Notes under the pieces: generated by a model
Told to the model about the DNA's origin: nothing
The model's input: the letters and a program-made list of their open reading frames with translations, nothing else
The model's database searches: none
Assembly (NCBI GenBank): GCA_002429615.1
Contig: DJAN01000179.1
Location: 602 to 64,601, forward strand
DNA length: 64,000 nt
Reading direction: 5' to 3'
From: Lysobacteraceae bacterium UBA6001
GTDB lineage: Bacteria > Pseudomonadota > Gammaproteobacteria > Xanthomonadales > Xanthomonadaceae
In this document: piece after piece, positions 1-64,000 of the stretch
Layout of the letters: each line of letters starts with the position of its first letter
How positions within the stretch are numbered: position 1 is the first letter of the stretch
Position numbers and translations under genes: made by a program

Positions 1-896
1 GCATCACCGGCGCGCTGATCGTCGGCGCGTTCGCCGAACGCGCGCGTTTCGCCGCGGTGCTGCTGTTCTCGGTGCTGTGGTTCACCTTCGGCTACCTGCC
101 GATGGCGCACATGGTCTGGGCGACCGGCGGCTTCCTGTTCGAGAAGGGCGCGCTGGACTTCGCCGGCGGCACCGTGGTGCATATCAATGCCGGTATCGCC
201 GGCCTGGTGGGCGCCTACTTCGTCGGCAAGCGCACCGGCTTCGGGCGCGAGGCGATCAAGCCGCATAACGTCACCCTGACCTTCGTCGGTGCCTCGCTGC
301 TGTGGGTGGGCTGGTTCGGCTTCAACGCCGGCTCCAACCTGGAAGCCAACGCCGGCGCCGCGCTGGCCTTCCTCAACACGCTGCTGGCCACCGCCGCCGC
401 GGTGCTGGGCTGGTCGCTGACCGAGAAGATCATCAAGGGCAAGTCCTCCGCGCTGGGCGTGGCCTCGGGCATGGTCGCCGGCCTGGTCGGCATTACCCCG
501 GCCTGCGGCACCGTCGGTCCGTTCGGTGCGATCGCCATCGGCTTCATCGCCGGCGTGCTGTGCGTGTGGGGCGTTACCGGCCTCAAGCGCCTGCTCAAGG
601 CCGACGACAGCCTGGACGTGTTCGGCGTGCATGGCCTGGGCGGCATCATCGGCGCCATCCTCACCGGCGTGTTCAGCGCTGCCTCGCTGGGCGGCCAGAA
701 GGGCGATGACTACGACATGCTGGGCCAGGTGTGGATCCAGACCGAAGGCGTGCTGATCACGCTGGTGTGGGTCGGCTTGGTCTCGGTGGTCTCGTTCCTG
801 ATCGCCAAGATGGTGTTCGGCCTGCGCGTGAGCGAAGAGTCCGAGCGCGAAGGCCTGGACATCACCGCGCACGGCGAGTCCGCCTACGAGTCCTGA
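1..896 (+). CDS. amtB: Ammonium transporter AmtB, 3' part
   Basis: Inner-membrane channel for ammonium/ammonia uptake. The reading frame is already open at base 3 (ITGALIVGAFAER, a typical Amt motif), so the 5' end lies before the window. The two pore histidines are visible in GTVVHINAGIAG and DVFGVHGLGG, and several hydrophobic helices follow the family pattern. The C-terminal tail after the last helix is short and acidic, as in AmtB proteins regulated by GlnK. ntrB-ntrC lie about 1 kb downstream, so the gene sits in a nitrogen-control neighbourhood. A GlnK gene would be expected upstream but is outside the window. Confidence 0.96.
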   Translation, partial: ITGALIVGAFAERARFAAVLLFSVLWFTFGYLPMAHMVWATGGFLFEKGALDFAGGTVVHINAGIAGLVGAYFVGKRTGFGREAIKPHNVTLTFVGASLLWVGWFGFNAGSNLEANAGAALAFLNTLLATAAAVLGWSLTEKIIKGKSSALGVASGMVAGLVGITPACGTVGPFGAIAIGFIAGVLCVWGVTGLKRLLKADDSLDVFGVHGLGGIIGAILTGVFSAASLGGQKGDDYDMLGQVWIQTEGVLITLVWVGLVSVVSFLIAKMVFGLRVSEESEREGLDITAHGESAYES

Positions 897-1105
897 TGGG
901 AAATACCGGCCCGCGCCATGCGCGCGGGCCGGGGTATCCGCCGGGCCGCTGGCCCGGCGGCGTTTGGAACGGATGCGCTCCCGGGGGCAGGGCCATCCCG
1001 CACCGCATGATGTCGAGGTCGATATGCGCCACCGCCCCTGCGAGCCGTCTTATTCCCGCGCGCCGCGTGGCTTGCATTGCCGGGCCGCTGCCGTTGCAAT
1101 GGGGC

Positions 1106-1852
1106 ATGACCCGCGCGCTCCGCATCCTGCTGCTTCCGTGCCTGGCCCTGCTGCTGTCTGCTTGCGCGCATGCGCCGCGCAACCCGATGGCGCAGTGGGT
1201 GCCTTCGTCGAATTTCAACGCGCGCCAGCCGGTGCTGATCGTGATCCACCACACCGAGCAGGACTCGGTGCAGCAAAGTCTGGACACGCTGCGCACGCGC
1301 AACAGCGGCGGGCAGGTCAGCGCGCACTATCTGGTGGGCAAGGACGGTTCGCTGTACCAGCTGGTCTCCGAAGCCGATCGCGCCTGGCATGCCGGCGCCG
1401 GGCACTGGGGCACGATCAGCGACGTCAACTCCGCCTCCATCGGCATCGAGCTGGACAATGACGGGCGCTCGCCTTTCCCGCCCGGCCAGGTCGCCACGCT
1501 GCTGCGCCTGCTCGACGACCTGTGCACCCGCCTGCGCATCCCGCGCAGCCAGGTCATCGGCCACGCCGACCTGGCGCCGTCGCGCAAGGTCGATCCGAGC
1601 CGCTGGTTCCCGTGGCAGCAGCTGGCCGCGGCCGGCTATGGCGAATGGCCCGACCCGGCCGACACCGCCGCGCCTGCCGGATTCGACCCCTGGCTCGGCC
1701 TGCAGGCCGTGGGCTATCCGCTGGACAGCCCGGCCGACGCCGCGCGCGCCTTCCACCGCCACTTCCGTGGCCGCGACGACCTGGGCGACCAGCTCGACGC
1801 CGAGGACGCCCGCATCCTGTATTCCCTGCTGCGGCAGCGCCGCCAGCCCTGA
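1106..1852 (+). CDS. AmpD/AmiD-type N-acetylmuramoyl-L-alanine amidase, lipoprotein
   Basis: Predicted zinc amidase that cleaves the MurNAc-L-Ala bond of peptidoglycan or muropeptides. The product is 248 aa. The start at 1106 was chosen because it gives a signal peptide with a lipobox (LLLSAC, Cys about residue 18); the open frame extends further upstream but with no family homology. The Amidase_2 fold is recognised from VIHHTEQ (first zinc His), SAHYLVGKDG, WHAG, IGIELDNDG and the C-terminal GHADLAPSRKVDPS (second His and zinc Asp region). The lipid anchor points to the periplasmic or outer-membrane AmiD-like branch rather than cytosolic AmpD. It is a single gene between amtB and ntrB. Confidence 0.9.
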   Translation: MTRALRILLLPCLALLLSACAHAPRNPMAQWVPSSNFNARQPVLIVIHHTEQDSVQQSLDTLRTRNSGGQVSAHYLVGKDGSLYQLVSEADRAWHAGAGHWGTISDVNSASIGIELDNDGRSPFPPGQVATLLRLLDDLCTRLRIPRSQVIGHADLAPSRKVDPSRWFPWQQLAAAGYGEWPDPADTAAPAGFDPWLGLQAVGYPLDSPADAARAFHRHFRGRDDLGDQLDAEDARILYSLLRQRRQP

Positions 1853-1903
1853 GGTCCGCCCGACGGCAGGTGCGACAAGCGGTTCATCCGCGCGTCGCCG
1901 CGT

Positions 1904-1922
1904 TTGCACTACATTGGTGCAA
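1904..1922. promoter_or_regulatory. NtrC operator overlapping the ntrB start
   Basis: The bases read TTGCACTACATTGGTGCAA, a dyad TTGCAC-N7-GTGCAA. This fits the enteric NtrC consensus (TGCACY-N5-GGTGCA) exactly. The last A is the first base of the chosen ntrB ATG. A site at this position would be expected to let phosphorylated NtrC repress or tune its own operon. The match is seen; the role is inferred. Confidence 0.8.
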
Positions 1923-2969
1923 TGCTGATGAGCGCCTCCGCCCCCCTGCTGGAAAGCCTGGCCACGCCGGTCGCCTGGGCCGGCGCCCAGGGCCGCGTGC
2001 TCGGCGTCAATGCCGCCTTCGCCCGCTGGCTGGGCATCAGCGCCCGCCGTTTCCTCGACCAGCCGCTGGCCGCGCTGGAGATCGAGGGCGACGCGCTGGC
2101 GCGCTTCATCGACAACGACGAACGCGACGTGCTGCGCCTGCACCGCGTGGCGATCGGCCTGCCGGGCGAGACGCCGCACTTCGCAGAGGGCTGGCTGTCG
2201 CGCCTGGACGATGGTGGCTGGCTGCTGGAAGCGCATCCGGTCGACGAATTCCCCTCGCCCGACCCCACCCACGCGCTGCCCAGCGCGCTCAGCGCCGCGC
2301 TCAAGGGCCTGGCGCACGAGCTGCGCAACCCGCTGGCCGGGCTGAAGGGCGCCGCGCAGCTGCTGGCGCGGCGCGCGGTGAACCGCGACGAGGACGAGCG
2401 CGAGCTGATCGAGCTGATCGGCGCGGAGATCGAACGCCTCAACACGCTGCTGGAGCGCCTGCTTTCACCCGCGCCGGCCGGCCCGCACGACCACCTCAAC
2501 ATCCACGCCGTGCTGGAGCGCGTACTGCGCCTGGCCGAGAGCGAAGCCGGCTGGTCGGTGCGCCTGCAACGCGACTACGACCCGAGCATCCCGGAAATCC
2601 TCGGCGATGCCGACCGCCTGACGCAGGCGGTCTGGAACCTGGTGCGCAATGCGATCCAGGCCGGCGCCAGCACCGTGAGCCTGCGCACGCGCGTGGAGCA
2701 CGGCCAGCGCATCCGCGACCACGTGCACGCGATGGCGCTGCGCCTGGAGATCGTCGATGACGGCAGCGGCGTGCCGGACGAACTGGCCGAGCACCTGTTC
2801 CTGCCGCTGGTCAGTGGCCGCGCCGATGGCAGCGGCCTGGGACTGGCGCTGGCGCAGCAGGTAGCGCGGGAGCACCACGGCTCGCTGACTTACCGCTCGC
2901 GTCCGGGCCATACCGTTTTCACTTTGTTGTTGCCGCAGCCGGTATTGGAAACCGGCAAGGAGCCTGGCC

Positions 2970-2977
<8 letters not shown>
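1922..2977 (+). CDS. ntrB: Nitrogen regulation sensor histidine kinase NtrB (GlnL)
   Basis: Cytosolic kinase/phosphatase that sets the phosphorylation of NtrC according to PII status. The product is 351 aa with no membrane segments. A PAS-like domain spans about residues 1-110. The H-box is GLAHELRNPL with the phospho-accepting His at about 132. The HATPase domain follows, with N-box WNLVRNAIQAG, VDDGSGVPDE and GSGLGLALA. ATG 1922 is used; ATG 1928 is equally possible and neither has a strong Shine-Dalgarno sequence because the NtrC operator occupies the leader. The 3' end overlaps ntrC by 8 nt, indicating coupled translation. Confidence 0.94.
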
Positions 2978-4394
<1,417 letters not shown>

Positions 4395-4464
4395 AGCCGC
4401 AGCGGGGCATTCATGGCCCCTGCACGCCGGTCCCTCTAGCGTGCCGACTGCCCGAAGGAATCCC

Positions 4465-5034
4465 GTGCCCGTGAACTTCCGCGTTCTTTCCGTCCTTGCG
4501 CTGCTGGCGCTCACCGCCTGCAGCAGCGCGCCGCCGAGCAAGCCGCTGCCGTCGCTGCCACCGGCGGTGGTGAGCCATGTGCGTCAGGCCGAAGCGGCGC
4601 TGGCGTCCGCGTCCGGCAGCCTGGTGAGTGGACGCATCGTGCTGCTGCCGGTGCCGCAGGGCGTGCGCCTGACCGGCACGGTGGGCGGCCTGCGCGCGGG
4701 CGGCAGCTTCGGTTTCCATGTCCATGAACGCGGCGACTGCAGCGCGGTGGATGCCAGCAGTGCCGGCGCGCACTTCAATCCCACCGCGAGCGCACACGGA
4801 CGCAACGGCGGTGGCCCGCACCACCTGGGCGACATGGACAACCTCGTCGCCGATGCCGAGGGCGTGGTCCACCTGGACTTGGTGCTCGGCGGCGTCGCGC
4901 TGGGCACCGGCGCGGGCAACGACATCCTTGGCCGGGCGCTCATCGTCCACGCCGACCCCGACGATTACCGCAGCCAGCCCAGCGGCAATGCCGGCGCACG
5001 CCTTGCGTGCGGCGTCATCCGCGCCAGCCGATGA
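4465..5034 (+). CDS. sodC: Cu/Zn superoxide dismutase, lipoprotein (copy 1)
   Basis: Periplasmic enzyme dismuting superoxide, 189 aa. GTG 4465 is chosen because AAGGA lies just upstream and the result is a clean signal peptide with lipobox LTAC; GTG 4441 is an upstream alternative. Copper and zinc ligands are visible: FHVHERGDC, AHFNP, AHG, HHLGDMDN and IVHADPDDY. The active-site Arg lies in ARLACGV. The gene is followed after 56 bp by a second sodC on the same strand, so the pair looks like an old tandem duplication. Confidence 0.93.
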   Translation: MPVNFRVLSVLALLALTACSSAPPSKPLPSLPPAVVSHVRQAEAALASASGSLVSGRIVLLPVPQGVRLTGTVGGLRAGGSFGFHVHERGDCSAVDASSAGAHFNPTASAHGRNGGGPHHLGDMDNLVADAEGVVHLDLVLGGVALGTGAGNDILGRALIVHADPDDYRSQPSGNAGARLACGVIRASR

Positions 5035-5090
5035 CCCCAGCCGGCGATGACCGGCACCACATTGCCCGATGGGCGAGAGGAGGAAGCACC

Positions 5091-5735
5091 ATGCGCATGA
5101 TCCCGACCGCGTTGTTCATTGCCACCACGTTGGCACTGGGCGCCTGCAAGCGCGAAGCACCGGCGACCGACGCCACCACCGAAGCACCGGCCGACCACGC
5201 CGGCCATGACGCGGCCGCACCCGAAGCCCCCGCCGCACCGACCGCGCCGGAAGCGCCCAGTGCACCGGCACCGAGCGCCACCGCCGAGATCAAGCCGACC
5301 CAGGGCAATGACGTCAAAGGCAGTGTGACGTTCAAGGTGGTCGATGGCGCATTGCGGGTCAGTGGCCAGCTGAGCGGCCTGAAGCCGAACAGCGAACACG
5401 GCTTCCATATCCACGAGAAGGGCGACTGCAGCGCGCCGGATGGCAGCAGCGCCGGCGGCCACTTCAACCCGGCACAGAGCCAGCACGGCAACATCAGCGC
5501 TGATCCACACCATGGCGGCGACATGCCGAACATCACCGCCGATGCACAGGGCAACGCGACCATCGACGGGCCGGTATCGAGCAACGTGAACATCGGCAAG
5601 GGCGATAACTTCGACATCACCGGCCATGCGGTGATCGTCCATGCCGATCCGGATGACTACAAGACGCAGCCGACCGGCAATGCGGGTGGACGTCTGGCGT
5701 GTGGCGTGATCACCACGGCGCCGGCGGCGAATTGA
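5091..5735 (+). CDS. sodC: Cu/Zn superoxide dismutase, lipoprotein (copy 2)
   Basis: Second periplasmic superoxide dismutase, 214 aa. ATG 5091 has a strong Shine-Dalgarno (GAGGAGGAAG) and gives a lipobox ALGAC. It differs from copy 1 by a Pro/Ala-rich linker of about 35 residues after the lipid anchor that carries a short His-containing DHAGHD motif, which may bind or relay metal. The catalytic domain has all ligands: FHIHEKGDC, GHFNP, QHG, HHGGDMPN, IVHADPDDY and RLACGV. It probably shares transcription with copy 1. Confidence 0.94.
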   Translation: MRMIPTALFIATTLALGACKREAPATDATTEAPADHAGHDAAAPEAPAAPTAPEAPSAPAPSATAEIKPTQGNDVKGSVTFKVVDGALRVSGQLSGLKPNSEHGFHIHEKGDCSAPDGSSAGGHFNPAQSQHGNISADPHHGGDMPNITADAQGNATIDGPVSSNVNIGKGDNFDITGHAVIVHADPDDYKTQPTGNAGGRLACGVITTAPAAN

Positions 5736-5771
5736 TCGCCTGAGTGATCGTGGGGGCGGTGGGTAGGTCGC

Positions 5772-5794
5772 GTCGCGGCTGAAGCCGCTCCTAC
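5772..5794. repeat. Single REP hairpin, GTAG type
   Basis: On the minus strand the element reads GTAG-GA followed by the hairpin GCGGCT-TC-AGCCGC and GAC. It is the same 23-24 bp element found as doublets at 8355, 38189, 47157 and 62605. Here it is a singlet directly downstream of sodC copy 2. Confidence 0.85.
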
Positions 5795-5800
5795 CACGAG

Positions 5801-5890
5801 CAGCGAGCCCCGCTGTCTGTGTGACAGCCGCGGAGGTATCGGGTGCAGCGAGCCCCGCTGTTTCTGTGTGACAGCCGCGGAGGTATCGGG
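5801..5890. repeat. Two-copy tandem direct repeat (43 and 45 bp)
   Basis: Unit 1 is 5801-5843 and unit 2 is 5846-5890. They are identical except for two extra T residues in unit 2. Each unit holds AGCGAGCCCCGCT, a GTGTGACAGCCGCGGAGGT stretch and ends in ATCGGG. No spacer structure like CRISPR is present. Function unknown. Confidence 0.85.
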
Positions 5891-5998
5891 CGCCCGGTGG
5901 GCCAGCCCCATCGGGACCGTAGGCGACATGGATGTCGCCTTCGAGCCTCCATGGAGGGATTCACGGCGTGTCCCGATGGGGCTGGCTCACCGGGTGCC
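5889..5998. repeat. Large imperfect inverted repeat with nested hairpins
   Basis: The arms 5889-5917 and 5970-5998 are inverted copies over 29 bp with two mismatches. The centre holds a perfect hairpin GGCGACAT-GG-ATGTCGCC (5922-5939) and a CCTCCATGGAGG palindrome (5946-5957). Together with the REP and the tandem repeat it fills the whole 306-bp gap between sodC and the next gene, so the gap looks like stacked non-coding repeats rather than a gene. Confidence 0.85.
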
Positions 5999-6041
5999 GC
6001 GCGACGCACGCTCCGGTCGCGCGCTTCTAGCCCTCAAGCCC

Positions 6042-6926
6042 TCAAGCTTCCAGCGCAGCACGCGCATCCTGACCCGGCTCGATATGCACGTAGAGCACCG
6101 GCACGCCGTGCGCTTCCAGCACCGCGGCCATCTGCCGCTGCCGCGCCAGGTACTGCTCGTAGACCAGCTTCAGGCTCTCGCAGTCGGCGCGGTCGTGGTT
6201 GTAGTACGCACACCAGCCGGCGGGATCGAACAGCGCCATGCGCGCCTCGCCGCCGACATAACGCACCAGCGGCTCGGGCGCTTCGCTCAGCCATTCGCTG
6301 GACTGCGGCGCCAGCAGCGCGGTCTCCAGCAACGGCCACAGCGGCGCCAGGCCCAGGTTGTCGTACTGCATCGAGGTCATCGCGACGAGGTCGTGCACGG
6401 TCAGGTAGCGGGCATGCTCGATCTGCGCACCGAAGGCTTCCTGCGCCAGCAGCGCGGTGTCGGCCTGGGCCATGCCCTGTGCCAGCAGCACGTCCTCCAG
6501 CGCCGCGGCGACCTCGGTGACGATCCGTGGATCGCCCGCCAGCAGGAACGGCACTACACGCAGGTTGCCGCCGGTCAGGCCGGAATCGGCCCGGAAAGGC
6601 AGCGGCACGTCGCCCTGCGCATCGGTGCCGAAGGCGAGCAGCCGCGGGCCCTCGTCGCGACCCGGCGCGCGTGCGCGCAGCTCGTCCAGGCGGCGGTGCA
6701 GCGGCCAGCCGGGACGCAGCGCCTCGGCCGGATCGAAATGCGCGCCGGCCAGGCTCAGCTCCAGCTCGCGTACCTGCGGCACCCACTGCGCCAGGTCACG
6801 GCCGACCCGTTCGGCCAGCACGCCGGCCTGCTCGGAGGACAGCGCCGCGCGCGACGGCACGGTGCCGCCTGCCAGTTCCAGTGCCAGGACGCCGAGGGCG
6901 GTCACGCCGTGTTCGGAATTGCTCAT
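6042..6926 (-). CDS. Conserved hypothetical protein, 294 aa
   Basis: I do not recognise a named family. The protein is soluble, with no signal peptide or membrane segment, acidic overall and rich in Leu and Ala. It has a central LLAFGTDAQGDVPLPFRADSG stretch and a Trp/Tyr-rich part around DPAGWCAYYNHDRADCESL. It is divergent from fadI with about 106 bp between the starts, so the two may share a control region. The frame is supported by a typical start (ATGAGCAATTCC) and a composition unlike the antisense frames. Function cannot be inferred. Confidence 0.7.
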   Translation of the reverse strand: MSNSEHGVTALGVLALELAGGTVPSRAALSSEQAGVLAERVGRDLAQWVPQVRELELSLAGAHFDPAEALRPGWPLHRRLDELRARAPGRDEGPRLLAFGTDAQGDVPLPFRADSGLTGGNLRVVPFLLAGDPRIVTEVAAALEDVLLAQGMAQADTALLAQEAFGAQIEHARYLTVHDLVAMTSMQYDNLGLAPLWPLLETALLAPQSSEWLSEAPEPLVRYVGGEARMALFDPAGWCAYYNHDRADCESLKLVYEQYLARQRQMAAVLEAHGVPVLYVHIEPGQDARAALEA

Positions 6927-7032
6927 GGGATCGCGGTTGGCCCGTCACGGGGCGGCAGCTACACTGCGCACATTATGCCTGCCTGCCTTGTGCAGGCGAT
7001 GTCCCCGACCCCCCTCCAACCCAGGCCAACCC

Positions 7033-8313
7033 ATGTCCGTCGCCCGTCCCGTCGCCATTCTCGGTGGTGTCCGCATTCCGTTCTGTCGCCAGAACACCGC
7101 TTATTCGGATGTCGGCAATCTCGGGATGTCGGTCCGCACGCTGGGCGCACTGGTCGAGCGTTTCGGCCTGCACGGGCAGCAGCTGGGCGAAGTGGCGATG
7201 GGCGCGGTGATCAAGCATTCCAGCGACTGGAACCTGGCGCGCGAAGCGGCGCTGTCTTCCGGCCTGTCGCCGCTGACGCCGGGCATCACGCTGCAGCGCG
7301 CCTGCGGCACCTCGCTCGATACCATCGTGCATATCGGCAACAAGATCGCGCTGGGGCAGATCGACTCGGGCATCGGCGGCGGCTCGGACACCACCTCCGA
7401 CGTGCCGATCGTCTATGGCAAGAAGCTGCGCGCGCGCCTGCTGGCCGCCAACCGCGCCAAGACCACCGGCGACAAGATCAAGGCGATGGTCAGCGGTTTC
7501 CGCCTGAGCGAGCTGAAGCCGGAATTCCCGGGCGTGGCCGAGCCGCGCACCGGCAAGAGCATGGGCGACCACTGCGAGGACATGGCCAAGGAGTGGAACA
7601 TCTCGCGCGACTCGCAGGACGAGTGGGCGGTGTCCTCGCACAAGAAGCTGGCCGCCGCCTATGAGCGCGGCTTCTTCGATGACCTGATCGCGCCGTTCCG
7701 TGGCGTGAGCCGCGACAACATCCTGCGCCCGGATACCTCGCTGGAGAAGCTGGCGACGCTGAAGCCGGCGTTCGACCGCATTTCCGGCCGCGGCACGCTG
7801 ACCGCCGCCAATTCCACCCCGCTCACCGATGGCGCCGCCGCCGTGCTGCTGGCCAGCGACGAATGGGCGCGTGCGCATGGCCACGAGCCGCTGGCCTATC
7901 TGCGCGACGCGCAGGTCGCCGCGGTGGACTTCGTGCATGGCGAGGGCCTGCTGATGGCGCCGACCGTGGCCGTGCCGGAGATGCTCAAGCGTCATGGCCT
8001 GACCCTGCAGGACTTCGACATCTACGAAATCCACGAGGCCTTCGCCGCGCAGGTGCTGTGCACGCTGCGCGCGTGGGAGAGCGAGGATTACTGCCGCAAC
8101 CGCCTCGGCCTGGATGCGCCAATGGGTCGCATCGATCCGGCCAAGATCAACCCGCTGGGGTCGTCGCTGGCCACCGGCCATCCGTTCGCCGCGACCGGTG
8201 CGCGCATCGTGGCGACGGTGGCGAAGGAGTTGAAGGAACGTGGTGGTGGCCGCGCGCTGGTGTCGATCTGCACCGCGGGTGGCATGGGCGTCGTTGCGAT
8301 CATCGAGCGCTGA
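7033..8313 (+). CDS. fadI: Acetyl-CoA C-acyltransferase FadI-type thiolase
   Basis: Thiolase that cleaves 3-ketoacyl-CoA in fatty-acid beta-oxidation, or condenses acetyl-CoA. The product is 426 aa from ATG 7033. The nucleophilic Cys is about residue 91 in QRACGTS. The His of the second active-site loop is in YEIHEAFAAQ, the GHPFAATGAR motif is present, and the second catalytic Cys is in ICTAGGMG. The long internal region with GDKIKAMVSGFRLSELKPEFPG is typical of the FadI/trifunctional beta-subunit branch. No fadJ partner lies in the window, so it stands alone here. Confidence 0.92.
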   Translation: MSVARPVAILGGVRIPFCRQNTAYSDVGNLGMSVRTLGALVERFGLHGQQLGEVAMGAVIKHSSDWNLAREAALSSGLSPLTPGITLQRACGTSLDTIVHIGNKIALGQIDSGIGGGSDTTSDVPIVYGKKLRARLLAANRAKTTGDKIKAMVSGFRLSELKPEFPGVAEPRTGKSMGDHCEDMAKEWNISRDSQDEWAVSSHKKLAAAYERGFFDDLIAPFRGVSRDNILRPDTSLEKLATLKPAFDRISGRGTLTAANSTPLTDGAAAVLLASDEWARAHGHEPLAYLRDAQVAAVDFVHGEGLLMAPTVAVPEMLKRHGLTLQDFDIYEIHEAFAAQVLCTLRAWESEDYCRNRLGLDAPMGRIDPAKINPLGSSLATGHPFAATGARIVATVAKELKERGGGRALVSICTAGGMGVVAIIER

Positions 8314-8354
8314 GGCGCGCGCAGGTAAATGTCCTGCGCTGATGGATCGATACT

Positions 8355-8419
8355 GTAGGAGCGGCTTCAGCCGCGACCGCGATCTGTCAGCGCACGGTCG
8401 CGGCTGAAGCCGCTCCTAC
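8355..8419. repeat. REP doublet (BIME-like inverted pair)
   Basis: A GTAG-headed REP at 8355-8378 faces its exact inverse at 8396-8419 with a 17-bp spacer; the two 24-bp arms are perfect inverted copies. It lies between fadI and the convergent phosphatase gene and may act as a transcript-stabilising or terminating hairpin. Confidence 0.88.
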
Positions 8420-8442
8420 ACACGGGGGCGAGCGTCCAAGGC

Positions 8443-8781
8443 TCAGCGTCCCGTCAAACCCCGCAGCAGCGGCACGACCTTGCGCTCCAGCAGCTCGACC
8501 AGCGCCGGGTCCATAAAGTCGTAGTCGTCCGGGATATCCAGGCACACCACCCGCACGCCGCGCAGGTGTGGCGCAAAGCGCTGCTTGAGGCGGCGCAGAT
8601 GCGCACGCTCCATCACGCACACCAGGTCGCAGCCTTCCAGCTGGTCCGCCGACAGCGGCACCTCGGCGTCATCGGCCAGGCCGGCCGAGTCGGTCTCCAC
8701 GCCGGGCCAATCCGCGAACACCCGCTCGGCCGTCGGGCTGCGCAGGCGGTTGCGACTACACAGGAACAGGACGCGCGCCAG
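8443..8781 (-). CDS. Small low-molecular-weight protein tyrosine phosphatase-like protein, non-standard start
   Basis: Reading the minus strand past the first standard start (GTG 8721) restores an N-terminus RVLFLCSRNRLRSPTAE. This contains the C-x5-R-S P-loop of the low-molecular-weight tyrosine phosphatase fold. The rest, with VCVMERAHLRRLKQRF and VCLDIPDDYDFMDPALVELL, is the normal C-terminus of this short family (about 105-110 aa). No in-frame ATG, GTG or TTG precedes the P-loop up to 8880, so I place the start at CTG 8781, five bases after the ankyrin-gene stop. That suggests translational coupling. A start at 8721 would delete the catalytic Cys. A base error in the assembly is an alternative. 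Confidence 0.72.
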   Translation of the reverse strand: MARVLFLCSRNRLRSPTAERVFADWPGVETDSAGLADDAEVPLSADQLEGCDLVCVMERAHLRRLKQRFAPHLRGVRVVCLDIPDDYDFMDPALVELLERKVVPLLRGLTGR

Positions 8782-8786
8782 CGGGC

Positions 8787-11700
8787 TTACCGGTTCTCGC
8801 GCAGGAAACGCGCCATCGACGAGACACCCGGCACCGCCGGTTCGAACTGCCCGGCGACATCGACGAAACCACGCATGATCGCGATCTCGCGCGGGGTGCG
8901 GTTCAAGCCATCGCGACGGTCCGGGTCGGCGCCAGCGCGCAGCAGGCGCTGTACCAGCGCCGGCAGGCCATGCAGCGCCGCCAGGTGCAGCGGGCCGAAA
9001 CCGCGTGGATCCTGCACGTCCAGCGAGACGCCTTCATCCAGCAGGCGCTCGACACCCGCCAGCACCACCTGCTCGTCGCAGCGCGTGCCCGGCTCGGCGC
9101 GCGCGCCCAGCAACAGCAGCAGCGGGCTGACCTTGCCGGCGGCGACCTTCTCCGGATCGGCGCCGGCCAGCAGCAGCGTATCCAGCAGCGCCAGCAGGCG
9201 CGAGCGATCGCGCGCGGTGAAGCCATACAGCGCCGCGCAATGCAGCGGCGCCAGATCCTGCGCATCGCCGGCATGCACGTCGGCACCCGCGGCCAGCAGC
9301 CGCGCGGTGATGTCCGGCAGGCCCAGCGCGGCGGACAGCATCAGCACGGTCACCCCGCCAGGCAGGCGATGTTCGATCTGCGCGCCGGCATCGAGCAGGG
9401 CCACCACGATATCGGTCTGGCGCATGCTCACCGCCGCCGACAGCGGCGTCGCGCCACTGCTGGCGGCATGCTGCGGATCGGCGCCCCGCGCCAGGCACAG
9501 GTCGACCACCGCGGCATGCCCGCTACCGGCGGCACGCAGCAGCGCGGTGCAGCCCTGGGCATCGACGGCATCGACCGGCAGGCCCAGTTCGATCAGGCGA
9601 CGCACGGCATCGGCGTCGCCACGGGTGGCGGCCGCCGGCACATCGGCGGCACGCAGCGGCCGGCGCGGCAGCTGCCACACGCGCCAGTCCAGCCAATCGG
9701 CGAGGTCGCGGCGGCCGATCGACAGCGCCACGCCCAGCGGGGTCTGGCCATCGGCGGCGCGCGCGTCGGGCGAGGCGCCCTGCATCACCAGCAACTTCAG
9801 CGAAGCTTCGCGGCCCAGCGCGGTGGCCAGGTGCAGCGCGGTCATGCCGTGGCTGTCGCGGGCCTCGCGGTCGACACCGCGTTCCAGCAGCACCTGCTGC
9901 AGGCGCAGCCAGCCCAGCCGCACCGCCAGCGACAACGGCGGATCGCCAGCGCCAGCCTGGGCGAAGGGATCGGCGCCGCGTTCCAGCAGTTCCAGCGCGA
10001 CCTGCTCCAGGCCGCGCGAGCCGCTGTCGTGCTGCACGCAGGCGGCGAGGAAGCGGCTCAGGCCACCCGCGCCCGAAGGCGATACGCCATGGCGCAGCAG
10101 CACCTGCAGCGTCGGCACCGCATCCAGCCCCCGCGAGAGCAGCGCGAACACCGGCACGTCGCCGCAGGCGTCACGCACTTCGGTATCGGCACCATGGCGC
10201 AGCAGCCAGTCCACCGCGTCGGGGTTCAGCGCCAGATGCGCGTCATGCAGCAGTTCGCCCAGTTCCTGCGGCGCGCACAGCCGCGCCAGCGCGGCCAGGC
10301 CATCGCCGCGACCGAGCTGCAGGCCTTCGCGCAGCAGCACCAGCGGCGGCCGGTCGAGCACCGGCGGCGGCGTGCCGGGCTCGGCATCGATACGGGTGTC
10401 GGTGACTGCGGACGGCAGCGGATATTCGGGATCCAGCAGGGCCACGATGCTCCAGCGGCCCGCTTCGGCGGCGATGTCCACCGCGCGGCGGCCGCTGTGA
10501 TCGGCCTGGTCGGCGGGCAGGCCGAGATCGAGCAGACGCTGCAGCAGGGCCGGCGAGGACTGTTCAGCGGCGGCGGCCAGCACGACGGCATTACGGCCAT
10601 CGCTGTCGACGGCGGTGAAGTCGGCCTTGCGCGCGAGCAGCTGCTCCAGCACCGCGGCCCTGCCCTGCCGGGCGGCTTCCAGGAACGGGGTGCGGCCGAG
10701 CAGGTCGCGCGCGTCCAGGTTGGCGCCGGCGCCGAGCAGGACCTCGACGATCTCGGCATGGCCGGCCAGCGCGGCTTCGTGCAGCGCGCTGCGGCGCTGC
10801 CGGTCGCGGGCGTCGATGCGCGCCTTGTGCTTGAGCAGCAGCTGCACGCCGGCCGGGTCGTCCTCCTCGGTACCGGCGGCGGCCAGCAGCACCGGGCTGC
10901 CTTCGGCCGGCTCCGGCTTGGCACCACGCTCCAGCAGGAAGCGCGCCAGCCGCCAGTTGCCGGCCTGGCAGGCGGCGGCCAGCGGCGAATGGCCTTCCTG
11001 GTTGAGGGCGTCGATCTCGGCGGCGGCGTCGCGCAGCAGCGCGGCCACGCCCGGATCGGAACTGCGCACGGCGTGGTGCAGCGGGGTATTGCCCTCGCCG
11101 TCGGTCACGCGCGGGTCGGCGCCGTTGGCCAGCAGGGTCATCACCGCGTCGGGGCGGCCATGCCAGCTGTCACGGGTGGCCGCGAGCAAGGGGGTCATGC
11201 CGCGATGCGGCTGGTTGATGTCGACCCGGCGCACGATCAGTTCGCGCAGCAGGCGCAGGTCCGGCAACACCGCGGCCAACACCGCCAGGCTGCGCTGGTC
11301 GCGCCAGGATTCCTCGGGCAGCGCGTGCGGGTCGGCACCGGCTTCGAGCAGCTGCAGGGCCCGATCGACCCGGCCGCCGCGCGCGGCGTCGTACATGGCC
11401 GGCACCCATTCGTGGCGCGGCAGGGTTTCCAGCGGCGCCGCCTCGGCGACGGCGGCAAGCAGTTCGCGCGCCTGCGGCGCACCGGTGGCGGTGGTCACCA
11501 GCGCGGTGGCGGGCATGCGCTGCAGCAGCAGGTGCAGGGCTGGCGCGACCAGCGCCATCGCCCCGGCCACTCCCCAGCGCGCACCCGGGGCAAGCAGCCC
11601 CGGCCAGGCCAGGACCAGGCCGGCGCCGCAGACCAGCAGCACCGCCGCAGCCACCACCAGGCCCTGCCAGGCATGCAGCTCGCGCCCGCCCAGGTGCTGC

Positions 11701-12107
11701 CAGCCGCTGCGCAGGTCACCGCCCTCGCGTTCGAGCTCATGCCACAACGGCCAGGTCCGCCACAGCCCCAACAGGGTCGCGGCGACGGCGATGCTCAAGG
11801 CCAGCGCGGCCGACAGGCTGCCGCTGTCACGCAGGGCCGCCAATGGCCAGGCCACCAGCAGCGCCAGCAGCGCGCCGCCGCCGGCCCACAGGCCAAGCAG
11901 GGGCAACGCCCCGCGCAACGCGGCCTGGAGACTGGCCGGACGCGGACGGGTACCGCGCGCCCACGACACGCCCAAGGCGAATGCCGGCTGCGCCAGGCAC
12001 ACGCCCAGCGCGGCCACCAGCCCACCGACACCGGCCAGCAGGCTCAGCAGCAGGCCCGCCGCGAAGGCGGCCGGCAGCAGGCGTGCGCGCGGCAGGCCGT
12101 CAGCCAT
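8787..12107 (-). CDS. Large membrane-anchored ankyrin-repeat protein
   Basis: Predicted inner-membrane protein of 1106 aa. The first roughly 200 residues hold several hydrophobic segments (for example [63 protein letters not shown]). The remaining 850 or so residues are a long array of ankyrin repeats with recurring G-x-TPLH-A and LL-x-x-GA(D/N) motifs, probably more than 15. The array should be a protein-binding surface; its partner is unknown. ATG 12107 overlaps the YcgL gene by 8 nt, and the tyrosine-phosphatase-like gene follows within a few bases, so the three form one unit. Several antisense frames here are long but are composition shadows. Confidence 0.88.
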
Positions 12108-12357
12108 CGGCACGCTCCACACCCGGGAACGTCGGCGGCATCTGCAGATAGAAGCCACGGCTGGCCAATGCCTCGCGCACCTGGGCGGCGTCGGCCTGGG
12201 CCAGCTTGCGCTGGGCGTCCAGTGTCACCTCCAGCACGAAGCTCAGCGGGCCCAACTGGGCAAGCAGCGCGGCTGGCACGGCGTCGAACGCATCGCGTCC
12301 GGCGAGGTAGACATAGGTGTCCTGTTTGCGTTGGCTCTTGTAGACGTAGGCTTGCAT
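12100..12357 (-). CDS. YcgL domain protein
   Basis: The 85-aa protein begins [24 protein letters not shown] and continues with [11 protein letters not shown] and [12 protein letters not shown], the signature of the small YcgL family (unknown function, common in gammaproteobacteria). ATG 12357 is chosen because the family always begins at this motif; the frame is open further upstream without homology. Its end overlaps the ankyrin gene start (ATGGCTGA). Confidence 0.9.
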
Positions 12358-12570
12358 GCGCGCGGGCCACGCCCAGCGGAGAGAAAAACCAGCGGGAATT
12401 GTGTCGGAAATACGGCACTGGCGAAAGGTTCGCCAGCGTGCTTCGCCTCCGACGCTGTTCATTATCCCGAGGCCGGGGAAGGACGCGGTGAAAAAGCGAA
12501 GGCCCGCCACACGCCGCCGCCGGAGCTTCCGGTGGCGACGCGCAGCGGGCCCGCAGGGCCACGCGAGGGC

Positions 12571-13011
12571 TTACTTCACCTTGGCGTAGGTGCCCTTCAG
12601 CGCCATGCCGGCCAGGATCGCGCCGGCGTAGCACTCATAGTTCGTCGGGCTGCTGAATTCCTTGGCCTTGTAGAAGCTGACCACGTCGATCACGGCGTTG
12701 CCGCCCTTGGCCTTGGCACCATCCTGCAGCGCCTTGAGCACGGACAGGGTCACCCAGCGGCAGGCGGCCTCGTCGCTCTTGTTGGCGGCGTTGGTCTTGC
12801 GGTTGGAGACGTCGCTGCCGAAGGACTCGATCACCGCCGGGTGACTCTGCCCGGCGAGATAGAACTTCACACTGCCGTCGATGCCGGCGTCCTTGGCTTC
12901 CTGCGAGTTCAGCAGCTCCTGCAGCGACTGCTCCACGCGGGTTTCGCGGGCGAAGGCATTCGGGGCGGCGACGACGAGGGCCAGGCAGGCGGCGGCGAGA
13001 ATTCGTTTCAT
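12571..13011 (-). CDS. Secreted protein of unknown function, 146 aa
   Basis: It has a signal peptide (MKRILAAACLALVVAAPNAFA) and a mature domain with KGGNAVIDVVSFYK and Cys residues in EAACRW and YECYAG that could form a disulfide. Homologues in xanthomonads are often labelled excinuclease, which the sequence does not support. The GG-NAV motif followed by a Tyr-rich end recalls small periplasmic proteins of the YbjQ/RcsF type, a weak resemblance. It begins 28 bp after the last xanthomonadin-operon gene on the same strand and has its own Shine-Dalgarno (AAGGAG), so it may be read from that operon. Confidence 0.8.
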   Translation of the reverse strand: MKRILAAACLALVVAAPNAFARETRVEQSLQELLNSQEAKDAGIDGSVKFYLAGQSHPAVIESFGSDVSNRKTNAANKSDEAACRWVTLSVLKALQDGAKAKGGNAVIDVVSFYKAKEFSSPTNYECYAGAILAGMALKGTYAKVK

Positions 13012-13039
13012 GGTGTTGCTCCTTGTGGGTGAACGACGG

Positions 13040-14281
13040 TCAATGCGGCCAACGGCGGAAGATCAACGAGGTGTTGATCCCACCGAAAGCGAAATTGTTG
13101 CTGGCGACGTAGTCGGTTTCGAGCGTGCGACCTTCGCCGGTGACGTAGTCGAGCGCGGCGCAGCGCGGATCGACCTGGTCCAGGTTCACGGTGGGGGCGA
13201 ACCAGCCTTCGCGCATCATCTCGATGCTCAACCAGGCTTCGAAGGCACCACAGGCGCCGAGCATGTGGCCGACATAGCTCTTCAGCGAGCTGATCGGCAC
13301 GCCGCCGCCGAACACCTGCGCGGTGGCCTGCGTCTCGGCGATGTCGCCGTGGTCGGTCGCGGTGCCATGCGCGTTCACGTAGCCGATCCGCGCCGCGTCC
13401 AGGCCGGCGTCGGCGAGTGCCAGGCGCATCGCCTGCGCCATGGTGTCGGCGCTGGGCTGGGTGACGTGCTGGCCGTCGCTGTTGGTGCCGTAGCCGACGA
13501 TCTCGGCCAGGATGTTCGCGCCGCGTGCCTGCGCGTGTTCAAGCTCCTCCAGCACCAGGGTGCAGGCGCCCTCGCCCAGCACCAGGCCGTCGCGGTTGGC
13601 GTCGAACGGGCGCGGCGTGGTCTCCGGCGCGTCGTTGCGCACGCTGGTGGCGAACAGGGTGTCGAACACCGCCGCGGCGGTGGCGTCGAGCTGCTCGGCA
13701 CCGCCGCACAGCATCACCGTCTGCTTGCCGCTGCGGATCGCCTCGTAGCCCGAGCCCACGCCCTGGCTGCCGGAGGTACAGGCGCTGGAGGTGGTGATGA
13801 CGCGGCCGGTGAGGCCGAAGAACACGCCGATGTTCACCGGCGCGGTGTGGCTCATCATCTTCAGGTAGGTGGTGGCGCTGATGCCGGCCGTGGTGTGCTC
13901 GTTGAGCATGCGGCCGAATTCGGCGGTGGCGTCATGCGCGCCCGAGGAGGAGCCATACGACACGCCGGCCATGCCACTGCGCAGCACCGGATGGCCGAGC
14001 AGGCCGGCTGCTTCCAGCGCCAGTTCGGTGGCGCGCACCGACATCACCGCGACCCGCCCCATGCTGCGGGTGGTCTTGCGGTTGTAGTGCGGCGGCAGCT
14101 CGAACGGCTGCGCCGGCGCGGCCAGGCGCGTGTTCAGCCCTTCATAGACGTCCCATTCCGGCAGCCGCCGCACGGCGTTGCGGCACTCGCGCAGGTGCAG
14201 GTGGATGCTCGGCCAGTCGTGGCCCAGCGGGCTGATCGCGCCTGCGCCGGTGACCACCACGCGCTTGTCGTTGCTGCTCAT
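13040..14281 (-). CDS. Aryl-polyene beta-ketoacyl-ACP synthase (ApeO-like)
   Basis: FabF-type ketosynthase of 413 aa that should elongate the polyene chain on ACP. The nucleophile Cys168 lies in TSSACTSG, with His305 in NAHGTATDHGD and His339 in SYVGHMLGACG. FAFGGINTSLIF closes the thiolase fold. It overlaps the ketoreductase gene by 4 nt (ATGA) and is the last biosynthetic gene of the operon. In characterised aryl-polyene systems this enzyme pairs with a chain-length-factor-like partner, here probably the product of 28625-29365. Confidence 0.93.
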   Translation of the reverse strand: MSSNDKRVVVTGAGAISPLGHDWPSIHLHLRECRNAVRRLPEWDVYEGLNTRLAAPAQPFELPPHYNRKTTRSMGRVAVMSVRATELALEAAGLLGHPVLRSGMAGVSYGSSSGAHDATAEFGRMLNEHTTAGISATTYLKMMSHTAPVNIGVFFGLTGRVITTSSACTSGSQGVGSGYEAIRSGKQTVMLCGGAEQLDATAAAVFDTLFATSVRNDAPETTPRPFDANRDGLVLGEGACTLVLEELEHAQARGANILAEIVGYGTNSDGQHVTQPSADTMAQAMRLALADAGLDAARIGYVNAHGTATDHGDIAETQATAQVFGGGVPISSLKSYVGHMLGACGAFEAWLSIEMMREGWFAPTVNLDQVDPRCAALDYVTGEGRTLETDYVASNNFAFGGINTSLIFRRWPH

Positions 14282-15012
14282 CCCACCAGTCCTCCGTTGA
14301 CCGAAATCACCTGCCGGGTGATGTACCCGGCGTCCTCCGACAGCAGGAAGGTCACCGCGGCGGCGACTTCCTCCGGGCGGCCGAGGCGACGCGCCGGCAC
14401 CAGCGGCAGCGCATGCTCGACCACTTCGGCGTCCAGCATCTCGGTGTCGATCAGCCCGGGGGCGACGCAGTTCACCGTGATCGCACGGCTCGCCAGCTCC
14501 AGCGCCAGCGCCTTGGTCGCGCCGATGATGCCGGCCTTGGCCGCGCTGTAGTTGGTCTGCCCGCGATTGCCCACCAGCCCCGACACCGAGGACAGGGTGA
14601 CGATGCGGCCGGGCTTGCGCCGGCGCACCATCGGCATCACCAGCGGATTGAGCACGTTGAAGAAGCCATCCAGGTTGGTATGCACGACCGCATCCCAGTC
14701 CTCGCCGCTCATCGCCGGGAAGGCGTTGTCGCGGGCGATGCCGGCATTGCACACCACGCCGTAGTAGGCGCCGTGCGCCTCCACGTCGGCGAGCAGCGCC
14801 GCGGCGCTGGCGGCGCGATCGGCCACATCGAAACTGAGCACGCGCGCCTGCCGGCCCAGCGCGTTGATCTGCGCGGCCACTGCCTCGGCGTCCTCGATGC
14901 GGCTGCGGCAATGCACCACCACGTCATGGCCGGCCTCGGCCACGCGCAGGGCGATCGCCCGCCCGATGCCGCGACTGGCCCCGGTCACCAGGACCGTCGT
15001 CTCCCCCTTCAT
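14278..15012 (-). CDS. 3-ketoacyl-ACP reductase (FabG/ApeQ-like)
   Basis: NADPH-dependent ketoreductase of 244 aa for the polyene chain. The Rossmann motif is GASRGIG (residues 11-17), CNAG marks the cofactor site, and the catalytic set is a Ser in TLSSVSG with Tyr155 and Lys159 in YSAAKAG. It ends with the SDR-type QVISVNGG. It overlaps neighbours by 4 nt on both sides, which fixes the start and the operon order. Confidence 0.94.
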   Translation of the reverse strand: MKGETTVLVTGASRGIGRAIALRVAEAGHDVVVHCRSRIEDAEAVAAQINALGRQARVLSFDVADRAASAAALLADVEAHGAYYGVVCNAGIARDNAFPAMSGEDWDAVVHTNLDGFFNVLNPLVMPMVRRRKPGRIVTLSSVSGLVGNRGQTNYSAAKAGIIGATKALALELASRAITVNCVAPGLIDTEMLDAEVVEHALPLVPARRLGRPEEVAAAVTFLLSEDAGYITRQVISVNGGLVG

Positions 15013-15464
15013 CCCTCACCACTCTCCAGATAAGCCGCCGCATCCGGCGGCTCGAAAACCGAAATATTCGCTGTCGCCAGCACTGCATCGTCCTGCAGGA
15101 TGCGGCAGGCGAACATGCCCAGGCCATTGTCGCCCAACAGTTCGCATCTTGCCTCCACCCGCAGGAGGGCGCCGGCGTCGAAGCGCGGCGTATGCGCCTG
15201 GTAGCGGCGCGTGCCGAGCAGGAAACCGATCGACGGCTCCTGGCCACGGCCACGGGCGCGATGCCCGGCCCAGGCGGCGACCGTCTGCGCCATGTACTCC
15301 ACGCCCATCCACGCCGGCACGCCGAGTGCGTCGCCGAACAGCGCATCGGCCGGCACGCGCACCTGGGCGCTGACGCTTTCTTCGTCGCAGGCCAGCAGGC
15401 GGTCGATCAACCGCATCATGCCGCGGTGCGGGATGACCTGTTCGATGTCGTAGTGCGGGGTCAT
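15009..15464 (-). CDS. Hotdog-fold 3-hydroxyacyl-ACP dehydratase (ApeP-like)
   Basis: Dehydratase of 151 aa, expected to make the trans double bonds of the polyene. The N-terminus holds VIPHRGMMRLID with the likely catalytic His13, followed by GVEYMAQTVAAWAG, a FabA/FabZ-like helix. ATG 15464 is chosen because it begins just before the conserved motif; the open frame upstream is spurious. A second dehydratase-like domain is fused to the AMP-ligase of this operon; in characterised aryl-polyene systems two such subunits cooperate. Confidence 0.88.
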   Translation of the reverse strand: MTPHYDIEQVIPHRGMMRLIDRLLACDEESVSAQVRVPADALFGDALGVPAWMGVEYMAQTVAAWAGHRARGRGQEPSIGFLLGTRRYQAHTPRFDAGALLRVEARCELLGDNGLGMFACRILQDDAVLATANISVFEPPDAAAYLESGEG

Positions 15465-15469
15465 CCGGA

Positions 15470-16651
15470 TCAATCCCTGGAAAAAGCCAGCACGGCGTTG
15501 CTGCCGCCGAAGGCGAAGGAATGGCTGAGCAGGTGGCGCGGAACGCGCGCGGCGCTTTCGCCCGGGGCGACCAGCGCCAGCGCGGGCAGCTCGGGGTCGG
15601 CCTCGCCATCCCACCAGTGCGGGGGCAGCAGCCCGGCCGGGTTGCGCGCCAGCGTCAGCCAGCACAGCGCGGCCTCGATCGCGCCGGCCGCGCCCAGGGT
15701 GTGGCCGGTCAACGGCTTGGTCGCGCTGGCCGGCACCGGGGCGCCGAACACCGCCTGCATCGCACGGCTCTCCATCGCATCGTTCTGGCGGGTGGCGGTG
15801 CCGTGCAGGTTCACGTAGTCGATCTGCGCCGGCGACAGGCCGGCGCGCGCCAGCGCCTGCTGGATGGCGGCGATGGCACCGGTGCCCGCCGGATCCGGCG
15901 CGGACAGATGATGTGCGTCGGAGGTTTCGCTCCAGCCGGACAATCGCACCGCGCCGGGCGCACGGGTCATCAGGAACAGCGCCGCGCCCTCGCCGATGTT
16001 GATGCCGTCGCGATGGCGCGAGAACGGATTGCAGCGCCGCGCGGACACCGATTCCAGCGCGCTGAAGCCTTCCACGGTGAAGCGGCACAGCGAATCGGCG
16101 CCGCCGGCGATCACCGCGTCGACGATGCCGGCGCGCAGCAGGCGGGCGGCGGACATCATCGCCTTGGCACTGGAGGAACAGGCGGTGGACACCGTCCATG
16201 CCGGCCCACGCGCGCCGCTGAGCGCACGCACGAAACGCGCAGGCGTGCCCATCTCCTGCTGCGCATAGTGGAAGCCGGACGGCCATGGCTGGCCGAGCGC
16301 GCGCTGGTGCAGCGCATGCTCCGCCTCGCCGATGCCCGAGGTGCTGGTGCCGAGCACCACCGCGACGCGCGACGCGCCGTGCTGGTCGATCGCCGCGGCC
16401 ACCGCCGGGGCGATCTGCGCGTAGGCCTGGCGCAACAGCGCGTTGTTGCGCCCGCGAAGCGCGACCGGCTGGTCATCCATCGCCGGCAGCGCTGACAGCA
16501 CCCGGCCCAGCACCAGCGGTCGGCCCGGCGTCACCGCATCGGTGGCGGCATTGGCCGGTGCGGCGGTGTCGAACAGGGCGCGACCGACCGCGTCGGCGTC
16601 GCCGCCGAGCGCACAGACCACGCCCATTTCATTCAGAAAAACATCGTTCAC
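15470..16651 (-). CDS. Beta-ketoacyl-ACP synthase (ApeR-like)
   Basis: Second full ketosynthase of 393 aa in the operon. Cys158 is in TVSTACSSSAK, and His residues are in NLHGTATRQND and LTGHTLGAAGA. FAFGGSNAVLAF is at the C-terminus. GTG 16651 starts inside the upstream stop (GTGA overlap), which gives the family N-terminus VNDVFLNEMGVVCALG. It may perform the first condensation on the aryl starter. Confidence 0.92.
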   Translation of the reverse strand: MNDVFLNEMGVVCALGGDADAVGRALFDTAAPANAATDAVTPGRPLVLGRVLSALPAMDDQPVALRGRNNALLRQAYAQIAPAVAAAIDQHGASRVAVVLGTSTSGIGEAEHALHQRALGQPWPSGFHYAQQEMGTPARFVRALSGARGPAWTVSTACSSSAKAMMSAARLLRAGIVDAVIAGGADSLCRFTVEGFSALESVSARRCNPFSRHRDGINIGEGAALFLMTRAPGAVRLSGWSETSDAHHLSAPDPAGTGAIAAIQQALARAGLSPAQIDYVNLHGTATRQNDAMESRAMQAVFGAPVPASATKPLTGHTLGAAGAIEAALCWLTLARNPAGLLPPHWWDGEADPELPALALVAPGESAARVPRHLLSHSFAFGGSNAVLAFSRD

Positions 16652-17208
16652 TGCGGACTCGATTCCAGCGGGGCCGATTCGATTTCCAGGGCATAGCCCT
16701 CGGCCAGGTTGCGCAGGGTCTGGTGATTGGCATCGCGGCGCTCCAGCACCAGCCAGGGTTGGCCCTCGTGTTCGAGCTGGCGCGTGCCGGCCTGCTCGAC
16801 CAGGGTCCAGCCATCGGGCAATGCCTTGCGCACCGCGTCCGCCGGCCACAACGCGAACTGCAGGTCGTCGAGCACGCGCTCGCCGCGCACCTGCGGCGGC
16901 AACCATGGCGCGCGCTGCTGTTCCAGCGTATGGCCATCCCAGCGCAGGGTCACGCCGGTCTGGCCCAGCGCCTGCACCGCCAGCCGCACTTCGTCCGCGT
17001 CGGCTTCGAGCAGCGCGTCGAGCGTGCTGCGATGAGTGCCGTAGCTGAACACCAGGCGCTGCTGCAGTGCCAACGCCTGACCAAGGTCCGCCGGCGCCAG
17101 CCGCAACGGCGGCAGCGCGATGGCCGGCGCGCGGACACGCGCACCGGCGCAGGCGGCGAGCAGCAGCACGCCGGCCAGCAGCAGGGCGTGGGCGATCAGG
17201 CGCCGCAC
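16648..17208 (-). CDS. DUF3261-type lipoprotein of the pigment operon
   Basis: The 186-aa product has signal peptide and lipobox LLLAACAG, then a single globular domain with FSYGTHRSTLDALLEAD and DDLQFALWPADAVRKALP. This kind of lipoprotein is a regular member of aryl-polyene clusters, together with a LolA-like carrier and an MMPL pump, and is presumed to help place the pigment in the outer membrane. GTG 17208 overlaps the halogenase-like gene by 13 nt. Confidence 0.85.
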   Translation of the reverse strand: MRRLIAHALLLAGVLLLAACAGARVRAPAIALPPLRLAPADLGQALALQQRLVFSYGTHRSTLDALLEADADEVRLAVQALGQTGVTLRWDGHTLEQQRAPWLPPQVRGERVLDDLQFALWPADAVRKALPDGWTLVEQAGTRQLEHEGQPWLVLERRDANHQTLRNLAEGYALEIESAPLESSPQ

Positions 17209-18437
17209 AGTTCCTCCAGCACGCGCAGGCGGCGACCGCTGGGGTCGGCCACATAGGGGTTGTTTCGATCCCAGGCGTAGCCGGCGAGGATGGAGCAGAT
17301 CATGCCGCGGATGTCCGGCTGCTGTTCGGGATGGAAGATGATCTTCTGGAAACCGCCGGCATACCAGGATTCGACAAAGCGGCGGAACGCCTTCACGCCG
17401 TAGCGCAGCGGCTCGTCGAAGTCGGCGGCCCAGTCCACGTGCTGGCCGGCATAGCGGCGCGCGAGGCAGTCCGCGGCCAGCTGCGCGGACTTGAAGGCGA
17501 TGGTGACGCCGGAGGAGAACACCGGGTCGAGGAACTCGCCGGCGTTGCCGAGCAGCGCATAGCCTTCGCCATGCAGCGCGCTGACGTTGGCCGAGTAGCC
17601 GGTGATGCGGCGTACCGGCAGCACCGCCCATTCGGCCTTGGCGAGCAGGCGGGTCAGGTTCGGATCCTCGCCCACAATGGCCTGCAGCTTCTGCAGGTCG
17701 TCGCCCGGGTAGCGCTCGAAGAACGAAGGCTCGGCGACCACGCCCAGCGAGCAGCAGCCGTTGGAGAACGGAATCGTCCAGTACCACACGTCCACGTGTT
17801 CGGGATGGGTGGTGATCAGGATCTTGTTGCGGTCGAAGCCCGCTTCCGGCGCGATGTGGTCGCGCACGTGGGTGAAGATCGCACCGCGCACCGGGAAGTT
17901 GGACGGCGATTCGAGCTGCAGCAGGCGCGGCAGCAGACGGCCGAAGCCGCTGGCATCGAGCACGAAGTCCGCTTCCAGGGTGTACTCGCGGCCGTCCGGA
18001 TCGCGCACGTCCACGCTCGGCTGCGCGCCTGGCCGCATCGCCAGCACCTCGTGGCCGAAACGCAGGTCGGCGCCTTGGCGCTGCGCGCCCTTGGCCAGCA
18101 CGTGGTCGAAGTCAGCGCGCTGTACCTGGTAGGTGGTGCCCCAGCCGGGAGAGAACTTGTCGCGGAAGTCGAACTGGGTGGTGCGCTCGCCACGCACGAA
18201 CGCCGCGCCATTCTTGTACTGGAAGCCGGCCTGCACGACATCCTGCAGCAGGCCGGCCTGCTCGATGTACTCCATGCTCTGCGGCAGCAGGCTCTCGCCG
18301 ATGGAGAAGCGCGGGAACTGCTCGCGCTCGATCATCACCACCTGGCGGCCCTGCCGGCGCAGCAGCGCGGCGGCGACCGAACCGGCGGGGCCGGCGCCAA
18401 CGATGAGGATTTCAGTTCTTTCCGTAGAACGGGTCAT
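17196..18437 (-). CDS. Flavin-dependent halogenase-like enzyme of xanthomonadin cluster
   Basis: FAD enzyme of 413 aa. The dinucleotide motif is VGAGPAGS (about residues 13-20), and GESLLP follows. The halogenase signature WxWxIP is present as WYWTIP (218-223), and a Lys at 75 in FQYKNGAAF sits where the catalytic lysine of flavin halogenases is placed. LLGNAGEFLDPVFSSG is the FAD-binding loop. Xanthomonadins carry bromine, so this is the natural candidate for ring or chain halogenation; a plain oxidoreductase role is the alternative. It lies within the overlapping gene string. Confidence 0.85.
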   Translation of the reverse strand: MTRSTERTEILIVGAGPAGSVAAALLRRQGRQVVMIEREQFPRFSIGESLLPQSMEYIEQAGLLQDVVQAGFQYKNGAAFVRGERTTQFDFRDKFSPGWGTTYQVQRADFDHVLAKGAQRQGADLRFGHEVLAMRPGAQPSVDVRDPDGREYTLEADFVLDASGFGRLLPRLLQLESPSNFPVRGAIFTHVRDHIAPEAGFDRNKILITTHPEHVDVWYWTIPFSNGCCSLGVVAEPSFFERYPGDDLQKLQAIVGEDPNLTRLLAKAEWAVLPVRRITGYSANVSALHGEGYALLGNAGEFLDPVFSSGVTIAFKSAQLAADCLARRYAGQHVDWAADFDEPLRYGVKAFRRFVESWYAGGFQKIIFHPEQQPDIRGMICSILAGYAWDRNNPYVADPSGRRLRVLEELCGA

Positions 18438-18464
18438 GCGAGAGGCCTTCGTGGGAGGAGGAAG

Positions 18465-20840
18465 TCAGGCGTGCGGCGCGGGCCGGAACAGCGGGGTGAT
18501 CAGCCACACCAGGCCGATGCCGAACAGCAGGGTCAGGCCGAACGCGCGCAGCGCCGGCGTGGACGACAGTGCCAGCAGGCCGAACGACAGCCAGGTGCTG
18601 GCCGCGCCGACGCACACCGACAACCACGCGCTGCGGTCGCCGCGGTGTTCGAGCAGGAAGATGCCGTAGTCGATGCCCATGCCGAGCAGCAGCAGGAGCG
18701 CCAGCACGTTGAACAGCAGCAGCGGCTGGCCGAACCAGCCCAGCAGCGCGACGGTGAGCAGGCCGGCCAGCAACGTGGGCGTGATCACCCGCCAGGACTG
18801 GCCGCGATAGCGCCAGGCCAGCACGCCGAACACCAGCACCACGCCGGCCAGCAGCAATGCGCCCATCATCCGGCGGTAGTGGCCGAGCAGCTGCGAGAAA
18901 TCCGCGGTGCGGTCGACCCAGCGCACGCCGTCCAGGCCATCGGCCTGCGCGCGCAGCGCGGCCAGCGCGTCGGCGCGGGAGAGATCGTCGACCATCACCA
19001 CCGAGGCCCGGCCGTTGCCGAGCTTGCCCAGCCACAGGTGGCGGAACGGCAACGAGACCGGATCGTGCAGGAAGGTCTCGATGCCAGCCGGCGCGGCATA
19101 GGCCGGACGGGCCAGCGTCTCGCCGGTGGCCGCGCCGACCTGCGCCAGCACGCTGCTTTCGATGCGCGCGGTCAGCGCGGCATCGGCCTGCTGGCGGGAC
19201 TGCGCCGGCCACCAGTCGCTGATCGCCTGGTGCCCGCCGATGCGGCCCTGCGCTTCAAGTGCGTCGAGCTTGCCGACCAGCGCCTGTTCGCGCTGCAGCA
19301 CCTGTTCGGCATCGGCGCCCTGCACCAGGAAGAACTGCGCCGGGCTCGGCATGCCGAGCAGCCGGCCGACCTCGATCTGCTGCGCCATCAGCGCCGGCGG
19401 CGAGGATTGCAGGCTGCGCAGATCGTCGTTGGGCTGCACGCGCAGCAGGCCGCCGACGATCACCACCAGCGCCACCACGCCCAGTACCGCGGCGACCTTG
19501 CCCCTGCCCCGTCCCAGCCGCGGCCAGCGATCGAGCGTGCCGCCGAGCCAATGCGCGAAGCGGGTCTCGCGCACGCGGCCCTTGTCGAGCAGCGGGAACC
19601 ACGCGATCACGGTGAGGAATGCGGCGGCCAGGCCCACCACCGAGAACAGCGCCATCTGGCGCAGGCCCGGGAACGGCGCCAGTCCCAACGCCAGATAGGC
19701 CAGCGCGCTGGTCAGCAGCGCCAGCCACAACCCGGGCAGCAGGTGCCGCAGCAGCTGCCAGCGGCTGGTATCCGGTTCGGCCTGTCGCGAGCCGAACCAG
19801 TGGATGCCGTAGTCCTCGGCCACGCCGACCAGGCTGGCGCCGAACACCAGGGTCAGCAGATGCACCTTGCCGAACACCAGCGCGGTGACCGATAGCGCGG
19901 TCGCGCAGCCGATCAGCAGCGACATCGCCACCAGCAGGATCGGGCGCAGCGAACGGAACGCCAGCCATACCAGCAGCAGCACCGCCGCCAGCGACCCCCA
20001 GCCGATGGTGTTGATCTCGAAGTTGGCCTGCGCGGCGGCGGCTTCGGCATGCAGCGGGACACCGGCGCGCAGTTCGTGCAGGTCCGGTACGGCGGTGCGC
20101 GCGGCCGCGGCGGCGGCATCCAGCGCCTGGCCGATGCGCTGCTCGCCGTCGAGGCGGAACGCCGAATCGCGGGTCTGGAACTGCATCAGCGCCCAGTAAC
20201 GGCCATCGGCCTGCAGCAGGCCGTCGTCGCCCACGCGCAGGCCGGTGCCGGCGGCGCGCGCCTGCCACCACTGCGACCACAGCCCGAGCGGATCGCGGTT
20301 CCACTCGGTCAAGCGCGGCGCGCCGAGAGGGCCATACAGCGCGGCCAGCGCCTGCTGGCCCAGCGCGGCTTCGTCGCCGCCCTGCAGACGCGCGCGCTGC
20401 GCGTCGGTGAGCAGGCGGTCGCGATAGGGCGCGTAGAAGGCGCGTGCCTGGTCGAACCAGCCCTGTACGGAGGCGTTCTCCTCCAGCGGCAGCGTGCCGG
20501 CGCGATCCGCGTCATGGAAGGCGCGCGAGTACGCGGCCTGCGCGGCCTTGGCGCCCTCGGCGCTGTCGCTGCCGAGCAGCACCACGACCTGGCGGGCGCT
20601 GTTGTCGGCGATCAGGCGGGTGGCGTCGGACAGCAGGCGGTCGTTGGCATCCTGCGGCAGCAGCGCCAGCACGTCGCTGTCGACATGCGCGCCGCGCCAG
20701 AAACTCCACTGGTGCACGGCCACCGCCGCGACCACCAGCAGCCACGCGATGCCTACCCAACGCCAATGGCGGTGCAGGCGGGCGTCCACGCCCGCCGCGT
20801 GCGGCGGCAACTCAGTCAAGGCTGTGTTCCTCGTCGGCAT
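18465..20840 (-). CDS. MMPL/RND-family exporter of the pigment operon
   Basis: Inner-membrane transporter of 791 aa. Its layout is one N-terminal helix (WVGIAWLLVVAAVAV), a large periplasmic loop, five helices, a second large loop, and five more helices, which is the duplicated MMPL plan. AEDYGIHWF in the first half and GMGIDYGIFLLEH in the second carry the conserved acidic residue and Tyr of the proton path. ATG 20840 overlaps the LolA-like gene by 29 nt. Expected cargo is the aryl polyene or its lipid ester. Confidence 0.9.
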   Translation of the reverse strand: MPTRNTALTELPPHAAGVDARLHRHWRWVGIAWLLVVAAVAVHQWSFWRGAHVDSDVLALLPQDANDRLLSDATRLIADNSARQVVVLLGSDSAEGAKAAQAAYSRAFHDADRAGTLPLEENASVQGWFDQARAFYAPYRDRLLTDAQRARLQGGDEAALGQQALAALYGPLGAPRLTEWNRDPLGLWSQWWQARAAGTGLRVGDDGLLQADGRYWALMQFQTRDSAFRLDGEQRIGQALDAAAAAARTAVPDLHELRAGVPLHAEAAAAQANFEINTIGWGSLAAVLLLVWLAFRSLRPILLVAMSLLIGCATALSVTALVFGKVHLLTLVFGASLVGVAEDYGIHWFGSRQAEPDTSRWQLLRHLLPGLWLALLTSALAYLALGLAPFPGLRQMALFSVVGLAAAFLTVIAWFPLLDKGRVRETRFAHWLGGTLDRWPRLGRGRGKVAAVLGVVALVVIVGGLLRVQPNDDLRSLQSSPPALMAQQIEVGRLLGMPSPAQFFLVQGADAEQVLQREQALVGKLDALEAQGRIGGHQAISDWWPAQSRQQADAALTARIESSVLAQVGAATGETLARPAYAAPAGIETFLHDPVSLPFRHLWLGKLGNGRASVVMVDDLSRADALAALRAQADGLDGVRWVDRTADFSQLLGHYRRMMGALLLAGVVLVFGVLAWRYRGQSWRVITPTLLAGLLTVALLGWFGQPLLLFNVLALLLLLGMGIDYGIFLLEHRGDRSAWLSVCVGAASTWLSFGLLALSSTPALRAFGLTLLFGIGLVWLITPLFRPAPHA

Positions 20841-21429
20841 CCAGCGGCGGTGCCAGGCGGAAGTTGTCGAATGTCAGCCGCGTGCGGTCGTGATTGGCTT
20901 CCTCGATCTCGACCTTGCGCACGTACTTGTCGCCTTCCAGCTGCAGCGAGGCGAAAGCCTTGGCCAGCATCGGCGAGCGCGGCGTGAGGTGCAGCCGCCA
21001 GCCGTTGTCCGGCAGCAGCTCGGCGCGTACCTCGAAGCTGGCCGACATCGCCTGCACGTCGCCGCTCATCAGCGCGAACATCATCGCGTTGATCGCGCGC
21101 ATCGCCGGCTGCTGGCGGCCATCGACCTCGACCTGCACGCTGCCATCGGCCTGGCGGCTGAGGATGCGGTCACGGGTCAGCACCACGTCGGACGGGAACG
21201 GCTTGAGCGTGCGCCAGATCACCCCGCGCTCCTGCGCCAGCACGAACTGGCCCTGCGAACGCAGCGGGTTGCGGAAGCCGGCGACCTGCTTCTCCTGGAC
21301 GAAATCGGCGCGCAGCAGCGCCGGGCGCGCGACCCGCTGCTGCACCTGCGCCAGTTCCGGCGCGGGCGCGGCGAAGACGGGCAGCGCCGGCAGCACGGCC
21401 AGCGCGAGGATCAGGACGAACGGCTTCAT
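20812..21429 (-). CDS. LolA-like outer-membrane carrier protein
   Basis: Periplasmic protein of 205 aa with signal peptide (MKPFVLILALAVLPALPVFAA) and LolA-fold motifs ADFVQEKQVAGF, GQFVLAQERGVIWRTLKPF and LTPRSPMLAKAFASLQLEG. It probably ferries a hydrophobic product between the MMPL pump and the outer membrane. The start overlaps the thioesterase stop as ATGA. Confidence 0.88.
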   Translation of the reverse strand: MKPFVLILALAVLPALPVFAAPAPELAQVQQRVARPALLRADFVQEKQVAGFRNPLRSQGQFVLAQERGVIWRTLKPFPSDVVLTRDRILSRQADGSVQVEVDGRQQPAMRAINAMMFALMSGDVQAMSASFEVRAELLPDNGWRLHLTPRSPMLAKAFASLQLEGDKYVRKVEIEEANHDRTRLTFDNFRLAPPLDADEEHSLD

Positions 21430-21845
21430 TGCGGATGCACTCCCAGCCGCTCCCACAGCACGGGAGGACAGACGTATTGCAGTTCGCCGGTGGCGGCCAG
21501 CACGGCGACCTGGATCGTATGCGCGCGGGTCAGCACCTGGCCGGTGCCGGCGTCGCGGATTTCATAGTCGAACCGCAGCCGGTTCTCGTACTCGCTGATG
21601 CGCGCGGAGACTTTCAGCGGCTGCGCGTACAGCAGCGGGCGGATGTATTTCACGCGGGTATCGACCACCGGCCACAGATAGCCCGATTCCTGCATCTGCG
21701 GGTAGTCGTAGCCATGCCGCGCCAGCAGCGCGCAGCGCGCGATCTCGAAATACTTGAAGTAGTTGCCGTGCCAGACCACGTGCATCGCATCGCAGTCATG
21801 GAAGGCCGGGCTCAGTTCGATCTCGAGGGAGAGGTCAGTCGACAT
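21426..21845 (-). CDS. Hotdog acyl-CoA/ACP thioesterase (ApeK-like)
   Basis: 4HBT-type thioesterase of 139 aa. The catalytic Asp region is FHDCDAMHVVWHGNYFKYFE, followed by RHGYDY. It could release or edit acyl chains from ACP. ATG 21845 is used; it overlaps the ammonia-lyase gene by 11 nt. Confidence 0.88.
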   Translation of the reverse strand: MSTDLSLEIELSPAFHDCDAMHVVWHGNYFKYFEIARCALLARHGYDYPQMQESGYLWPVVDTRVKYIRPLLYAQPLKVSARISEYENRLRFDYEIRDAGTGQVLTRAHTIQVAVLAATGELQYVCPPVLWERLGVHPQ

Positions 21846-23385
21846 ACAACGCCCACTGCTCCTGGCGGATGTCGTCAACCAGCGCGCGCAGCTCGCGGTC
21901 CAGCGCGCGGTCCTCCTCGATCAGCGCGATGCGCCCGCACAGGTCCTGGTGCATCGCCTCGGCATCGGCCCCCAGCGCGGCACGCTCCTGCACGCGCTCG
22001 CGCAGGGTGATGCCCTGGCGCGCGGCGATCAGCATCGCGGCGACGACCTGCTCGGCCAGCGTCAGCACGCGCAGGCAGTCGCGCGCGGCGATGGTACCCA
22101 TGCTGACCTTGTCCTGGTTGTGGCATTCGGTCGAGCGCGAGAACACCGAGGCCGGCATGGTCAGCTTCAACGCCTCGGCGGTCCACGCCGATACGCTGAT
22201 CTGCAATGCCTTCAGGCCGTGGTTGATCGGCGCGCGCTCGCCGGACACGCCGGACAGGTTGGCCGGCAGGCCATGGTTGTAGCGGCTGTCGACCAGCAGC
22301 GCGAGCTGGCGGTCGAGCAGGTCGGCGATGTTGGCCACCGCGTTCTTCAGCGTGTCCATCGCCAGGGCGATGTGGCCGCCGTAGAAATGGCCGCCGTGCA
22401 GGATGCGCTCGCCGTCCGGGTCGATCAGCGGGTTGTCGTTGGCGCTGTTGAGCTCGGTCTCGATCAGCTGGCGCAGGAACGGCAGCGCGTCTTCGAGCAC
22501 GCCGATCACGTGCGGCGCACAGCGTAGCGAATAGCGGTCCTGCAGGCGCTGGTCGTTGCGGCTGGGGCGATCACTGTGCAGGTCCTCGCGCAGGCGCGCG
22601 GCGATGCGCGACTGGCCCGGATGCGGCTTGGCCCCGAACAGCACCTCGTCGAAGTGGTGGGCGTTGCCGTTGCTGGCCAGCACGTTGAACGCGGTCAGGC
22701 GGGTGGCCAGGCGCGACAGGTAGTCGGCACGGCGCCAGGCCAGGCAGGCCAGCGCGGTCATCACCGCGGTGCCGTTCATGATCGCCAGGCCTTCCTTCGG
22801 CCGCAGCTTCAACGGCGTCATGCCGATCTCCGCCAGCACCTCGGCAGCGGGGCGGCATTCGCCCTGGTACATCACTTCGCGCTCGCCGCAGAGCACGGCG
22901 GCGACGTAGGACAACGGCGTCAGGTCGCCGCTGGCGCCGACCGAACCTTCGGCCGGGATCATCGGCAGCACGTCGTGGCGCAGCAGCGTCGCCAGCCCTT
23001 CCAGCAGCGGCAGGCTCACCCCCGACATGCCACGGCTCAGCGAAGCCAGCCGCGCGGCGAGCACGGCGCGGGTCTCCTCCTCGTCGAGGAAGCGGCCCAG
23101 GCCACAGCCGTGGTAGGTGTAGAGGTGATGCGGCAGTTCGGCCACCAGGCGCGGCGGGATGTTCACCGTGCAGGAGTCGCCGTAGCCCGTGGTGACGCCG
23201 TAGATCACGCCGTCCTCGGCCAGCAGGCGGTCGAGGAAATCCGCGCCGCGGCGGATGCGCGAGCGGAAGGCCTCGTCGTCGCTCAACACGGCGACATGGG
23301 TGCGGCGGGCCAGGCCCACCACCGATTCGATCACCAGCGGCGCGGTGCCGAAGGGCTGCACGGGCAGCTCATTGTCCATCTTCAT
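21835..23385 (-). CDS. Aromatic amino acid / histidine ammonia-lyase family enzyme
   Basis: MIO-dependent ammonia-lyase fold, 516 aa. The Ala-Ser-Gly triad that forms the MIO cofactor is at 151-153 in GSVGASGDLTPLS. The catalytic Tyr is in VIYGVTTGYGD, and NDNPL and SRYNHGLPANLS are also family motifs. It could supply an aryl acrylate from an aromatic amino acid, or act in an unknown way in pigment assembly. The substrate-selectivity region reads HHLYTYHG, unlike the SH of classical HutH, so histidine is not a safe substrate guess. It lies in the middle of the pigment operon. Confidence 0.88.
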   Translation of the reverse strand: MKMDNELPVQPFGTAPLVIESVVGLARRTHVAVLSDDEAFRSRIRRGADFLDRLLAEDGVIYGVTTGYGDSCTVNIPPRLVAELPHHLYTYHGCGLGRFLDEEETRAVLAARLASLSRGMSGVSLPLLEGLATLLRHDVLPMIPAEGSVGASGDLTPLSYVAAVLCGEREVMYQGECRPAAEVLAEIGMTPLKLRPKEGLAIMNGTAVMTALACLAWRRADYLSRLATRLTAFNVLASNGNAHHFDEVLFGAKPHPGQSRIAARLREDLHSDRPSRNDQRLQDRYSLRCAPHVIGVLEDALPFLRQLIETELNSANDNPLIDPDGERILHGGHFYGGHIALAMDTLKNAVANIADLLDRQLALLVDSRYNHGLPANLSGVSGERAPINHGLKALQISVSAWTAEALKLTMPASVFSRSTECHNQDKVSMGTIAARDCLRVLTLAEQVVAAMLIAARQGITLRERVQERAALGADAEAMHQDLCGRIALIEEDRALDRELRALVDDIRQEQWALYVD

Positions 23386-24319
23386 GCGGAACCTGATCCC
23401 AGAAGGGGAAGAAATTGAACCAGTCGTAAGGGGCGGCGACCACCTGCGTCTCCAGCCACGCGGCCAGGCGCGTGGCCTGTTCGGCGATGGCGGCGTCGCG
23501 CGAGCCGCGCGGCAGCACGATGCGCTCGGCGAAGGCGGCGAACGACACGCGATAGCCGTGGCCGTCATGCAGGCACGACATCGTGAACACCGGGCAGGCC
23601 AGCACCGAGGCCAGCACATAGGCGCCGATCGGCAGCGGCGCCGGATGGCCGAGGAACGGCACGCGCACGCTGCGCCCGCCGCCGACCGGCACGCGGTCAC
23701 CGGCGATGGCGACGAATTCACCCGCCGCCACGCGCTCGGCAAGCAGCGCAGCCGTTCCCGGGCCCATGTCGGTGACCTGCAGCAGCTCGACCCGATGCCC
23801 CGGGTCGAGGCGGCGCATCATGCGGTTGATACGCTGCGCATGCGCGGTGTGCACCAGCACGGTGATGCGGAAGCCCGGCACGGATTCGGCCAGCGCCTGG
23901 CATAGCTCCAGGCAGCCGATATGCGCGGTGATGATGAGTCCGCCGCGTCGCTCGCGCACCAGCGCCAGCACCTGGTCGCGATGCAGGGCGACGCGCTCGG
24001 CCGGATAGCGGCGCCCGGCGGCGAGCAGCTTGTCCAGCACGGTTTCGGCGAAGCAGGCGAAATGGCGCAGGCTCTGCCAGCGCCCGGGCCGGCGCGCGAA
24101 CACGCCGGCATGCGCGGCATGCAGGCGGCGCAGGTATTCCAGCGACGCGCGGCGCGCGGTGCCGTGCAGCAGCCAGTGCACCAGCACCACCGGATACAGG
24201 CACAGCCGGAACGGCCAGCGGCCCAGCCAGCGATGCACGCCACACAGGAACGCGATGCCGGCCGCCGAGGTGGTCTCGCCGATCTCGGCCCAGTGCGGCG
24301 TGCGCGCGGCACTGTTCAC
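23369..24319 (-). CDS. HtrB/LpxL-family acyltransferase
   Basis: Membrane-bound acyltransferase of 316 aa with an N-terminal hydrophobic segment (FRLCLYPVVLVHWLL). The H-x4-E catalytic motif is in ITAHIGCLELCQAL, and FVAIAGDRVPVGGG follows. The family acylates lipid A; here it more likely attaches the polyene to a lipid or sugar head group. GTG 24319 overlaps the glycosyltransferase stop (GTGA). Confidence 0.87.
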   Translation of the reverse strand: MNSAARTPHWAEIGETTSAAGIAFLCGVHRWLGRWPFRLCLYPVVLVHWLLHGTARRASLEYLRRLHAAHAGVFARRPGRWQSLRHFACFAETVLDKLLAAGRRYPAERVALHRDQVLALVRERRGGLIITAHIGCLELCQALAESVPGFRITVLVHTAHAQRINRMMRRLDPGHRVELLQVTDMGPGTAALLAERVAAGEFVAIAGDRVPVGGGRSVRVPFLGHPAPLPIGAYVLASVLACPVFTMSCLHDGHGYRVSFAAFAERIVLPRGSRDAAIAEQATRLAAWLETQVVAAPYDWFNFFPFWDQVPHEDGQ

Positions 24320-25074
24320 GCCGACGCTCCACGCAGGCGGCGCCACAGCAGGCGCGGCGAGCGCCGCAGCATGCCGAAGAACAGGCGGGTGTGCATGCGG
24401 CTGATGCGCACGTTGTCGCGCCATACGTCGAAGTGCGAAACGCCGTCGCGCGGATAGGTGACGCGGGTGGGCAGGTTGATGACGCCGATGCCGCGCCAGA
24501 ACAGGCGCACGATCATGTCGGTATCGAAATCCATGCGGCGGCCGATGGGCTCTTCTTCCATCAGGCGCAGCACCGGCGGCAGCGGGTAGACGCGGAAGCC
24601 GCACATCGAGTCGCGGATCTGCAGCGACCAGGTGTTGATCCACACCCAGATGTGGGTGGCATAGCGGCCGTACAGACGACCCTTGGGCACGCTCTGGTCG
24701 TACTGCGGGACACCCGAGACGATGTGCGAGGGCGCCTGCCGTGCGTGATCGAGGAAGCGCGGGATATCGGCCGGATCATGCTGGCCGTCGGCGTCGATCT
24801 GCAGCACATGGCTGTAGCCCAGGCGCGCGGCCTCGGCAAAGCCGGCCAGCACCGCCCCGCCCTTTCCCTGGTTGCACGGCAGGCGCAGCAGGCGCACGCG
24901 CGGCGCATGCGCGCTGGCCAGCGTGTCGAGCACGGCGGCGCAGGAAGCACGCGAACCGTCGTCCACCAGCAGGCAGTCTTCGCCGCTGGCAAGCACGCCC
25001 TCGACCATGCCGCCAATGGCATGCTCGTGGTCGTAGACCGGAATCAGCACCAGCGGGCGAAAGGCGTCAGGCAT
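24316..25074 (-). CDS. Family 2 glycosyltransferase of the pigment operon
   Basis: The 252-aa GT-A enzyme shows LIPVYDHEHAI, LLVDDGS, NQGKGGAVLAGF and the metal-binding QIDADGQHDP. The C-terminus lacks clear membrane helices. It may glycosylate the aryl head group or the lipid acceptor before acylation. ATG 25074 overlaps the AMP-ligase by 8 nt. The adjacent LPLAT-type gene suggests a coupled glycosyl/acyl decoration step. Confidence 0.88.
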   Translation of the reverse strand: MPDAFRPLVLIPVYDHEHAIGGMVEGVLASGEDCLLVDDGSRASCAAVLDTLASAHAPRVRLLRLPCNQGKGGAVLAGFAEAARLGYSHVLQIDADGQHDPADIPRFLDHARQAPSHIVSGVPQYDQSVPKGRLYGRYATHIWVWINTWSLQIRDSMCGFRVYPLPPVLRLMEEEPIGRRMDFDTDMIVRLFWRGIGVINLPTRVTYPRDGVSHFDVWRDNVRISRMHTRLFFGMLRRSPRLLWRRLRGASA

Positions 25075-26743
25075 CGCCGAACACCACCTTGCCGCTAGCA
25101 TGCGGGCCGTGGCCCGACACCAGGCGGAACGCCAGCGTCTGCTGCGTGGCATTCCACTGCAGCGACATGCGCACGTTGTCGCCCGGACGCAGCACGCGCT
25201 GGAACTTCAGAATGTCCATGCGCTGGAACGGCGCGTCGATGGCGAACGCCTCGCGCCCGAAATGGATGGCCCAGTCCAGCTGCGCGACGCCCGGCAGGAT
25301 GGCGGCCTGCGGGAAATGGCCATCGAAGGCGGCCAGGTTGGCATCAAGCAGGATGTCCAGCTCCGCCGCCTCGGCCGCGCGCAGCTGCCACTGCGGCTGC
25401 GGATAGACCGGGCGGAACAGCGTGACCAGCGCCGGTTCGGTGACCTTGCCCTGCGCGTTGAGCGGCAGTGCTTCGACAAAGCGCCAGCGGCGTGGGCGGG
25501 TGACGGCGTCATGGCTGTCGGCCAGGTGCGCGGACAAGCGTCGCGAGAATTCGCGACGTCCGTGTTCGCGCAACACCTGCCAGCCTTCGGCGCTGGGCAC
25601 CACGACCGCGCCCAGCACGCTGCGCGCGCCAGCCAGCACCAGCACGCGCGAATCGGCCACGCCGGGGTAGCGCGCCAGCTGCTGCTGGAGCGCATCGAGC
25701 GACACCCGGCGTTCCTCGATCTTGACGATGCGGTCCGCGCGACCGAGCAGACGGAAGCCACCGCCGGCCAGCGCTTCGGCGCGATCCTCGCTGCGCCACC
25801 AATGCGGCTGCGCCAGGTGCGGCGAGTTCACTTCCAGCTGGCCGGCGTCGTCGATGCGCCACTGCACGTTCGGCAACGGGGTCCAGTGCGGTGCCTCGAC
25901 CTCCCAGCGTCGCCAGGCGATGCCGCCGGTCTCGCTGCTGCCGAACACTTCGGTGGGTGCCACGCCCAGGCGTTGGCGCACGTCGTGCGCGGACTCGGCC
26001 GGCAACGGACCACCGGAGGAGAACACCGCGCGCAGGCGTCCCTGCAGCACCGCCCAGTCCAGCTGTTCGGGAATGCGCTTGAGATGGGCCGGCGTGGCCA
26101 CCAGCACGGCGTCGTGCCCGGCCATCGCCGCGACCATGTCCTCGTGGAAGAACGCGCGCGGCATCGTCGTGCGCCCGGCCGCCAGCGGCCACAGCACGCG
26201 GAACAGCAGGCCATAGATGTGCTGGTGCGAGACCGTGCCGTGCACGCGCGCGCCTTCGGCCAGTTCGCCGAAGGCGGCCTGCAGCGCTTCGACTTCGCGC
26301 GCGAGCTGGCGCAGGCACTTGGCGATCGCCGCCGGCTCGCCGGTGCTGCCGGAGGTGAACATCACCACCTGCGCGGCGTCTTCGTCGAGCGCGTTCAATG
26401 CGGCGGGATGGCCGTTGCCCGGCGCGGCGCGCAGCGGGCGCAGCGTGGCCGGCAGATCGCCGGCGAAGCCGTGCACGCGCGCGGCCAGGCGTTCCAGCGT
26501 GCCGGGCAGGTCGTCCCCCGGCAGGTAGACGCGCTTGCCGGCGTGCCAGGCACCGAACAACGCGGCGGAAAATTCCGCCTCGTCGGCCAGATACAGGGCC
26601 CAGTCTTCGCCTTCGGCGGCCGCGAAGGCGGCATACCAGTCGGCGACGCGCTGGCGCCAGGCGATGTGGTCGAGTACGGGGCTTACCGGGCGGCCGCTGA
26701 CATCGGCCAGCGCCAGTCGATCCAGCGCGATCCACTCAGCCAT
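25067..26743 (-). CDS. AMP-dependent acyl/aryl-ACP ligase fused to a hotdog dehydratase domain
   Basis: The 558-aa product has two parts. Residues 1 to about 440 form an adenylating enzyme with VVMFTSGSTGEP, FGSSETGGIAWR and a C-terminal lysine region LPLNAQGKVTE. The last 110 or so residues hold FDGHFPQAAILPGVAQLDWAI, a FabA/FabZ-type dehydratase motif. In many aryl-polyene clusters these are two proteins (ApeH- and ApeI-like); here they are one chain. The ligase should load the aryl starter acid on ACP. Confidence 0.9.
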   Translation of the reverse strand: MAEWIALDRLALADVSGRPVSPVLDHIAWRQRVADWYAAFAAAEGEDWALYLADEAEFSAALFGAWHAGKRVYLPGDDLPGTLERLAARVHGFAGDLPATLRPLRAAPGNGHPAALNALDEDAAQVVMFTSGSTGEPAAIAKCLRQLAREVEALQAAFGELAEGARVHGTVSHQHIYGLLFRVLWPLAAGRTTMPRAFFHEDMVAAMAGHDAVLVATPAHLKRIPEQLDWAVLQGRLRAVFSSGGPLPAESAHDVRQRLGVAPTEVFGSSETGGIAWRRWEVEAPHWTPLPNVQWRIDDAGQLEVNSPHLAQPHWWRSEDRAEALAGGGFRLLGRADRIVKIEERRVSLDALQQQLARYPGVADSRVLVLAGARSVLGAVVVPSAEGWQVLREHGRREFSRRLSAHLADSHDAVTRPRRWRFVEALPLNAQGKVTEPALVTLFRPVYPQPQWQLRAAEAAELDILLDANLAAFDGHFPQAAILPGVAQLDWAIHFGREAFAIDAPFQRMDILKFQRVLRPGDNVRMSLQWNATQQTLAFRLVSGHGPHASGKVVFGDA

Positions 26744-27287
26744 GACCGTGCGCCGCCCGTACCCGCTGCCGCACGCACCACTCCACCGCGAACAACACAC
26801 CCATCATCACGTAAGCCAACAGTCCGTTGTAAAGCGCCCAGATCCGCTCCGGCGCCCACAACGCAGTGGCGAGCGCGAGCGTGCCGTTGAGCACGAAGAA
26901 GCCACACCATACCTGGGTGACCCGGCGGGTATAGGCCACCGCCTGGGGTGGCAGGTCCGGTTCGCTGAGGCGCGCGATGCGCTCCACCGCGCTGGGCGGA
27001 AAGCGCAGGCTGACCGAAAACACCGCCAGCATCACCACGTTCACCAGCGCCGGATACAGCTTCAGCGGCAGCGCCTGGTTGAACACGGTGGCCAGCAGGG
27101 CCAGCACGCCGGCACCGGCGGAGGCCGCCAGCCACACCGGCTGCCGCGTGGCGACCGCGCGCAGCAGCGCCAGCGCGAACAGCAGCAGCGCCAGCCAACG
27201 CGGCTCGAATCGCCCCATCGCCAGGTAGACCAGCACGGGGTAGGCCAGCGACAGCAACAGCAGCGCGGCCGCGCGCAGACGGTTCAC
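26736..27287 (-). CDS. COG4648-type membrane protein of the pigment operon
   Basis: The 183-aa protein has about five to six hydrophobic segments (AALLLLSLAYPVLVYLA, WLALLLFALALLRAV, AGAGVLALLATVF, VTQVWCGFFVLNGTLALATAL, GLLAYVMMGVLFAVEW). Members of this family accompany aryl-polyene ACP genes and are of unknown role. Start codon is GTG. It overlaps the ligase by 8 nt. Confidence 0.85.
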   Translation of the reverse strand: MNRLRAAALLLLSLAYPVLVYLAMGRFEPRWLALLLFALALLRAVATRQPVWLAASAGAGVLALLATVFNQALPLKLYPALVNVVMLAVFSVSLRFPPSAVERIARLSEPDLPPQAVAYTRRVTQVWCGFFVLNGTLALATALWAPERIWALYNGLLAYVMMGVLFAVEWCVRQRVRAAHGHG

Positions 27288-27302
27288 GGCCGCGTCCCGG
27301 GG

Positions 27303-27557
27303 TCAGGCAGCCTGGTCGCGCAGCAGCCCGTGCAGCACGTCGATGATGTCCTGCACGGTACGCACCGACTTGAAGGCATCCGGCTGCAGGCTGCGGCCGA
27401 GCAGCGGCTTGAGCTGCACGATCAGGTCCACCGCGTCGATGCTGTCGATGTCCAGATCCTCGTACAGCCGGGTTTCCAGCTGGATCCGCGAAGGATCGAT
27501 CTCGAAGCTCTCATGCAGGATCGCCACGATGCGGTCGAAAAGTTCGTTCTTGGTCAT
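27303..27557 (-). CDS. Acyl carrier protein (second, ApeF-like)
   Basis: 84-aa ACP beginning MTKNELFDRI. The phosphopantetheine Ser39 is in DLDIDSIDAVDL. ATG 27557 is preferred to TTG 27566 because of the better start and the upstream GAAGAG. It needs a 4'-phosphopantetheinyl transferase; one is encoded at 52252-52872. Confidence 0.93.
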   Translation of the reverse strand: MTKNELFDRIVAILHESFEIDPSRIQLETRLYEDLDIDSIDAVDLIVQLKPLLGRSLQPDAFKSVRTVQDIIDVLHGLLRDQAA

Positions 27558-27581
27558 GCTCTTCAATCTCTGCTCAGGCGC

Positions 27582-27842
27582 TCACGCCGGCTGGTGCGAG
27601 GCCACGAATTCGGCCAGCGCACGCACGCTGGCGAAGTGCTTGCGGGTTTCCTGCGAATCGGCGGACAGGCTCACGTTGTAACGCTTCTGCAGCGCCAGGC
27701 CGAGTTCGAGCGCGTCGATCGAATCCAGGCCCAGCCCTTCCACGAACAGCGGCGCCGTCGGATCGATGTCCTCGGGGGTGATGTCTTCCAGCGACAGCGA
27801 TGAAATGATCAATTCCTTGATCTCGTGCTCAAGTGCCTGCAC
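27582..27842 (-). CDS. Acyl carrier protein (first, ApeE-like)
   Basis: 86-aa ACP with Ser41 in GLGLDSIDALELG. Start is GTG 27842, overlapping the upstream acyltransferase gene by 14 nt. Two consecutive ACPs are a fixed feature of aryl-polyene clusters; one is thought to bind the aryl starter and growing chain with the ketosynthase pair. Confidence 0.92.
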   Translation of the reverse strand: MQALEHEIKELIISSLSLEDITPEDIDPTAPLFVEGLGLDSIDALELGLALQKRYNVSLSADSQETRKHFASVRALAEFVASHQPA

Positions 27843-28632
27843 GCGCGGTTTCTCCCGAAAAGTATTGGCAAAGATGATCGTTGAGGCGTCTTACCGCCAG
27901 GACTTCACCCCCTGGCGTGGCCGCGACTCCGTCCACGAACGGCGCGATCGGCAGGTCATCCCCGACCTCGATCGACATGTGAAATCGCCGTGAAGGCACA
28001 CGATACCATTTCTGGCCCTTGACCAAGGTCGGCGGGGCGCAGGAAATCTTGACCGGTGTGATGTTCAGGCGGCCACGCACGGCGATGTTCGCCGCGCCCC
28101 GCTGCAGGCGCATCGGCTGCCCCGGCTCGCTGCGGGTGCCCTCCGGGAAAATCACCAGGTTGCCGCCGCCGCGCACCGCGGCGATGCAGTCCTCGACCAG
28201 CCCGGCGCCCTCGTCGTTGGCGATGTAGCCGGCGGCGCGAACCGGTGCGCGCATGAACGGGTTGCGCGCCACGCCGACCTTCACCACGCAGTCGGCGTCG
28301 GGCAGCAGGGAAATCAGGAACACCACGTCGATCAGCGTGGGATGGTTGGCGAGGATGAGCAGGCCGCGACGCTGAAGCCGTTCACGTCCGCGGATCTCAT
28401 AGGTCAGCACGCCCAGCGTATGCATCAGCCAGACGTGGCCGGCGAAGCTGCGTTGGATCCAGCGCCGCGCCAGCTTGCGGCGGCGCGCCGGGTCGCGCAC
28501 GCCGAGCTGCAGCAGCGGAAACACGCATAGCCGCAGCACCAGCCCACCGATGCCGAAGGCGAGAAAGCTCAGCCCGGTACCGACCACGCGCCAGGCATGG
28601 TCCAGCCGCGCTGGCAGCGTCCGCTCACCCAT
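27829..28632 (-). CDS. 1-acylglycerol-3-phosphate-type acyltransferase (ApeD-like)
   Basis: LPLAT enzyme of 267 aa with an N-terminal membrane anchor (LSFLAFGIGGLVLRLCVFPLL). The catalytic H-x4-D is in LANHPTLIDVVF, and the acceptor-binding FPEGTRSEPGQ follows. It may transfer the polyene acyl group to a lipid head. ATG 28632 overlaps the ketosynthase-like gene by 8 nt. Confidence 0.9.
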   Translation of the reverse strand: MGERTLPARLDHAWRVVGTGLSFLAFGIGGLVLRLCVFPLLQLGVRDPARRRKLARRWIQRSFAGHVWLMHTLGVLTYEIRGRERLQRRGLLILANHPTLIDVVFLISLLPDADCVVKVGVARNPFMRAPVRAAGYIANDEGAGLVEDCIAAVRGGGNLVIFPEGTRSEPGQPMRLQRGAANIAVRGRLNITPVKISCAPPTLVKGQKWYRVPSRRFHMSIEVGDDLPIAPFVDGVAATPGGEVLAVRRLNDHLCQYFSGETARAGT

Positions 28633-29365
28633 GGCGACGCCAGCGCCAGCGCTGGTCTTCGACCGCCACATCCAGCGCGGCGTCACCCTTCAGCAGGAAG
28701 CGGTGCACCGCCAGGCCGTGCTGCAGCACCGGGTCCGGCGCCGCGGCCGGCGCATCGGCCTCCCAGCACAGGCTCAGCCGCTCGCCGGGCTGGTCCGGCG
28801 CGGCCAGGCGCCAGCACCAGGCATAGGGGTGGGCGGGTTCGTCGGCGAAATCCGCATAAACTTCCGGCAAAGGGCCGTCATAGCAGACCAGCAGCACTTC
28901 CGGCGCACCATCCGCCAGCAGTGCGGCAGCCTCGACGCAGGCGTTCTCCACCGACGCGGTACCGGCGGCCAGGGCGAGGTAGTTGCCATGCCGCTTGCGC
29001 ACGATCGAATACAGCGCCGCCACCGCGTTATGGACCGAGAGACTGAAGGCGGTCGGCGACAACGGCTCGGCCTGGCCCAGCGCGCGCAGCAGTTCGACCG
29101 AGCCGGCCACGTCGCCATGACGGGATACGAAGACCAGCGGAATCTGCTCCCGGGCGGGCGAAATATCGCAATCGTCGGTGGCGCTGATCGCCATCCGGCC
29201 CAGGCGGTCGATTCTTCGCCGCATCACCGGCGGCACATCGGCCAGGGGCGGTGCCCCTTCGCCGACCGGGGCGGTCGCCTCGCCTTGCGCCCAGGCCAGC
29301 CAGTCTTGCGCCAGGGGCAACCCCGGCGCCCAGGCCGACCAACCGGTGACAGAGAATTCGATCAT
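28625..29365 (-). CDS. Ketosynthase-like chain-length-factor protein (ApeC-like), first gene of the pigment operon
   Basis: 246-aa protein matching only the N-terminal half of a ketosynthase. Where a catalytic Cys would be expected the sequence reads AAGTASVENAC, so the nucleophile position seems to be Ser rather than Cys. It is therefore a probable non-catalytic partner of the full ketosynthase at 13040-14281. ATG 29365 begins the operon; the divergent chorismatase gene begins 168 bp away. Confidence 0.83.
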   Translation of the reverse strand: MIEFSVTGWSAWAPGLPLAQDWLAWAQGEATAPVGEGAPPLADVPPVMRRRIDRLGRMAISATDDCDISPAREQIPLVFVSRHGDVAGSVELLRALGQAEPLSPTAFSLSVHNAVAALYSIVRKRHGNYLALAAGTASVENACVEAAALLADGAPEVLLVCYDGPLPEVYADFADEPAHPYAWCWRLAAPDQPGERLSLCWEADAPAAAPDPVLQHGLAVHRFLLKGDAALDVAVEDQRWRWRRHG

Positions 29366-29383
29366 GGCGGGAGCAGCGGCCTT

Positions 29384-29410
29384 GTTCCGGAAAATGAATG
29401 ATTCCGGAAC
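29384..29410. promoter_or_regulatory. Paired palindrome in the xan/xanB2 divergent promoter region
   Basis: GTTCCGGAA (29384-29392) and TTCCGGAAC (29402-29410) form a perfect inverted repeat with a 9-bp spacer. Each arm contains the self-palindrome TTCCGGAA, so the site is also a direct repeat with 17-bp periodicity. It lies 19-45 bp upstream of the operon's first ATG and about 125 bp from xanB2, a plausible operator or rho-independent hairpin of the leader. Confidence 0.5.
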
Positions 29411-29532
29411 ACCCGGCATTCGATGGCGGGGATCGTGCCAGCGGGCGTTCCGGCACGTCAATGCGCGAAGCGCAGTGCCGATGTGACGGCGCGCTATGAT
29501 GCCGCGCCCGGCAACACCCCACTGGAACGCGC

Positions 29533-30537
29533 TTGTCCCACCCGATCCACCTGCATTGTGCTTTCATCAGCGCCGAGGCGGCCGCCGAACAGCTGCACGA
29601 TCCGCGCGTGCTGGCCGCGGTGGATTTCTCGCTGCAACCGCTGACGGCGGAACAGGCTGCCGACCCACGCCGGCTGCGCGTGCCGTTGGAACCGTTGGGG
29701 ACCGGCGTGGTGGAGATCTGGCGCGGCGACACCGCGGTCCAGCACGGCCGTGAAGGCGACATCGCCTGGGCCGAGAACGCCGAGCTGCAGTTCGGCGCCC
29801 TGGTGCTGCACGAGGACGACGAGCTCGACCTGGAAGCCGCCAGCGCGCGCGCCTACGCCCGCATGAACCAGTTCATCGCCGAGCGTGGCTATCCGCACGT
29901 GCTGCGCATCTGGAACTACCTCGACGGCCTGACCGAAGGCGATGACGACGCCGAACGCTACCGGCGCTTCTGCGTCGGCCGGGTGCGCGGGCTGGAGCGG
30001 GTCGAAGAGGCCCGCCTGCCGGCGGCGACCTGCATCGGCAGCTTCGGCGGCCCGCGCCAGCTGCTGGTGTACTGGCTGGCCGCGCGCAGTCCCGGCGTGG
30101 CGCTGGAAAACCCGCGCCAGGTCAGCGCCTACCGCTACCCGCGCCAGTACGGCCCGCAGTCGCCGAGCTTCGCCCGGGCGATGCTGCCGCCGCCGGGCAG
30201 CCAGGCGCCGCTGCTGCTGTCGGGTACCGCCAGCATCGTCGGCCATGCCACCGCGCACCTGGGCGACGTCGGTGCGCAGCTGGACGAGATCTTCGTCAAC
30301 ATCGAGGCGCTGCGCGGCGCGGCGGCCGATCGCAGCGACGGCATGCCGCCCGGCATCGACGACGCCGGCACCCTGCTCAAGGTCTATGTGCGCGACCGCG
30401 AGGCGCTGCCGCAGGTGGCCGCGGCACTGGACGCGCGCTTCGGGGCGCGGGTGCCGCGCCTGCTGCTGCATGCCGAGGTCTGCCGGCGCGAGCTGGCGGT
30501 GGAGATCGAAGGCGTGCTGGGCAACCCGGCGATCTGA
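29533..30537 (+). CDS. xanB2: XanB2-type chorismatase / 3- and 4-hydroxybenzoate synthase
   Basis: Bifunctional chorismatase that converts chorismate to 3-hydroxybenzoate and 4-hydroxybenzoate; in xanthomonads 3-HBA feeds the pigment and 4-HBA feeds ubiquinone. The 334-aa protein shows family features: IWNYLDGLTEGDDDAERYRRFCVGR, RQVSAYRYPRQYGPQSPSFARA, LLLSGTASIVGH and VYVRDREALPQV. TTG 29533 is the only good start before the conserved N-terminus. It is divergent from the xanthomonadin operon, fitting its role as starter supplier. Confidence 0.92.
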   Translation: MSHPIHLHCAFISAEAAAEQLHDPRVLAAVDFSLQPLTAEQAADPRRLRVPLEPLGTGVVEIWRGDTAVQHGREGDIAWAENAELQFGALVLHEDDELDLEAASARAYARMNQFIAERGYPHVLRIWNYLDGLTEGDDDAERYRRFCVGRVRGLERVEEARLPAATCIGSFGGPRQLLVYWLAARSPGVALENPRQVSAYRYPRQYGPQSPSFARAMLPPPGSQAPLLLSGTASIVGHATAHLGDVGAQLDEIFVNIEALRGAAADRSDGMPPGIDDAGTLLKVYVRDREALPQVAAALDARFGARVPRLLLHAEVCRRELAVEIEGVLGNPAI

Positions 30538-30630
30538 GCGGTTTTCCCGCCGGGCCATGACCTGTGGCCCAGCCGCCGGGCGGACGGCCACTGGTAGGCT
30601 TGCGCATCTTTGTCCCGGCCTGCCTCCTCC

Positions 30631-33000
30631 ATGCCCAAGCTGCTGCCGCTGTCCCTGCTGTTGCTCGCCGCCTCCGCGAGCGCCCAGACCCCTCCCGCAC
30701 CGCTGACCATCGAGCAGGTGATGGCCGATCCGGACTGGATCGGACCCGGCGTCGACAACGCCTGGTGGCAATGGGACGGCCAGCAGGTCCAGTACCAGCT
30801 CAAGCGCGACGGCAGCCCGGTGCGCGACACCTTCCGCCAGCCGGTCAACGGCGCCGCGGCGCAGCGCGTGGGCGACAACGAGCGCGCCGGCCTGGACGCC
30901 GCCAACCCGGCCTATGACACGCAGCGCCAGCGCATGGTGTTCGCCCGCAACGGCGACATCTTCCTGCGCGACCTGCGCAGCGGCGCGCTGACCCAACTGA
31001 CCCGCAGCAACGAGACCGAGTCGCGGCCGCAGTTCGCCAGCGACGGCGGGGTGATCTGGCGCGCCGGCAACGACTGGTACCACTGGGCCGCGGGTGGCGG
31101 CACCAGCCAGGTCGCGGTGGTGAAGGCCGCGCGCGATCCCAATGCCAAGCCGAAGGCCGACGTGCTGCGCGAGCAGCAGCTGGCCACGCTGGCCACGCTG
31201 CGCAAGGACAAGGAACAGCGCGACGCGCTGCGCAGCCAGGAAGACGCCTGGCGCAAGGCCGACCCGACCCGCGCCGCCGGCCCGGTCTACCTGGGCGATG
31301 ACGTCGAAATCGTCGACAGCGCGCTGTCGCCGGATGGCCGCCACCTGCTGGTGGTGACCTCGGCCAAGGGCGCCGACGAGGGCCAGGCCGGCAAGATGCC
31401 CAAGTACGTGACCGAATCCGGTTACGAGGAATTCCAGGAAGTACGCACCCGCGTGGGTCGCAACAACCCGGTGCCGCATTCGCTGTGGCTGGTCGACACC
31501 CAGGCTGGCACCGCGACCGCGCTGGCGTTCGACCCGCTGCCGGGCATCGCCACCGACCCGCTGGCCGCGATGCGCAAGGCCGCCAAGCGCGACCCGCTGA
31601 AGGGCAACCGCGCTGTGCGCATCGAAAGCGACGGCGACGGCAGCGGCCCGGCCATCCACTGGAGCGACGACGGCCGCAACGCCGCGGTGGAAATCCGCGC
31701 GGTGGACAACAAGGACCGCTGGATCGCCAGCGTCGACCTGGACAAGGCGCAGCTGGTGCCCCGTCATCGCCTGACCGACGGCGCGTGGATCAACTGGGGC
31801 TTCAACGACTTCGGCTGGCTGCCGGACAACCGCACGCTGTGGCTGCTGTCGGAAGAGTCCGGCTACTCGCAGCTGTACACCGTGGCCGAAGGCGGCAAGC
31901 CGCGCCAGCGCACCCGTGGCAAGTGGGAAGTCTCCGCGCCGGTGCCGACCGCTGATGGCCAGGGCTTCTTCTTCGTCTGCAACCAGAAGTGGCCGGGCGA
32001 CTACGAGGTCTGCAAGCTCGACCTGGGCAATGACCAGGTCAGCGAAGTGACCTCGCTCAACGGCGTGGAGGACTTCAGCGTCTCGCCGAACGGCCAGCAG
32101 CTGCTGGTGCGTTACTCCGGCAGCTACCTGCCGCCGCAGCTGGCGGTGGTCCCGGCCAGCGGTGGCCAGGCGCGCGTGCTCACCGACACCCGCACCGCGG
32201 CGTTCAAGGCGCAGAACTGGGTGCAGCCGCAGTACGTGCAGGTGCCGTCCAAGCACGGCGCCGGGGTGATCTGGGGCAAGTACTACGGCCCGCAGAACCC
32301 GGAAGCCGGCAAGCAGTATCCGATCGTGATGTTCGTGCACGGCGCCGGCTACCTGCAGAACGTCTCCGAGCGCTACACCCCTTACTTCCGCGAGCAGATG
32401 TTCCACAACCTGCTGGTGCAGAAGGGCTACATCGTCCTCGACCTGGACTACCGCGCGTCGGAAGGCTACGGCCGCGACTGGCGCACGGCGATCTACCGCA
32501 ACATGGGCCACCCGGAACTCGAGGACTACCTGGACGGCCTGGACTGGCTGGTGGCCAACAAGCAGGGTGACCGCGCGCGCGCCGGCATCTACGGCGGCTC
32601 CTACGGCGGCTTCATGACCTACATGGCGCTGTTCCGTGCCCCGGGCACCTTCAAGGCGGGCGCGGCGTTGCGTCCGGTCGGCGACTGGATGCAGTACAAC
32701 CACGAGTACACCTCCAACATCCTCAACACCCCGGAGCTGGACCCGGAGGCGTACAAGACCTCCTCGCCGATCAGCTACGCCGACGGCCTGCGCGACCACC
32801 TGCTGATCGCCCACGGCATGGTCGACGACAACGTGTTCTTCAAGGACTCGGTCGACATGACCCAGAAGCTGATCGAGCTGCACAAGGACAACTGGGAGAT
32901 CGCGCCGTATCCGCTGGAGCGCCACGGCTTCACCCGTGCCGACTCGTGGCTGGACGAGTACAAGCGCATCCTCAAGCTGTTCGAAGAGCAGGTGAAGTAA
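30631..33000 (+). CDS. S9-family prolyl oligopeptidase / dipeptidyl peptidase, secreted
   Basis: Periplasmic serine peptidase of 789 aa. The signal peptide is MPKLLPLSLLLLAASASA. An N-terminal beta-propeller spans roughly residues 40-510. The alpha/beta-hydrolase domain has the nucleophile in GIYGGSYGGF (about residue 656), the Asp in AHGMVDDNV and the His in LERHGFTRAD. The propeller contains a long insert rich in charged residues (DVLREQQLATLATLRKDKEQ). It resembles DPP-IV-like S9B enzymes. A strong terminator follows. Confidence 0.93.
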   Translation: MPKLLPLSLLLLAASASAQTPPAPLTIEQVMADPDWIGPGVDNAWWQWDGQQVQYQLKRDGSPVRDTFRQPVNGAAAQRVGDNERAGLDAANPAYDTQRQRMVFARNGDIFLRDLRSGALTQLTRSNETESRPQFASDGGVIWRAGNDWYHWAAGGGTSQVAVVKAARDPNAKPKADVLREQQLATLATLRKDKEQRDALRSQEDAWRKADPTRAAGPVYLGDDVEIVDSALSPDGRHLLVVTSAKGADEGQAGKMPKYVTESGYEEFQEVRTRVGRNNPVPHSLWLVDTQAGTATALAFDPLPGIATDPLAAMRKAAKRDPLKGNRAVRIESDGDGSGPAIHWSDDGRNAAVEIRAVDNKDRWIASVDLDKAQLVPRHRLTDGAWINWGFNDFGWLPDNRTLWLLSEESGYSQLYTVAEGGKPRQRTRGKWEVSAPVPTADGQGFFFVCNQKWPGDYEVCKLDLGNDQVSEVTSLNGVEDFSVSPNGQQLLVRYSGSYLPPQLAVVPASGGQARVLTDTRTAAFKAQNWVQPQYVQVPSKHGAGVIWGKYYGPQNPEAGKQYPIVMFVHGAGYLQNVSERYTPYFREQMFHNLLVQKGYIVLDLDYRASEGYGRDWRTAIYRNMGHPELEDYLDGLDWLVANKQGDRARAGIYGGSYGGFMTYMALFRAPGTFKAGAALRPVGDWMQYNHEYTSNILNTPELDPEAYKTSSPISYADGLRDHLLIAHGMVDDNVFFKDSVDMTQKLIELHKDNWEIAPYPLERHGFTRADSWLDEYKRILKLFEEQVK

Positions 33001-33021
33001 GCTCGCCCGCAGCGACCCCTA

Positions 33022-33052
33022 CAGACGCCGGCGCCCGCCGGCGTCTGTTTTT
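33022..33052 (+). terminator. Rho-independent terminator after the S9 peptidase
   Basis: A perfect stem CAGACGCCGGCG / CGCCGGCGTCTG is followed at once by five T residues, 22 bp after the peptidase stop. Confidence 0.92.
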
Positions 33053-33075
33053 GTGCCCCACACAGGAACCCGCGC

Positions 33076-33639
33076 ATGCCCGTGTCCCCTCGCCTGCCCG
33101 CTCCGCGCAGCAGCTTCGTCACCGTGATGGCCTGGCTGAGCCTGGCGGTGGCATTGGTGAGCGCCGCGGGCAGCGCGTTGCAGGCGTTGATCGCGTTGCT
33201 GCTGCCCAGGCTGACCGGCTTCAGCATGCTGTTGCCGCCGGATACGCCGGTGCCGCCCTCGCTGGCCTGGCTGGGCGCGCATCTGGTGGGCCTGTCGGTG
33301 CTTGCCACGCTGGCATCGTTGGCGGTGGCCTGGATTTCCTGGGCGCTGCTGCAGCGCCGGGAATGGGCGCGGCTGGCCTTCATCGTGCAGCTGGTGCTGG
33401 TGCCGCTGGCGAACCTCGCCACCATCCCGCTGGCCGATATGGTGGTCGCGATGTTCCTGGACAGCCTGGGCTCGATGCCGGGCGCCGACGCCACGGCGCA
33501 GCTGGTCGGCGCCGGCGCGCCGATGGCCGCCGCGATGCGGCTGATGGCGTGGATCAGCTCGCTGGCCATCGCCGTGGTGCATGGCGGCATCATCTGGCAG
33601 CTGTGCCGGCCGTCGATCCGCGCCGAGTTCCAGCCCTGA
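33076..33639 (+). CDS. Small four-helix membrane protein, unknown function
   Basis: 187 aa with four probable membrane helices: VTVMAWLSLAVALVSAAGSAL, LVGLSVLATLASLAVAWISWALL, LAFIVQLVLVPLANLATIPLA and LMAWISSLAIAVVHGGIIW. A Pro-rich loop LLPPDTPVPPSL follows helix 1. No family recognised. It lies between a strong terminator and hemF, so it is either alone or in a two-gene unit with hemF. Confidence 0.8.
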   Translation: MPVSPRLPAPRSSFVTVMAWLSLAVALVSAAGSALQALIALLLPRLTGFSMLLPPDTPVPPSLAWLGAHLVGLSVLATLASLAVAWISWALLQRREWARLAFIVQLVLVPLANLATIPLADMVVAMFLDSLGSMPGADATAQLVGAGAPMAAAMRLMAWISSLAIAVVHGGIIWQLCRPSIRAEFQP

Positions 33640-33664
33640 GCGAAGGGCGTGGCCGCCTCGCTAG

Positions 33665-34573
<909 letters not shown>

Positions 34574-34727
34574 ATAGCGTCAGGAAGCTGTCGCATAAAC
34601 AGTGACGCAGCCCGCTTAAATCCAACGTATTCAGCCATTAACCGCGTCAACTGAATGACGTCCGTTTATTTTGGTGAAACAGGGCACGGTTCGCGTTCAG
34701 CGAACCGGTCAAAATATCGGCGTTCGG

Positions 34728-34856
34728 AAAATAAAAAGCCCCGCAGACCAGGGGGAGGTCAGCGGGGCCAGGGAACGGAAACTTGGGGAGGAGTTGCCGT
34801 TCCAGAGATCTGCTCCAGGGGATGGGAGAGATCCGCGACAGGCGTTGCGCCTGTCG
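34728..34856 (-). ncRNA. sX13-like C-rich-loop small RNA
   Basis: On the minus strand a TTATAG -10-like box (34861-34866) precedes four hairpins: SL1 stem GACAGGCG/CGCCTGTC (34837-34855); SL2 34807-34833 with loop CATCCCCT; SL3 34772-34803 with stem GGAACGG/CCGTTCC and loop containing CTCCCC; and SL4, the terminator, 34738-34768 with loop TCCCCCT followed by TTTTTATTTT. Three C-rich loops on one short RNA near 125 nt is the architecture of the Xanthomonas regulator sX13, which pairs with G-rich mRNA leaders. It lies downstream of polA. Boundaries are estimated. Confidence 0.82.
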
Positions 34857-34974
34857 AGGGCTATAACACCATTTCGGACATTGATAGATCGTGAAGATTT
34901 GGGTTAAGAATTCGTCGGATTAAGGACGGATTCATTGATTCCTGACGTTTTCACGTTGTGTTTTCTGATGCATT

Positions 34975-35011
34975 GCGCCGCACTTTCTCACGGGGGTGGA
35001 AAGTGCGGCGC
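34975..35011. terminator. Perfect 13-bp hairpin after polA
   Basis: GCGCCGCACTTTC pairs exactly with GAAAGTGCGGCGC around an 11-nt loop, 6 bp after the polA stop. No U-run follows on the minus strand, so it may stabilise the 3' end or act with Rho. On the minus strand the loop is C-rich (CACCCCCGTGA), like those of the neighbouring sRNA. Confidence 0.7.
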
Positions 35012-35016
35012 ATTCA

Positions 35017-37785
35017 TCAATGCGCTTCGTCCCAGTTTTCGCCGATACCGGCGTCGACCACCAGCGGGACGCGCAATTCAGCGGCACCGGCCATCAGCGT
35101 CGTCGCCTGCGTGCGCAGTTCGTCGATGAAATCCACATCGGCTTCGAACACCAGTTCGTCGTGCACCTGCAGGATCATCAGCGCGCGCTCGCGGTGCGCG
35201 GCCAACCAGCCATCCACCGCCACCATCGCGCGCTTGATGATGTCCGCCGCGGTGCCCTGCATCGGCGCGTTGATCGCGGCGCGCTCGGCGCCGGCACGCT
35301 GGCCCTGGCTGCCGCTGTTGATGTACTCCAGATACAGGCGGCGGCCGAACACGGTTTCGACATAGCCCTTCTCGCGCGCCTGCTGGCGCGTGCTTTCCAT
35401 GAAGTCACGCACGCCGGGATAACGGCTGAAGTACAGCGCGATGTAATCCTGCGCCTCGCCACGGCCGATGCCGAGCTGGCGCGCCAGTCCGAACGCGCTC
35501 ATGCCGTACATCAGGCCGAAGTTGATCGCCTTGGCGGCGCGGCGCTCGTTGCTGGTGACCTGGTCGATCGAACGCCCGAACACTTCGGCCGCGGTGGCGC
35601 GATGCACGTCGGCGCCGGACTCGAACGCGCCGACCAGGCCCTTGTCCTCGGACAGGTGGGCCATGATGCGCAGCTCGATCTGCGAGTAGTCGCAGGCCAG
35701 CAGCTGCCGGCCGGGCGGTGCGACGAAGGCGCGGCGGATGCGGCGGCCATCGTCGGTGCGGATCGGGATGTTCTGCAGGTTCGGGTCGGTCGAGGACAAG
35801 CGCCCGGTCGCCGCACCGGCCTGGTGGTAGCTGGTGTGCACGCGCCCGCTGTCCGGGTTGATCATCTCCGGCAGCTTGTCGGTATAGGTGCTGCGTAGCT
35901 TCGCCAGGCCGCGGTACTCGAGGATCACCCGCGGCAGCTCATGCTGGTCGGCAATGGCCTCCAGCGCTTCCTCGTTGGTCGAGGGCTGGCCCTTCGGGGT
36001 CTTCACCACGGCCGGCAGGCCGAGTTCGTCGAACAGCAGCGCCTGCAGCTGCTTGGGCGAATCGAGGTTGAACGTGCGGCCGGCCAGCTCGGTGGCCTTC
36101 TGCTGCGCGGCGAGCATGCGCTTGGACAGGTCCGCGCTCTGCCGGCGCAGTTCGTCGGCATCCACGCGCACGCCGTTGGCTTCGATGCGCTCCAGCACCG
36201 GCACCAGCGGCATCTCGATCTCGCGGTAGACCTTTTCCAGCGCCGGATCGGCGGCCAGCTGCGGCGCCAGCACGCGATGCAGGCGCAGGGTGATGTCGGC
36301 ATCCTCGGCGGCGTAGGTCGTCGCGTCGTCGATGGCGACGTGCGAGAACGGAATCTGCTTGGCGCCCTTGCCGGCGACATCCTCGTACTTGATCGTGTCG
36401 TAGCCGAGGTAACGCTTGGCCAGGCTGTCCATGTCATGGCGCGCGATGCCGGAGTTGAGCACGAAGCTCTCCAACAGGGTGTCGTCGGCGTAGCCGGCCA
36501 GCGCGATGCCATGGCGGCGCATCACGTGCAGGTCGTACTTGCCGTGCTGGCCCAGCTTGCGCACGGCCGGGTCGGCCAGCAGCGGGCGCAGCAGGTCCAG
36601 TGCCTGCGCCATCGGCAGCTGCGCCGGCGCGCCCGGGTAGTCGTGGGCCAGCGGCAGGTAGGCGCCCTGCTCCGGGGTGTCGCTGAAGCTCAGGCCGACC
36701 AGGCGTGCCTGCATCGGGTCCAGGCTGTCGGTCTCGGTGTCGAAGGCGAACTGGCCGGCCGCGCGCAGGCGCGAGATCCAGGCCTGCAGCTGCTCGACGC
36801 TGGTGATCGTCTCGTAGCTGCCCTTGGCCGCCAGGGCCGGGTCCAGCCCGGCGGCAGGGGCCGGCGATGCCGCGCTGGCAAAGCCGCGTCCGCGCGCCTG
36901 CCCGGGTTCCTTCTCGGCCAGCACCGCGCCCACGCCGGCACCGCCTTCCAGTTCCTTCAGCGCCTGGGTGAAGCCATAACGGCGATACAGCGCCGCCAGC
37001 GGCTCGGTATCCGGCTCGCGCAGCGCCAGCGTGCGCGGACCCCCGGGCAGCGGCACGTCGGTCTTGATCGTCACCAGGGTGCGATTGAGCGGCAGGCGCG
37101 GCAGCGCGGCGCGCAGGTTCTCGCCGATCTTGCCCTTGATGCCATCGGCCTGGGCCATCACCGCATCCAGCGTGCCGTACTCGCCCAGCCACTTGGCCGC
37201 GGTCTTGGGGCCGCACTTCTCCACGCCGGGCACGTTGTCGACGGTGTCGCCCATCAGCGCGAGCAGGTCGACGATCTGGTCGGCGCGCACGCCGAACTTC
37301 GCCATCACCGCCTCGTCCGAATCCATCTGGCTGCCGGTCATGGTGTTGACCAGGCGCACGCCGGGACGGACCAGCTGGGCGAAGTCCTTGTCGCCGGTGG
37401 AAATGGTCACCTCCAGCCCATCGGCGGCGCCCTGCAGGGCGAGCGTGCCGATCACGTCGTCGGCCTCCACGCCGTCCTCGCGCAGGATCGGGATGCCCAG
37501 CGCCTGCACGATCTCGCACATCGGCAGCACCTGCGCGCGCAGGTCGTCCGGCATCGCGGCGCGGTTGGCCTTGTACTCGGGATAGAGGTCGTCGCGGAAG
37601 GTCTTGCCGGGGGCATCGACCACGAAGGCGACATACTCCGGCCGTTCCTTGAGGGTGGCCCGCAGCATGTTGACCACGCCGAACAACGCGCCGGTCGGCT
37701 CGCCATCGGCATTGGTCAGCGGCGGCAGCGCGTGGAAGGCGCGGTACAGGTAACTGGAACCGTCGATAAGGACTAGTCTGCTCAT
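35017..37785 (-). CDS. polA: DNA polymerase I
   Basis: Repair and Okazaki-fragment polymerase of 922 aa. The N-terminal 5'-3' exonuclease begins VLIDGSSYLYRAFHALPP with DGVEADDVIGTLA and STGDKDFAQLV. The 3'-5' exonuclease has an intact DxE motif in FAFDTETDSLDPM. The polymerase domain has motif A LLACDYSQIELRIMAHLS, motif B RRAAKAINFGLMYGMSAFGLA and motif C LQVHDELVFE. All three activities look intact. The sRNA lies directly downstream. Confidence 0.98.
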   Translation of the reverse strand: MSRLVLIDGSSYLYRAFHALPPLTNADGEPTGALFGVVNMLRATLKERPEYVAFVVDAPGKTFRDDLYPEYKANRAAMPDDLRAQVLPMCEIVQALGIPILREDGVEADDVIGTLALQGAADGLEVTISTGDKDFAQLVRPGVRLVNTMTGSQMDSDEAVMAKFGVRADQIVDLLALMGDTVDNVPGVEKCGPKTAAKWLGEYGTLDAVMAQADGIKGKIGENLRAALPRLPLNRTLVTIKTDVPLPGGPRTLALREPDTEPLAALYRRYGFTQALKELEGGAGVGAVLAEKEPGQARGRGFASAASPAPAAGLDPALAAKGSYETITSVEQLQAWISRLRAAGQFAFDTETDSLDPMQARLVGLSFSDTPEQGAYLPLAHDYPGAPAQLPMAQALDLLRPLLADPAVRKLGQHGKYDLHVMRRHGIALAGYADDTLLESFVLNSGIARHDMDSLAKRYLGYDTIKYEDVAGKGAKQIPFSHVAIDDATTYAAEDADITLRLHRVLAPQLAADPALEKVYREIEMPLVPVLERIEANGVRVDADELRRQSADLSKRMLAAQQKATELAGRTFNLDSPKQLQALLFDELGLPAVVKTPKGQPSTNEEALEAIADQHELPRVILEYRGLAKLRSTYTDKLPEMINPDSGRVHTSYHQAGAATGRLSSTDPNLQNIPIRTDDGRRIRRAFVAPPGRQLLACDYSQIELRIMAHLSEDKGLVGAFESGADVHRATAAEVFGRSIDQVTSNERRAAKAINFGLMYGMSAFGLARQLGIGRGEAQDYIALYFSRYPGVRDFMESTRQQAREKGYVETVFGRRLYLEYINSGSQGQRAGAERAAINAPMQGTAADIIKRAMVAVDGWLAAHRERALMILQVHDELVFEADVDFIDELRTQATTLMAGAAELRVPLVVDAGIGENWDEAH

Positions 37786-37854
37786 CGCACGATTCTACGC
37801 TCCCGTCCCGGGCGCCTCGCGCATAATCGGTTTCCCGGTTCCAGGAACGCCCCG

Positions 37855-38160
37855 ATGAAGAAGACCGCCGTTTTGCTTGCCAGCCTGCTGGCCACGTCTC
37901 TTGCCGGCTGCGCCAGCAGCGGTGGCATGGTCGGCCCGGATGGCGCGCCGCTGGACCTGCGCAACGCCGACGTCACCAGCAAGACCATGGACAACGGCGA
38001 CCGCATCGACGAGTACCGCGTCGCCGGCCAGGTGCGCATGGTGAAGATCACCCCGGCGCGCGGTGCGACGTACTACCTGTACGACCGCGATGGCGATGGG
38101 CACATGGACAACGACAAGGACGGCGTGTCGCCGGTGTACTGGAAGATCTACAGCTGGTGA
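37855..38160 (+). CDS. Small lipoprotein, DUF2782-like
   Basis: 101 aa with signal peptide and lipobox SLAGC (Cys about 19). The mature part ends with YYLYDRDGDGHMDNDKDGVSPVYWKIYSW, an acidic DxDGDG stretch that could bind calcium. The gene is divergent from polA, with about 69 bp between starts, an arrangement common in xanthomonads. Role unknown. Confidence 0.8.
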   Translation: MKKTAVLLASLLATSLAGCASSGGMVGPDGAPLDLRNADVTSKTMDNGDRIDEYRVAGQVRMVKITPARGATYYLYDRDGDGHMDNDKDGVSPVYWKIYSW

Positions 38161-38188
38161 GGCGTTGGAGGCCTTGAAGGCCTGCCTC

Positions 38189-38248
38189 GTAGGAGCGGCT
38201 TCAGCCGCGACCCGACCTGCCGGCGGTCGCGGCTGAAGCCGCTCCTAC
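38189..38248. repeat. REP doublet
   Basis: GTAG-headed REP 38189-38212 and its inverse 38225-38248, perfect over 24 bp, with a 12-bp spacer. It lies between two convergent genes and could terminate both. Confidence 0.88.
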
Positions 38249-38282
38249 AAAGTGGGATTCCTGCGTTGCCAACTGCCGCTGC

Positions 38283-38729
38283 TCAGCGGATCACCAGCAC
38301 CGGCACGCCGCTGTGGGTCAGCACTTCGGTGGTCTGGCTGCCGAGCAGTACGCGGGTCATGCCACGGCGGCCGTGCGAGGTCATCACGATCAGGTCGCTG
38401 CCGCATTCCTTGGCCGTGTCGATGATGCCCTCGGCCGCGTAGCGGTCCAGCACGTGGCGCGGCGTGGCCTGCACGCCCAGGGCCTTGGCCGCCTCCAGTG
38501 CCGGCTGCAGGATCGCCTGGGCGCCCTCCTCGCGTTCCTTGCGGTATTCCGGGCTGGCCTCATAGCCCACGCTCCAGCCCATGGCGTCGTACATGCCCAT
38601 CGCCCACGGCTCGGATACCGTCACCACGTCGACCTGCGCACCAGTCGCCTTGGCCAGGGCCAGGCCGTGCTGCAGGCCACGCTGGGCCAGTTCGGAACCA
38701 TCGAGGGCAATCAGAATGCGCTGGTACAT
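38283..38729 (-). CDS. Universal stress protein, UspA family
   Basis: 148-aa single-domain USP. The N-terminus is RILIALDGSELAQRGLQHGLALA, and the ATP-binding signature is IVMTSHGRRGMTRVLLGSQTTEVL, i.e. the G-2x-G-9x-G(S/T) form. It belongs to the ATP-binding UspFG-like branch, often induced by low oxygen. An exact FNR/ANR-type box lies 72 bp upstream of the start. Confidence 0.92.
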   Translation of the reverse strand: MYQRILIALDGSELAQRGLQHGLALAKATGAQVDVVTVSEPWAMGMYDAMGWSVGYEASPEYRKEREEGAQAILQPALEAAKALGVQATPRHVLDRYAAEGIIDTAKECGSDLIVMTSHGRRGMTRVLLGSQTTEVLTHSGVPVLVIR

Positions 38730-38800
38730 GGGGTCGCTCCTGTGCGTCCGTCCGGCGACGGGTTCGGGATGATTTCACCACTTCCACGACCCATGGTGCG

Positions 38801-38814
38801 TTGATCCGGATCAA
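38801..38814. promoter_or_regulatory. FNR/ANR-type box upstream of the usp gene
   Basis: TTGATCCGGATCAA matches the FNR consensus TTGAT-N4-ATCAA exactly. It is placed so that a start site about 41 bp further on would give a short leader for the minus-strand usp gene at 38729. Activation under oxygen limitation is inferred. Confidence 0.75.
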
Positions 38815-38839
38815 CGCGATGTGGCGAACGCTCCCGGTC

Positions 38840-41029
38840 TCAGACCACCGTGAGGTTGGCGTACGCCAGCACCAGCCATTTGGCGCCAACTTCGTCGAAC
38901 TGCACCTGCACGCGGGCGTGGGCGCCACTTCCCTCGTAGTCGGTGATCACGCCGCCGCCGAACTTCGGATGGGTGACGTTCGCGCCGAGGGCGATCAACG
39001 GCGCCTCGATGGCCACCGCGGCCGACGCGCGCCCGGCGCCGATCGAGGACGGGCGCGAGATCTGCACCCGCGGGCGCACCTCGTTGAGCAGCGGACGCGG
39101 AATCTCGCGCAGGAAGCGCGAGGGCACATTGTAGTTGTCCTGGCCGTGGATGCGCCGGGACTCGGCGTAGCACAGCAGCAGCTTCTGGCGTGCGCGGGTG
39201 ATGCCCACGTATGCCAGGCGGCGCTCTTCCTCCAGCCGTCCGCTTTCCTCCAGCGACCGGGCGCTGGGGAACAGGCCGTCCTCCATGCCCGCCAGGCACA
39301 CCAGCGGGAATTCCAGGCCCTTGGCCGAATGCAGGGTCATCAGCTGCACGCCGTCCTCGCCGGCCTGGGCCTGGCCTTCACCGGCTTCCAGCGAGGCATA
39401 GGCAAGGAAGGCGACCAGTTCGGTCATGCCCTGCGCGGCTTCGTCGTCCTCGTCGGGACGCACGAAGCGCGAGGCGACCGAGACCAGTTCGTCGAGGTTC
39501 TCGGTGCGCGATTCCGAATCCAGGCCACCGCGGCTTTCCTTGGCCCAGTACTCACGCAGGCCCGAGCGCAGCAGCACATGGTCGATGCGTTCCTTCAGCT
39601 CCATCCCACCGGTCTCGGAGGACAGCTGCTGGATCAGGTTGAGGAACCCGGCCAAGGCATTGCGGGCGCGCGCGGTCAGCTCGCCGGACTGGCTGCTGAG
39701 CATCGACGCTTCCCACAACGACAGCGCGCGGGCGCGGGCCAGGCGCCGCACTTCGTCCAGCGTGCGGTCGCCGATGCCACGCGTGGGCGTGTTGACCGCG
39801 CGTTCAAAGGCGGCATCGTCGTCGCGGTTGGCCAGCAGGCGCAGGTAGGCCAGTGCATCACGGATTTCCGCGCGCTCGAAGAAGCGCATGCCGCCATAGA
39901 CCCGGTACGGCACCTGCTCGGCAATCAGCGCTTCTTCGAAGGCGCGCGACTGCGCGTTGCTGCGATAGAGCACCGCCACGTCGCCATAGCTGCCGCCGTC
40001 GCGCACCCACTGGCGGGCGCGCTCGACCACGTAGCGGGCTTCGTCGGACTCGTTGTAGGCGGCGTAGAGGTCGATCGGATCGCCGTCACCGCTGTCGGTC
40101 CACAGCTGCTTGCCGATGCGGTCCGGGTTGTGCGCGATCACCGCATTGGCGGCGCCAAGGATGTTGGCGGTGGAACGGTAGTTCTGTTCCAGGCGGATGG
40201 TCTGCGCACCGGGGAAATCGCGCAGGAAGCGCTGCACGTTCTCGACCTTGGCGCCGCGCCAGCCGTAGATGGCCTGGTCGTCGTCGCCGACCACGAACAC
40301 GTGGCCGGATTCGCCGGCCAGCACGCGCACGAAGGCGTACTGGATGGCGTTGGTGTCCTGGAACTCGTCGACCAGGATCTCGCGGAAGCGGGCGCGGTAG
40401 TGCGCCAGCAGCGCCGGGTTGTCACGCAGCAGTTCGTGCGCGCGCAGCAGCAGCTCGGCGAAGTCGACCAGGCCGGCACGATCGCAGCGCGCCTGGTAGT
40501 CGGCGTAGGCCTGGCGCAGGGTTTCGGTCCAGTCGTCGCGCGGCTCGGGCTGGATGTGCTGCGGCCGGCGGCCTTCGTCCTTCTGCTGGTTGATCCACCA
40601 CACGATCTGCTTGGGCGGATAGCGGGTTTCGTCCAGTTCCAGGCCCTGCACCACGCGCTTGACCAGGCGCAGCTGGTCGTCCGAATCCATCACCTGGAAG
40701 CCTTCCGGCAGCTTGGCGTCCTGCCAGTGCAGGCGCAGCAGGCGGTGGGCCAGCCCATGGAAGGTGCCGATCCACATGCCGCGGCTGCCGTTACGCAGCT
40801 GCAGGTCGGCGCGATGGCGCATCTCGCCGGCGGCCTTGTTGGTGAAGGTCACCGCGAAAATGCCGTGCGCAGGCACGCCCTGGACTTCATTGAGCCAGGC
40901 GATGCGATGGGTCAGCACGCGGGTCTTGCCGGAGCCGGCGCCGGCCAGCACCAGATAGTGGCCGGGCGGCGCGGAGACGGCCTCGCGCTGGGCGGGGTTC
41001 AGGTGATCGAGCAGGTGAGAGACATCCAC
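38840..41029 (-). CDS. uvrD: DNA helicase II (UvrD)
   Basis: Superfamily 1A helicase for nucleotide-excision and mismatch repair, 729 aa. Motif I is LAGAGSGKTRVLTHR, motif Ia FTNKAAGEM, motif II VDEFQDTNAIQY, motif III VVGDDDQAIYGWRGA, motif IV LEQNYRST, motif V LMTLHSAKGLEFPLV and motif VI RLAYVGITRARQKL. The C-terminus ends in a Tudor-like tail with THPKFGGGVITDYEG. A short upstream gap gives no clear SOS box. Confidence 0.97.
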   Translation of the reverse strand: MDVSHLLDHLNPAQREAVSAPPGHYLVLAGAGSGKTRVLTHRIAWLNEVQGVPAHGIFAVTFTNKAAGEMRHRADLQLRNGSRGMWIGTFHGLAHRLLRLHWQDAKLPEGFQVMDSDDQLRLVKRVVQGLELDETRYPPKQIVWWINQQKDEGRRPQHIQPEPRDDWTETLRQAYADYQARCDRAGLVDFAELLLRAHELLRDNPALLAHYRARFREILVDEFQDTNAIQYAFVRVLAGESGHVFVVGDDDQAIYGWRGAKVENVQRFLRDFPGAQTIRLEQNYRSTANILGAANAVIAHNPDRIGKQLWTDSGDGDPIDLYAAYNESDEARYVVERARQWVRDGGSYGDVAVLYRSNAQSRAFEEALIAEQVPYRVYGGMRFFERAEIRDALAYLRLLANRDDDAAFERAVNTPTRGIGDRTLDEVRRLARARALSLWEASMLSSQSGELTARARNALAGFLNLIQQLSSETGGMELKERIDHVLLRSGLREYWAKESRGGLDSESRTENLDELVSVASRFVRPDEDDEAAQGMTELVAFLAYASLEAGEGQAQAGEDGVQLMTLHSAKGLEFPLVCLAGMEDGLFPSARSLEESGRLEEERRLAYVGITRARQKLLLCYAESRRIHGQDNYNVPSRFLREIPRPLLNEVRPRVQISRPSSIGAGRASAAVAIEAPLIALGANVTHPKFGGGVITDYEGSGAHARVQVQFDEVGAKWLVLAYANLTVV

Positions 41030-41063
41030 CCCGACATTTTAGCGGCTTGGCGCCGCTCGCGTG

Positions 41064-42440
41064 TCAGTGCGTGGCGAGCAGTGCCGTCGCCAGCGCGGCC
41101 GCCTGCGCACGCAGCTCCGGCACCGCCAGGCTCTCCCACAACGTGCCGATGCGCAGGCTGCCGATGACGTGCAGCCGCCGGTCCGCGTGGCCATCGGCGT
41201 CCAGGACCTGGCCGGCGTCATCACTGTCCAGGCCGATACCGTGCGGCCCCCGCGCGGCCAATCCCTCACCGACCAGCTGCTGCAGCAGCGGATTGCGCAT
41301 GGCCTGCACCCGCATCTCCACGCCGGTGGCGTTGATCACGCGCTGTACCTCCAGCTGCAACGGCGCACCATCGTGTTCGCGGCCCTCGATGCGCGCGCAG
41401 GCGCCGGCCGCCCAGGTCGCATCGAGCCGGGCACGATGCAGGCGCAGCTGGCCGTTGTCGCGCAGCGCCTGCAGGCGCGCATGGACCTGCGGGTCGATGC
41501 GGTGACGATGGACGTCCCAGTAACGCACGACATGGCGCAGGAAGCGCTGCTGGTCCGGCCATGACAGGCTGCGCCACAACGACTGGCCCAGCGGGCGGAT
41601 ACGCTCCATCACCGCCTGCCAGGGCTGGCCCTGGGCCTGCGCGCGTGCGACCTCCTCGCGCAGTGCGCGCATGCGCGCACGCAATGGCAGTGACAGCAGC
41701 GGCGTCGGATCGAAATCGAACGGTGCGGCAGCGGCATGCGGCAACGGCAGCAGGCCATGGCGGGAGATCACGTGGATCGCGCCGCGATGTGCCTGCTCGG
41801 CCAGGGTGATGACGGCATCGACCATGCTCAGGCCTGAGCCGACGATGGCCACACCCGCGTCCGCCGGGATCGCGGCGACGGCCTCGGTATCCCAGGCCTC
41901 CGCGCGATGCGATGCGGCCAGTGCGGTGGCGCCACGCAGCGGCAGCGGGCGCAGCGCGTTGCCGACCGCCAGCACCACGTGCGCGGCAACCACGCGGTTG
42001 CCATCTCGCAGCTGCAGCAGGTGGTTCTCGCGCTGCGGCGACAGACCATCGACGGCGGTCGTGAACACCTCCAGCGTCGCCGGACTGCCAGCCCTGGCCT
42101 GCGCCAGCCGCTCACGCAGGTAGGCGCCGTAGTGCAGGCGCGACACATACAACGGCGCAAGCGCTTCGGCGGCAAGATCGAACGCGCCCGACGCACGCAG
42201 GTAGTCGACGAAGTCACCAGGCAGATCGGGGAACGCGCTCATCTTGCCGGCGGGCACGTTGAGCAGGTGTTCCGGGCGGCGCGTGGCGTAGGCGACGCCA
42301 TCGGCCAGCGTCGGCTGCGGTTCGACCAGCGCGATGCGCAACGGCCCGGTGGCCCGGCGCAACAGCTGGATGACCGCCATCACCCCACTGGCGCCGCCGC
42401 CGATCACGGCGATGTCATGGGTCTGCGGGGACGGCGGCAT
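41064..42440 (-). CDS. FAD/NAD(P)-binding protein (PF13454-type)
   Basis: 458-aa flavoprotein: IAVIGGGASGVMAVIQLL (FAD site), then EHLLNVPAGKMSAFP, VVLAVGNALRPLPL and a second nucleotide site VAIVGSGLSMVDAVITL. These are typical of the NAD_binding_9 family related to hydroxyacyl monooxygenases and siderophore hydroxylases. No substrate can be named. ATG 42440 is used; GTG 42446 is possible. It follows the cardiolipin synthase gene on the same strand at 41 bp. Confidence 0.85.
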   Translation of the reverse strand: MPPSPQTHDIAVIGGGASGVMAVIQLLRRATGPLRIALVEPQPTLADGVAYATRRPEHLLNVPAGKMSAFPDLPGDFVDYLRASGAFDLAAEALAPLYVSRLHYGAYLRERLAQARAGSPATLEVFTTAVDGLSPQRENHLLQLRDGNRVVAAHVVLAVGNALRPLPLRGATALAASHRAEAWDTEAVAAIPADAGVAIVGSGLSMVDAVITLAEQAHRGAIHVISRHGLLPLPHAAAAPFDFDPTPLLSLPLRARMRALREEVARAQAQGQPWQAVMERIRPLGQSLWRSLSWPDQQRFLRHVVRYWDVHRHRIDPQVHARLQALRDNGQLRLHRARLDATWAAGACARIEGREHDGAPLQLEVQRVINATGVEMRVQAMRNPLLQQLVGEGLAARGPHGIGLDSDDAGQVLDADGHADRRLHVIGSLRIGTLWESLAVPELRAQAAALATALLATH

Positions 42441-42481
42441 GTTCACCCGCCAATTGTAGGGCAAGCGCCCAGCGCGTCCGG

Positions 42482-43900
42482 TTACATCAAGGCATCGGCC
42501 AGCCGGGCGATGCCTTCGCGGCTGCGCCGCCAGGTCGGGCGCTGGCGCCAGCCCGGCAGCGCCAGCGCGCGCGCGTCGGACAGGTAGTCCTGCTCGATCC
42601 GGCGCAGCTGCGCGACGATGCCTCGGTCGTAGCAGAGCAGGCCGATCTCGGCGTTGAGCGCGAAGGAACGGATGTCGAGGTTGATCGACCCCAGCACGGC
42701 GATGTCCTCGTCCACGCTCAGGTGCTTGGCGTGCAGGAAATGCGGGCGATACAGCGAAATCTTCACCCCCGCGCGCAGCAGCTCGTCGTAGTAGGCCTCC
42801 TGGGCCCACGCGGTGAGCCGCTGGTTGTTGCTCTCCGACAGGATCAGCTGCACCTCCACGCCGGACACGGCGGCGATGCGCAGCGCGCTGAGCGTGGCCT
42901 CGTCCGGGACGAAATACGGCGTGACCAGCACGACCTTGCGCCGCGCGAGATGGATCAGCGCGTTCACCGCGTCGCGCGCGTTCTCGTAGGGATAGGCGGG
43001 GCCACTGGGCAGCACCTGGGTGGCGACGTCGCCGGCATCGCCGGGCGCGTCGGCGATGACTTCCAGGCGTTCGCCGGTCTCGACGAACCAGTCGCTGGCG
43101 AACACCGCCTCCAGATGATTCACCACCGGGCCGCGCACGCGCGCGACGAGTTCGCGGTTGGGATGGCCGGGCACGAAATCCGGCTCGGCCAGGTTCTGCG
43201 AGCCGATGTAGCCGAGGCGGTTGTCGATCACCGCGATCTTGCGATGGTTGCGCAGGTCCATGCGCCCGCTGCGGCGCCAGCGCAGGCCACCGGGCAACAA
43301 CGCCTGTACGTTCACGCCCCCCTTGAGCAGGCGACGGCGATAGCGGCGCAGCGCGCGCTTGGCGCCGACCGCATCCAGCAACAGGCGGCACTGCACGCCC
43401 CGCGCCGCGGCACGCAGCAGCGCCTCGACCACGGCCTCGCCCACCGCATCGTCGAACATCAGGTAATACAGCAGGTGCACGCGTTCGCGCGCGCCGTCGA
43501 TGTCGGCGATCAGCGCGGCCAGCGAAGCGCGGTAGTCGTCGAGCAGTTCCACGCCGTTGCCGCGGGTCGGCATGAAGTCGCCCTGGCGCTCGACCAGCGG
43601 CGCGATCTCGTCGCTGGCGGTATCGACCTGGGGCCTCCAGCGCAGTGCGGTGAGCTGCGCCTGCTGTTCACGGATGACCTGCGAGGCCTGGGCCTGGCGG
43701 GCGATGCGTTGCCGCGACAACCAGGGATGGCCGAACAGCAGGTACAGCGGCAGGCCCAGCAACGGCACGAAGCCGACCAGCAGAAGCCAGCTGCGCGCCG
43801 CGCCCGGGGTGGTGCGGGCGGGAATCCAGCACAACGCGCCGAGCCGGATCAGCCAGTCCAGGGCCAACAGCCAGGTGCCTTCCAACCATTCGGGCAGCAT
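42482..43900 (-). CDS. cls: Cardiolipin synthase, PLD type
   Basis: 472-aa membrane enzyme joining two phosphatidylglycerols. Two N-terminal helices precede the catalytic part. Both HKD motifs are complete: NHRKIAVIDNRLGYIGSQN and HAKHLSVDEDIAVLGSINLD. ARRKVVLVTPYFVPDE between them is also characteristic. Confidence 0.93.
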   Translation of the reverse strand: MLPEWLEGTWLLALDWLIRLGALCWIPARTTPGAARSWLLLVGFVPLLGLPLYLLFGHPWLSRQRIARQAQASQVIREQQAQLTALRWRPQVDTASDEIAPLVERQGDFMPTRGNGVELLDDYRASLAALIADIDGARERVHLLYYLMFDDAVGEAVVEALLRAAARGVQCRLLLDAVGAKRALRRYRRRLLKGGVNVQALLPGGLRWRRSGRMDLRNHRKIAVIDNRLGYIGSQNLAEPDFVPGHPNRELVARVRGPVVNHLEAVFASDWFVETGERLEVIADAPGDAGDVATQVLPSGPAYPYENARDAVNALIHLARRKVVLVTPYFVPDEATLSALRIAAVSGVEVQLILSESNNQRLTAWAQEAYYDELLRAGVKISLYRPHFLHAKHLSVDEDIAVLGSINLDIRSFALNAEIGLLCYDRGIVAQLRRIEQDYLSDARALALPGWRQRPTWRRSREGIARLADALM

Positions 43901-43988
43901 GCGCGATCCTCCGGAGCGTGGATCGATTCTGCCGCAAGCGCGCCGCCGCGCGCGGCACGGGCGTGCGCGAATCGCCCCCGGAAACGAC

Positions 43989-44012
43989 GAAGCCCGCCGG
44001 AGGGCGGGCTTC
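43989..44012 (-). terminator. Terminator downstream of rpmG
   Basis: Stem GAAGCCCGCC / GGCGGGCTTC with a four-base loop, 52 bp after the rpmG stop; on the minus strand it is followed by GTCGTTTCC. The U-tract is weak. Confidence 0.6.
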
Positions 44013-44063
44013 GCGGGAACGCGGATCAGGTGGCGGTCGAGCGCTCGGGGCGCCCGGCTCGCA

Positions 44064-44228
44064 TCACTTGATCTTGCCTTCCTTGTACATCACATGCTTG
44101 CGCACGACCGGATCGTACTTGAGGAACTCCATCTTGTTCGGAGTGTTCTTCTTGTTCTTGTCGGTCGTGTAGAAGTGGCCGGTACCGGCCGAGGAAATCA
44201 TACGGACCTTGTCACGCTTGCCTGCCAT
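44064..44228 (-). CDS. rpmG: 50S ribosomal protein L33
   Basis: 54-aa ribosomal protein read from the minus strand as [20 protein letters not shown] with later [22 protein letters not shown]. It lacks the paired Cys residues of the zinc-binding form, so it is the Cys-minus type. It follows rpmB after 13 bp in the usual rpmB-rpmG operon. Confidence 0.96.
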
Positions 44229-44241
44229 GATGCTTTACTCC

Positions 44242-44478
44242 TCAGACCTTTTCGCCGCGCGCACGCAGCTCAGCCAGAACGACATCGATGCCGTTCTTGT
44301 CGATGGTGCGCAGCGCGTGCGCGGAAACACGAAGCTTGACCCAGCGGTTCTCGCTGGCCACCCAGAAGCGGCGCTCGTGCAGGTTGGGCAGGAAACGACG
44401 GCGGGTCTTGTTGTTGGCGTGGGAGACGTTGTTACCCGTCTGGACACGCTTGCCGGAAACTTGGCATACGCGGGACAT
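44242..44478 (-). CDS. rpmB: 50S ribosomal protein L28
   Basis: 78-aa protein [34 protein letters not shown]..., a clear L28. ATG 44478 is fixed by homology; the open frame further upstream is not part of the family. A likely promoter lies about 170 bp upstream, leaving a long leader. Confidence 0.97.
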
Positions 44479-44643
44479 TGCGCACCTCGAAAAGTATTGG
44501 GTCACCCATAGCCCGGGAGACGGCGGCCCCGGCGGCTTTCGCCACCACACGTCAAGGGAATCAAACAGTTACGCTGTTTCAGGCAGGCCAGGGGACGTAC
44601 TTCCGGCCACTACGCCGGTGGAACCGGGCACAGCGAGCCGCGC

Positions 44644-44672
44644 ATTATGCCCGGGTTGGGGATGGGTGGCAA
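44644..44672 (-). promoter_or_regulatory. Sigma-70-like promoter of rpmB-rpmG
   Basis: Minus strand TTGCCA, 17-bp spacer, CATAAT. A start near 44637 gives a leader of about 160 nt. Inside it is an AAACAG-CGTAA-CTGTTT hairpin (about 44565-44581) and a GC-rich hairpin nearer the gene. Confidence 0.6.
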
Positions 44673-44703
44673 GAGTTATCCACATCCCCGCCCGGGCCGC
44701 GGC

Positions 44704-46506
44704 TCAGTGGCTCGCCGCCTTGCCCTTCGCCGGCGCGGCCTTGCTGTCGGCGATGAACTGCCGCACCTGCTGCTCCAGCACCGGCAGCGGCACCGAACCC
44801 TGGCGCAGCACAGCATCGTGGAAGGTCCGCACGTCGAAGCGGTCGCCCAGCGCCTGCTCGGCCTCGCCACGCAGCTTGACGATGGTGATCTCGCCCAGCT
44901 TGTAGCTCAGCGCCTGCGCCGGCCAGGAGATGTAGCGGTCGACCTCGGTGGTGACTTCGTGCTCGCTCAGCGCGGTGCGGTCGCGCAGGTAGGCCAGCGC
45001 CTGCTCGCGGCTCCAGCCGTAGTGGTGGACGCCGGTGTCGATGACCAGGCGGCAGGCACGCCACATTTCATAGGTCAGCTTGCCGAATTCCTCGTAAGGG
45101 GTTTCGTAGATGCCCATCTCGTCGCCCAGCTTCTCGGTGTACAGCGCCCAGCCCTCGCCATAGGCGGAGATGTAGTTCTCGCGGCGGAACGCCGGCTGGT
45201 CGCCCTGCTCCTCGGCCAACGCGCCCTGCAGCGAATGGCCTGGCGAGGATTCGTGCAGGGTCAGTGCCGGCAGGTTGTACAGCGGACGCGACGGCAGGTT
45301 GTAGGTGTTCACCCAATAGGTACCGACGCCGCCACGGCCGGCAGTCCAGAACGGCGCGATATCCGGCGGCACCGGCTTGATGGTGAAGCGACCACGCGGC
45401 AGCGTGCCGATGAACTTGCCGACCTGCCCGTCCACGCGCTTGGAGATCCATGCGGCGCGGTCGAGCAGCTCCTGCGGGGTCTTGGCGTAGAACTGCGGAT
45501 CGGTGCGCAGGAACTGCAGGAACGCGGCGAAGTCACCCTTGAAGCCGACTTCCTTGATGATCGCGTCCATCTGCTGCTGGATGCGCGCCACTTCCTGCAG
45601 GCCGATCTGGTGGATCTGCTCCGGGCTCAGGTCCAGCGTGGTGTATTCGCGGATCTGCTGCTGGTAGAACGCCTTGCCGTCCGGCAGCGCTTCGGCGGCC
45701 AGGGTGGTGCGGGCCTTCGGGGTGTATTCCTCGCGGAAGAACGTCAGCAGCTTGCCGTAGGCCGGCAGCAGCTTGCCGGCGATCGCCGCCTTGGCCTCGG
45801 CACGCAGCTTGTCCTGTTCGGCGGCGGGAATCTGCGACGGCAGCTGCTTGAACGGTGCGTAGAAGGTGGACTCGGTGGGGTCCTTGACGTCGGCGATGGT
45901 GGCGATGGAGACATCGCGGCCCGCGAGCACGGCCTGCGGCACGGTGAAGCCACGGGCCAGGCCGGCGCGCATGTTCTCGGTCTGCTGGTCGAAATAGCGC
46001 GGCACGTCATTCAGGCGCGCGATGTAGGCGCGCAGCTCGGCCGGCGTGCGCATCTGTCGCTGCGCCATGAAGCCGAGGTTGGACCAGAACGAGCTGTCCG
46101 AGTTGAACGGCATCTCGTAGAGCTTGAAGCGGACCTCGGCGGCGAGGTTGTCGACCTGCGGGCGATAGATGGCCAGGTTGACCTGGTTGGCCGGGGACAG
46201 CTTGCTGGCGTCGAGTTTGTCGAGCTGGGCGAGCACGTCGTCCCACACCTTGAGCCGGGCCTGCTGCGCGCCCGGGGAGACGTCGGGCAGGCGCGGGTTG
46301 TCGCCGGTGGTATCGCTGTCCTCGTCGGCCTGGCCGGTCTCGGCCTGGCGCCACTTCCACTCCTTCTCGTAGATCGCGCGGAACTGCGCGTCGGCCTTGC
46401 TCTCGGCGGCCAGGGTGGCCGGCGGGGCGGCGGGCGCGGCCAGCACGGGGGCGACGGCGCCCAGCAGCAGGGACAAGGTCAGGGCGGAGACGAGCGTCGT
46501 TTTCAC
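44704..46506 (-). CDS. Secreted DUF885 metallopeptidase-like protein
   Basis: 600-aa protein with signal peptide MKTTLVSALTLSLLLGAVAPVLA. The zinc motif is HESSPGHSLQ, the HExxPGH form of DUF885, followed by GEGWALYTEKLGDEMG, which should supply the third ligand. Long helical stretches fit the family. Probably a periplasmic peptidase or dipeptidyl hydrolase. Confidence 0.9.
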   Translation of the reverse strand: MKTTLVSALTLSLLLGAVAPVLAAPAAPPATLAAESKADAQFRAIYEKEWKWRQAETGQADEDSDTTGDNPRLPDVSPGAQQARLKVWDDVLAQLDKLDASKLSPANQVNLAIYRPQVDNLAAEVRFKLYEMPFNSDSSFWSNLGFMAQRQMRTPAELRAYIARLNDVPRYFDQQTENMRAGLARGFTVPQAVLAGRDVSIATIADVKDPTESTFYAPFKQLPSQIPAAEQDKLRAEAKAAIAGKLLPAYGKLLTFFREEYTPKARTTLAAEALPDGKAFYQQQIREYTTLDLSPEQIHQIGLQEVARIQQQMDAIIKEVGFKGDFAAFLQFLRTDPQFYAKTPQELLDRAAWISKRVDGQVGKFIGTLPRGRFTIKPVPPDIAPFWTAGRGGVGTYWVNTYNLPSRPLYNLPALTLHESSPGHSLQGALAEEQGDQPAFRRENYISAYGEGWALYTEKLGDEMGIYETPYEEFGKLTYEMWRACRLVIDTGVHHYGWSREQALAYLRDRTALSEHEVTTEVDRYISWPAQALSYKLGEITIVKLRGEAEQALGDRFDVRTFHDAVLRQGSVPLPVLEQQVRQFIADSKAAPAKGKAASH

Positions 46507-46587
46507 GGGACGGCAGCCTGGGAGGAAGGAAGCCTCCGATGATGGCAGCGTCCGGCCGGGGGTTCATCGGTCGAAAGTCCTGCCGCG

Positions 46588-47076
46588 TCAGGCGGCGGAC
46601 CGGTGACCGAGCCAGAGCGCATCCCAGTATGGGTAATCGACGGCGCGGCGCACGATGCCCGCCCGCACCGGGTTCTGCACGATATAGCGGGCAGCGGTGG
46701 CGGCATCTTCATCGCGACGCAGCGCGCGATCCCAGTAGCCCGGCTCCCATATCGCGCCACCGCGCCCCCGGGCGAGATTGGCCGCACGCGCCGATGCACC
46801 CTTGGCCGAGCGCATCAAGGCCGACAGGTTGGCGCCGTCGTCCAGCCGGATGAGCCCGTGCCAGTGGTCCGGCATCAAGACCCAGCACAACAGCTGGGCG
46901 TCCTGCCAATGCGCGGGCGCGCCGAGCGTGGCGCTGGCTGCCCATGCACAGCGCCAGTCCGCGAACAGCGGTTGCCGATACGCGGTGACGGCGGTGAGGA
47001 GATACAAGCGCCCGGGTTCCGAGTAACGGCCGCGACGCAGCGCGCGGTGACCGCTTGGAGGTCTTTGGGTTTCCAT
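46588..47076 (-). mobile_element. REP-associated tyrosine transposase (RAYT, Y1_Tnp)
   Basis: Intact 162-aa Y1/HUH transposase. HWH at 71-73 in LMPDHWHGLIRLDD is the HUH metal site, and the catalytic Tyr is in AARYIVQNPVRAGIV (about 131). WEPGYWDRALRRDEDA is typical of TnpA_REP. ATG 47076 is chosen; ATG 47097 adds seven residues. It is followed upstream by a GTAG REP doublet (47157-47235), the kind of substrate these single-copy enzymes act on. No terminal inverted repeats as in an IS were seen. Confidence 0.9.
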
Positions 47077-47156
47077 GCATGCAGTTTGAAAATGCATGCG
47101 ATCGATACATATCGGGCGTTGCCGCGCGTATGGGCATCCGACCTTCCGAAAGCCCT

Positions 47157-47235
47157 GTAGGAGCGGCTTCAGCCGCGACCCGATGGACTCTCCCGAGCAC
47201 TGACCCCGCGCGGTCGCGGCTGAAGCCGCTCCTAC
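47157..47235. repeat. REP doublet next to the RAYT gene
   Basis: GTAG-headed REP 47157-47180 and its exact inverse 47212-47235 with a 31-bp spacer, 80 bp from the RAYT start. The hairpin GCGGCT/AGCCGC and leading GTAG match REP elements mobilised by RAYTs. Confidence 0.9.
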
Positions 47236-47271
47236 AGGGACGGTCCACGGAGGGGCGGCGTCATGCGCCCC

Positions 47272-47613
47272 TCAATGCGTCGCGCGATCCCGCTTCCAGC
47301 CGCGATGCTTGATGTCCAGGTACAGGCTGTAGAGCGCGGTGAACGCCGGGAACAGGTTCTGCAGCACGCCCACCGAGTCCTGCTTGGCCGAGAACAGGAA
47401 GTAGCTCAGCGTCATCAGGCTGCCGATCACGCTCATGTACCAGAACAACCGCGGAATCACCGGCTTGCCCGCACGCTTGGACGCCACGAACTGCACCAGC
47501 CAGCGCCCGCCGAACATCAACGCGCCGACATAGCCGATCAGCTTCCAGCCGGTGACATGCAACCCCGTCCAGTACAGCCACGTCAGCGGCTGGTCGAGCC
47601 AGTGCAGTTCCAT
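47272..47613 (-). CDS. LABN-domain membrane protein
   Basis: 113-aa protein with the lipid-A-disaccharide synthase N-terminal domain (LABN): WKLIGYVGALMFGGRWLVQFVASKRAGKPVIPRLFWYMSVIGSLMTLSYF. Three membrane helices are probable. Such proteins often sit with a polyprenyl-phosphate glycosyltransferase, as here, and may flip or transfer a sugar in envelope modification. Confidence 0.9.
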   Translation of the reverse strand: MELHWLDQPLTWLYWTGLHVTGWKLIGYVGALMFGGRWLVQFVASKRAGKPVIPRLFWYMSVIGSLMTLSYFLFSAKQDSVGVLQNLFPAFTALYSLYLDIKHRGWKRDRATH

Positions 47614-47614
47614 C

Positions 47615-48337
47615 TCAACGCTCCTGCACGTCGGTGCGGCGGCTGCGCGCGATCAGCCACGCCACGCCGCGCAGGTCGCGGATGCCGACCAGCGCACGGT
47701 TGAGATTGTTGTACTTGGACACGCCTGCAGTACGGTGGCGGTGATTGACCGGCACGCTGATGGTCTTCCAGCCGGCACGCTGCATCAGCGCGGGCAGGAA
47801 ACGGTGCATGTGATCGAAATACGGCAGGTCCAGGAACGCGGCGCGCTCGAACAGCTTGATGCCGCAGCCGGTGTCCGGCGTGTCGTCGCGCAGCATGCGC
47901 GCGCGGATCGCGTTGGCCCACTTCGAGGCCCAGCGCTTGGAGCCGGAATCCTGCCGGTTGACCCGCCAGCCGGCAAACAGTTTGACCTGGGTCGGCGCGG
48001 TCGCACGCGCGGCCAGCATCTTCGGGATGTCCGCCGGATCGTTCTGGCCATCGCCATCCAGCGTGGCGATCCACGGCGCACGTGCCGCCTTGATGCCGTT
48101 GCGCACCGCCGTGCTCTGCCCGCTCTGCTGCACATGGTGCAGCACGCGCAGCTCCGGGTGGGTGAGCTTGAGCGACTCCAGCACCGCCAGGGTGTCATCC
48201 CGGGAGTTGTCGTCGACGTAGACGATCTCGAAGTCCACCTGGCCGCGCAGCGCGGCGACGATCTCGCCGACCAGCGGGGCGACGTTGTCGCGCTCGTTGA
48301 ACACCGGGACGACGACGGAGAGTTGGGGTTCGCTCAT
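47615..48337 (-). CDS. Dolichol/undecaprenyl-phosphate mannosyltransferase-like GT2
   Basis: 240-aa GT-A glycosyltransferase: VVPVFNERDNVAPLVGEI, VYVDDNSRDDT, LDGDGQNDPADI, and HRHRTAGVSKYNNLNR near the end. No C-terminal membrane domain. It should make a polyprenyl-linked sugar. ATG 48337 (MSEPQLSVV) is chosen over an upstream frame extension. It lies immediately before the LABN gene. Confidence 0.9.
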   Translation of the reverse strand: MSEPQLSVVVPVFNERDNVAPLVGEIVAALRGQVDFEIVYVDDNSRDDTLAVLESLKLTHPELRVLHHVQQSGQSTAVRNGIKAARAPWIATLDGDGQNDPADIPKMLAARATAPTQVKLFAGWRVNRQDSGSKRWASKWANAIRARMLRDDTPDTGCGIKLFERAAFLDLPYFDHMHRFLPALMQRAGWKTISVPVNHRHRTAGVSKYNNLNRALVGIRDLRGVAWLIARSRRTDVQER

Positions 48338-48416
48338 TGGAATCAGGCCGTTCGTTCGCACTGCACGCAAAAGGGACCGCGCATTTTCACCCGGGCATCT
48401 GACCCGGGCATGAAAG

Positions 48417-49382
48417 TCAGGCTCGGGCGCCGAAATACTCGCGGCACCACTGCACCACCGGCGGCAGGCCGGCTTCGATCGGGGTGGACGGGTCGAAACC
48501 GAAGGCCGCCTGCGCGCGCCGGGTGTCGGCCATGGTGCGGACCATGTCGCCCGGCTGCATCGGCTTGTAGACCTTCTGCGCCGGGCGGCCGGCGGCCTGC
48601 TCGATCACCGTGATGAAATGCTCCAGCTCCACCGGGGTGTGGTTGCCCAGGTTGAACACGCGATGCGGCGTGGCCTCCGCCGAAGGATGGTCGAGCGCAC
48701 CCAGCACGCCGGCGACGATGTCGCTGACATGGGTGAAGTCGCGCTGCATCCGCCCCTCGTTGAACACGTCGATCGGCCGGCCCGCCAGCACCGCGCGCGA
48801 GAACAGCAGCGGCGCCATGTCCGGGCGGCCCCAGGGGCCGTACACGGTGAAGAAACGCAGGCCCGTGGCCGGCAGCTGGTAGAGCTGGGCATAGGTGTAG
48901 GCCATCAGCTCGTTGGCGGCCTTGGTGGCCGCATACAGCGAGCGCGGCTGGTCGACACGCTGGTCCTCGGAGAACGGCGGGGTCGCCGAATCGCCGTAGA
49001 CCGAGCTGCTGGAGGCGTAGACCAGGTGCGCGATGCCGCGGTGGCGGCACAGCTCCAGCATGTTGACGAAGCCGACCAGGTTGCTGTCGACATAGGCATA
49101 CGGGTTCTGCAGCGAATAACGCACGCCGGCCTGCGCGGCCAGGTGCACCACGCGGTCCGGCTTGACCTCCTCGAACAGCGCTTCGAGCGCGGCACGGTCG
49201 GTCAGGTCGATGGCGCGGATGTCGATGTCCGGACACAGCGCGGCAACCCGGTCGCGCTTGATCTGCGGGTCGTAGTAGTCGTTGTAGTTGTCCAGACCCA
49301 CCACCTGCTCACCCCGCGCGGCGAGCGCGCGGCAGGTGTAGGCGCCGATGAAGCCGGCCGCGCCGGTGACCAGGACGGTCAT
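48417..49382 (-). CDS. NAD-dependent UDP-sugar epimerase (UDP-glucuronate 4-epimerase-like)
   Basis: 321-aa extended SDR. NAD site is VTGAAGFIGAYT, followed by LDNYNDYYDPQIKRDR, VVHLAAQAGVRYS, and the catalytic SSSVYGD / YAATK. The DNYNDYYD loop is the mark of UDP-glucuronate/UDP-galacturonate 4-epimerases. ATG 49382 overlaps the Cdd1-like gene by 4 nt. Probably supplies uronic acid for polysaccharide. Confidence 0.92.
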   Translation of the reverse strand: MTVLVTGAAGFIGAYTCRALAARGEQVVGLDNYNDYYDPQIKRDRVAALCPDIDIRAIDLTDRAALEALFEEVKPDRVVHLAAQAGVRYSLQNPYAYVDSNLVGFVNMLELCRHRGIAHLVYASSSSVYGDSATPPFSEDQRVDQPRSLYAATKAANELMAYTYAQLYQLPATGLRFFTVYGPWGRPDMAPLLFSRAVLAGRPIDVFNEGRMQRDFTHVSDIVAGVLGALDHPSAEATPHRVFNLGNHTPVELEHFITVIEQAAGRPAQKVYKPMQPGDMVRTMADTRRAQAAFGFDPSTPIEAGLPPVVQWCREYFGARA

Positions 49383-49675
49383 GCGCCCGCGCCTTCCAGC
49401 GCGCGCTTGCGTTCGGCGGTGAAGGCCCACCAGGGCTGCGCCGGCGCGCCCTCGACGAAACGGGTGATCGACAGGAACACGTCGATCACGCAGGGATCGT
49501 GAATCTGCCCGGTCTGCACGCACAGCAGCGTGTACATGTCATACGCATCGCGCCCGTGCAGCTTGCCCGGCTCGTCGATGCCGATGCAGCGCAGGTCCTG
49601 CGCGCAGGCTGGCCCGACGTTGGGCAGGTCGGTGAGAACGGAGATACGGCTACGGTCGACCTTGCTCGGATTCAT
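49379..49675 (-). CDS. Helix-hairpin-helix protein, Cdd1/pathogenicity-locus family
   Basis: 98-aa protein: SVLTDLPNVGPACAQDLRCIGIDEPGKLHGRDAYDMYTLLC, a helix-hairpin-helix motif of the Cdd1 family, followed by a Trp-rich C-terminus PWWAFTAERKR. Such small proteins may bind DNA; function is unknown. It overlaps the epimerase gene by 4 nt. Confidence 0.85.
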   Translation of the reverse strand: MNPSKVDRSRISVLTDLPNVGPACAQDLRCIGIDEPGKLHGRDAYDMYTLLCVQTGQIHDPCVIDVFLSITRFVEGAPAQPWWAFTAERKRALEGAGA

Positions 49676-49699
49676 GACGTCATTCGCCTGAGGCGTGGA

Positions 49700-50662
49700 T
49701 CAGCCCTGCGGGCGGAAACGCAGTTTTTCCAGCACGCCGTCGAGCGTGTCCAGATCGGTGTAGTGGATGACCAGCTTGCCCTTGCCGCCGCGGCCGTGGT
49801 TGATCGCGACCTTGGTGCCCAGCGATTCGGACAGCTCGGTTTCCAGCGAGGCGATGTCCGCCTGCTGCGGCACTCGCGCCGGCGGCGCGGCCTTGCGCAG
49901 CGCGCCCGGCACCTTGCCGGCGGCGAACTGCTGCGCGCGATGCTCGACCTCGCGCACCGACCAGCCCTGGTCGGCGGCGTCGTGGGCGAGCTTGACCGCC
50001 AGTTCCGGTGCCAGCGTCAGCAGCGCGCGGGCGTGCCCCATTTCCAGGCGGCGCGATTCCAGCAGCACGCGGATCGCCACCGGCAGCTCCAGCAGGCGCA
50101 ACAGGTTGGAGACCGAGGCGCGCGAACGGCCCACGGCGCCAGCGGCCTCGGCATGGGTCAGCGAGAACTCCTCGATCAGGCGCTGCAGTGCCTGCGCCTC
50201 CTCCAGCGGATTGAGGTCCTCGCGCTGGATGTTCTCGATCAGCGCCATGGCGATGACGGTGCGATCGTCGAGATCGCGCACCACCACCGGCACTTCGTCC
50301 AGTCCGGCCAGCTGCGAGGCGCGCCAGCGGCGCTCGCCGGCGACGATTTCGTACATCCCCGTGGGAAGCCCGCCCGGGGTCAGCTCACGCACGACGATGG
50401 GCTGGATGACGCCCTGCGCCTTGATCGACTCTGCCAGCTCGGCCAGCTTGGCCTCGTCCATTTCCTGGCGCGGCTGGTACTTGCCGGGCTGCAACTGGCC
50501 GACCGGCAGGTGGCGCAGCACTTCGCCCGGTTGCACGTCGCCGGCCGGGTCCACCGCCGGCGTGGCGGCGGGTACGGCAGCGACGGCGCCCTTCGGGCCC
50601 AGCAATGCCTCCAGGCCGCGGCCGAGGCCGCGCTTCTTGGCAGGGTTGGGCTTGATGGTCAT
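49700..50662 (-). CDS. parB: Chromosome partitioning protein ParB
   Basis: 320-aa CTPase/parS-binding protein. N-terminal RGLGRGLEALLG box, then GERRWRASQLAG (CTP site), HTH with TEAEAAGAVGRSRASVSNLLRLL-like AHAEAAG...SRASVSN, and C-terminal dimerisation segment GKLVIHYTDLDTLDGVLEKLRF. It overlaps the parA stop by one base (TGATG). No parS palindrome was noticed in the window. Confidence 0.96.
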   Translation of the reverse strand: MTIKPNPAKKRGLGRGLEALLGPKGAVAAVPAATPAVDPAGDVQPGEVLRHLPVGQLQPGKYQPRQEMDEAKLAELAESIKAQGVIQPIVVRELTPGGLPTGMYEIVAGERRWRASQLAGLDEVPVVVRDLDDRTVIAMALIENIQREDLNPLEEAQALQRLIEEFSLTHAEAAGAVGRSRASVSNLLRLLELPVAIRVLLESRRLEMGHARALLTLAPELAVKLAHDAADQGWSVREVEHRAQQFAAGKVPGALRKAAPPARVPQQADIASLETELSESLGTKVAINHGRGGKGKLVIHYTDLDTLDGVLEKLRFRPQG

Positions 50663-51459
50663 CAGACGGTCTCCACGGCCCGGGCGGCCTTCTTGCGTTC
50701 CTCGTGGCGGCGGATCACTTCGCCGGCGAGTCCCAGATAAGCCACGCCGCCCCGCGAGGTACGGTCGTAACCCACGATGCTCTGGCCATGGCTCGGCGCC
50801 TCGGCCAGGCGCACGTTGCGCGGCACGATGGTGCGGAACACGCGGTCGCCGAAGTGCTCGGTGAGCTCGGCGGACACGGCGTTGGCCAGGTTGTTGCGGA
50901 TGTCGAACATGGTGCGCAGCACGCCCTCGATCTCAAGCGCGGGGTTGAGCTGGGCGCGCAGCGCCTCGATGGTCTCGATCAGCGCGCTCAGCCCTTCCAG
51001 CGCGTAGTACTCGCACTGCATCGGCACGATCACCGAATCGGCGGCGGTCAGCGCGTTGAGGGTCAGCAGCGACAGCGCCGGCGGGCAGTCGATCAGGATG
51101 AAGTCGTACTGGCTGCGCATCGGTTCCAGCGCGCGCTTCAGCCGCTGCTCGCGCTCGGACTCCTCCATCAGCTGGATTTCGGCCGCGGTCAGGTCGATGT
51201 TGCCCGGCAGCAGGTCGAAGCCTTCCGGCGCGGTGACGCGGATCTGTTCGGCGGTGGTTTCGCCCAGCAGCACATCGCAGGTGGAGGCGGCCAGCTCGCG
51301 CTTGTCGATGCCGCTGCCCATGGTCGCGTTGCCCTGCGCATCGAGGTCGACCAGCAGCACGCGCTTGGGCGCTCGCGCCAGCGCCGCCGCCAGATTGACC
51401 GCGGTCGTGGTCTTGCCGACGCCGCCTTTCTGGTTGGCGATCGCGATGATCCGGGCCAT
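50662..51459 (-). CDS. parA: Chromosome partitioning ATPase ParA
   Basis: 265-aa Walker-type ATPase that moves ParB-parS. Deviant Walker A IANQKGGVGKTTTAVNLAA, DLDAQGNAT, and DCPPALSLLTLNAL are clear. ATG 51459 (MARIIAIANQ) is chosen since it is the family N-terminus. rsmG lies next to it, the usual rsmG-parA-parB order. Confidence 0.97.
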   Translation of the reverse strand: MARIIAIANQKGGVGKTTTAVNLAAALARAPKRVLLVDLDAQGNATMGSGIDKRELAASTCDVLLGETTAEQIRVTAPEGFDLLPGNIDLTAAEIQLMEESEREQRLKRALEPMRSQYDFILIDCPPALSLLTLNALTAADSVIVPMQCEYYALEGLSALIETIEALRAQLNPALEIEGVLRTMFDIRNNLANAVSAELTEHFGDRVFRTIVPRNVRLAEAPSHGQSIVGYDRTSRGGVAYLGLAGEVIRRHEERKKAARAVETV

Positions 51460-51616
51460 GCGGGGGTGCCTCGTGGGCAGGGTGTCAGGACCGGCCATTA
51501 TGCGGGCTGTGGCGTCCGGGGTGAAATCGGCGCGGCGCCGCCTGCGGCCCCTGCCCCGGACCGTGCCCGGGGCGATGGCGGTTGCCGGGGCCCGCGCGGG
51601 CGGCGGACCCGGGGCC

Positions 51617-52255
51617 TCAGCCCCGCGCCACCTCGACCAGATGCCGCTCCCCGGTCAGCCCCGGCACCACCAGGGGATGCACCTGGCGGACGGTCCAGCC
51701 GGCCGGCAGCGCCGCGATCTCCTCGTGCGGATGGACGCCCTTCATCGCCAGCAGCGTGCCACCCGGCCGCAGCAGGTGGCCGCCGACCTCGATGATCCCG
51801 GCCAGGGTGTCCAGCGCGCGGGCAGTGAGGTGGTCGTAGGCGGCCGGTTCGTCCAGCGCCTCGGCGCGCGACTCGGCCACCCGGGCGTTGCCCAGCCCCA
51901 GCTGGCGCACGGCCTCGCGCATGAAACGCGCCTTCTTGCCATTGCTCTCCACCAGCGTGACCTGCAGCCCGGGGCGGGTGATCGCCAGCGGAATGCCGGG
52001 CAGCCCGGGGCCGGTGCCCAGGTCGGCCAGCCGCCCGGTCTCGATATAAGGACGCATCGCCAGCGAGTCGAGCAGGTGGCGGGTGACCATCTCGCGCGGG
52101 TCGCGGATGGCGGTCAGGTTGTAGGTGCGGTTCCAGCGCGCCAGCAGCGCCAGATAGGTGCACAGCGGTTCGGCGAACGCGGCCTCCAGGCCCATGGCCT
52201 CGAGTCCGCGTACCAGGTCGTTCCGCGCTTCGGCGGGCAGGACGGCATCATTCAT
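51617..52255 (-). CDS. rsmG: 16S rRNA (guanine527-N7)-methyltransferase RsmG
   Basis: 212-aa methyltransferase, formerly Gid[44 protein letters not shown] (SAM site) and [15 protein letters not shown] are diagnostic. It overlaps the PPTase gene by 4 nt. The 157 bp between it and parA are GC-rich without recognisable genes. Confidence 0.96.
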
Positions 52256-52872
52256 GCCGGCATTATCGCAGGCAGCGCGTCCCCGGCTGGGTACCAGGCC
52301 AGCGCGGCGCGGTAGCCGGGCGCCGCCAGCCACTCGTGCAGGGTCCAGCGGGTAGCCTCGCCAAGCGCCGCATCGCACCAGGCCAGGTGCAGGGCGCCCT
52401 CCCCGTCCTCTGCGAAGCGCAGCCGGTGCAGGCCGAAGGAAATGCCATGGCCGTGCGCCTTGAGCAGCGCTTCCTTGGCACACCACAGGCGGAAGAAGCG
52501 GTCGCTGCAGTCGGTGTCGGACAGCGATTGCAGCCAGCGGATCTCCTCGGGGTGGAAATATCGCTCCACCACCTCGCGCATGCGCGGCCGTGGCCGCAGC
52601 CGTTCCAGGTCAACGCCCAGCTGCATGTCCTCGCCCAGCCCGAGCAGCAGGTGGTCGCCGCTATGGCTCCAGCCGGTGCCGAACCCCGCCAACGGGGGCA
52701 GCAGCCAAGGCCGGCCACGCACGTCGCGGGTCATCGGCACGTCCTGCGGCGGCAGCGCGAAACGCTCGCCCAGGACTTCGCGGGCCTGTGGCTCGCCACG
52801 CGTGCCGGGGGTATGCGGCAGCAGCCACAAGCTGACCGGACCGACCTGCCAGTCCGGCGGGTTGCCGCTCAA
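52252..52872 (-). CDS. Sfp-type 4'-phosphopantetheinyl transferase
   Basis: 206-aa enzyme that moves phosphopantetheine from CoA to the Ser of carrier proteins. GVDLE with Asp88 and Glu90 (metal ligands), then [18 protein letters not shown]. It resembles the Sfp/HetI class that acts on secondary-metabolite ACPs. The window contains two polyene ACPs needing such activation, so it is a candidate partner. ATGA overlap with rsmG. Confidence 0.9.
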
Positions 52873-53007
52873 ACCCCGCCCCCGGCGGGCAGCTGAACGA
52901 GCGGACGAGGGTCAAAATCTTTAACGGGCACTTCACGAAACCGCGCGTTGAATGTCGCTGCCGCACCACTCCCCGGGCGGTGACTCGAAGTAAAAGGAGA
53001 TTCGGGC

Positions 53008-53259
53008 ATGGGCATCATCATCTGGCTGATCGTCGGTGGCATCGTGGGCTGGCTCGCCAGCATCATCATGCGCCGCGATGCTCAGCAGGGCATCATCCTC
53101 AACATCGTGGTGGGCATCATCGGCGCCTTGCTCGCCGGCTGGCTGTTCGGCGGTGGCATCAACGAGGCGATCACGCTGCGTACCTTCCTGTTCTCCCTGA
53201 TCGGCGCGGTGATCCTGCTGGCCATCGTCAACCTGTTTACCCGCGGTCGCGCACGCTGA
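53008..53259 (+). CDS. GlsB/YeaQ/YmgE-family small membrane protein
   Basis: 83 aa with three helices; MGIIIWLIVGGIVGWLASIIMRRDAQQGIILNIVVGIIGALLAGW is the family signature. These proteins are stress-induced and of unknown biochemical role. AAGGAGAT gives a strong ribosome site. Confidence 0.93.
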   Translation: MGIIIWLIVGGIVGWLASIIMRRDAQQGIILNIVVGIIGALLAGWLFGGGINEAITLRTFLFSLIGAVILLAIVNLFTRGRAR

Positions 53260-53283
53260 GCGCCGGCGACCTTCCGATCACGC

Positions 53284-53308
53284 GAAGCCCGGGCCTGGCC
53301 CGGGCTTC
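53284..53308 (+). terminator. Hairpin terminator between convergent genes
   Basis: GAAGCCCGGGCC / GGCCCGGGCTTC, a perfect 12-bp stem, followed by TTCGTTTC on the plus strand. It lies between the convergent GlsB-type and GFA-type genes and could serve both. Confidence 0.7.
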
Positions 53309-53314
53309 TTCGTT

Positions 53315-53725
53315 TCAGGGCTGGCGGTCGGCCGGATGGTGGACGCCATCGGAGACCGGGATCGGCTGCGGCAGTGCGTAGGGATCCACGCCATCCAGGC
53401 AACCGACGTTGTAGCCGTACTGGTCCGGGTTCGAGCGCCGCCGGTGATGGGTGTAGATGCCGCAGGTGGCACAGAAATAGTGTTCGGCCACGTGGGTGTT
53501 GAACTGGTACAGACGCAGCTGGCCGCCATCCTGCACCACCCGCAACCCGGCCAGCGGCACCGAGCCGACGATGGCGCCGCGACGCCGGCACATCGAGCAG
53601 TTGCAGCGGCGCGGGTCGATGATGCCGTCCGGCAGCTGCAGTTCCAGCACCACTGCGCCGCAATGACAGCGCGCGTGGTGCACGGGCTGGATGCGGGTGC
53701 CCCCCACTTCGCGGATACCGGCCAT
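53315..53725 (-). CDS. GFA-family (CENP-V/GFA) zinc protein
   Basis: 136 aa with the zinc ligands of the glutathione-dependent formaldehyde-activating fold: HARCHCGAVVLEL, RRCNCSMCRRRG and YFCATCGIYTHHRRR. ATG 53725 is used; the start is 6 bp from the xth stop. Enzymatic role unknown. Confidence 0.9.
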   Translation of the reverse strand: MAGIREVGGTRIQPVHHARCHCGAVVLELQLPDGIIDPRRCNCSMCRRRGAIVGSVPLAGLRVVQDGGQLRLYQFNTHVAEHYFCATCGIYTHHRRRSNPDQYGYNVGCLDGVDPYALPQPIPVSDGVHHPADRQP

Positions 53726-53730
53726 CTTGC

Positions 53731-54501
53731 TCAGTCCGCCAGCTCGACCCAGGCCGGCGCATGGTCGCTGGGTCGGTCCCAGGTGCGCGGCTCGCGGTCG
53801 ATGTCGGCGGCCTTGGCCTGCGCGCGCAGGGCGTCCGATACCAGGGTCAGGTCGATGCGCAGGCCGAGGTTGCGGCGGAAGCCGGCGGCGCGGTAATCCC
53901 ACCAGCTGAATACCCCCGCCTCATCGTGGTGCAGGCGGAAGGCGTCGTGCAGGCCGAGCGCTTCGAGCTTGCGCAGTCCGGCGCGCTCGGCGGTGGAGGT
54001 GAGGATGTGGTTGTCGTTCCACACCGCCGGGTCGTGCACGTCACGTTCGTCCGGGGCGATGTTGAAGTCGCCCAGCACCACCATCTTCGGGTGGCGCTGC
54101 AGCTCGGCGGCGAGCCATTCGTGCACGGCGTCGAGCCAGCGCAGCTTGTAGGCGTACTTGTCGGTGCCCACGTCCTGCCCGTTGACGACATACAGGTTGA
54201 CGATGCGGACATCACCGACGGTGGCGGCGATGACGCGCTTCTGCTCGTCCTCGAAGCCGGGGATGCCGACCTGCACGTCCTGGGCGGGCTCACGCGAGAG
54301 GATCGCCACGCCGTTGTAGGTCTTCTGCCCGGCGAACACACTGCGGTAGCCGATGCCGGCCAGTTCGCCATCCGGGAACTTGTGGTCCTCCAGCTTGGTT
54401 TCCTGGATGCCGACGATGTCCGGCGCGGCGGACTGCAGCCACTGCTGCAGGTGCGGCAGGCGCACGTTGAGCGAATTGACGTTCCAGGAGGCGATGCGCA
54501 T
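53731..54501 (-). CDS. xthA: Exodeoxyribonuclease III
   Basis: 256-aa AP endonuclease/3' exonuclease. MRIASWNVNSLNVRLPHLQQWL, QETKLEDHKFP, VLGDFNIAPDERDVHDP and DRPSDHAPAWVEL supply the catalytic Asp, Asn and His residues. Full length. Confidence 0.96.
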   Translation of the reverse strand: MRIASWNVNSLNVRLPHLQQWLQSAAPDIVGIQETKLEDHKFPDGELAGIGYRSVFAGQKTYNGVAILSREPAQDVQVGIPGFEDEQKRVIAATVGDVRIVNLYVVNGQDVGTDKYAYKLRWLDAVHEWLAAELQRHPKMVVLGDFNIAPDERDVHDPAVWNDNHILTSTAERAGLRKLEALGLHDAFRLHHDEAGVFSWWDYRAAGFRRNLGLRIDLTLVSDALRAQAKAADIDREPRTWDRPSDHAPAWVELAD

Positions 54502-54619
54502 GCGGGCGGCTCTTTCTCGGCAGACGGCATATTGTCCCGGCTCGGCCCGCCACAGGCAAAGCCGGCGGCGACACGCGGCCGGCGCGCTATGCTGCGCCCT
54601 CCTCCCGCGGAGCGTGGCC

Positions 54620-54982
54620 ATGCATGTCACCGGTATTGGTGGATTGTTCTTCCGCGCACGCGACCCGGAGGCCCTCGCCGCCTGGTATGCGCAGCACCTG
54701 GGCGTCGGACCGGTCGGCGATACCTGGACCTGGGCGCAGCAGGCCGGGCCCACCGTGTTCATGCCCTTCAAGCAGCAGACCGACTATTTCCCGGCCGACC
54801 GCCAGTGGATGCTCAACCTGCGCGTGAGCGATCTCGACGGCCTGCTGGCCAAGCTGCGCGCGGCCGACATCGCGGTGGAGACCCGCGCCGAATGGGACAG
54901 CCCGGAAACCGGCCGCTTCGCCCGCATCCATGACCCGGAAGGCCTGCCGATCGAGCTGTGGGAACCGCCGGCGGAAGACTGA
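54620..54982 (+). CDS. VOC/glyoxalase-fold protein
   Basis: 120-aa vicinal-oxygen-chelate protein: MHVTGIGGLFFRARDPEALAAWYAQHLG, then LRVSDLDGLLAKLRAADI and IHDPEGLPIELWEP, where the His, Glu metal ligands of the fold lie. Likely a small dioxygenase or antibiotic-resistance-like enzyme; substrate unknown. It is divergent from xth. Confidence 0.9.
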   Translation: MHVTGIGGLFFRARDPEALAAWYAQHLGVGPVGDTWTWAQQAGPTVFMPFKQQTDYFPADRQWMLNLRVSDLDGLLAKLRAADIAVETRAEWDSPETGRFARIHDPEGLPIELWEPPAED

Positions 54983-54985
54983 GCC

Positions 54986-56401
54986 TCAGCGCACCAGCCA
55001 GCGCAGCAGGCGATCGATGCGCGCATACGGCGGCTTGAGCAGGTCGGTGGCGCTGCGGCGCGGTTGCCACAGGACCGGCAGCTGCTTGCTCATCGCATCG
55101 AAGCCGGCACGGCCGTGGTACGCGCCCATGCCGCTGGCCCCCACGCCACCGAAGGGCAATCCGTTGGCGGCGAAGTGCAGCAGCGTGTCGTTGACGGTGA
55201 CGCCGCCGGCGACGGTGCCGGCGAGGATGCGCTCGACGTCCTCGCGATGCCGCGAGAACGGATATAGCGCCAGCGGCCTTTCGCGCGCCGCCACCCCTGC
55301 AATCGCCTGGTCGAGCGTGCGATAGCCGAGCACCGGCAGCACCGGGCCGAAGATCTCCTCGCGCATCAGCGCCAGGTCTTCGGGCGGGTCGAGCACCAGC
55401 GTCGGCGGCATGAGGCGTTCGGCCTGCGCGCGCGCCGCATCCACCGTCGCCAGTTCGATCACCTGCACGCCACGCGCGCGCGCCTCGTCCAGCCAGCCAC
55501 GCAGCCGTGCGTACTGGCCTGCGTTGACGACGCGGGTGTAGTCGTCGAGCGGGCCGGAGAAATCGCCATAACGCTGCACGATTTCCGCGCGCAGCGCCTC
55601 CACCAGCGCCGGCACTGCGGCCTGCGGGGCCAGCACATAGTCCGGCGCGATGCAGGTCTGCCCGGCGTTGAACCACTTGCCGGTCGCCAGCCGCGCGGCG
55701 GCCTGCGCCAGCGGGTAATCCGGGCAGACGATGGCCGGCGACTTGCCGCCCAGCTCCAGCGTCAGCGGCGTGAGGTTCTGGGCCGCGGCGGCCATCACCT
55801 TGCGGCCCACCGCCGTGGAGCCGGTGAACACGAGGTGGTCCAGCGGCAGACCTGCGAACGCGGCAGCCACGTCGGCATCGCCTTCCACCACCGCCACGCG
55901 GTCGGCCGGGAATGCCTCGCCGATGAGCCGGCGCAGGAACGCGGACGTGCGCGGTGCGTGTTCGGACGGCTTGAGCAGCACATGGTTGCCCGCGGCGATC
56001 GCGGTCGCCAAGGGCACCAGCGCGAGATTGACCGGGTAGTTCCAAGGCGCGATCACGCCCACCACCCCGAGCGGCACCGCGCGCACTTCCGCACGTGCCG
56101 GCCACAACCGCCAGCCGGCGCCGACCCGGCGCGGACGGCTCCAGCGCCGCAGGTGGCGCAGCAGATGGTCGATCTCACCCAGCACGGTCATGCCATCGGC
56201 AAGCAGGGATTCATGCCGCGAGCGGTGACCGAAATCGGCGGCGATCGCCTCGGCCATCTCATCCAGGCGCTGCTTGAACAGCATGCGCAGACGCTGCAGG
56301 TCCGCGCGCCGTTGTTCGAGCGGTGGCCGGCGGCGCTGCCAGGCGGTGCGCAGGCCGGCGAGGGTCGCGTCCAGCGTGACGGCGGGGTTCGGGGCATCCA
56401 T
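54986..56401 (-). CDS. Coniferyl-aldehyde-type aldehyde dehydrogenase
   Basis: 471-aa NAD(P)-dependent ALDH. APWNYPVNLALVPLATAIAAGN, FTGSTAVGRKV, LELGGKSP (catalytic Glu) and NAGQTCIAPDYVL (catalytic Cys) are clear. The GQTC-I-APDY form and VNDTLLHFAANGLPFGGVG are typical of the coniferyl/fatty aldehyde dehydrogenase group. Confidence 0.93.
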   Translation of the reverse strand: MDAPNPAVTLDATLAGLRTAWQRRRPPLEQRRADLQRLRMLFKQRLDEMAEAIAADFGHRSRHESLLADGMTVLGEIDHLLRHLRRWSRPRRVGAGWRLWPARAEVRAVPLGVVGVIAPWNYPVNLALVPLATAIAAGNHVLLKPSEHAPRTSAFLRRLIGEAFPADRVAVVEGDADVAAAFAGLPLDHLVFTGSTAVGRKVMAAAAQNLTPLTLELGGKSPAIVCPDYPLAQAAARLATGKWFNAGQTCIAPDYVLAPQAAVPALVEALRAEIVQRYGDFSGPLDDYTRVVNAGQYARLRGWLDEARARGVQVIELATVDAARAQAERLMPPTLVLDPPEDLALMREEIFGPVLPVLGYRTLDQAIAGVAARERPLALYPFSRHREDVERILAGTVAGGVTVNDTLLHFAANGLPFGGVGASGMGAYHGRAGFDAMSKQLPVLWQPRRSATDLLKPPYARIDRLLRWLVR

Positions 56402-56426
56402 CGCCGGACTATACGGGCGGCAGGCG

Positions 56427-56455
56427 AAAAAAAGGGCGCCGGCTTGCCGGCGCCC
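56427..56455 (-). terminator. Rho-independent terminator after the MHS transporter
   Basis: Minus strand GGGCGCCGGC-AAGC-CGGCGCCC-like stem followed by seven T residues. A second GGCCGGCGC/GCGCCGGCC hairpin lies just upstream. Confidence 0.85.
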
Positions 56456-56494
56456 GGGAAGGGCCGGCGCAAGCGCCGGCCTCGGGGGGGTCGA

Positions 56495-58156
56495 TTACTG
56501 GCTCAGGTCCACATCCTTGGTATCGCGCAGGAACAGCGTGCCGATGATCAAGGTCATCACCGCCACCGCGATCGGGTACCACAAGCCCATGTACATGTTG
56601 CCGCTACCGGCGACCAGGCCGAACGAGATCGCCGGCAGGAAGCCACCGAACCAGCCGTTGCCGATGTGATACGGCAGCGACATCGAGGTGTAGCGGATGC
56701 GGGTCGGGAACAGCTCGACCAGGTAGGCCGCGATCGGGCCGTAGACCATGGTCACGTAGATCACCAGCAGCCACAGCAGCAGCAGCGTCATCGGGATGTT
56801 GATGCGCGCCGGGTCGGCCTTCTCCGGATAGCCGGCGGTGCCCAGCGCACCCTTCAGTTCCTTCACGAACGCATCGCCCTTGGCCTTGGCGTCATCCTTC
56901 GACAGGCCGGTGGCCTCGTAGGACGACACTTCGGTACCGCCCACGCTGACCTGCGCCAGCGAGCCCGGCGCGGCCGGCTTCACGTCGTACGGCACGCCCG
57001 CCTTGGTGAGCGCGGCGGTGGCCACGTCGCAGGAGCTGGTGAACTTGCGCACGCCAGCCGGATCGAACTGGAAGCTGCAGGTGTTCGGATCGGCGACGAC
57101 CAGGGCCGGCGACTTGGCACGCGCCTCCTCGATGCCCGGGTTGGCGTAGTGGGTGATGCCCTTGAAGATCGGGAAGTAGGTCACCGCGGCCAGCAGGCAG
57201 CCGGCGAGGATGATCTTCTTGCGGCCGATCTTGTCCGACAGCCAGCCGAACACCACGAAGAACGGGGTGGCCAGCGCCAGCGCACCGGCGATCAGCAGGT
57301 TGGCGGTGGTGCCATCGACCTTCAGTGCCTGGGTCAGGAAGAACAGCGAGTAGAACTGCCCGCCGTACCACACCACCGCCTGGCCGGCGGTGGCGCCGAG
57401 CAGGACCAGCAGCATCAGCTTGAGGTTGCCGCCCTTGAGGCTGTCACGGAACGGGGTCTTGGAGCCCTTGCCTTCCGACTTCATCTGCTGGAACAGCGGC
57501 GACTCGCTCAGCTGCATGCGGATCCACACCGACACGCCCAGCAGCACGATCGACACCAGGAACGGAATACGCCAGCCCCAGGCTTCGAACGCCTCGGTGC
57601 CCAGGGTCAGGCGCGTGCCGAGGATGACCAGCAGCGACAGGAACAGGCCCAGCGTGGCGGTGGTCTGGATGAAGCTGGTGTACAGGCCGCGCTTGCCGTC
57701 CGGTGCGTGCTCGGCCACATACGTCGCCGCGCCGCCGTACTCGCCGCCCAGGGCCAGGCCCTGCAGCAGGCGCAGCACGATCAGGATGATCGGCGCGACG
57801 ATGCCGATGCTGGCGTAGTTGGGCAGGATGCCGACCACGAACGTCGACATGCCCATCAGCAGGATGGTGACCAGGAACGTGTACTTGCGGCCGATGCGGT
57901 CGCCGAGGCTGCCGAAGAACGCCGCGCCGAACGGACGCACCGCAAAGCCGGCGGCGAAGGCCAGCAGCGCGAAGATGAAGCCGGTGGTCTCGTTGACGCC
58001 GCTGAAGAACTGCTTGGCGATGATCGCCGCGAGCGAACCGTACAGGTAGAAGTCGTACCACTCGAACACGGTGCCGAGGCTGGAGGCGAAGATGACTTTC
58101 TTGTGTCCGCCGGAAAGCACGGACTTATGGCTGGCGTTGACGCTAGTGCTGGACAT
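56495..58156 (-). CDS. MHS-family MFS metabolite:H+ symporter with large periplasmic insert
   Basis: 553-aa transporter. FEWYDFYLYG, FGSLGDRIGRKYT, LQGLALGGEYGGA and GWLSDKIGRKKI place it in the metabolite:H+ symporter group (about 430-440 aa). An extra segment of about 115 residues (about 335-452) lies between two helices of the second half and contains Cys360 and Cys376, possibly a folded extracytoplasmic domain. Neighbouring porin and divergent acs suggest a carboxylate substrate such as acetate, dicarboxylates or aromatics. Confidence 0.88.
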   Translation of the reverse strand: MSSTSVNASHKSVLSGGHKKVIFASSLGTVFEWYDFYLYGSLAAIIAKQFFSGVNETTGFIFALLAFAAGFAVRPFGAAFFGSLGDRIGRKYTFLVTILLMGMSTFVVGILPNYASIGIVAPIILIVLRLLQGLALGGEYGGAATYVAEHAPDGKRGLYTSFIQTTATLGLFLSLLVILGTRLTLGTEAFEAWGWRIPFLVSIVLLGVSVWIRMQLSESPLFQQMKSEGKGSKTPFRDSLKGGNLKLMLLVLLGATAGQAVVWYGGQFYSLFFLTQALKVDGTTANLLIAGALALATPFFVVFGWLSDKIGRKKIILAGCLLAAVTYFPIFKGITHYANPGIEEARAKSPALVVADPNTCSFQFDPAGVRKFTSSCDVATAALTKAGVPYDVKPAAPGSLAQVSVGGTEVSSYEATGLSKDDAKAKGDAFVKELKGALGTAGYPEKADPARINIPMTLLLLWLLVIYVTMVYGPIAAYLVELFPTRIRYTSMSLPYHIGNGWFGGFLPAISFGLVAGSGNMYMGLWYPIAVAVMTLIIGTLFLRDTKDVDLSQ

Positions 58157-58167
58157 GTCCGGCTCCC

Positions 58168-59580
58168 TCAGAAGGTGTATTTGACGTGGGTCTGCAGGCG
58201 GTTCAGGTCGCCGCGGTCGCCACTCTCCAGTTCACGCTGGCCCCAGATGTATTCGGCGCCCAGGTCGAGCTTGGGCAGGGGCGAATAGATCAGGTTGATG
58301 TGCGCGGACTGCGAGGACTTGGTGATGCCGAGCCCGGTGAGGTCGGTCGGGTTGTCGTACTGGGCGCGGGAATAGAACACGTTGCCGCGCAGCTTGGACG
58401 AGAACGCATGGCGCCAGCCGAGGAAGCCGGCCATCACGCCGATGTTGTCCAGATCGCCGGTGGCATCCAGCGCGGCGTCGTTGTTCAACGCCAGGCCGAC
58501 GTAACGGCCAATGCCTTCGCCGCCGGTGACCATGTAGCGGATGTCGTCGTTCTTGCCGAGGTTCCACTTGCCCGACAGGCTCAGGCCCCAGCCGAACTTC
58601 TCCGAGTCCACGTTGGCCGGACCGTTCTGGTACTTGAGCTGGCGCACCAGGCCGGCGACCGAGAAGTGGCCCCAGTCGCCCTTCGGGTTGTAGCGGACGG
58701 TGAAGTCCGGCATCGCGCCGTCGTCGCTCTGGATCTGGCCCATGTTGCCGCGGTACGGGGTGATCGCCGTTTCCGGGTTTTCCACCGAGAACGACCACGG
58801 GCCCTTGGTGTAGCGCAGCTGGGCCTGGCGGACGAACACGGTGCCTTCCGTGGGGCCGAGGAAGTCGACCGTGTCCGGCAGCGCGGCGGTGTCCTGGAAG
58901 TTGGTCCAGGCCTGGCCGGCCAGCCAGTTGTTCCACTGCACGTAGGCCTGGCGCAGGGTCAGGCTGTAGGTGTTGGTCGCCAGCTCGTTGCCGGTGAAGG
59001 CGGTGCTGCCGCCACCGAACAGGTCGAACTCCAGGTAGCTCTTCAGCTTGTCACCGCTTTCCAGGTCGGTATCGGTCGCGAACCAGAAGCGCGAGAACTG
59101 CGCGCCCATGTCGGTATCCGCACCGCCTTCGCGGGTGGCGCCACCGCCGACCGGAATGGTCTTGGGCACGTAGAACATGCGCCCCACCGTGCCGTCGGCG
59201 ATATCGCCGTCGTTGGTGCTGGTGATCGAGGCGTCGAGCTTGATGAAGCCGCCATAGGTGAAGCGGGTATTCGGACCGGCGCCGGCGGAAATCGCGGTCT
59301 TCTGGATCGGCGCGGGCGCACCGGGCTTGGGCGGCGGCGGTGCCACCGCGGCCTGGGCGGTCTTTACTTCGGTGAGCTGGGTCTGCTGCTGGGTGATCTG
59401 GCCCTGCTGCTGTTGCTGCGACTGCAGCAACAACTGGACCTGCTGTTCCAGCTGCGCGACCCGTGCTTCGAGCGCCTTCTCCCGCGCCGTCTGTGCCCAG
59501 GCCGCGCCAGGCGCGACCAGGGCCACGAACAGCGCGGCAGCGAGCGGCCGGCGAACCAGCGATGCTTTACGGATGTTCAT
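58168..59580 (-). CDS. DcaP-like trimeric outer-membrane porin
   Basis: 470-aa porin with signal peptide and a coiled-coil N-terminus (ALEARVAQLEQQVQLLLQSQQQQQ) followed by Pro-rich linker and beta-strands, ending in ...HVKYTF with terminal Phe. This fits DcaP/OprO-like porins for dicarboxylates or small anionic solutes. ATG 59580 with GGGAGGGAG upstream. It is 11 bp from the MHS transporter, forming a two-gene uptake operon. Confidence 0.9.
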   Translation of the reverse strand: MNIRKASLVRRPLAAALFVALVAPGAAWAQTAREKALEARVAQLEQQVQLLLQSQQQQQGQITQQQTQLTEVKTAQAAVAPPPPKPGAPAPIQKTAISAGAGPNTRFTYGGFIKLDASITSTNDGDIADGTVGRMFYVPKTIPVGGGATREGGADTDMGAQFSRFWFATDTDLESGDKLKSYLEFDLFGGGSTAFTGNELATNTYSLTLRQAYVQWNNWLAGQAWTNFQDTAALPDTVDFLGPTEGTVFVRQAQLRYTKGPWSFSVENPETAITPYRGNMGQIQSDDGAMPDFTVRYNPKGDWGHFSVAGLVRQLKYQNGPANVDSEKFGWGLSLSGKWNLGKNDDIRYMVTGGEGIGRYVGLALNNDAALDATGDLDNIGVMAGFLGWRHAFSSKLRGNVFYSRAQYDNPTDLTGLGITKSSQSAHINLIYSPLPKLDLGAEYIWGQRELESGDRGDLNRLQTHVKYTF

Positions 59581-59603
59581 TACTCCCTCCCGAATAATGG
59601 TTC

Positions 59604-59716
59604 GTCGTACCCGCATGGGGCACGGCTTGGCCGGAGCGTGCGGCAGGCTCCGGTCACCGCCTATTCGTCTTTGGTCGTAACCACCGCCGATGCCGCAGTG
59701 CAGTACGACCATGGTC
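59604..59716. promoter_or_regulatory. Repeated TACGAC motifs in the porin/acs divergent region
   Basis: TACGAC occurs three times: 59604-59609 and 59674-59679 on the minus strand, 59704-59709 on the plus strand. The last sits in a GACCATGGTC palindrome (59707-59716). They lie in the 261-bp gap between the porin operon and acs and are candidate binding sites for the LuxR-type regulator encoded behind acs. Confidence 0.4.
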
Positions 59717-59841
59717 TAAGCCCGCGTCCGGCAAGGGCATGGCCCGGCGCCGGGGGGATGCGGCACACTGGCCCTCTGCGGTGGCACCGGTGCGGTGCGC
59801 ACCGTCCAATCCGATAAAAGCTGAGTGCAAGTGAGGGTGCC

Positions 59842-61785
<1,944 letters not shown>

Positions 61786-61866
61786 TGATCGTGTGACACC
61801 GCGGACGGTGGCCGGCGTGACCGGTCGCCGTCCGCGCCGCTCCTCCCCCCCTGCGTGCCCCCTGCC

Positions 61867-62532
61867 ATGCCCACCTTGTTGATCGCCGACGACCATCCGT
61901 TGTTCCGTGAAGCGCTGCGCGCCGCCGTGCAGCGCGTGATGCCCGGCGTGCAGCTGTTCGAGGCCGAGAATGTCGATGCGCTGTACGCGCTGGCCGACGC
62001 CCACGCCGATGCCGACCTGCTGCTGATGGACCTCAACATGCCCGGCGCGCAGGGTTTCAGTGCGCTGGTCCATCTGCGCGCGCTGCATCCGCAGCTGCCG
62101 GTGGTGGTGGTGTCCGCACGCGAGGAGGCGACGATCATGCGCCGGGCGATCGACCATGGCGCGTTCGGCTTCATTCCCAAGTCGGCCGACTCGGACACGA
62201 TCGGCCAGGCGCTGTCGACGGTGCTGGACGGCGAGCGCTGGATTCCCACCGAGGCGCAACACCTGCCGCCGACCGATCGCGAGGAGCGCGAGGTGGGGCA
62301 GCGGCTGCGCGAACTGACGCCGCAACAGTTCCGGGTACTGCAGATGCTGGGGGCGGGCTTGTTGAACAAGCAGATCGCGTATGACCTCGGTGTGTCGGAG
62401 GCGACGATCAAGGCACATGTCACCGCGATCCTGCGCAAGCTGGGCGTCACCAACCGCACGCAGGCGGTGCTGATGGCGGGGAAGCTGGCGATCGATGCCG
62501 ATGGGATCGTGCTGCCGCCGGAAGAAGATTGA
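61867..62532 (+). CDS. LuxR-family response regulator (ErdR/CrbR-like)
   Basis: 221-aa NarL-type regulator: receiver LIADDHPLFREALRAAV with acceptor Asp in LLLMDLNMPG and conserved Lys in FIPKSAD; output HTH LTPQQFRVLQMLGAGLLNKQIAYDLGVSEATIKAHVTAILRKLGVTNRTQAV. Its place 81 bp behind acs is the position of the acetate regulator ErdR/CrbR in other gammaproteobacteria. Confidence 0.88.
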   Translation: MPTLLIADDHPLFREALRAAVQRVMPGVQLFEAENVDALYALADAHADADLLLMDLNMPGAQGFSALVHLRALHPQLPVVVVSAREEATIMRRAIDHGAFGFIPKSADSDTIGQALSTVLDGERWIPTEAQHLPPTDREEREVGQRLRELTPQQFRVLQMLGAGLLNKQIAYDLGVSEATIKAHVTAILRKLGVTNRTQAVLMAGKLAIDADGIVLPPEED

Positions 62533-62544
62533 GCGCTGTGGGTG

Positions 62545-62633
62545 GGTCGCGTCGCGGCTGAAGCCGCTCCTACAAGTGGGTGCGCGCAAGTTGGTGCGCG
62601 CACTGTAGGAGCGGCTTCAGCCGCGACGCGACC
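62545..62633. repeat. REP doublet with 29-bp perfect arms
   Basis: GTAG REP core at 62551-62573 and 62605-62627; identity extends to 29 bp on each arm (62545-62573 and 62605-62633) with a 31-bp spacer. It separates the regulator gene from the mntP riboswitch, and is followed by about 65 bp of plain sequence. Confidence 0.9.
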
Positions 62634-62699
62634 TTCTGCACAGCCCGATATAGCCGCAGCTAAGAAGATCACCCCGACCTTCGCAATTCGCAGCACCGG

Positions 62700-62727
62700 T
62701 TCCAATCGCGGAATCGCGCTGTAAACT
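62700..62727 (+). promoter_or_regulatory. Promoter of the mntP riboswitch transcript
   Basis: TTCCAA, 16-bp spacer, TAAACT, just 5' of the riboswitch. Moderate match to the sigma-70 consensus. Confidence 0.5.
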
Positions 62728-62730
62728 GCG

Positions 62731-62895
62731 CGTCCCCTTGGGGAGTAGCCTGCTTCCGCACGGAAGCGCCCGCGTCAACATACTCGGCCATTGCGCCGTG
62801 GCGCCGGCAGCCAGTGATGGTTGGCGAGACCAGCGGCTTGCGCGCGCAACGACGGTTGGGCGTGTGCGCGAGCCGTTGTCGCCATGCCCGGCCTG
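62731..62895 (+). promoter_or_regulatory. yybP-ykoY (Mn2+) riboswitch upstream of mntP
   Basis: The leader carries TTGGGGAGTAGCC (62739 region), then CGTCAACATACTCGGCC (about 62772-62789) and GGCGAGACC (62823-62831). These are the conserved core blocks of the yybP-ykoY manganese riboswitch. The following hairpin can trap the mntP ribosome site. Mn2+ should turn exporter synthesis on. Confidence 0.9.
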
Positions 62896-62904
62896 AACTC
62901 GTCC

Positions 62905-63489
62905 ATGTCTTTTCTTTCGATCCTCCTCATCGGCCTGGCCATGTCCACCGATGCGTTCGCCGCCGCCATCGGCAAGGGCGCGGCGATGCGCAAGCCGCGC
63001 TTCGTCGATGCCCTGCGTGCCGGCCTCATCTTCGGCGCGGTCGAAGCCATCACGCCGCTGATCGGCTGGCTGCTCGGTCGTGCCGCCTCGTCCTACGTCG
63101 AATCCTTCGACCACTGGATTGCCTTCGGCCTGCTCGGCATTCTCGGCGTGCACATGATCATCGCCGGCCTGCGTCCGGAATCCGACGAACCCGCCGAAGC
63201 CGAAGCCCACAGCGAACGCCATGGCCGCTTCTGGTCGCTGGCCACCACCGGCCTGGCCACCAGCATCGACGCCATGGCGATCGGCGTGGGCCTGGCCTTT
63301 CTCGATGTGCACATCGGCGTGGTCGCGGCGGTCATCGGCCTGTGCACGCTGACCATGGTCACGCTGGGCATCCTGCTGGGTCGCGTGCTCGGGGCGCTGG
63401 CCGGCAAGCGCGCGGAGATCATCGGCGGCGTAATCCTGGTGATCGTCGGCGCGACGATCCTCTACGAACACCTCAGCGGCGCGGCCTGA
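62905..63489 (+). CDS. mntP: Manganese efflux pump MntP
   Basis: 194-aa six-helix exporter. [14 protein letters not shown] and [13 protein letters not shown] carry the two conserved Asp residues of the pathway. ATG 62905 follows the riboswitch; the longer frame from 62821 is leader sequence. Confidence 0.96.
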
Positions 63490-63495
63490 CCGCGC

Positions 63496-64000
63496 CTACA
63501 ACGGCGCATCGCTGCGTGCCTGTTCGTGCAGGGCACTGAGGAAGGCGCGCAGCGAAGCCGGCTTCACCGGCTTGGTCAGCAGGCGATAACCACGCTCGCG
63601 GGCATGCTGCTTCAGCTCGTCGCGACCATCGGCGGTGAGCAGGGCGCCGGGCACCGGCGTGGCCGACGCCTCACGTAGCGCATCGAGGGTATCCAGGCCA
63701 TCGAGGCGGTCGTGCAGGTGATAGTCCACCAGCATCACGTCCGGCTGCAGCGCCATCTTCTGCACCGCCTCGTCCACGGTCGCGGCGGTGATCACCTCCA
63801 CTTCCCAGCGTCCGAGCAGCGCGCGCATGCCGTCCAGGATTTCCTGGTCGTTGTCCACGCACAGCACGCGCAGGCCGGCCAGCGAATCGTCCCGGCTCGC
63901 GGCGCGGGCGCGCGGGGCCGGCTGCGGCATCACGCCGGGCGCGACGCGCGGCAGCTGGATCGAGAACATGCTGCCGCGTCCCACCTGGCTGCGCGCATTG
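63496..64000 (-). CDS. Hybrid histidine kinase, C-terminal part (ATPase end plus receiver)
   Basis: Truncated by the window edge; the frame is open at base 64000. Residues SQVGRGSMFSIQLPR are the end of a histidine-kinase ATPase domain. A receiver follows: VLCVDNDQEILDGM, acceptor Asp in VMLVDYHLHD, and LLTKPVKPASLRAFL with the conserved Lys. This ending fits CrbS/MxtR-type hybrid kinases, the partners of the CrbR/ErdR regulator found 1 kb away. The N-terminus would settle it. Confidence 0.8.
   Translation of the reverse strand, partial: NARSQVGRGSMFSIQLPRVAPGVMPQPAPRARAASRDDSLAGLRVLCVDNDQEILDGMRALLGRWEVEVITAATVDEAVQKMALQPDVMLVDYHLHDRLDGLDTLDALREASATPVPGALLTADGRDELKQHARERGYRLLTKPVKPASLRAFLSALHEQARSDAPL

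Follow-up and report, generated by a model that had tools for sequence, protein, structure and literature searches.

The described systems closest to the locus considered here are the ape operon of E. coli CFT073 (apeA-R; PMC8253772), the xan/pig cluster of Xanthomonas and Lysobacter (PMC3691225), and the flexirubin cluster (PMC3992019). The E. coli operon is predicted to start from 4-HBA and Xenorhabdus ApeH loads 4-HBA in vitro (PMC8253772), Xanthomonas versions of the xan/pig cluster carry a halogenase-like gene (PMC3691225), and the flexirubin cluster combines an ammonia-lyase with LolA-like and exporter genes in a type II aryl polyene pathway, its lyase FlxA having been proven to be a TAL despite a HAL-like selectivity motif (PMC3992019). 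A further group of relatives is formed by ape loci of Stenotrophomonas, Pseudoxanthomonas, Burkholderiales, Myxococcota, and Pseudomonas, which contain an ammonia-lyase gene (HAL). Yellow pigment is a classical taxonomic character of the family, and here we analyzed a stretch of 64,000 nucleotides (the window) with a pigment locus of this kind. The gene cluster itself is of a known and widespread type, one more ape operon; the point of interest is the exchange of xan and ape operons that seems to take place at its address, of which no account was found in the open-access literature searched.

Gene content and order of the operon

From 29365 down to 13040 the minus strand carries an unbroken string of 18 intact genes in the order C D E F G H-I Jgt Jat HAL K L M FAD N O P Q R (Table 1). 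The genes correspond to E. coli apeC-R one-to-one in order and with 28-63% identity (CFT073), apart from two inserts, HAL and FAD, and the string holds the full set: KS/CLF, two ACPs, ligase, two dehydratases, KR, GT/AT, TE, LolA, MMPL, and DUF3261. Catalytic motifs are intact in KS, ACP, KR, ligase, and dehydratase according to a motif scan; one C-terminal pattern composed for ApeO was unmatched, while its Cys and His motifs were matched. Judged by its sequence, the locus is a complete apeC-R-type aryl polyene operon of the HAL-containing subtype, which usually also has a halogenase-like flavoprotein. The preliminary description was therefore right in seeing a complete aryl polyene locus and wrong in calling it a xanthomonadin cluster, since gene content and order are those of E. 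coli apeC-R and the canonical xan locus (L100) is arranged otherwise; comparison of gene order, which it had proposed as a check, fits ape, not xan. An ape operon at a xan address, with the pathway, starters, and pigment proposed below and probable translational coupling, is as a whole the best explanation of the data, and we hold it with high confidence.

Table 1. Features of the pigment locus and its flanks. The junction column gives nt to the next gene of the operon (o, overlap; g, gap).
Feature	Position	Strand	Junction	Assignment
xanB2	29533..30537	+		chorismatase, FkbO/Hyg5/XanB2 family; divergent from operon; TTG start as called
divergent intergenic region, 167 bp	29366..29532	.		presumed promoter region of xanB2 and operon
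apeC	28625..29365	-	8 o	chain-length-factor-like truncated ketosynthase; PF13723 3e-60; C[ST]S not found in motif scan
apeD	27829..28632	-	14 o	lysophospholipid acyltransferase; PF01553 4e-17; HPTLID and FPEGT motifs
apeE	27582..27842	-	24 g	acyl carrier protein; PF00550, NF006617 above cut-off; DSID
apeF	27303..27557	-	15 g	acyl carrier protein; PF00550, NF003757 above cut-off; DSID
apeG	26736..27287	-	8 o	membrane protein (COG4648-like); 55% identity to E. coli apeG product over 102 aa; no Pfam or NCBIfam match at 1e-3
apeHI, 558 aa	25067..26743	-	8 o	AMP-forming aryl acid ligase fused to ApeI dehydratase; PF00501 2e-20, PF22818 (ApeI) 2e-17
apeJ glycosyltransferase half (Jgt)	24316..25074	-	4 o	family 2 glycosyltransferase; PF00535 7e-19; 56% to E. 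coli ApeJ N-terminal half
apeJ acyltransferase half (Jat)	23369..24319	-	11 o	lipid A-type acyltransferase, separate gene, GTG start; PF03279 3e-9; 37% to E. coli ApeJ C-terminal half
HAL	21835..23379	-	11 o	aromatic amino acid ammonia-lyase; PF00221 1e-160; GASGDL (MIO) motif intact
apeK	21426..21845	-	4 o	thioesterase; PF13279 1e-13; 56% to E. coli
apeL	20812..21429	-	29 o	LolA-like carrier; PF03548 6e-12; NF053544 LolA2_flexi 4e-20, below its cut-off
apeM	18465..20840	-	27 g	MMPL/RND-type exporter; PF03176 just at cut-off; 31% to E. coli ApeM
FAD	17196..18437	-	13 o	flavoprotein, halogenase/geranylgeranyl-reductase superfamily; WYWTIP; PF04820 5e-24
apeN	16648..17208	-	4 o	DUF3261 lipoprotein-like; PF11659 2e-32
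apeO	15470..16651	-	4 o	ketosynthase; CSSS and HGTAT; NF006618 above cut-off
apeP	15009..15473	-	4 o	dehydratase; TTG start (ATG 15464 possible); PF22817 (ApeP-like) 3e-18
apeQ	14278..15012	-	4 o	3-ketoacyl-ACP reductase; TIGR01831 and NF004200 above cut-off
apeR	13040..14281	-		ketosynthase; SACTSG and HGTAT; NF006587 above cut-off; 61% to E. coli ApeR
small exported-looking protein	12571..13011	-		found along with ape loci; source names 'excinuclease ATPase subunit' or 'YbjQ family'
w12100, left flank gene	12100..12510	-		last gene in common before either pigment operon
left flank gene	8787..12158	-		ankyrin-repeat-like (by eye); 76-79% identical; adjoins xan in L195, L199
dpp, right flank gene	30610..33000	+		peptidase-like (by eye); right of xan in L196 (87% identity), L199 (83%), L101 (79%)

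Compared with the E. coli operon, the window has an H-I fusion, separate genes for the two halves of J, the inserts HAL and FAD, and an adjoining xanB2, whereas apeA and apeB are absent at the locus. The ligase/dehydratase fusion, earlier taken for an oddity, was found in all 36 family relatives (themselves detected by searching with the fusion), in 69 of 73 scorable named loci collected via the independent gene HAL, and both its domains occur in all 120 matches listed of 7028 from a database search. Nor is the presence of two acyltransferase families peculiar, as had been supposed, because E. coli ape has both, one as ApeD and the other as the C-terminal half of ApeJ. J is split in 72 of 74 scorable named HAL-containing loci; two Vibrionaceae loci have H and I split and J fused. 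Gene order is the same in 36/36 family relatives, as far as the loci reach, and in the majority of the 80 named loci, which come from Burkholderiales, Myxococcota, Pseudomonas, and others. Thus the HAL-containing loci share order, fusion, split J, and HAL with the window, but only 5 of the 80, all from Stenotrophomonas, have xanB2 inside the locus as the window does, and FAD is present in 52 of the 72 reaching N or O. Within the family the FAD gene was not found in 5 of 34 loci. The W.W.IP pattern, which we take to be the motif of flavin-dependent halogenases, is kept in the window and in 29/29 family copies; the FAD protein exceeds the cut-off of PF04820, its match to NF033113 (CmlS, 5e-40) falls far below that model's cut-off, and it may halogenate the pigment.

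The xan/pig cluster resembles the locus in enzyme types, xanB2, the address in several relatives, and, in Xanthomonas versions, the halogenase-like gene (PMC3691225); it differs in order and strand layout (L100) and in a ligase gene usually placed between xanB2 and dpp, and HAL has no match at 1e-8 in the annotated xan loci. The flexirubin cluster shares the ammonia-lyase, LolA-like, and exporter genes and is set apart by the lack of a dialkylresorcinol-like gene among the window's 18, with FlxA and FlxB models below cut-off in the window.

Packing of the genes

Under our choice of starts the 17 junctions comprise 14 overlaps of 4-29 nt and three gaps of 15-27 nt; the alternative start TTG 27566 shortens the E/F gap to 15 nt, and ATG 15464 as the apeP start turns O/P into a 5-nt gap. 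Out of the earlier proposal of one overlapping 16-gene string, the string and its tight junctions stand, while the genes number 18 and overlap is interrupted three times. In 36 relatives from the family, 579 junctions were measurable; overlaps account for 439 of them and 551 are 30 nt or less, junctions of 300 nt or more being excluded by the script and single values being approximate because start codons nearest the expected place were taken. The E. coli ape operon is similarly built (overlaps at 11/15 junctions), while one comparison stretch of the same chromosome has 3 overlaps among its 17 co-directional non-pseudogene pairs. Tight ape junctions exceed chance, and translational coupling probably extends over a large part of the string, a reading already given to this packing in the preliminary description and consistent with it. 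Internal starts at E/F, F/G, and M/FAD might nevertheless split the string into several transcription units: these junctions are the loosest in relatives too, the only ones with positive median gaps, and M/FAD is a site of insertion or loss, given the five of 34 family loci that lack FAD. Against this, the gaps in the window span only 15-27 nt and sigma-70-like sites between 12500 and 31500 number 0 versus 1.3 expected by chance, in a scan without power against internal promoters, so that we regard such a partition as possible but unlikely.

Starter supply and the predicted pathway

ApeH would activate an aryl acid and load it onto ApeE or ApeF, ApeO-ApeC and ApeR would elongate it with malonyl units, and reduction by ApeQ with dehydration by ApeI and ApeP would give a conjugated polyene, which ApeK may release, ApeD and the two ApeJ halves may attach to lipid, and ApeL, ApeM, and ApeN may carry to the outer membrane; the predicted product is a yellow pigment resembling carotenoids, with a photoprotective or antioxidant role. 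The divergent xanB2 of the preliminary description is confirmed as a chorismatase-family gene by PF21168 (7e-39, above cut-off), its match to TIGR04444 (9e-67) reaching 225 bits versus a curated cut-off of 325. In alignments two of its positions are occupied by Gly and Cys, as in the Hyg5 structure, in contrast to Ala in FkbO, a pair presumed to represent Hyg5-like active-site residues. Supply of 3-HBA by xanB2 is plausible; a brominated polyene built on 3-HBA would be the mark of a xanthomonadin. UbiC gave no match in the own genome (assembly 90% complete), which is consistent with XanB2 making both 3-HBA and 4-HBA, and for this reason its 4-HBA may also serve ubiquinone synthesis. Only 6 of the 37 family genomes with ape have xanB2 directly upstream of the operon, and in nine of the 37 no match to it was found (two of these, G088 and G113, are just 85% complete); since HAL is present in all 34 family loci reaching its place, 3-HBA as the sole starter is not a given.

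HAL belongs to the better conserved proteins of the operon, has no match in E. coli ape, and may yield a cinnamate-type starter. Its NCBIfam matches (bagremycin TAL, HutH, and FlxA, the latter with 325 versus 700 bits) are all below cut-off, so that family assignment leaves the substrate unfixed. At the selectivity position it has a Tyr-His pair, which is not known from TAL or PAL enzymes. Likewise ApeH, 30% identical to E. coli ApeH and 33-35% to the xan-locus ligase beside xanB2, is no closer to the former, and its substrate is thus unreadable from identity. As in flexirubin synthesis, the lyase rather than xanB2 might be the main source of starter, which would then be 4-coumarate or cinnamate: HAL is present in all 34 family loci reaching its place and belongs to the better conserved proteins, the apeHI ligase matches 4-coumarate-CoA ligase best among NCBIfam models (far below cut-off), and FlxA is a TAL in spite of its motif (PMC3992019). 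This version appears doubtful to us, given that the E. coli operon, without HAL, is predicted to begin with 4-HBA (PMC8253772) and that the Tyr-His pair also allows a histidine substrate or an inactive role.

Xan and ape operons at one chromosomal address

Among 247 family genomes, 163 have xan (called by a ketosynthase match <1e-150), 37 have ape, and none has both. The genes flanking the operon in the window, whose close relatives are Stenotrophomonas panacihumi-like, also bracket xan in G017, G043, and G237. In the sister genomes G220 and G232 the flanks are mostly 92-96% identical, one pair member having xan (~13 kb) and the other ape (~21 kb), with an abrupt switch between matching flanks and xanB2 copies from different xanB2 groups. 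On the flank-gene tree the xan/ape state changes at least nine times. The address is not family-wide, and both clusters are also found elsewhere. As ape occupies a site where several relatives hold a xan-type operon, each of the two seems able to take the other's place at this address. On balance we lean to the view that w12100-dpp is a pigment-cassette address in Xanthomonadaceae around Stenotrophomonas and the window's genus, where whole operons of different build, each with its own xanB2 lineage in Stenotrophomonas, would swap, probably via flank recombination, the window representing ape amid xan-bearing nearest flank-gene relatives and HAL a second starter route. If true, this route would let the pigment survive loss of xanB2. 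It is suggested that yellow pigment is kept partly by whole-operon exchange at one address, rather than through vertical inheritance of a single cluster, and blanket annotation as "xanthomonadin" or "arylpolyene" masks such exchange.

An ancestor with xan and ape side by side followed by differential loss would equally produce alternative states, and the rough congruence of ape with the flank-gene tree within Stenotrophomonas, as well as the occurrence of both clusters off this address, would suit it; we consider it rather unlikely, because no genome of the 247 kept both, the state changed so repeatedly, and the sister pair switches abruptly with xanB2 copies of different groups. The same pair puts the mechanism of the proposed exchange within reach of testing. 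That the locus is a xanthomonadin cluster fed by 3-HBA from xanB2 only is improbable: xanB2 with its Gly and Cys lies 167 bp away, the locus shares a halogenase-like gene with Xanthomonas clusters (PMC3691225), and ApeH is 33-35% identical to the ligase adjoining xanB2 in xan loci, but gene order and content speak for ape, nine ape genomes have no xanB2 match (with the two 85% complete ones among them), and the xan ketosynthase query meets in the window only the level of the paralogous ApeO (1e-68, versus <1e-150 in the 163 genomes). No second xan/ape locus was found by ApeI-model and xan ketosynthase searches of the own genome, at 90% completeness of the assembly. In the window xanB2 and dpp are 72 bp apart with no ligase gene there (the XanA2 position); a ligase match lies between them in five of six xan genomes in which the surroundings of xanB2 were inspected (G017, G043, G237, G220, and G029) and ~41 kb from xanB2 in the sixth, G137. 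The small exported-looking protein encoded next to apeR has no match in five xan loci annotated with flanks and is present in 27 of 34 family ape loci reaching its place.

Gene content, order and packing of the minus-strand operon

The gene string re-derived from the sequence of the minus strand comprises 18 genes (see the table), and with the start codons chosen here 14 of its 17 junctions overlap by 4-29 nt, the remaining three being gapped by 15-27 nt. The preliminary description was essentially right in seeing an unbroken tight string, though its count of 16 genes is to be corrected. Such packing is not peculiar to this genome: of 579 junctions that could be measured in 36 relatives from the family Xanthomonadaceae, with start codons picked by script, 439 overlap and 551 are no wider than 30 nt, and in the aryl polyene (ape) operon of E. 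coli 11 of 15 junctions overlap versus 3 of 17 other co-directional pairs from one nearby stretch of the same chromosome. A scan for sigma-70-like promoters gave no site in 12500-31500, where 1.3 would be expected by chance, and so has no power against internal promoters. Long plus-strand open reading frames within the operon, exemplified in the table, are antisense to family-matched genes and were judged to be GC-rich artefacts.

Coordinates of the features discussed, as positions in the window
Feature	Position	Strand	Remark
Small exported-looking protein	12571-13011		left of the operon
Repeat protein (w8787)	8787-12158		1123 aa, ankyrin-like by eye
ape operon	29365 down to 13040	minus	18 genes
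Long open reading frame	17067-19895	plus	rejected as a gene
Long open reading frame	25100-26890	plus	rejected as a gene
xanB2	29533-30537		divergent from the operon
dpp	30610-33000	plus	right flank gene

According to Pfam and NCBIfam models, the string encodes a chain-length factor, a lysophospholipid acyltransferase, two ACPs, a protein matching no model, which BLAST reveals as a relative of E. coli ApeG, and an AMP-ligase fused to an ApeI dehydratase (H-I); then a family 2 glycosyltransferase (Jgt), a lipid A-type acyltransferase (Jat), an aromatic ammonia-lyase (HAL), a thioesterase, LolA-like and MMPL-type proteins; and finally an FAD-dependent halogenase-like protein (FAD), DUF3261, a ketosynthase, an ApeP dehydratase, a ketoreductase and a second ketosynthase. 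This is the order annotated for the ape genes of E. coli CFT073, which runs C D E F G H I J K L M N O P Q R in the gene table of PMC8253772. Compared with CFT073, H and I are fused in the window, J is split, HAL and FAD are inserted, and A and B are absent at the locus. Identities to the E. coli proteins range from 28% (N, L and P) to 63% (E), ApeR reaching 61%. The two ACPs, the ketoreductase, the ligase, ApeI and HAL all carry the catalytic motifs searched for, and the two ketosynthases have their Cys and His motifs. The operon is one further example of a known cluster type.

The xanthomonadin (xan) label given to it in the preliminary description fails on both gene order and the ketosynthase test. 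In the canonical xan cluster of G237, by inference a Xanthomonas (locus L100), matches to O, C, Jgt and FAD are followed on the other strand by Q, M, L, Jat, D and E, and then by FAD, xanB2 and ligase. Among six xan genomes with fetched xanB2 surroundings, five (G017, G043, G237, G220 and G029) have the ligase match between xanB2 and dpp, and in the sixth, G137, it lies about 41 kb from xanB2; in the window xanB2 and dpp are only 72 bp apart. The 17-ORF pigment cluster of L. enzymogenes (PMC3691225) also differs from the arrangement in the window. As for the ketosynthase, xan-type matches below 1e-150 occur in 163 of 247 family genomes and the ape fusion in 37, with both in none (the Fisher value of 6e-21 is a description only, relatedness being ignored). 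In 34 of the 37 ape genomes the xan ketosynthase finds matches only at the level of ApeO (4e-61 to 1e-75), and G040, G109 and G113 give no match at 1e-60; G014 has an ApeO-level match and no ape fusion.

Neither feature singled out earlier as odd turned out to be so. Acyltransferases of both families belong to the E. coli ape cluster as well. The H-I fusion, full-length or nearly so, is present in 37 of the 247 family genomes, the window's own included, all of these having been found by the fusion search itself. The other 36 keep this gene order throughout the part that each locus covers; L056 and L064 lie on truncated contigs, and of the other 34 loci FAD was not found in five. A HAL alignment gave 582 confirmed candidates, of which the 80 best, all named loci, were compared: 69 of 73 scorable cases have H and I fused, 72 of 74 have a split J, and both domains are present in all 120 listed protein matches to the fusion (120 of 7028). 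H and I are split in L128, which may reflect a sequencing frameshift, in L182, and in the Vibrionaceae loci L187 and L191, where J is fused as well in the manner of E. coli.

HAL-type operons with fused H-I were also observed in Myxococcota (Archangium, Myxococcus and Corallococcus; L139, L140, L141, L145, L146 and L177). The two of them placed in a tree, L139 and L145, group among betaproteobacterial operons, local support being weak, a placement that suggests transfer. A full-length fusion with 65% identity (P0035) carries the source label Bacillus subtilis, where contamination of the record is possible.

A common address of xan and ape clusters

The part worth following is the probable exchange of the two cluster types at a shared genomic address, that is, the stretch from w12100 to dpp (w-names denote window genes by their start). 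In the window, w8443, w8787 and w12100 lie to the left of the operon, and xanB2, dpp, w33076, w33674, polA, w37855, w38283 and uvrD to the right. The same genes on both sides flank a canonical xan cluster in G017; in G043 xan has w8787 and w12100 on its left and xanB2-ligase-dpp on its right, the fetched stretch ending at dpp; and in G237 xan is located between w8787 and w12100 on the left and dpp to w38283 on the right. In Stenotrophomonas G232 and G194 the window flank genes bracket ape (in G194 dpp is reached across the contig origin, provided that the contig is circular), while in Pseudoxanthomonas G116 (L198) w8787 and w12100 adjoin dpp with no pigment operon between them, xanB2 lying beyond uvrD and ape elsewhere. 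Thus, the address holds xan, ape or nothing. The right side of Pseudoxanthomonas G205 (L197) is arranged as in G116, again with xanB2 beyond uvrD and ape elsewhere in the genome.

The address is not family-wide. For 20 xan genomes with coordinates, drawn from the 23 in the flank-gene tree, the distance from xanB2 to dpp is below 6 kb in 12, 26-40 kb in four and above 160 kb in four; in G001, which belongs to the first group, the xan ketosynthase is on a separate contig. Of 28 ape genomes, ten have the fusion no more than about 12 kb from dpp, namely three from the window's genus and seven Stenotrophomonas (with G194 counted across the contig origin). In G005 the distance is 18.5 kb, and in the other 17 the two genes are far apart or on different contigs.

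A close comparison is provided by G220 (xan) and G232 (ape), sisters in the flank-gene tree at 100/100. On either side the two genomes can be aligned in blocks whose identity is 87-96%, mostly 92-96%; some insertions interrupt them, including one of about 3 kb on the left in G220. The left-hand match ends just past w12100 and the right-hand one restarts just ahead of dpp. The enclosed stretch is 12.7 kb long in G220 but 21.4 kb in G232, and the only DNA that can be aligned within it, including a piece in xanB2, has about 70% identity. In the xanB2 tree, the genes from Stenotrophomonas ape loci stand apart (98) from those of G220 and G029, which join the xan loci. For xan ketosynthase as for xanB2, G220 clusters with G029, which fits gain and retention of xan alike. 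Since G232 is an uncultured Stenotrophomonas, a chimeric assembly needs to be excluded; the dpp-xanB2-ape arrangement is also present in S. koreensis DSM 17805 (L133) and S. panacihumi (L114).

On a wider scale, both types occur in different species of one genus in four genera (g17, g30, g34 and g45), and on a dpp tree of 51 selected genomes (28 ape and 23 xan), a single gene being a mere proxy for the species tree, the xan/ape label requires nine changes, each imposed by branches with good support. There the window's genus falls among xan carriers, with G017 at 100/99 and next G043 at 98/93, while in a 50-row tree the sister group of its ape genes is Stenotrophomonas (100). For this genus we infer the exchange from these discordant trees. 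Since the xanB2 of the window forms a long branch outside the Stenotrophomonas ape-linked group, it possibly survives from a previous xan cassette.

No description of such an exchange was found in the portions consulted of the open-access literature searched, PMC9966250, PMC11035887 and PMC4742617 included. A phytobiome survey reports strong phylogenetic conservation of aryl polyene clusters and no evident subdivision among them (PMC10469690), a view that would hide the exchange and is somewhat at odds with it. For Xanthomonas, deletion of and a frameshift in the pigment cluster are described in PMC10667641; PMC4675943 refers to acidaminiphila.

The repeat protein w8787 is a conserved neighbour of the address in xan and ape genomes. 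The small exported-looking protein accompanies ape in 27 of 34 family loci and has no match in five flank-annotated xan loci; its source names, "excinuclease ATPase subunit" and "YbjQ family", leave its place unexplained. The Patil group has reportedly carried out genomic work on Xanthomonadaceae pigment loci.

Starter supply and the halogenase-like protein

The divergent xanB2, credited in the preliminary description with supplying 3-HBA, matches the chorismatase family of FkbO and Hyg5, scoring above cut-off with PF21168 and below it with TIGR04444. In alignments its product shows the Gly of SGTAS and the Cys of EVC that the Hyg5 structure also has, FkbO having Ala at both positions; we take these residues to be the mark of 3-HBA formers. 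Deletion of the L. enzymogenes homologue (ORF5) lowers pigment by about 90% and 3-HBA rescues it (PMC3691225). Among the 37 ape genomes, xanB2 is directly upstream of apeC in six (G000, G044, G077, G194, G232 and G244), gives no match at 1e-20 in nine (G071, G088, G098, G113, G123, G144, G162, G178 and G208, with G088 and G113 only 85% complete), and is located elsewhere in the rest. HAL is present in all 34 family ape loci that reach its site, with the Tyr-His pair conserved, and the flexirubin pathway includes a proven tyrosine ammonia-lyase whose selectivity motif is HAL-like (PMC3992019). Because of this constancy of HAL, the patchiness of xanB2 and the flexirubin precedent, a putative cinnamate-type starter is a live alternative to the equally putative 3-HBA. 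Identity points to no one substrate of ApeH, which shares 30% with E. coli ApeH and 33-35% with the ligase next to xanB2 in xan loci, and the specificity of HAL is likewise not given by its motif or by the NCBIfam models for bagremycin TAL, HutH and FlxA, all of which score below cut-off. HAL matches with 70-78% identity to the ape ammonia-lyase were also seen outside recognisable ape loci, in L134 (Xanthomonas bonasiae), L150, L166, L174 and L188.

XanB2 matches occur in 230 of the 247 family genomes and UbiC matches (E 1e-3) in just two, one of them above cut-off, so that XanB2 probably also serves ubiquinone in the family, as it is known to do in Xanthomonas (PMC3949708). By eye, no UbiC was recognised beside ubiA in the short loci of G178 and the window's own genome. 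Eight further family genomes, devoid of the ape operon, are also without a XanB2 match. Seven Stenotrophomonas ape genomes (G071, G098, G123, G144, G162, G178 and G208) have no match to XanB2, UbiC or the PF01947 chorismate lyase, and UbiA is above cut-off in all three of them tested (G162, G178 and G208); among the candidates for supplying these seven with 4-hydroxybenzoate for ubiquinone is the ape ammonia-lyase. Finally, the FAD protein carries W.W.IP, presumably a halogenase signature, in all 29 family copies as well as in the window.
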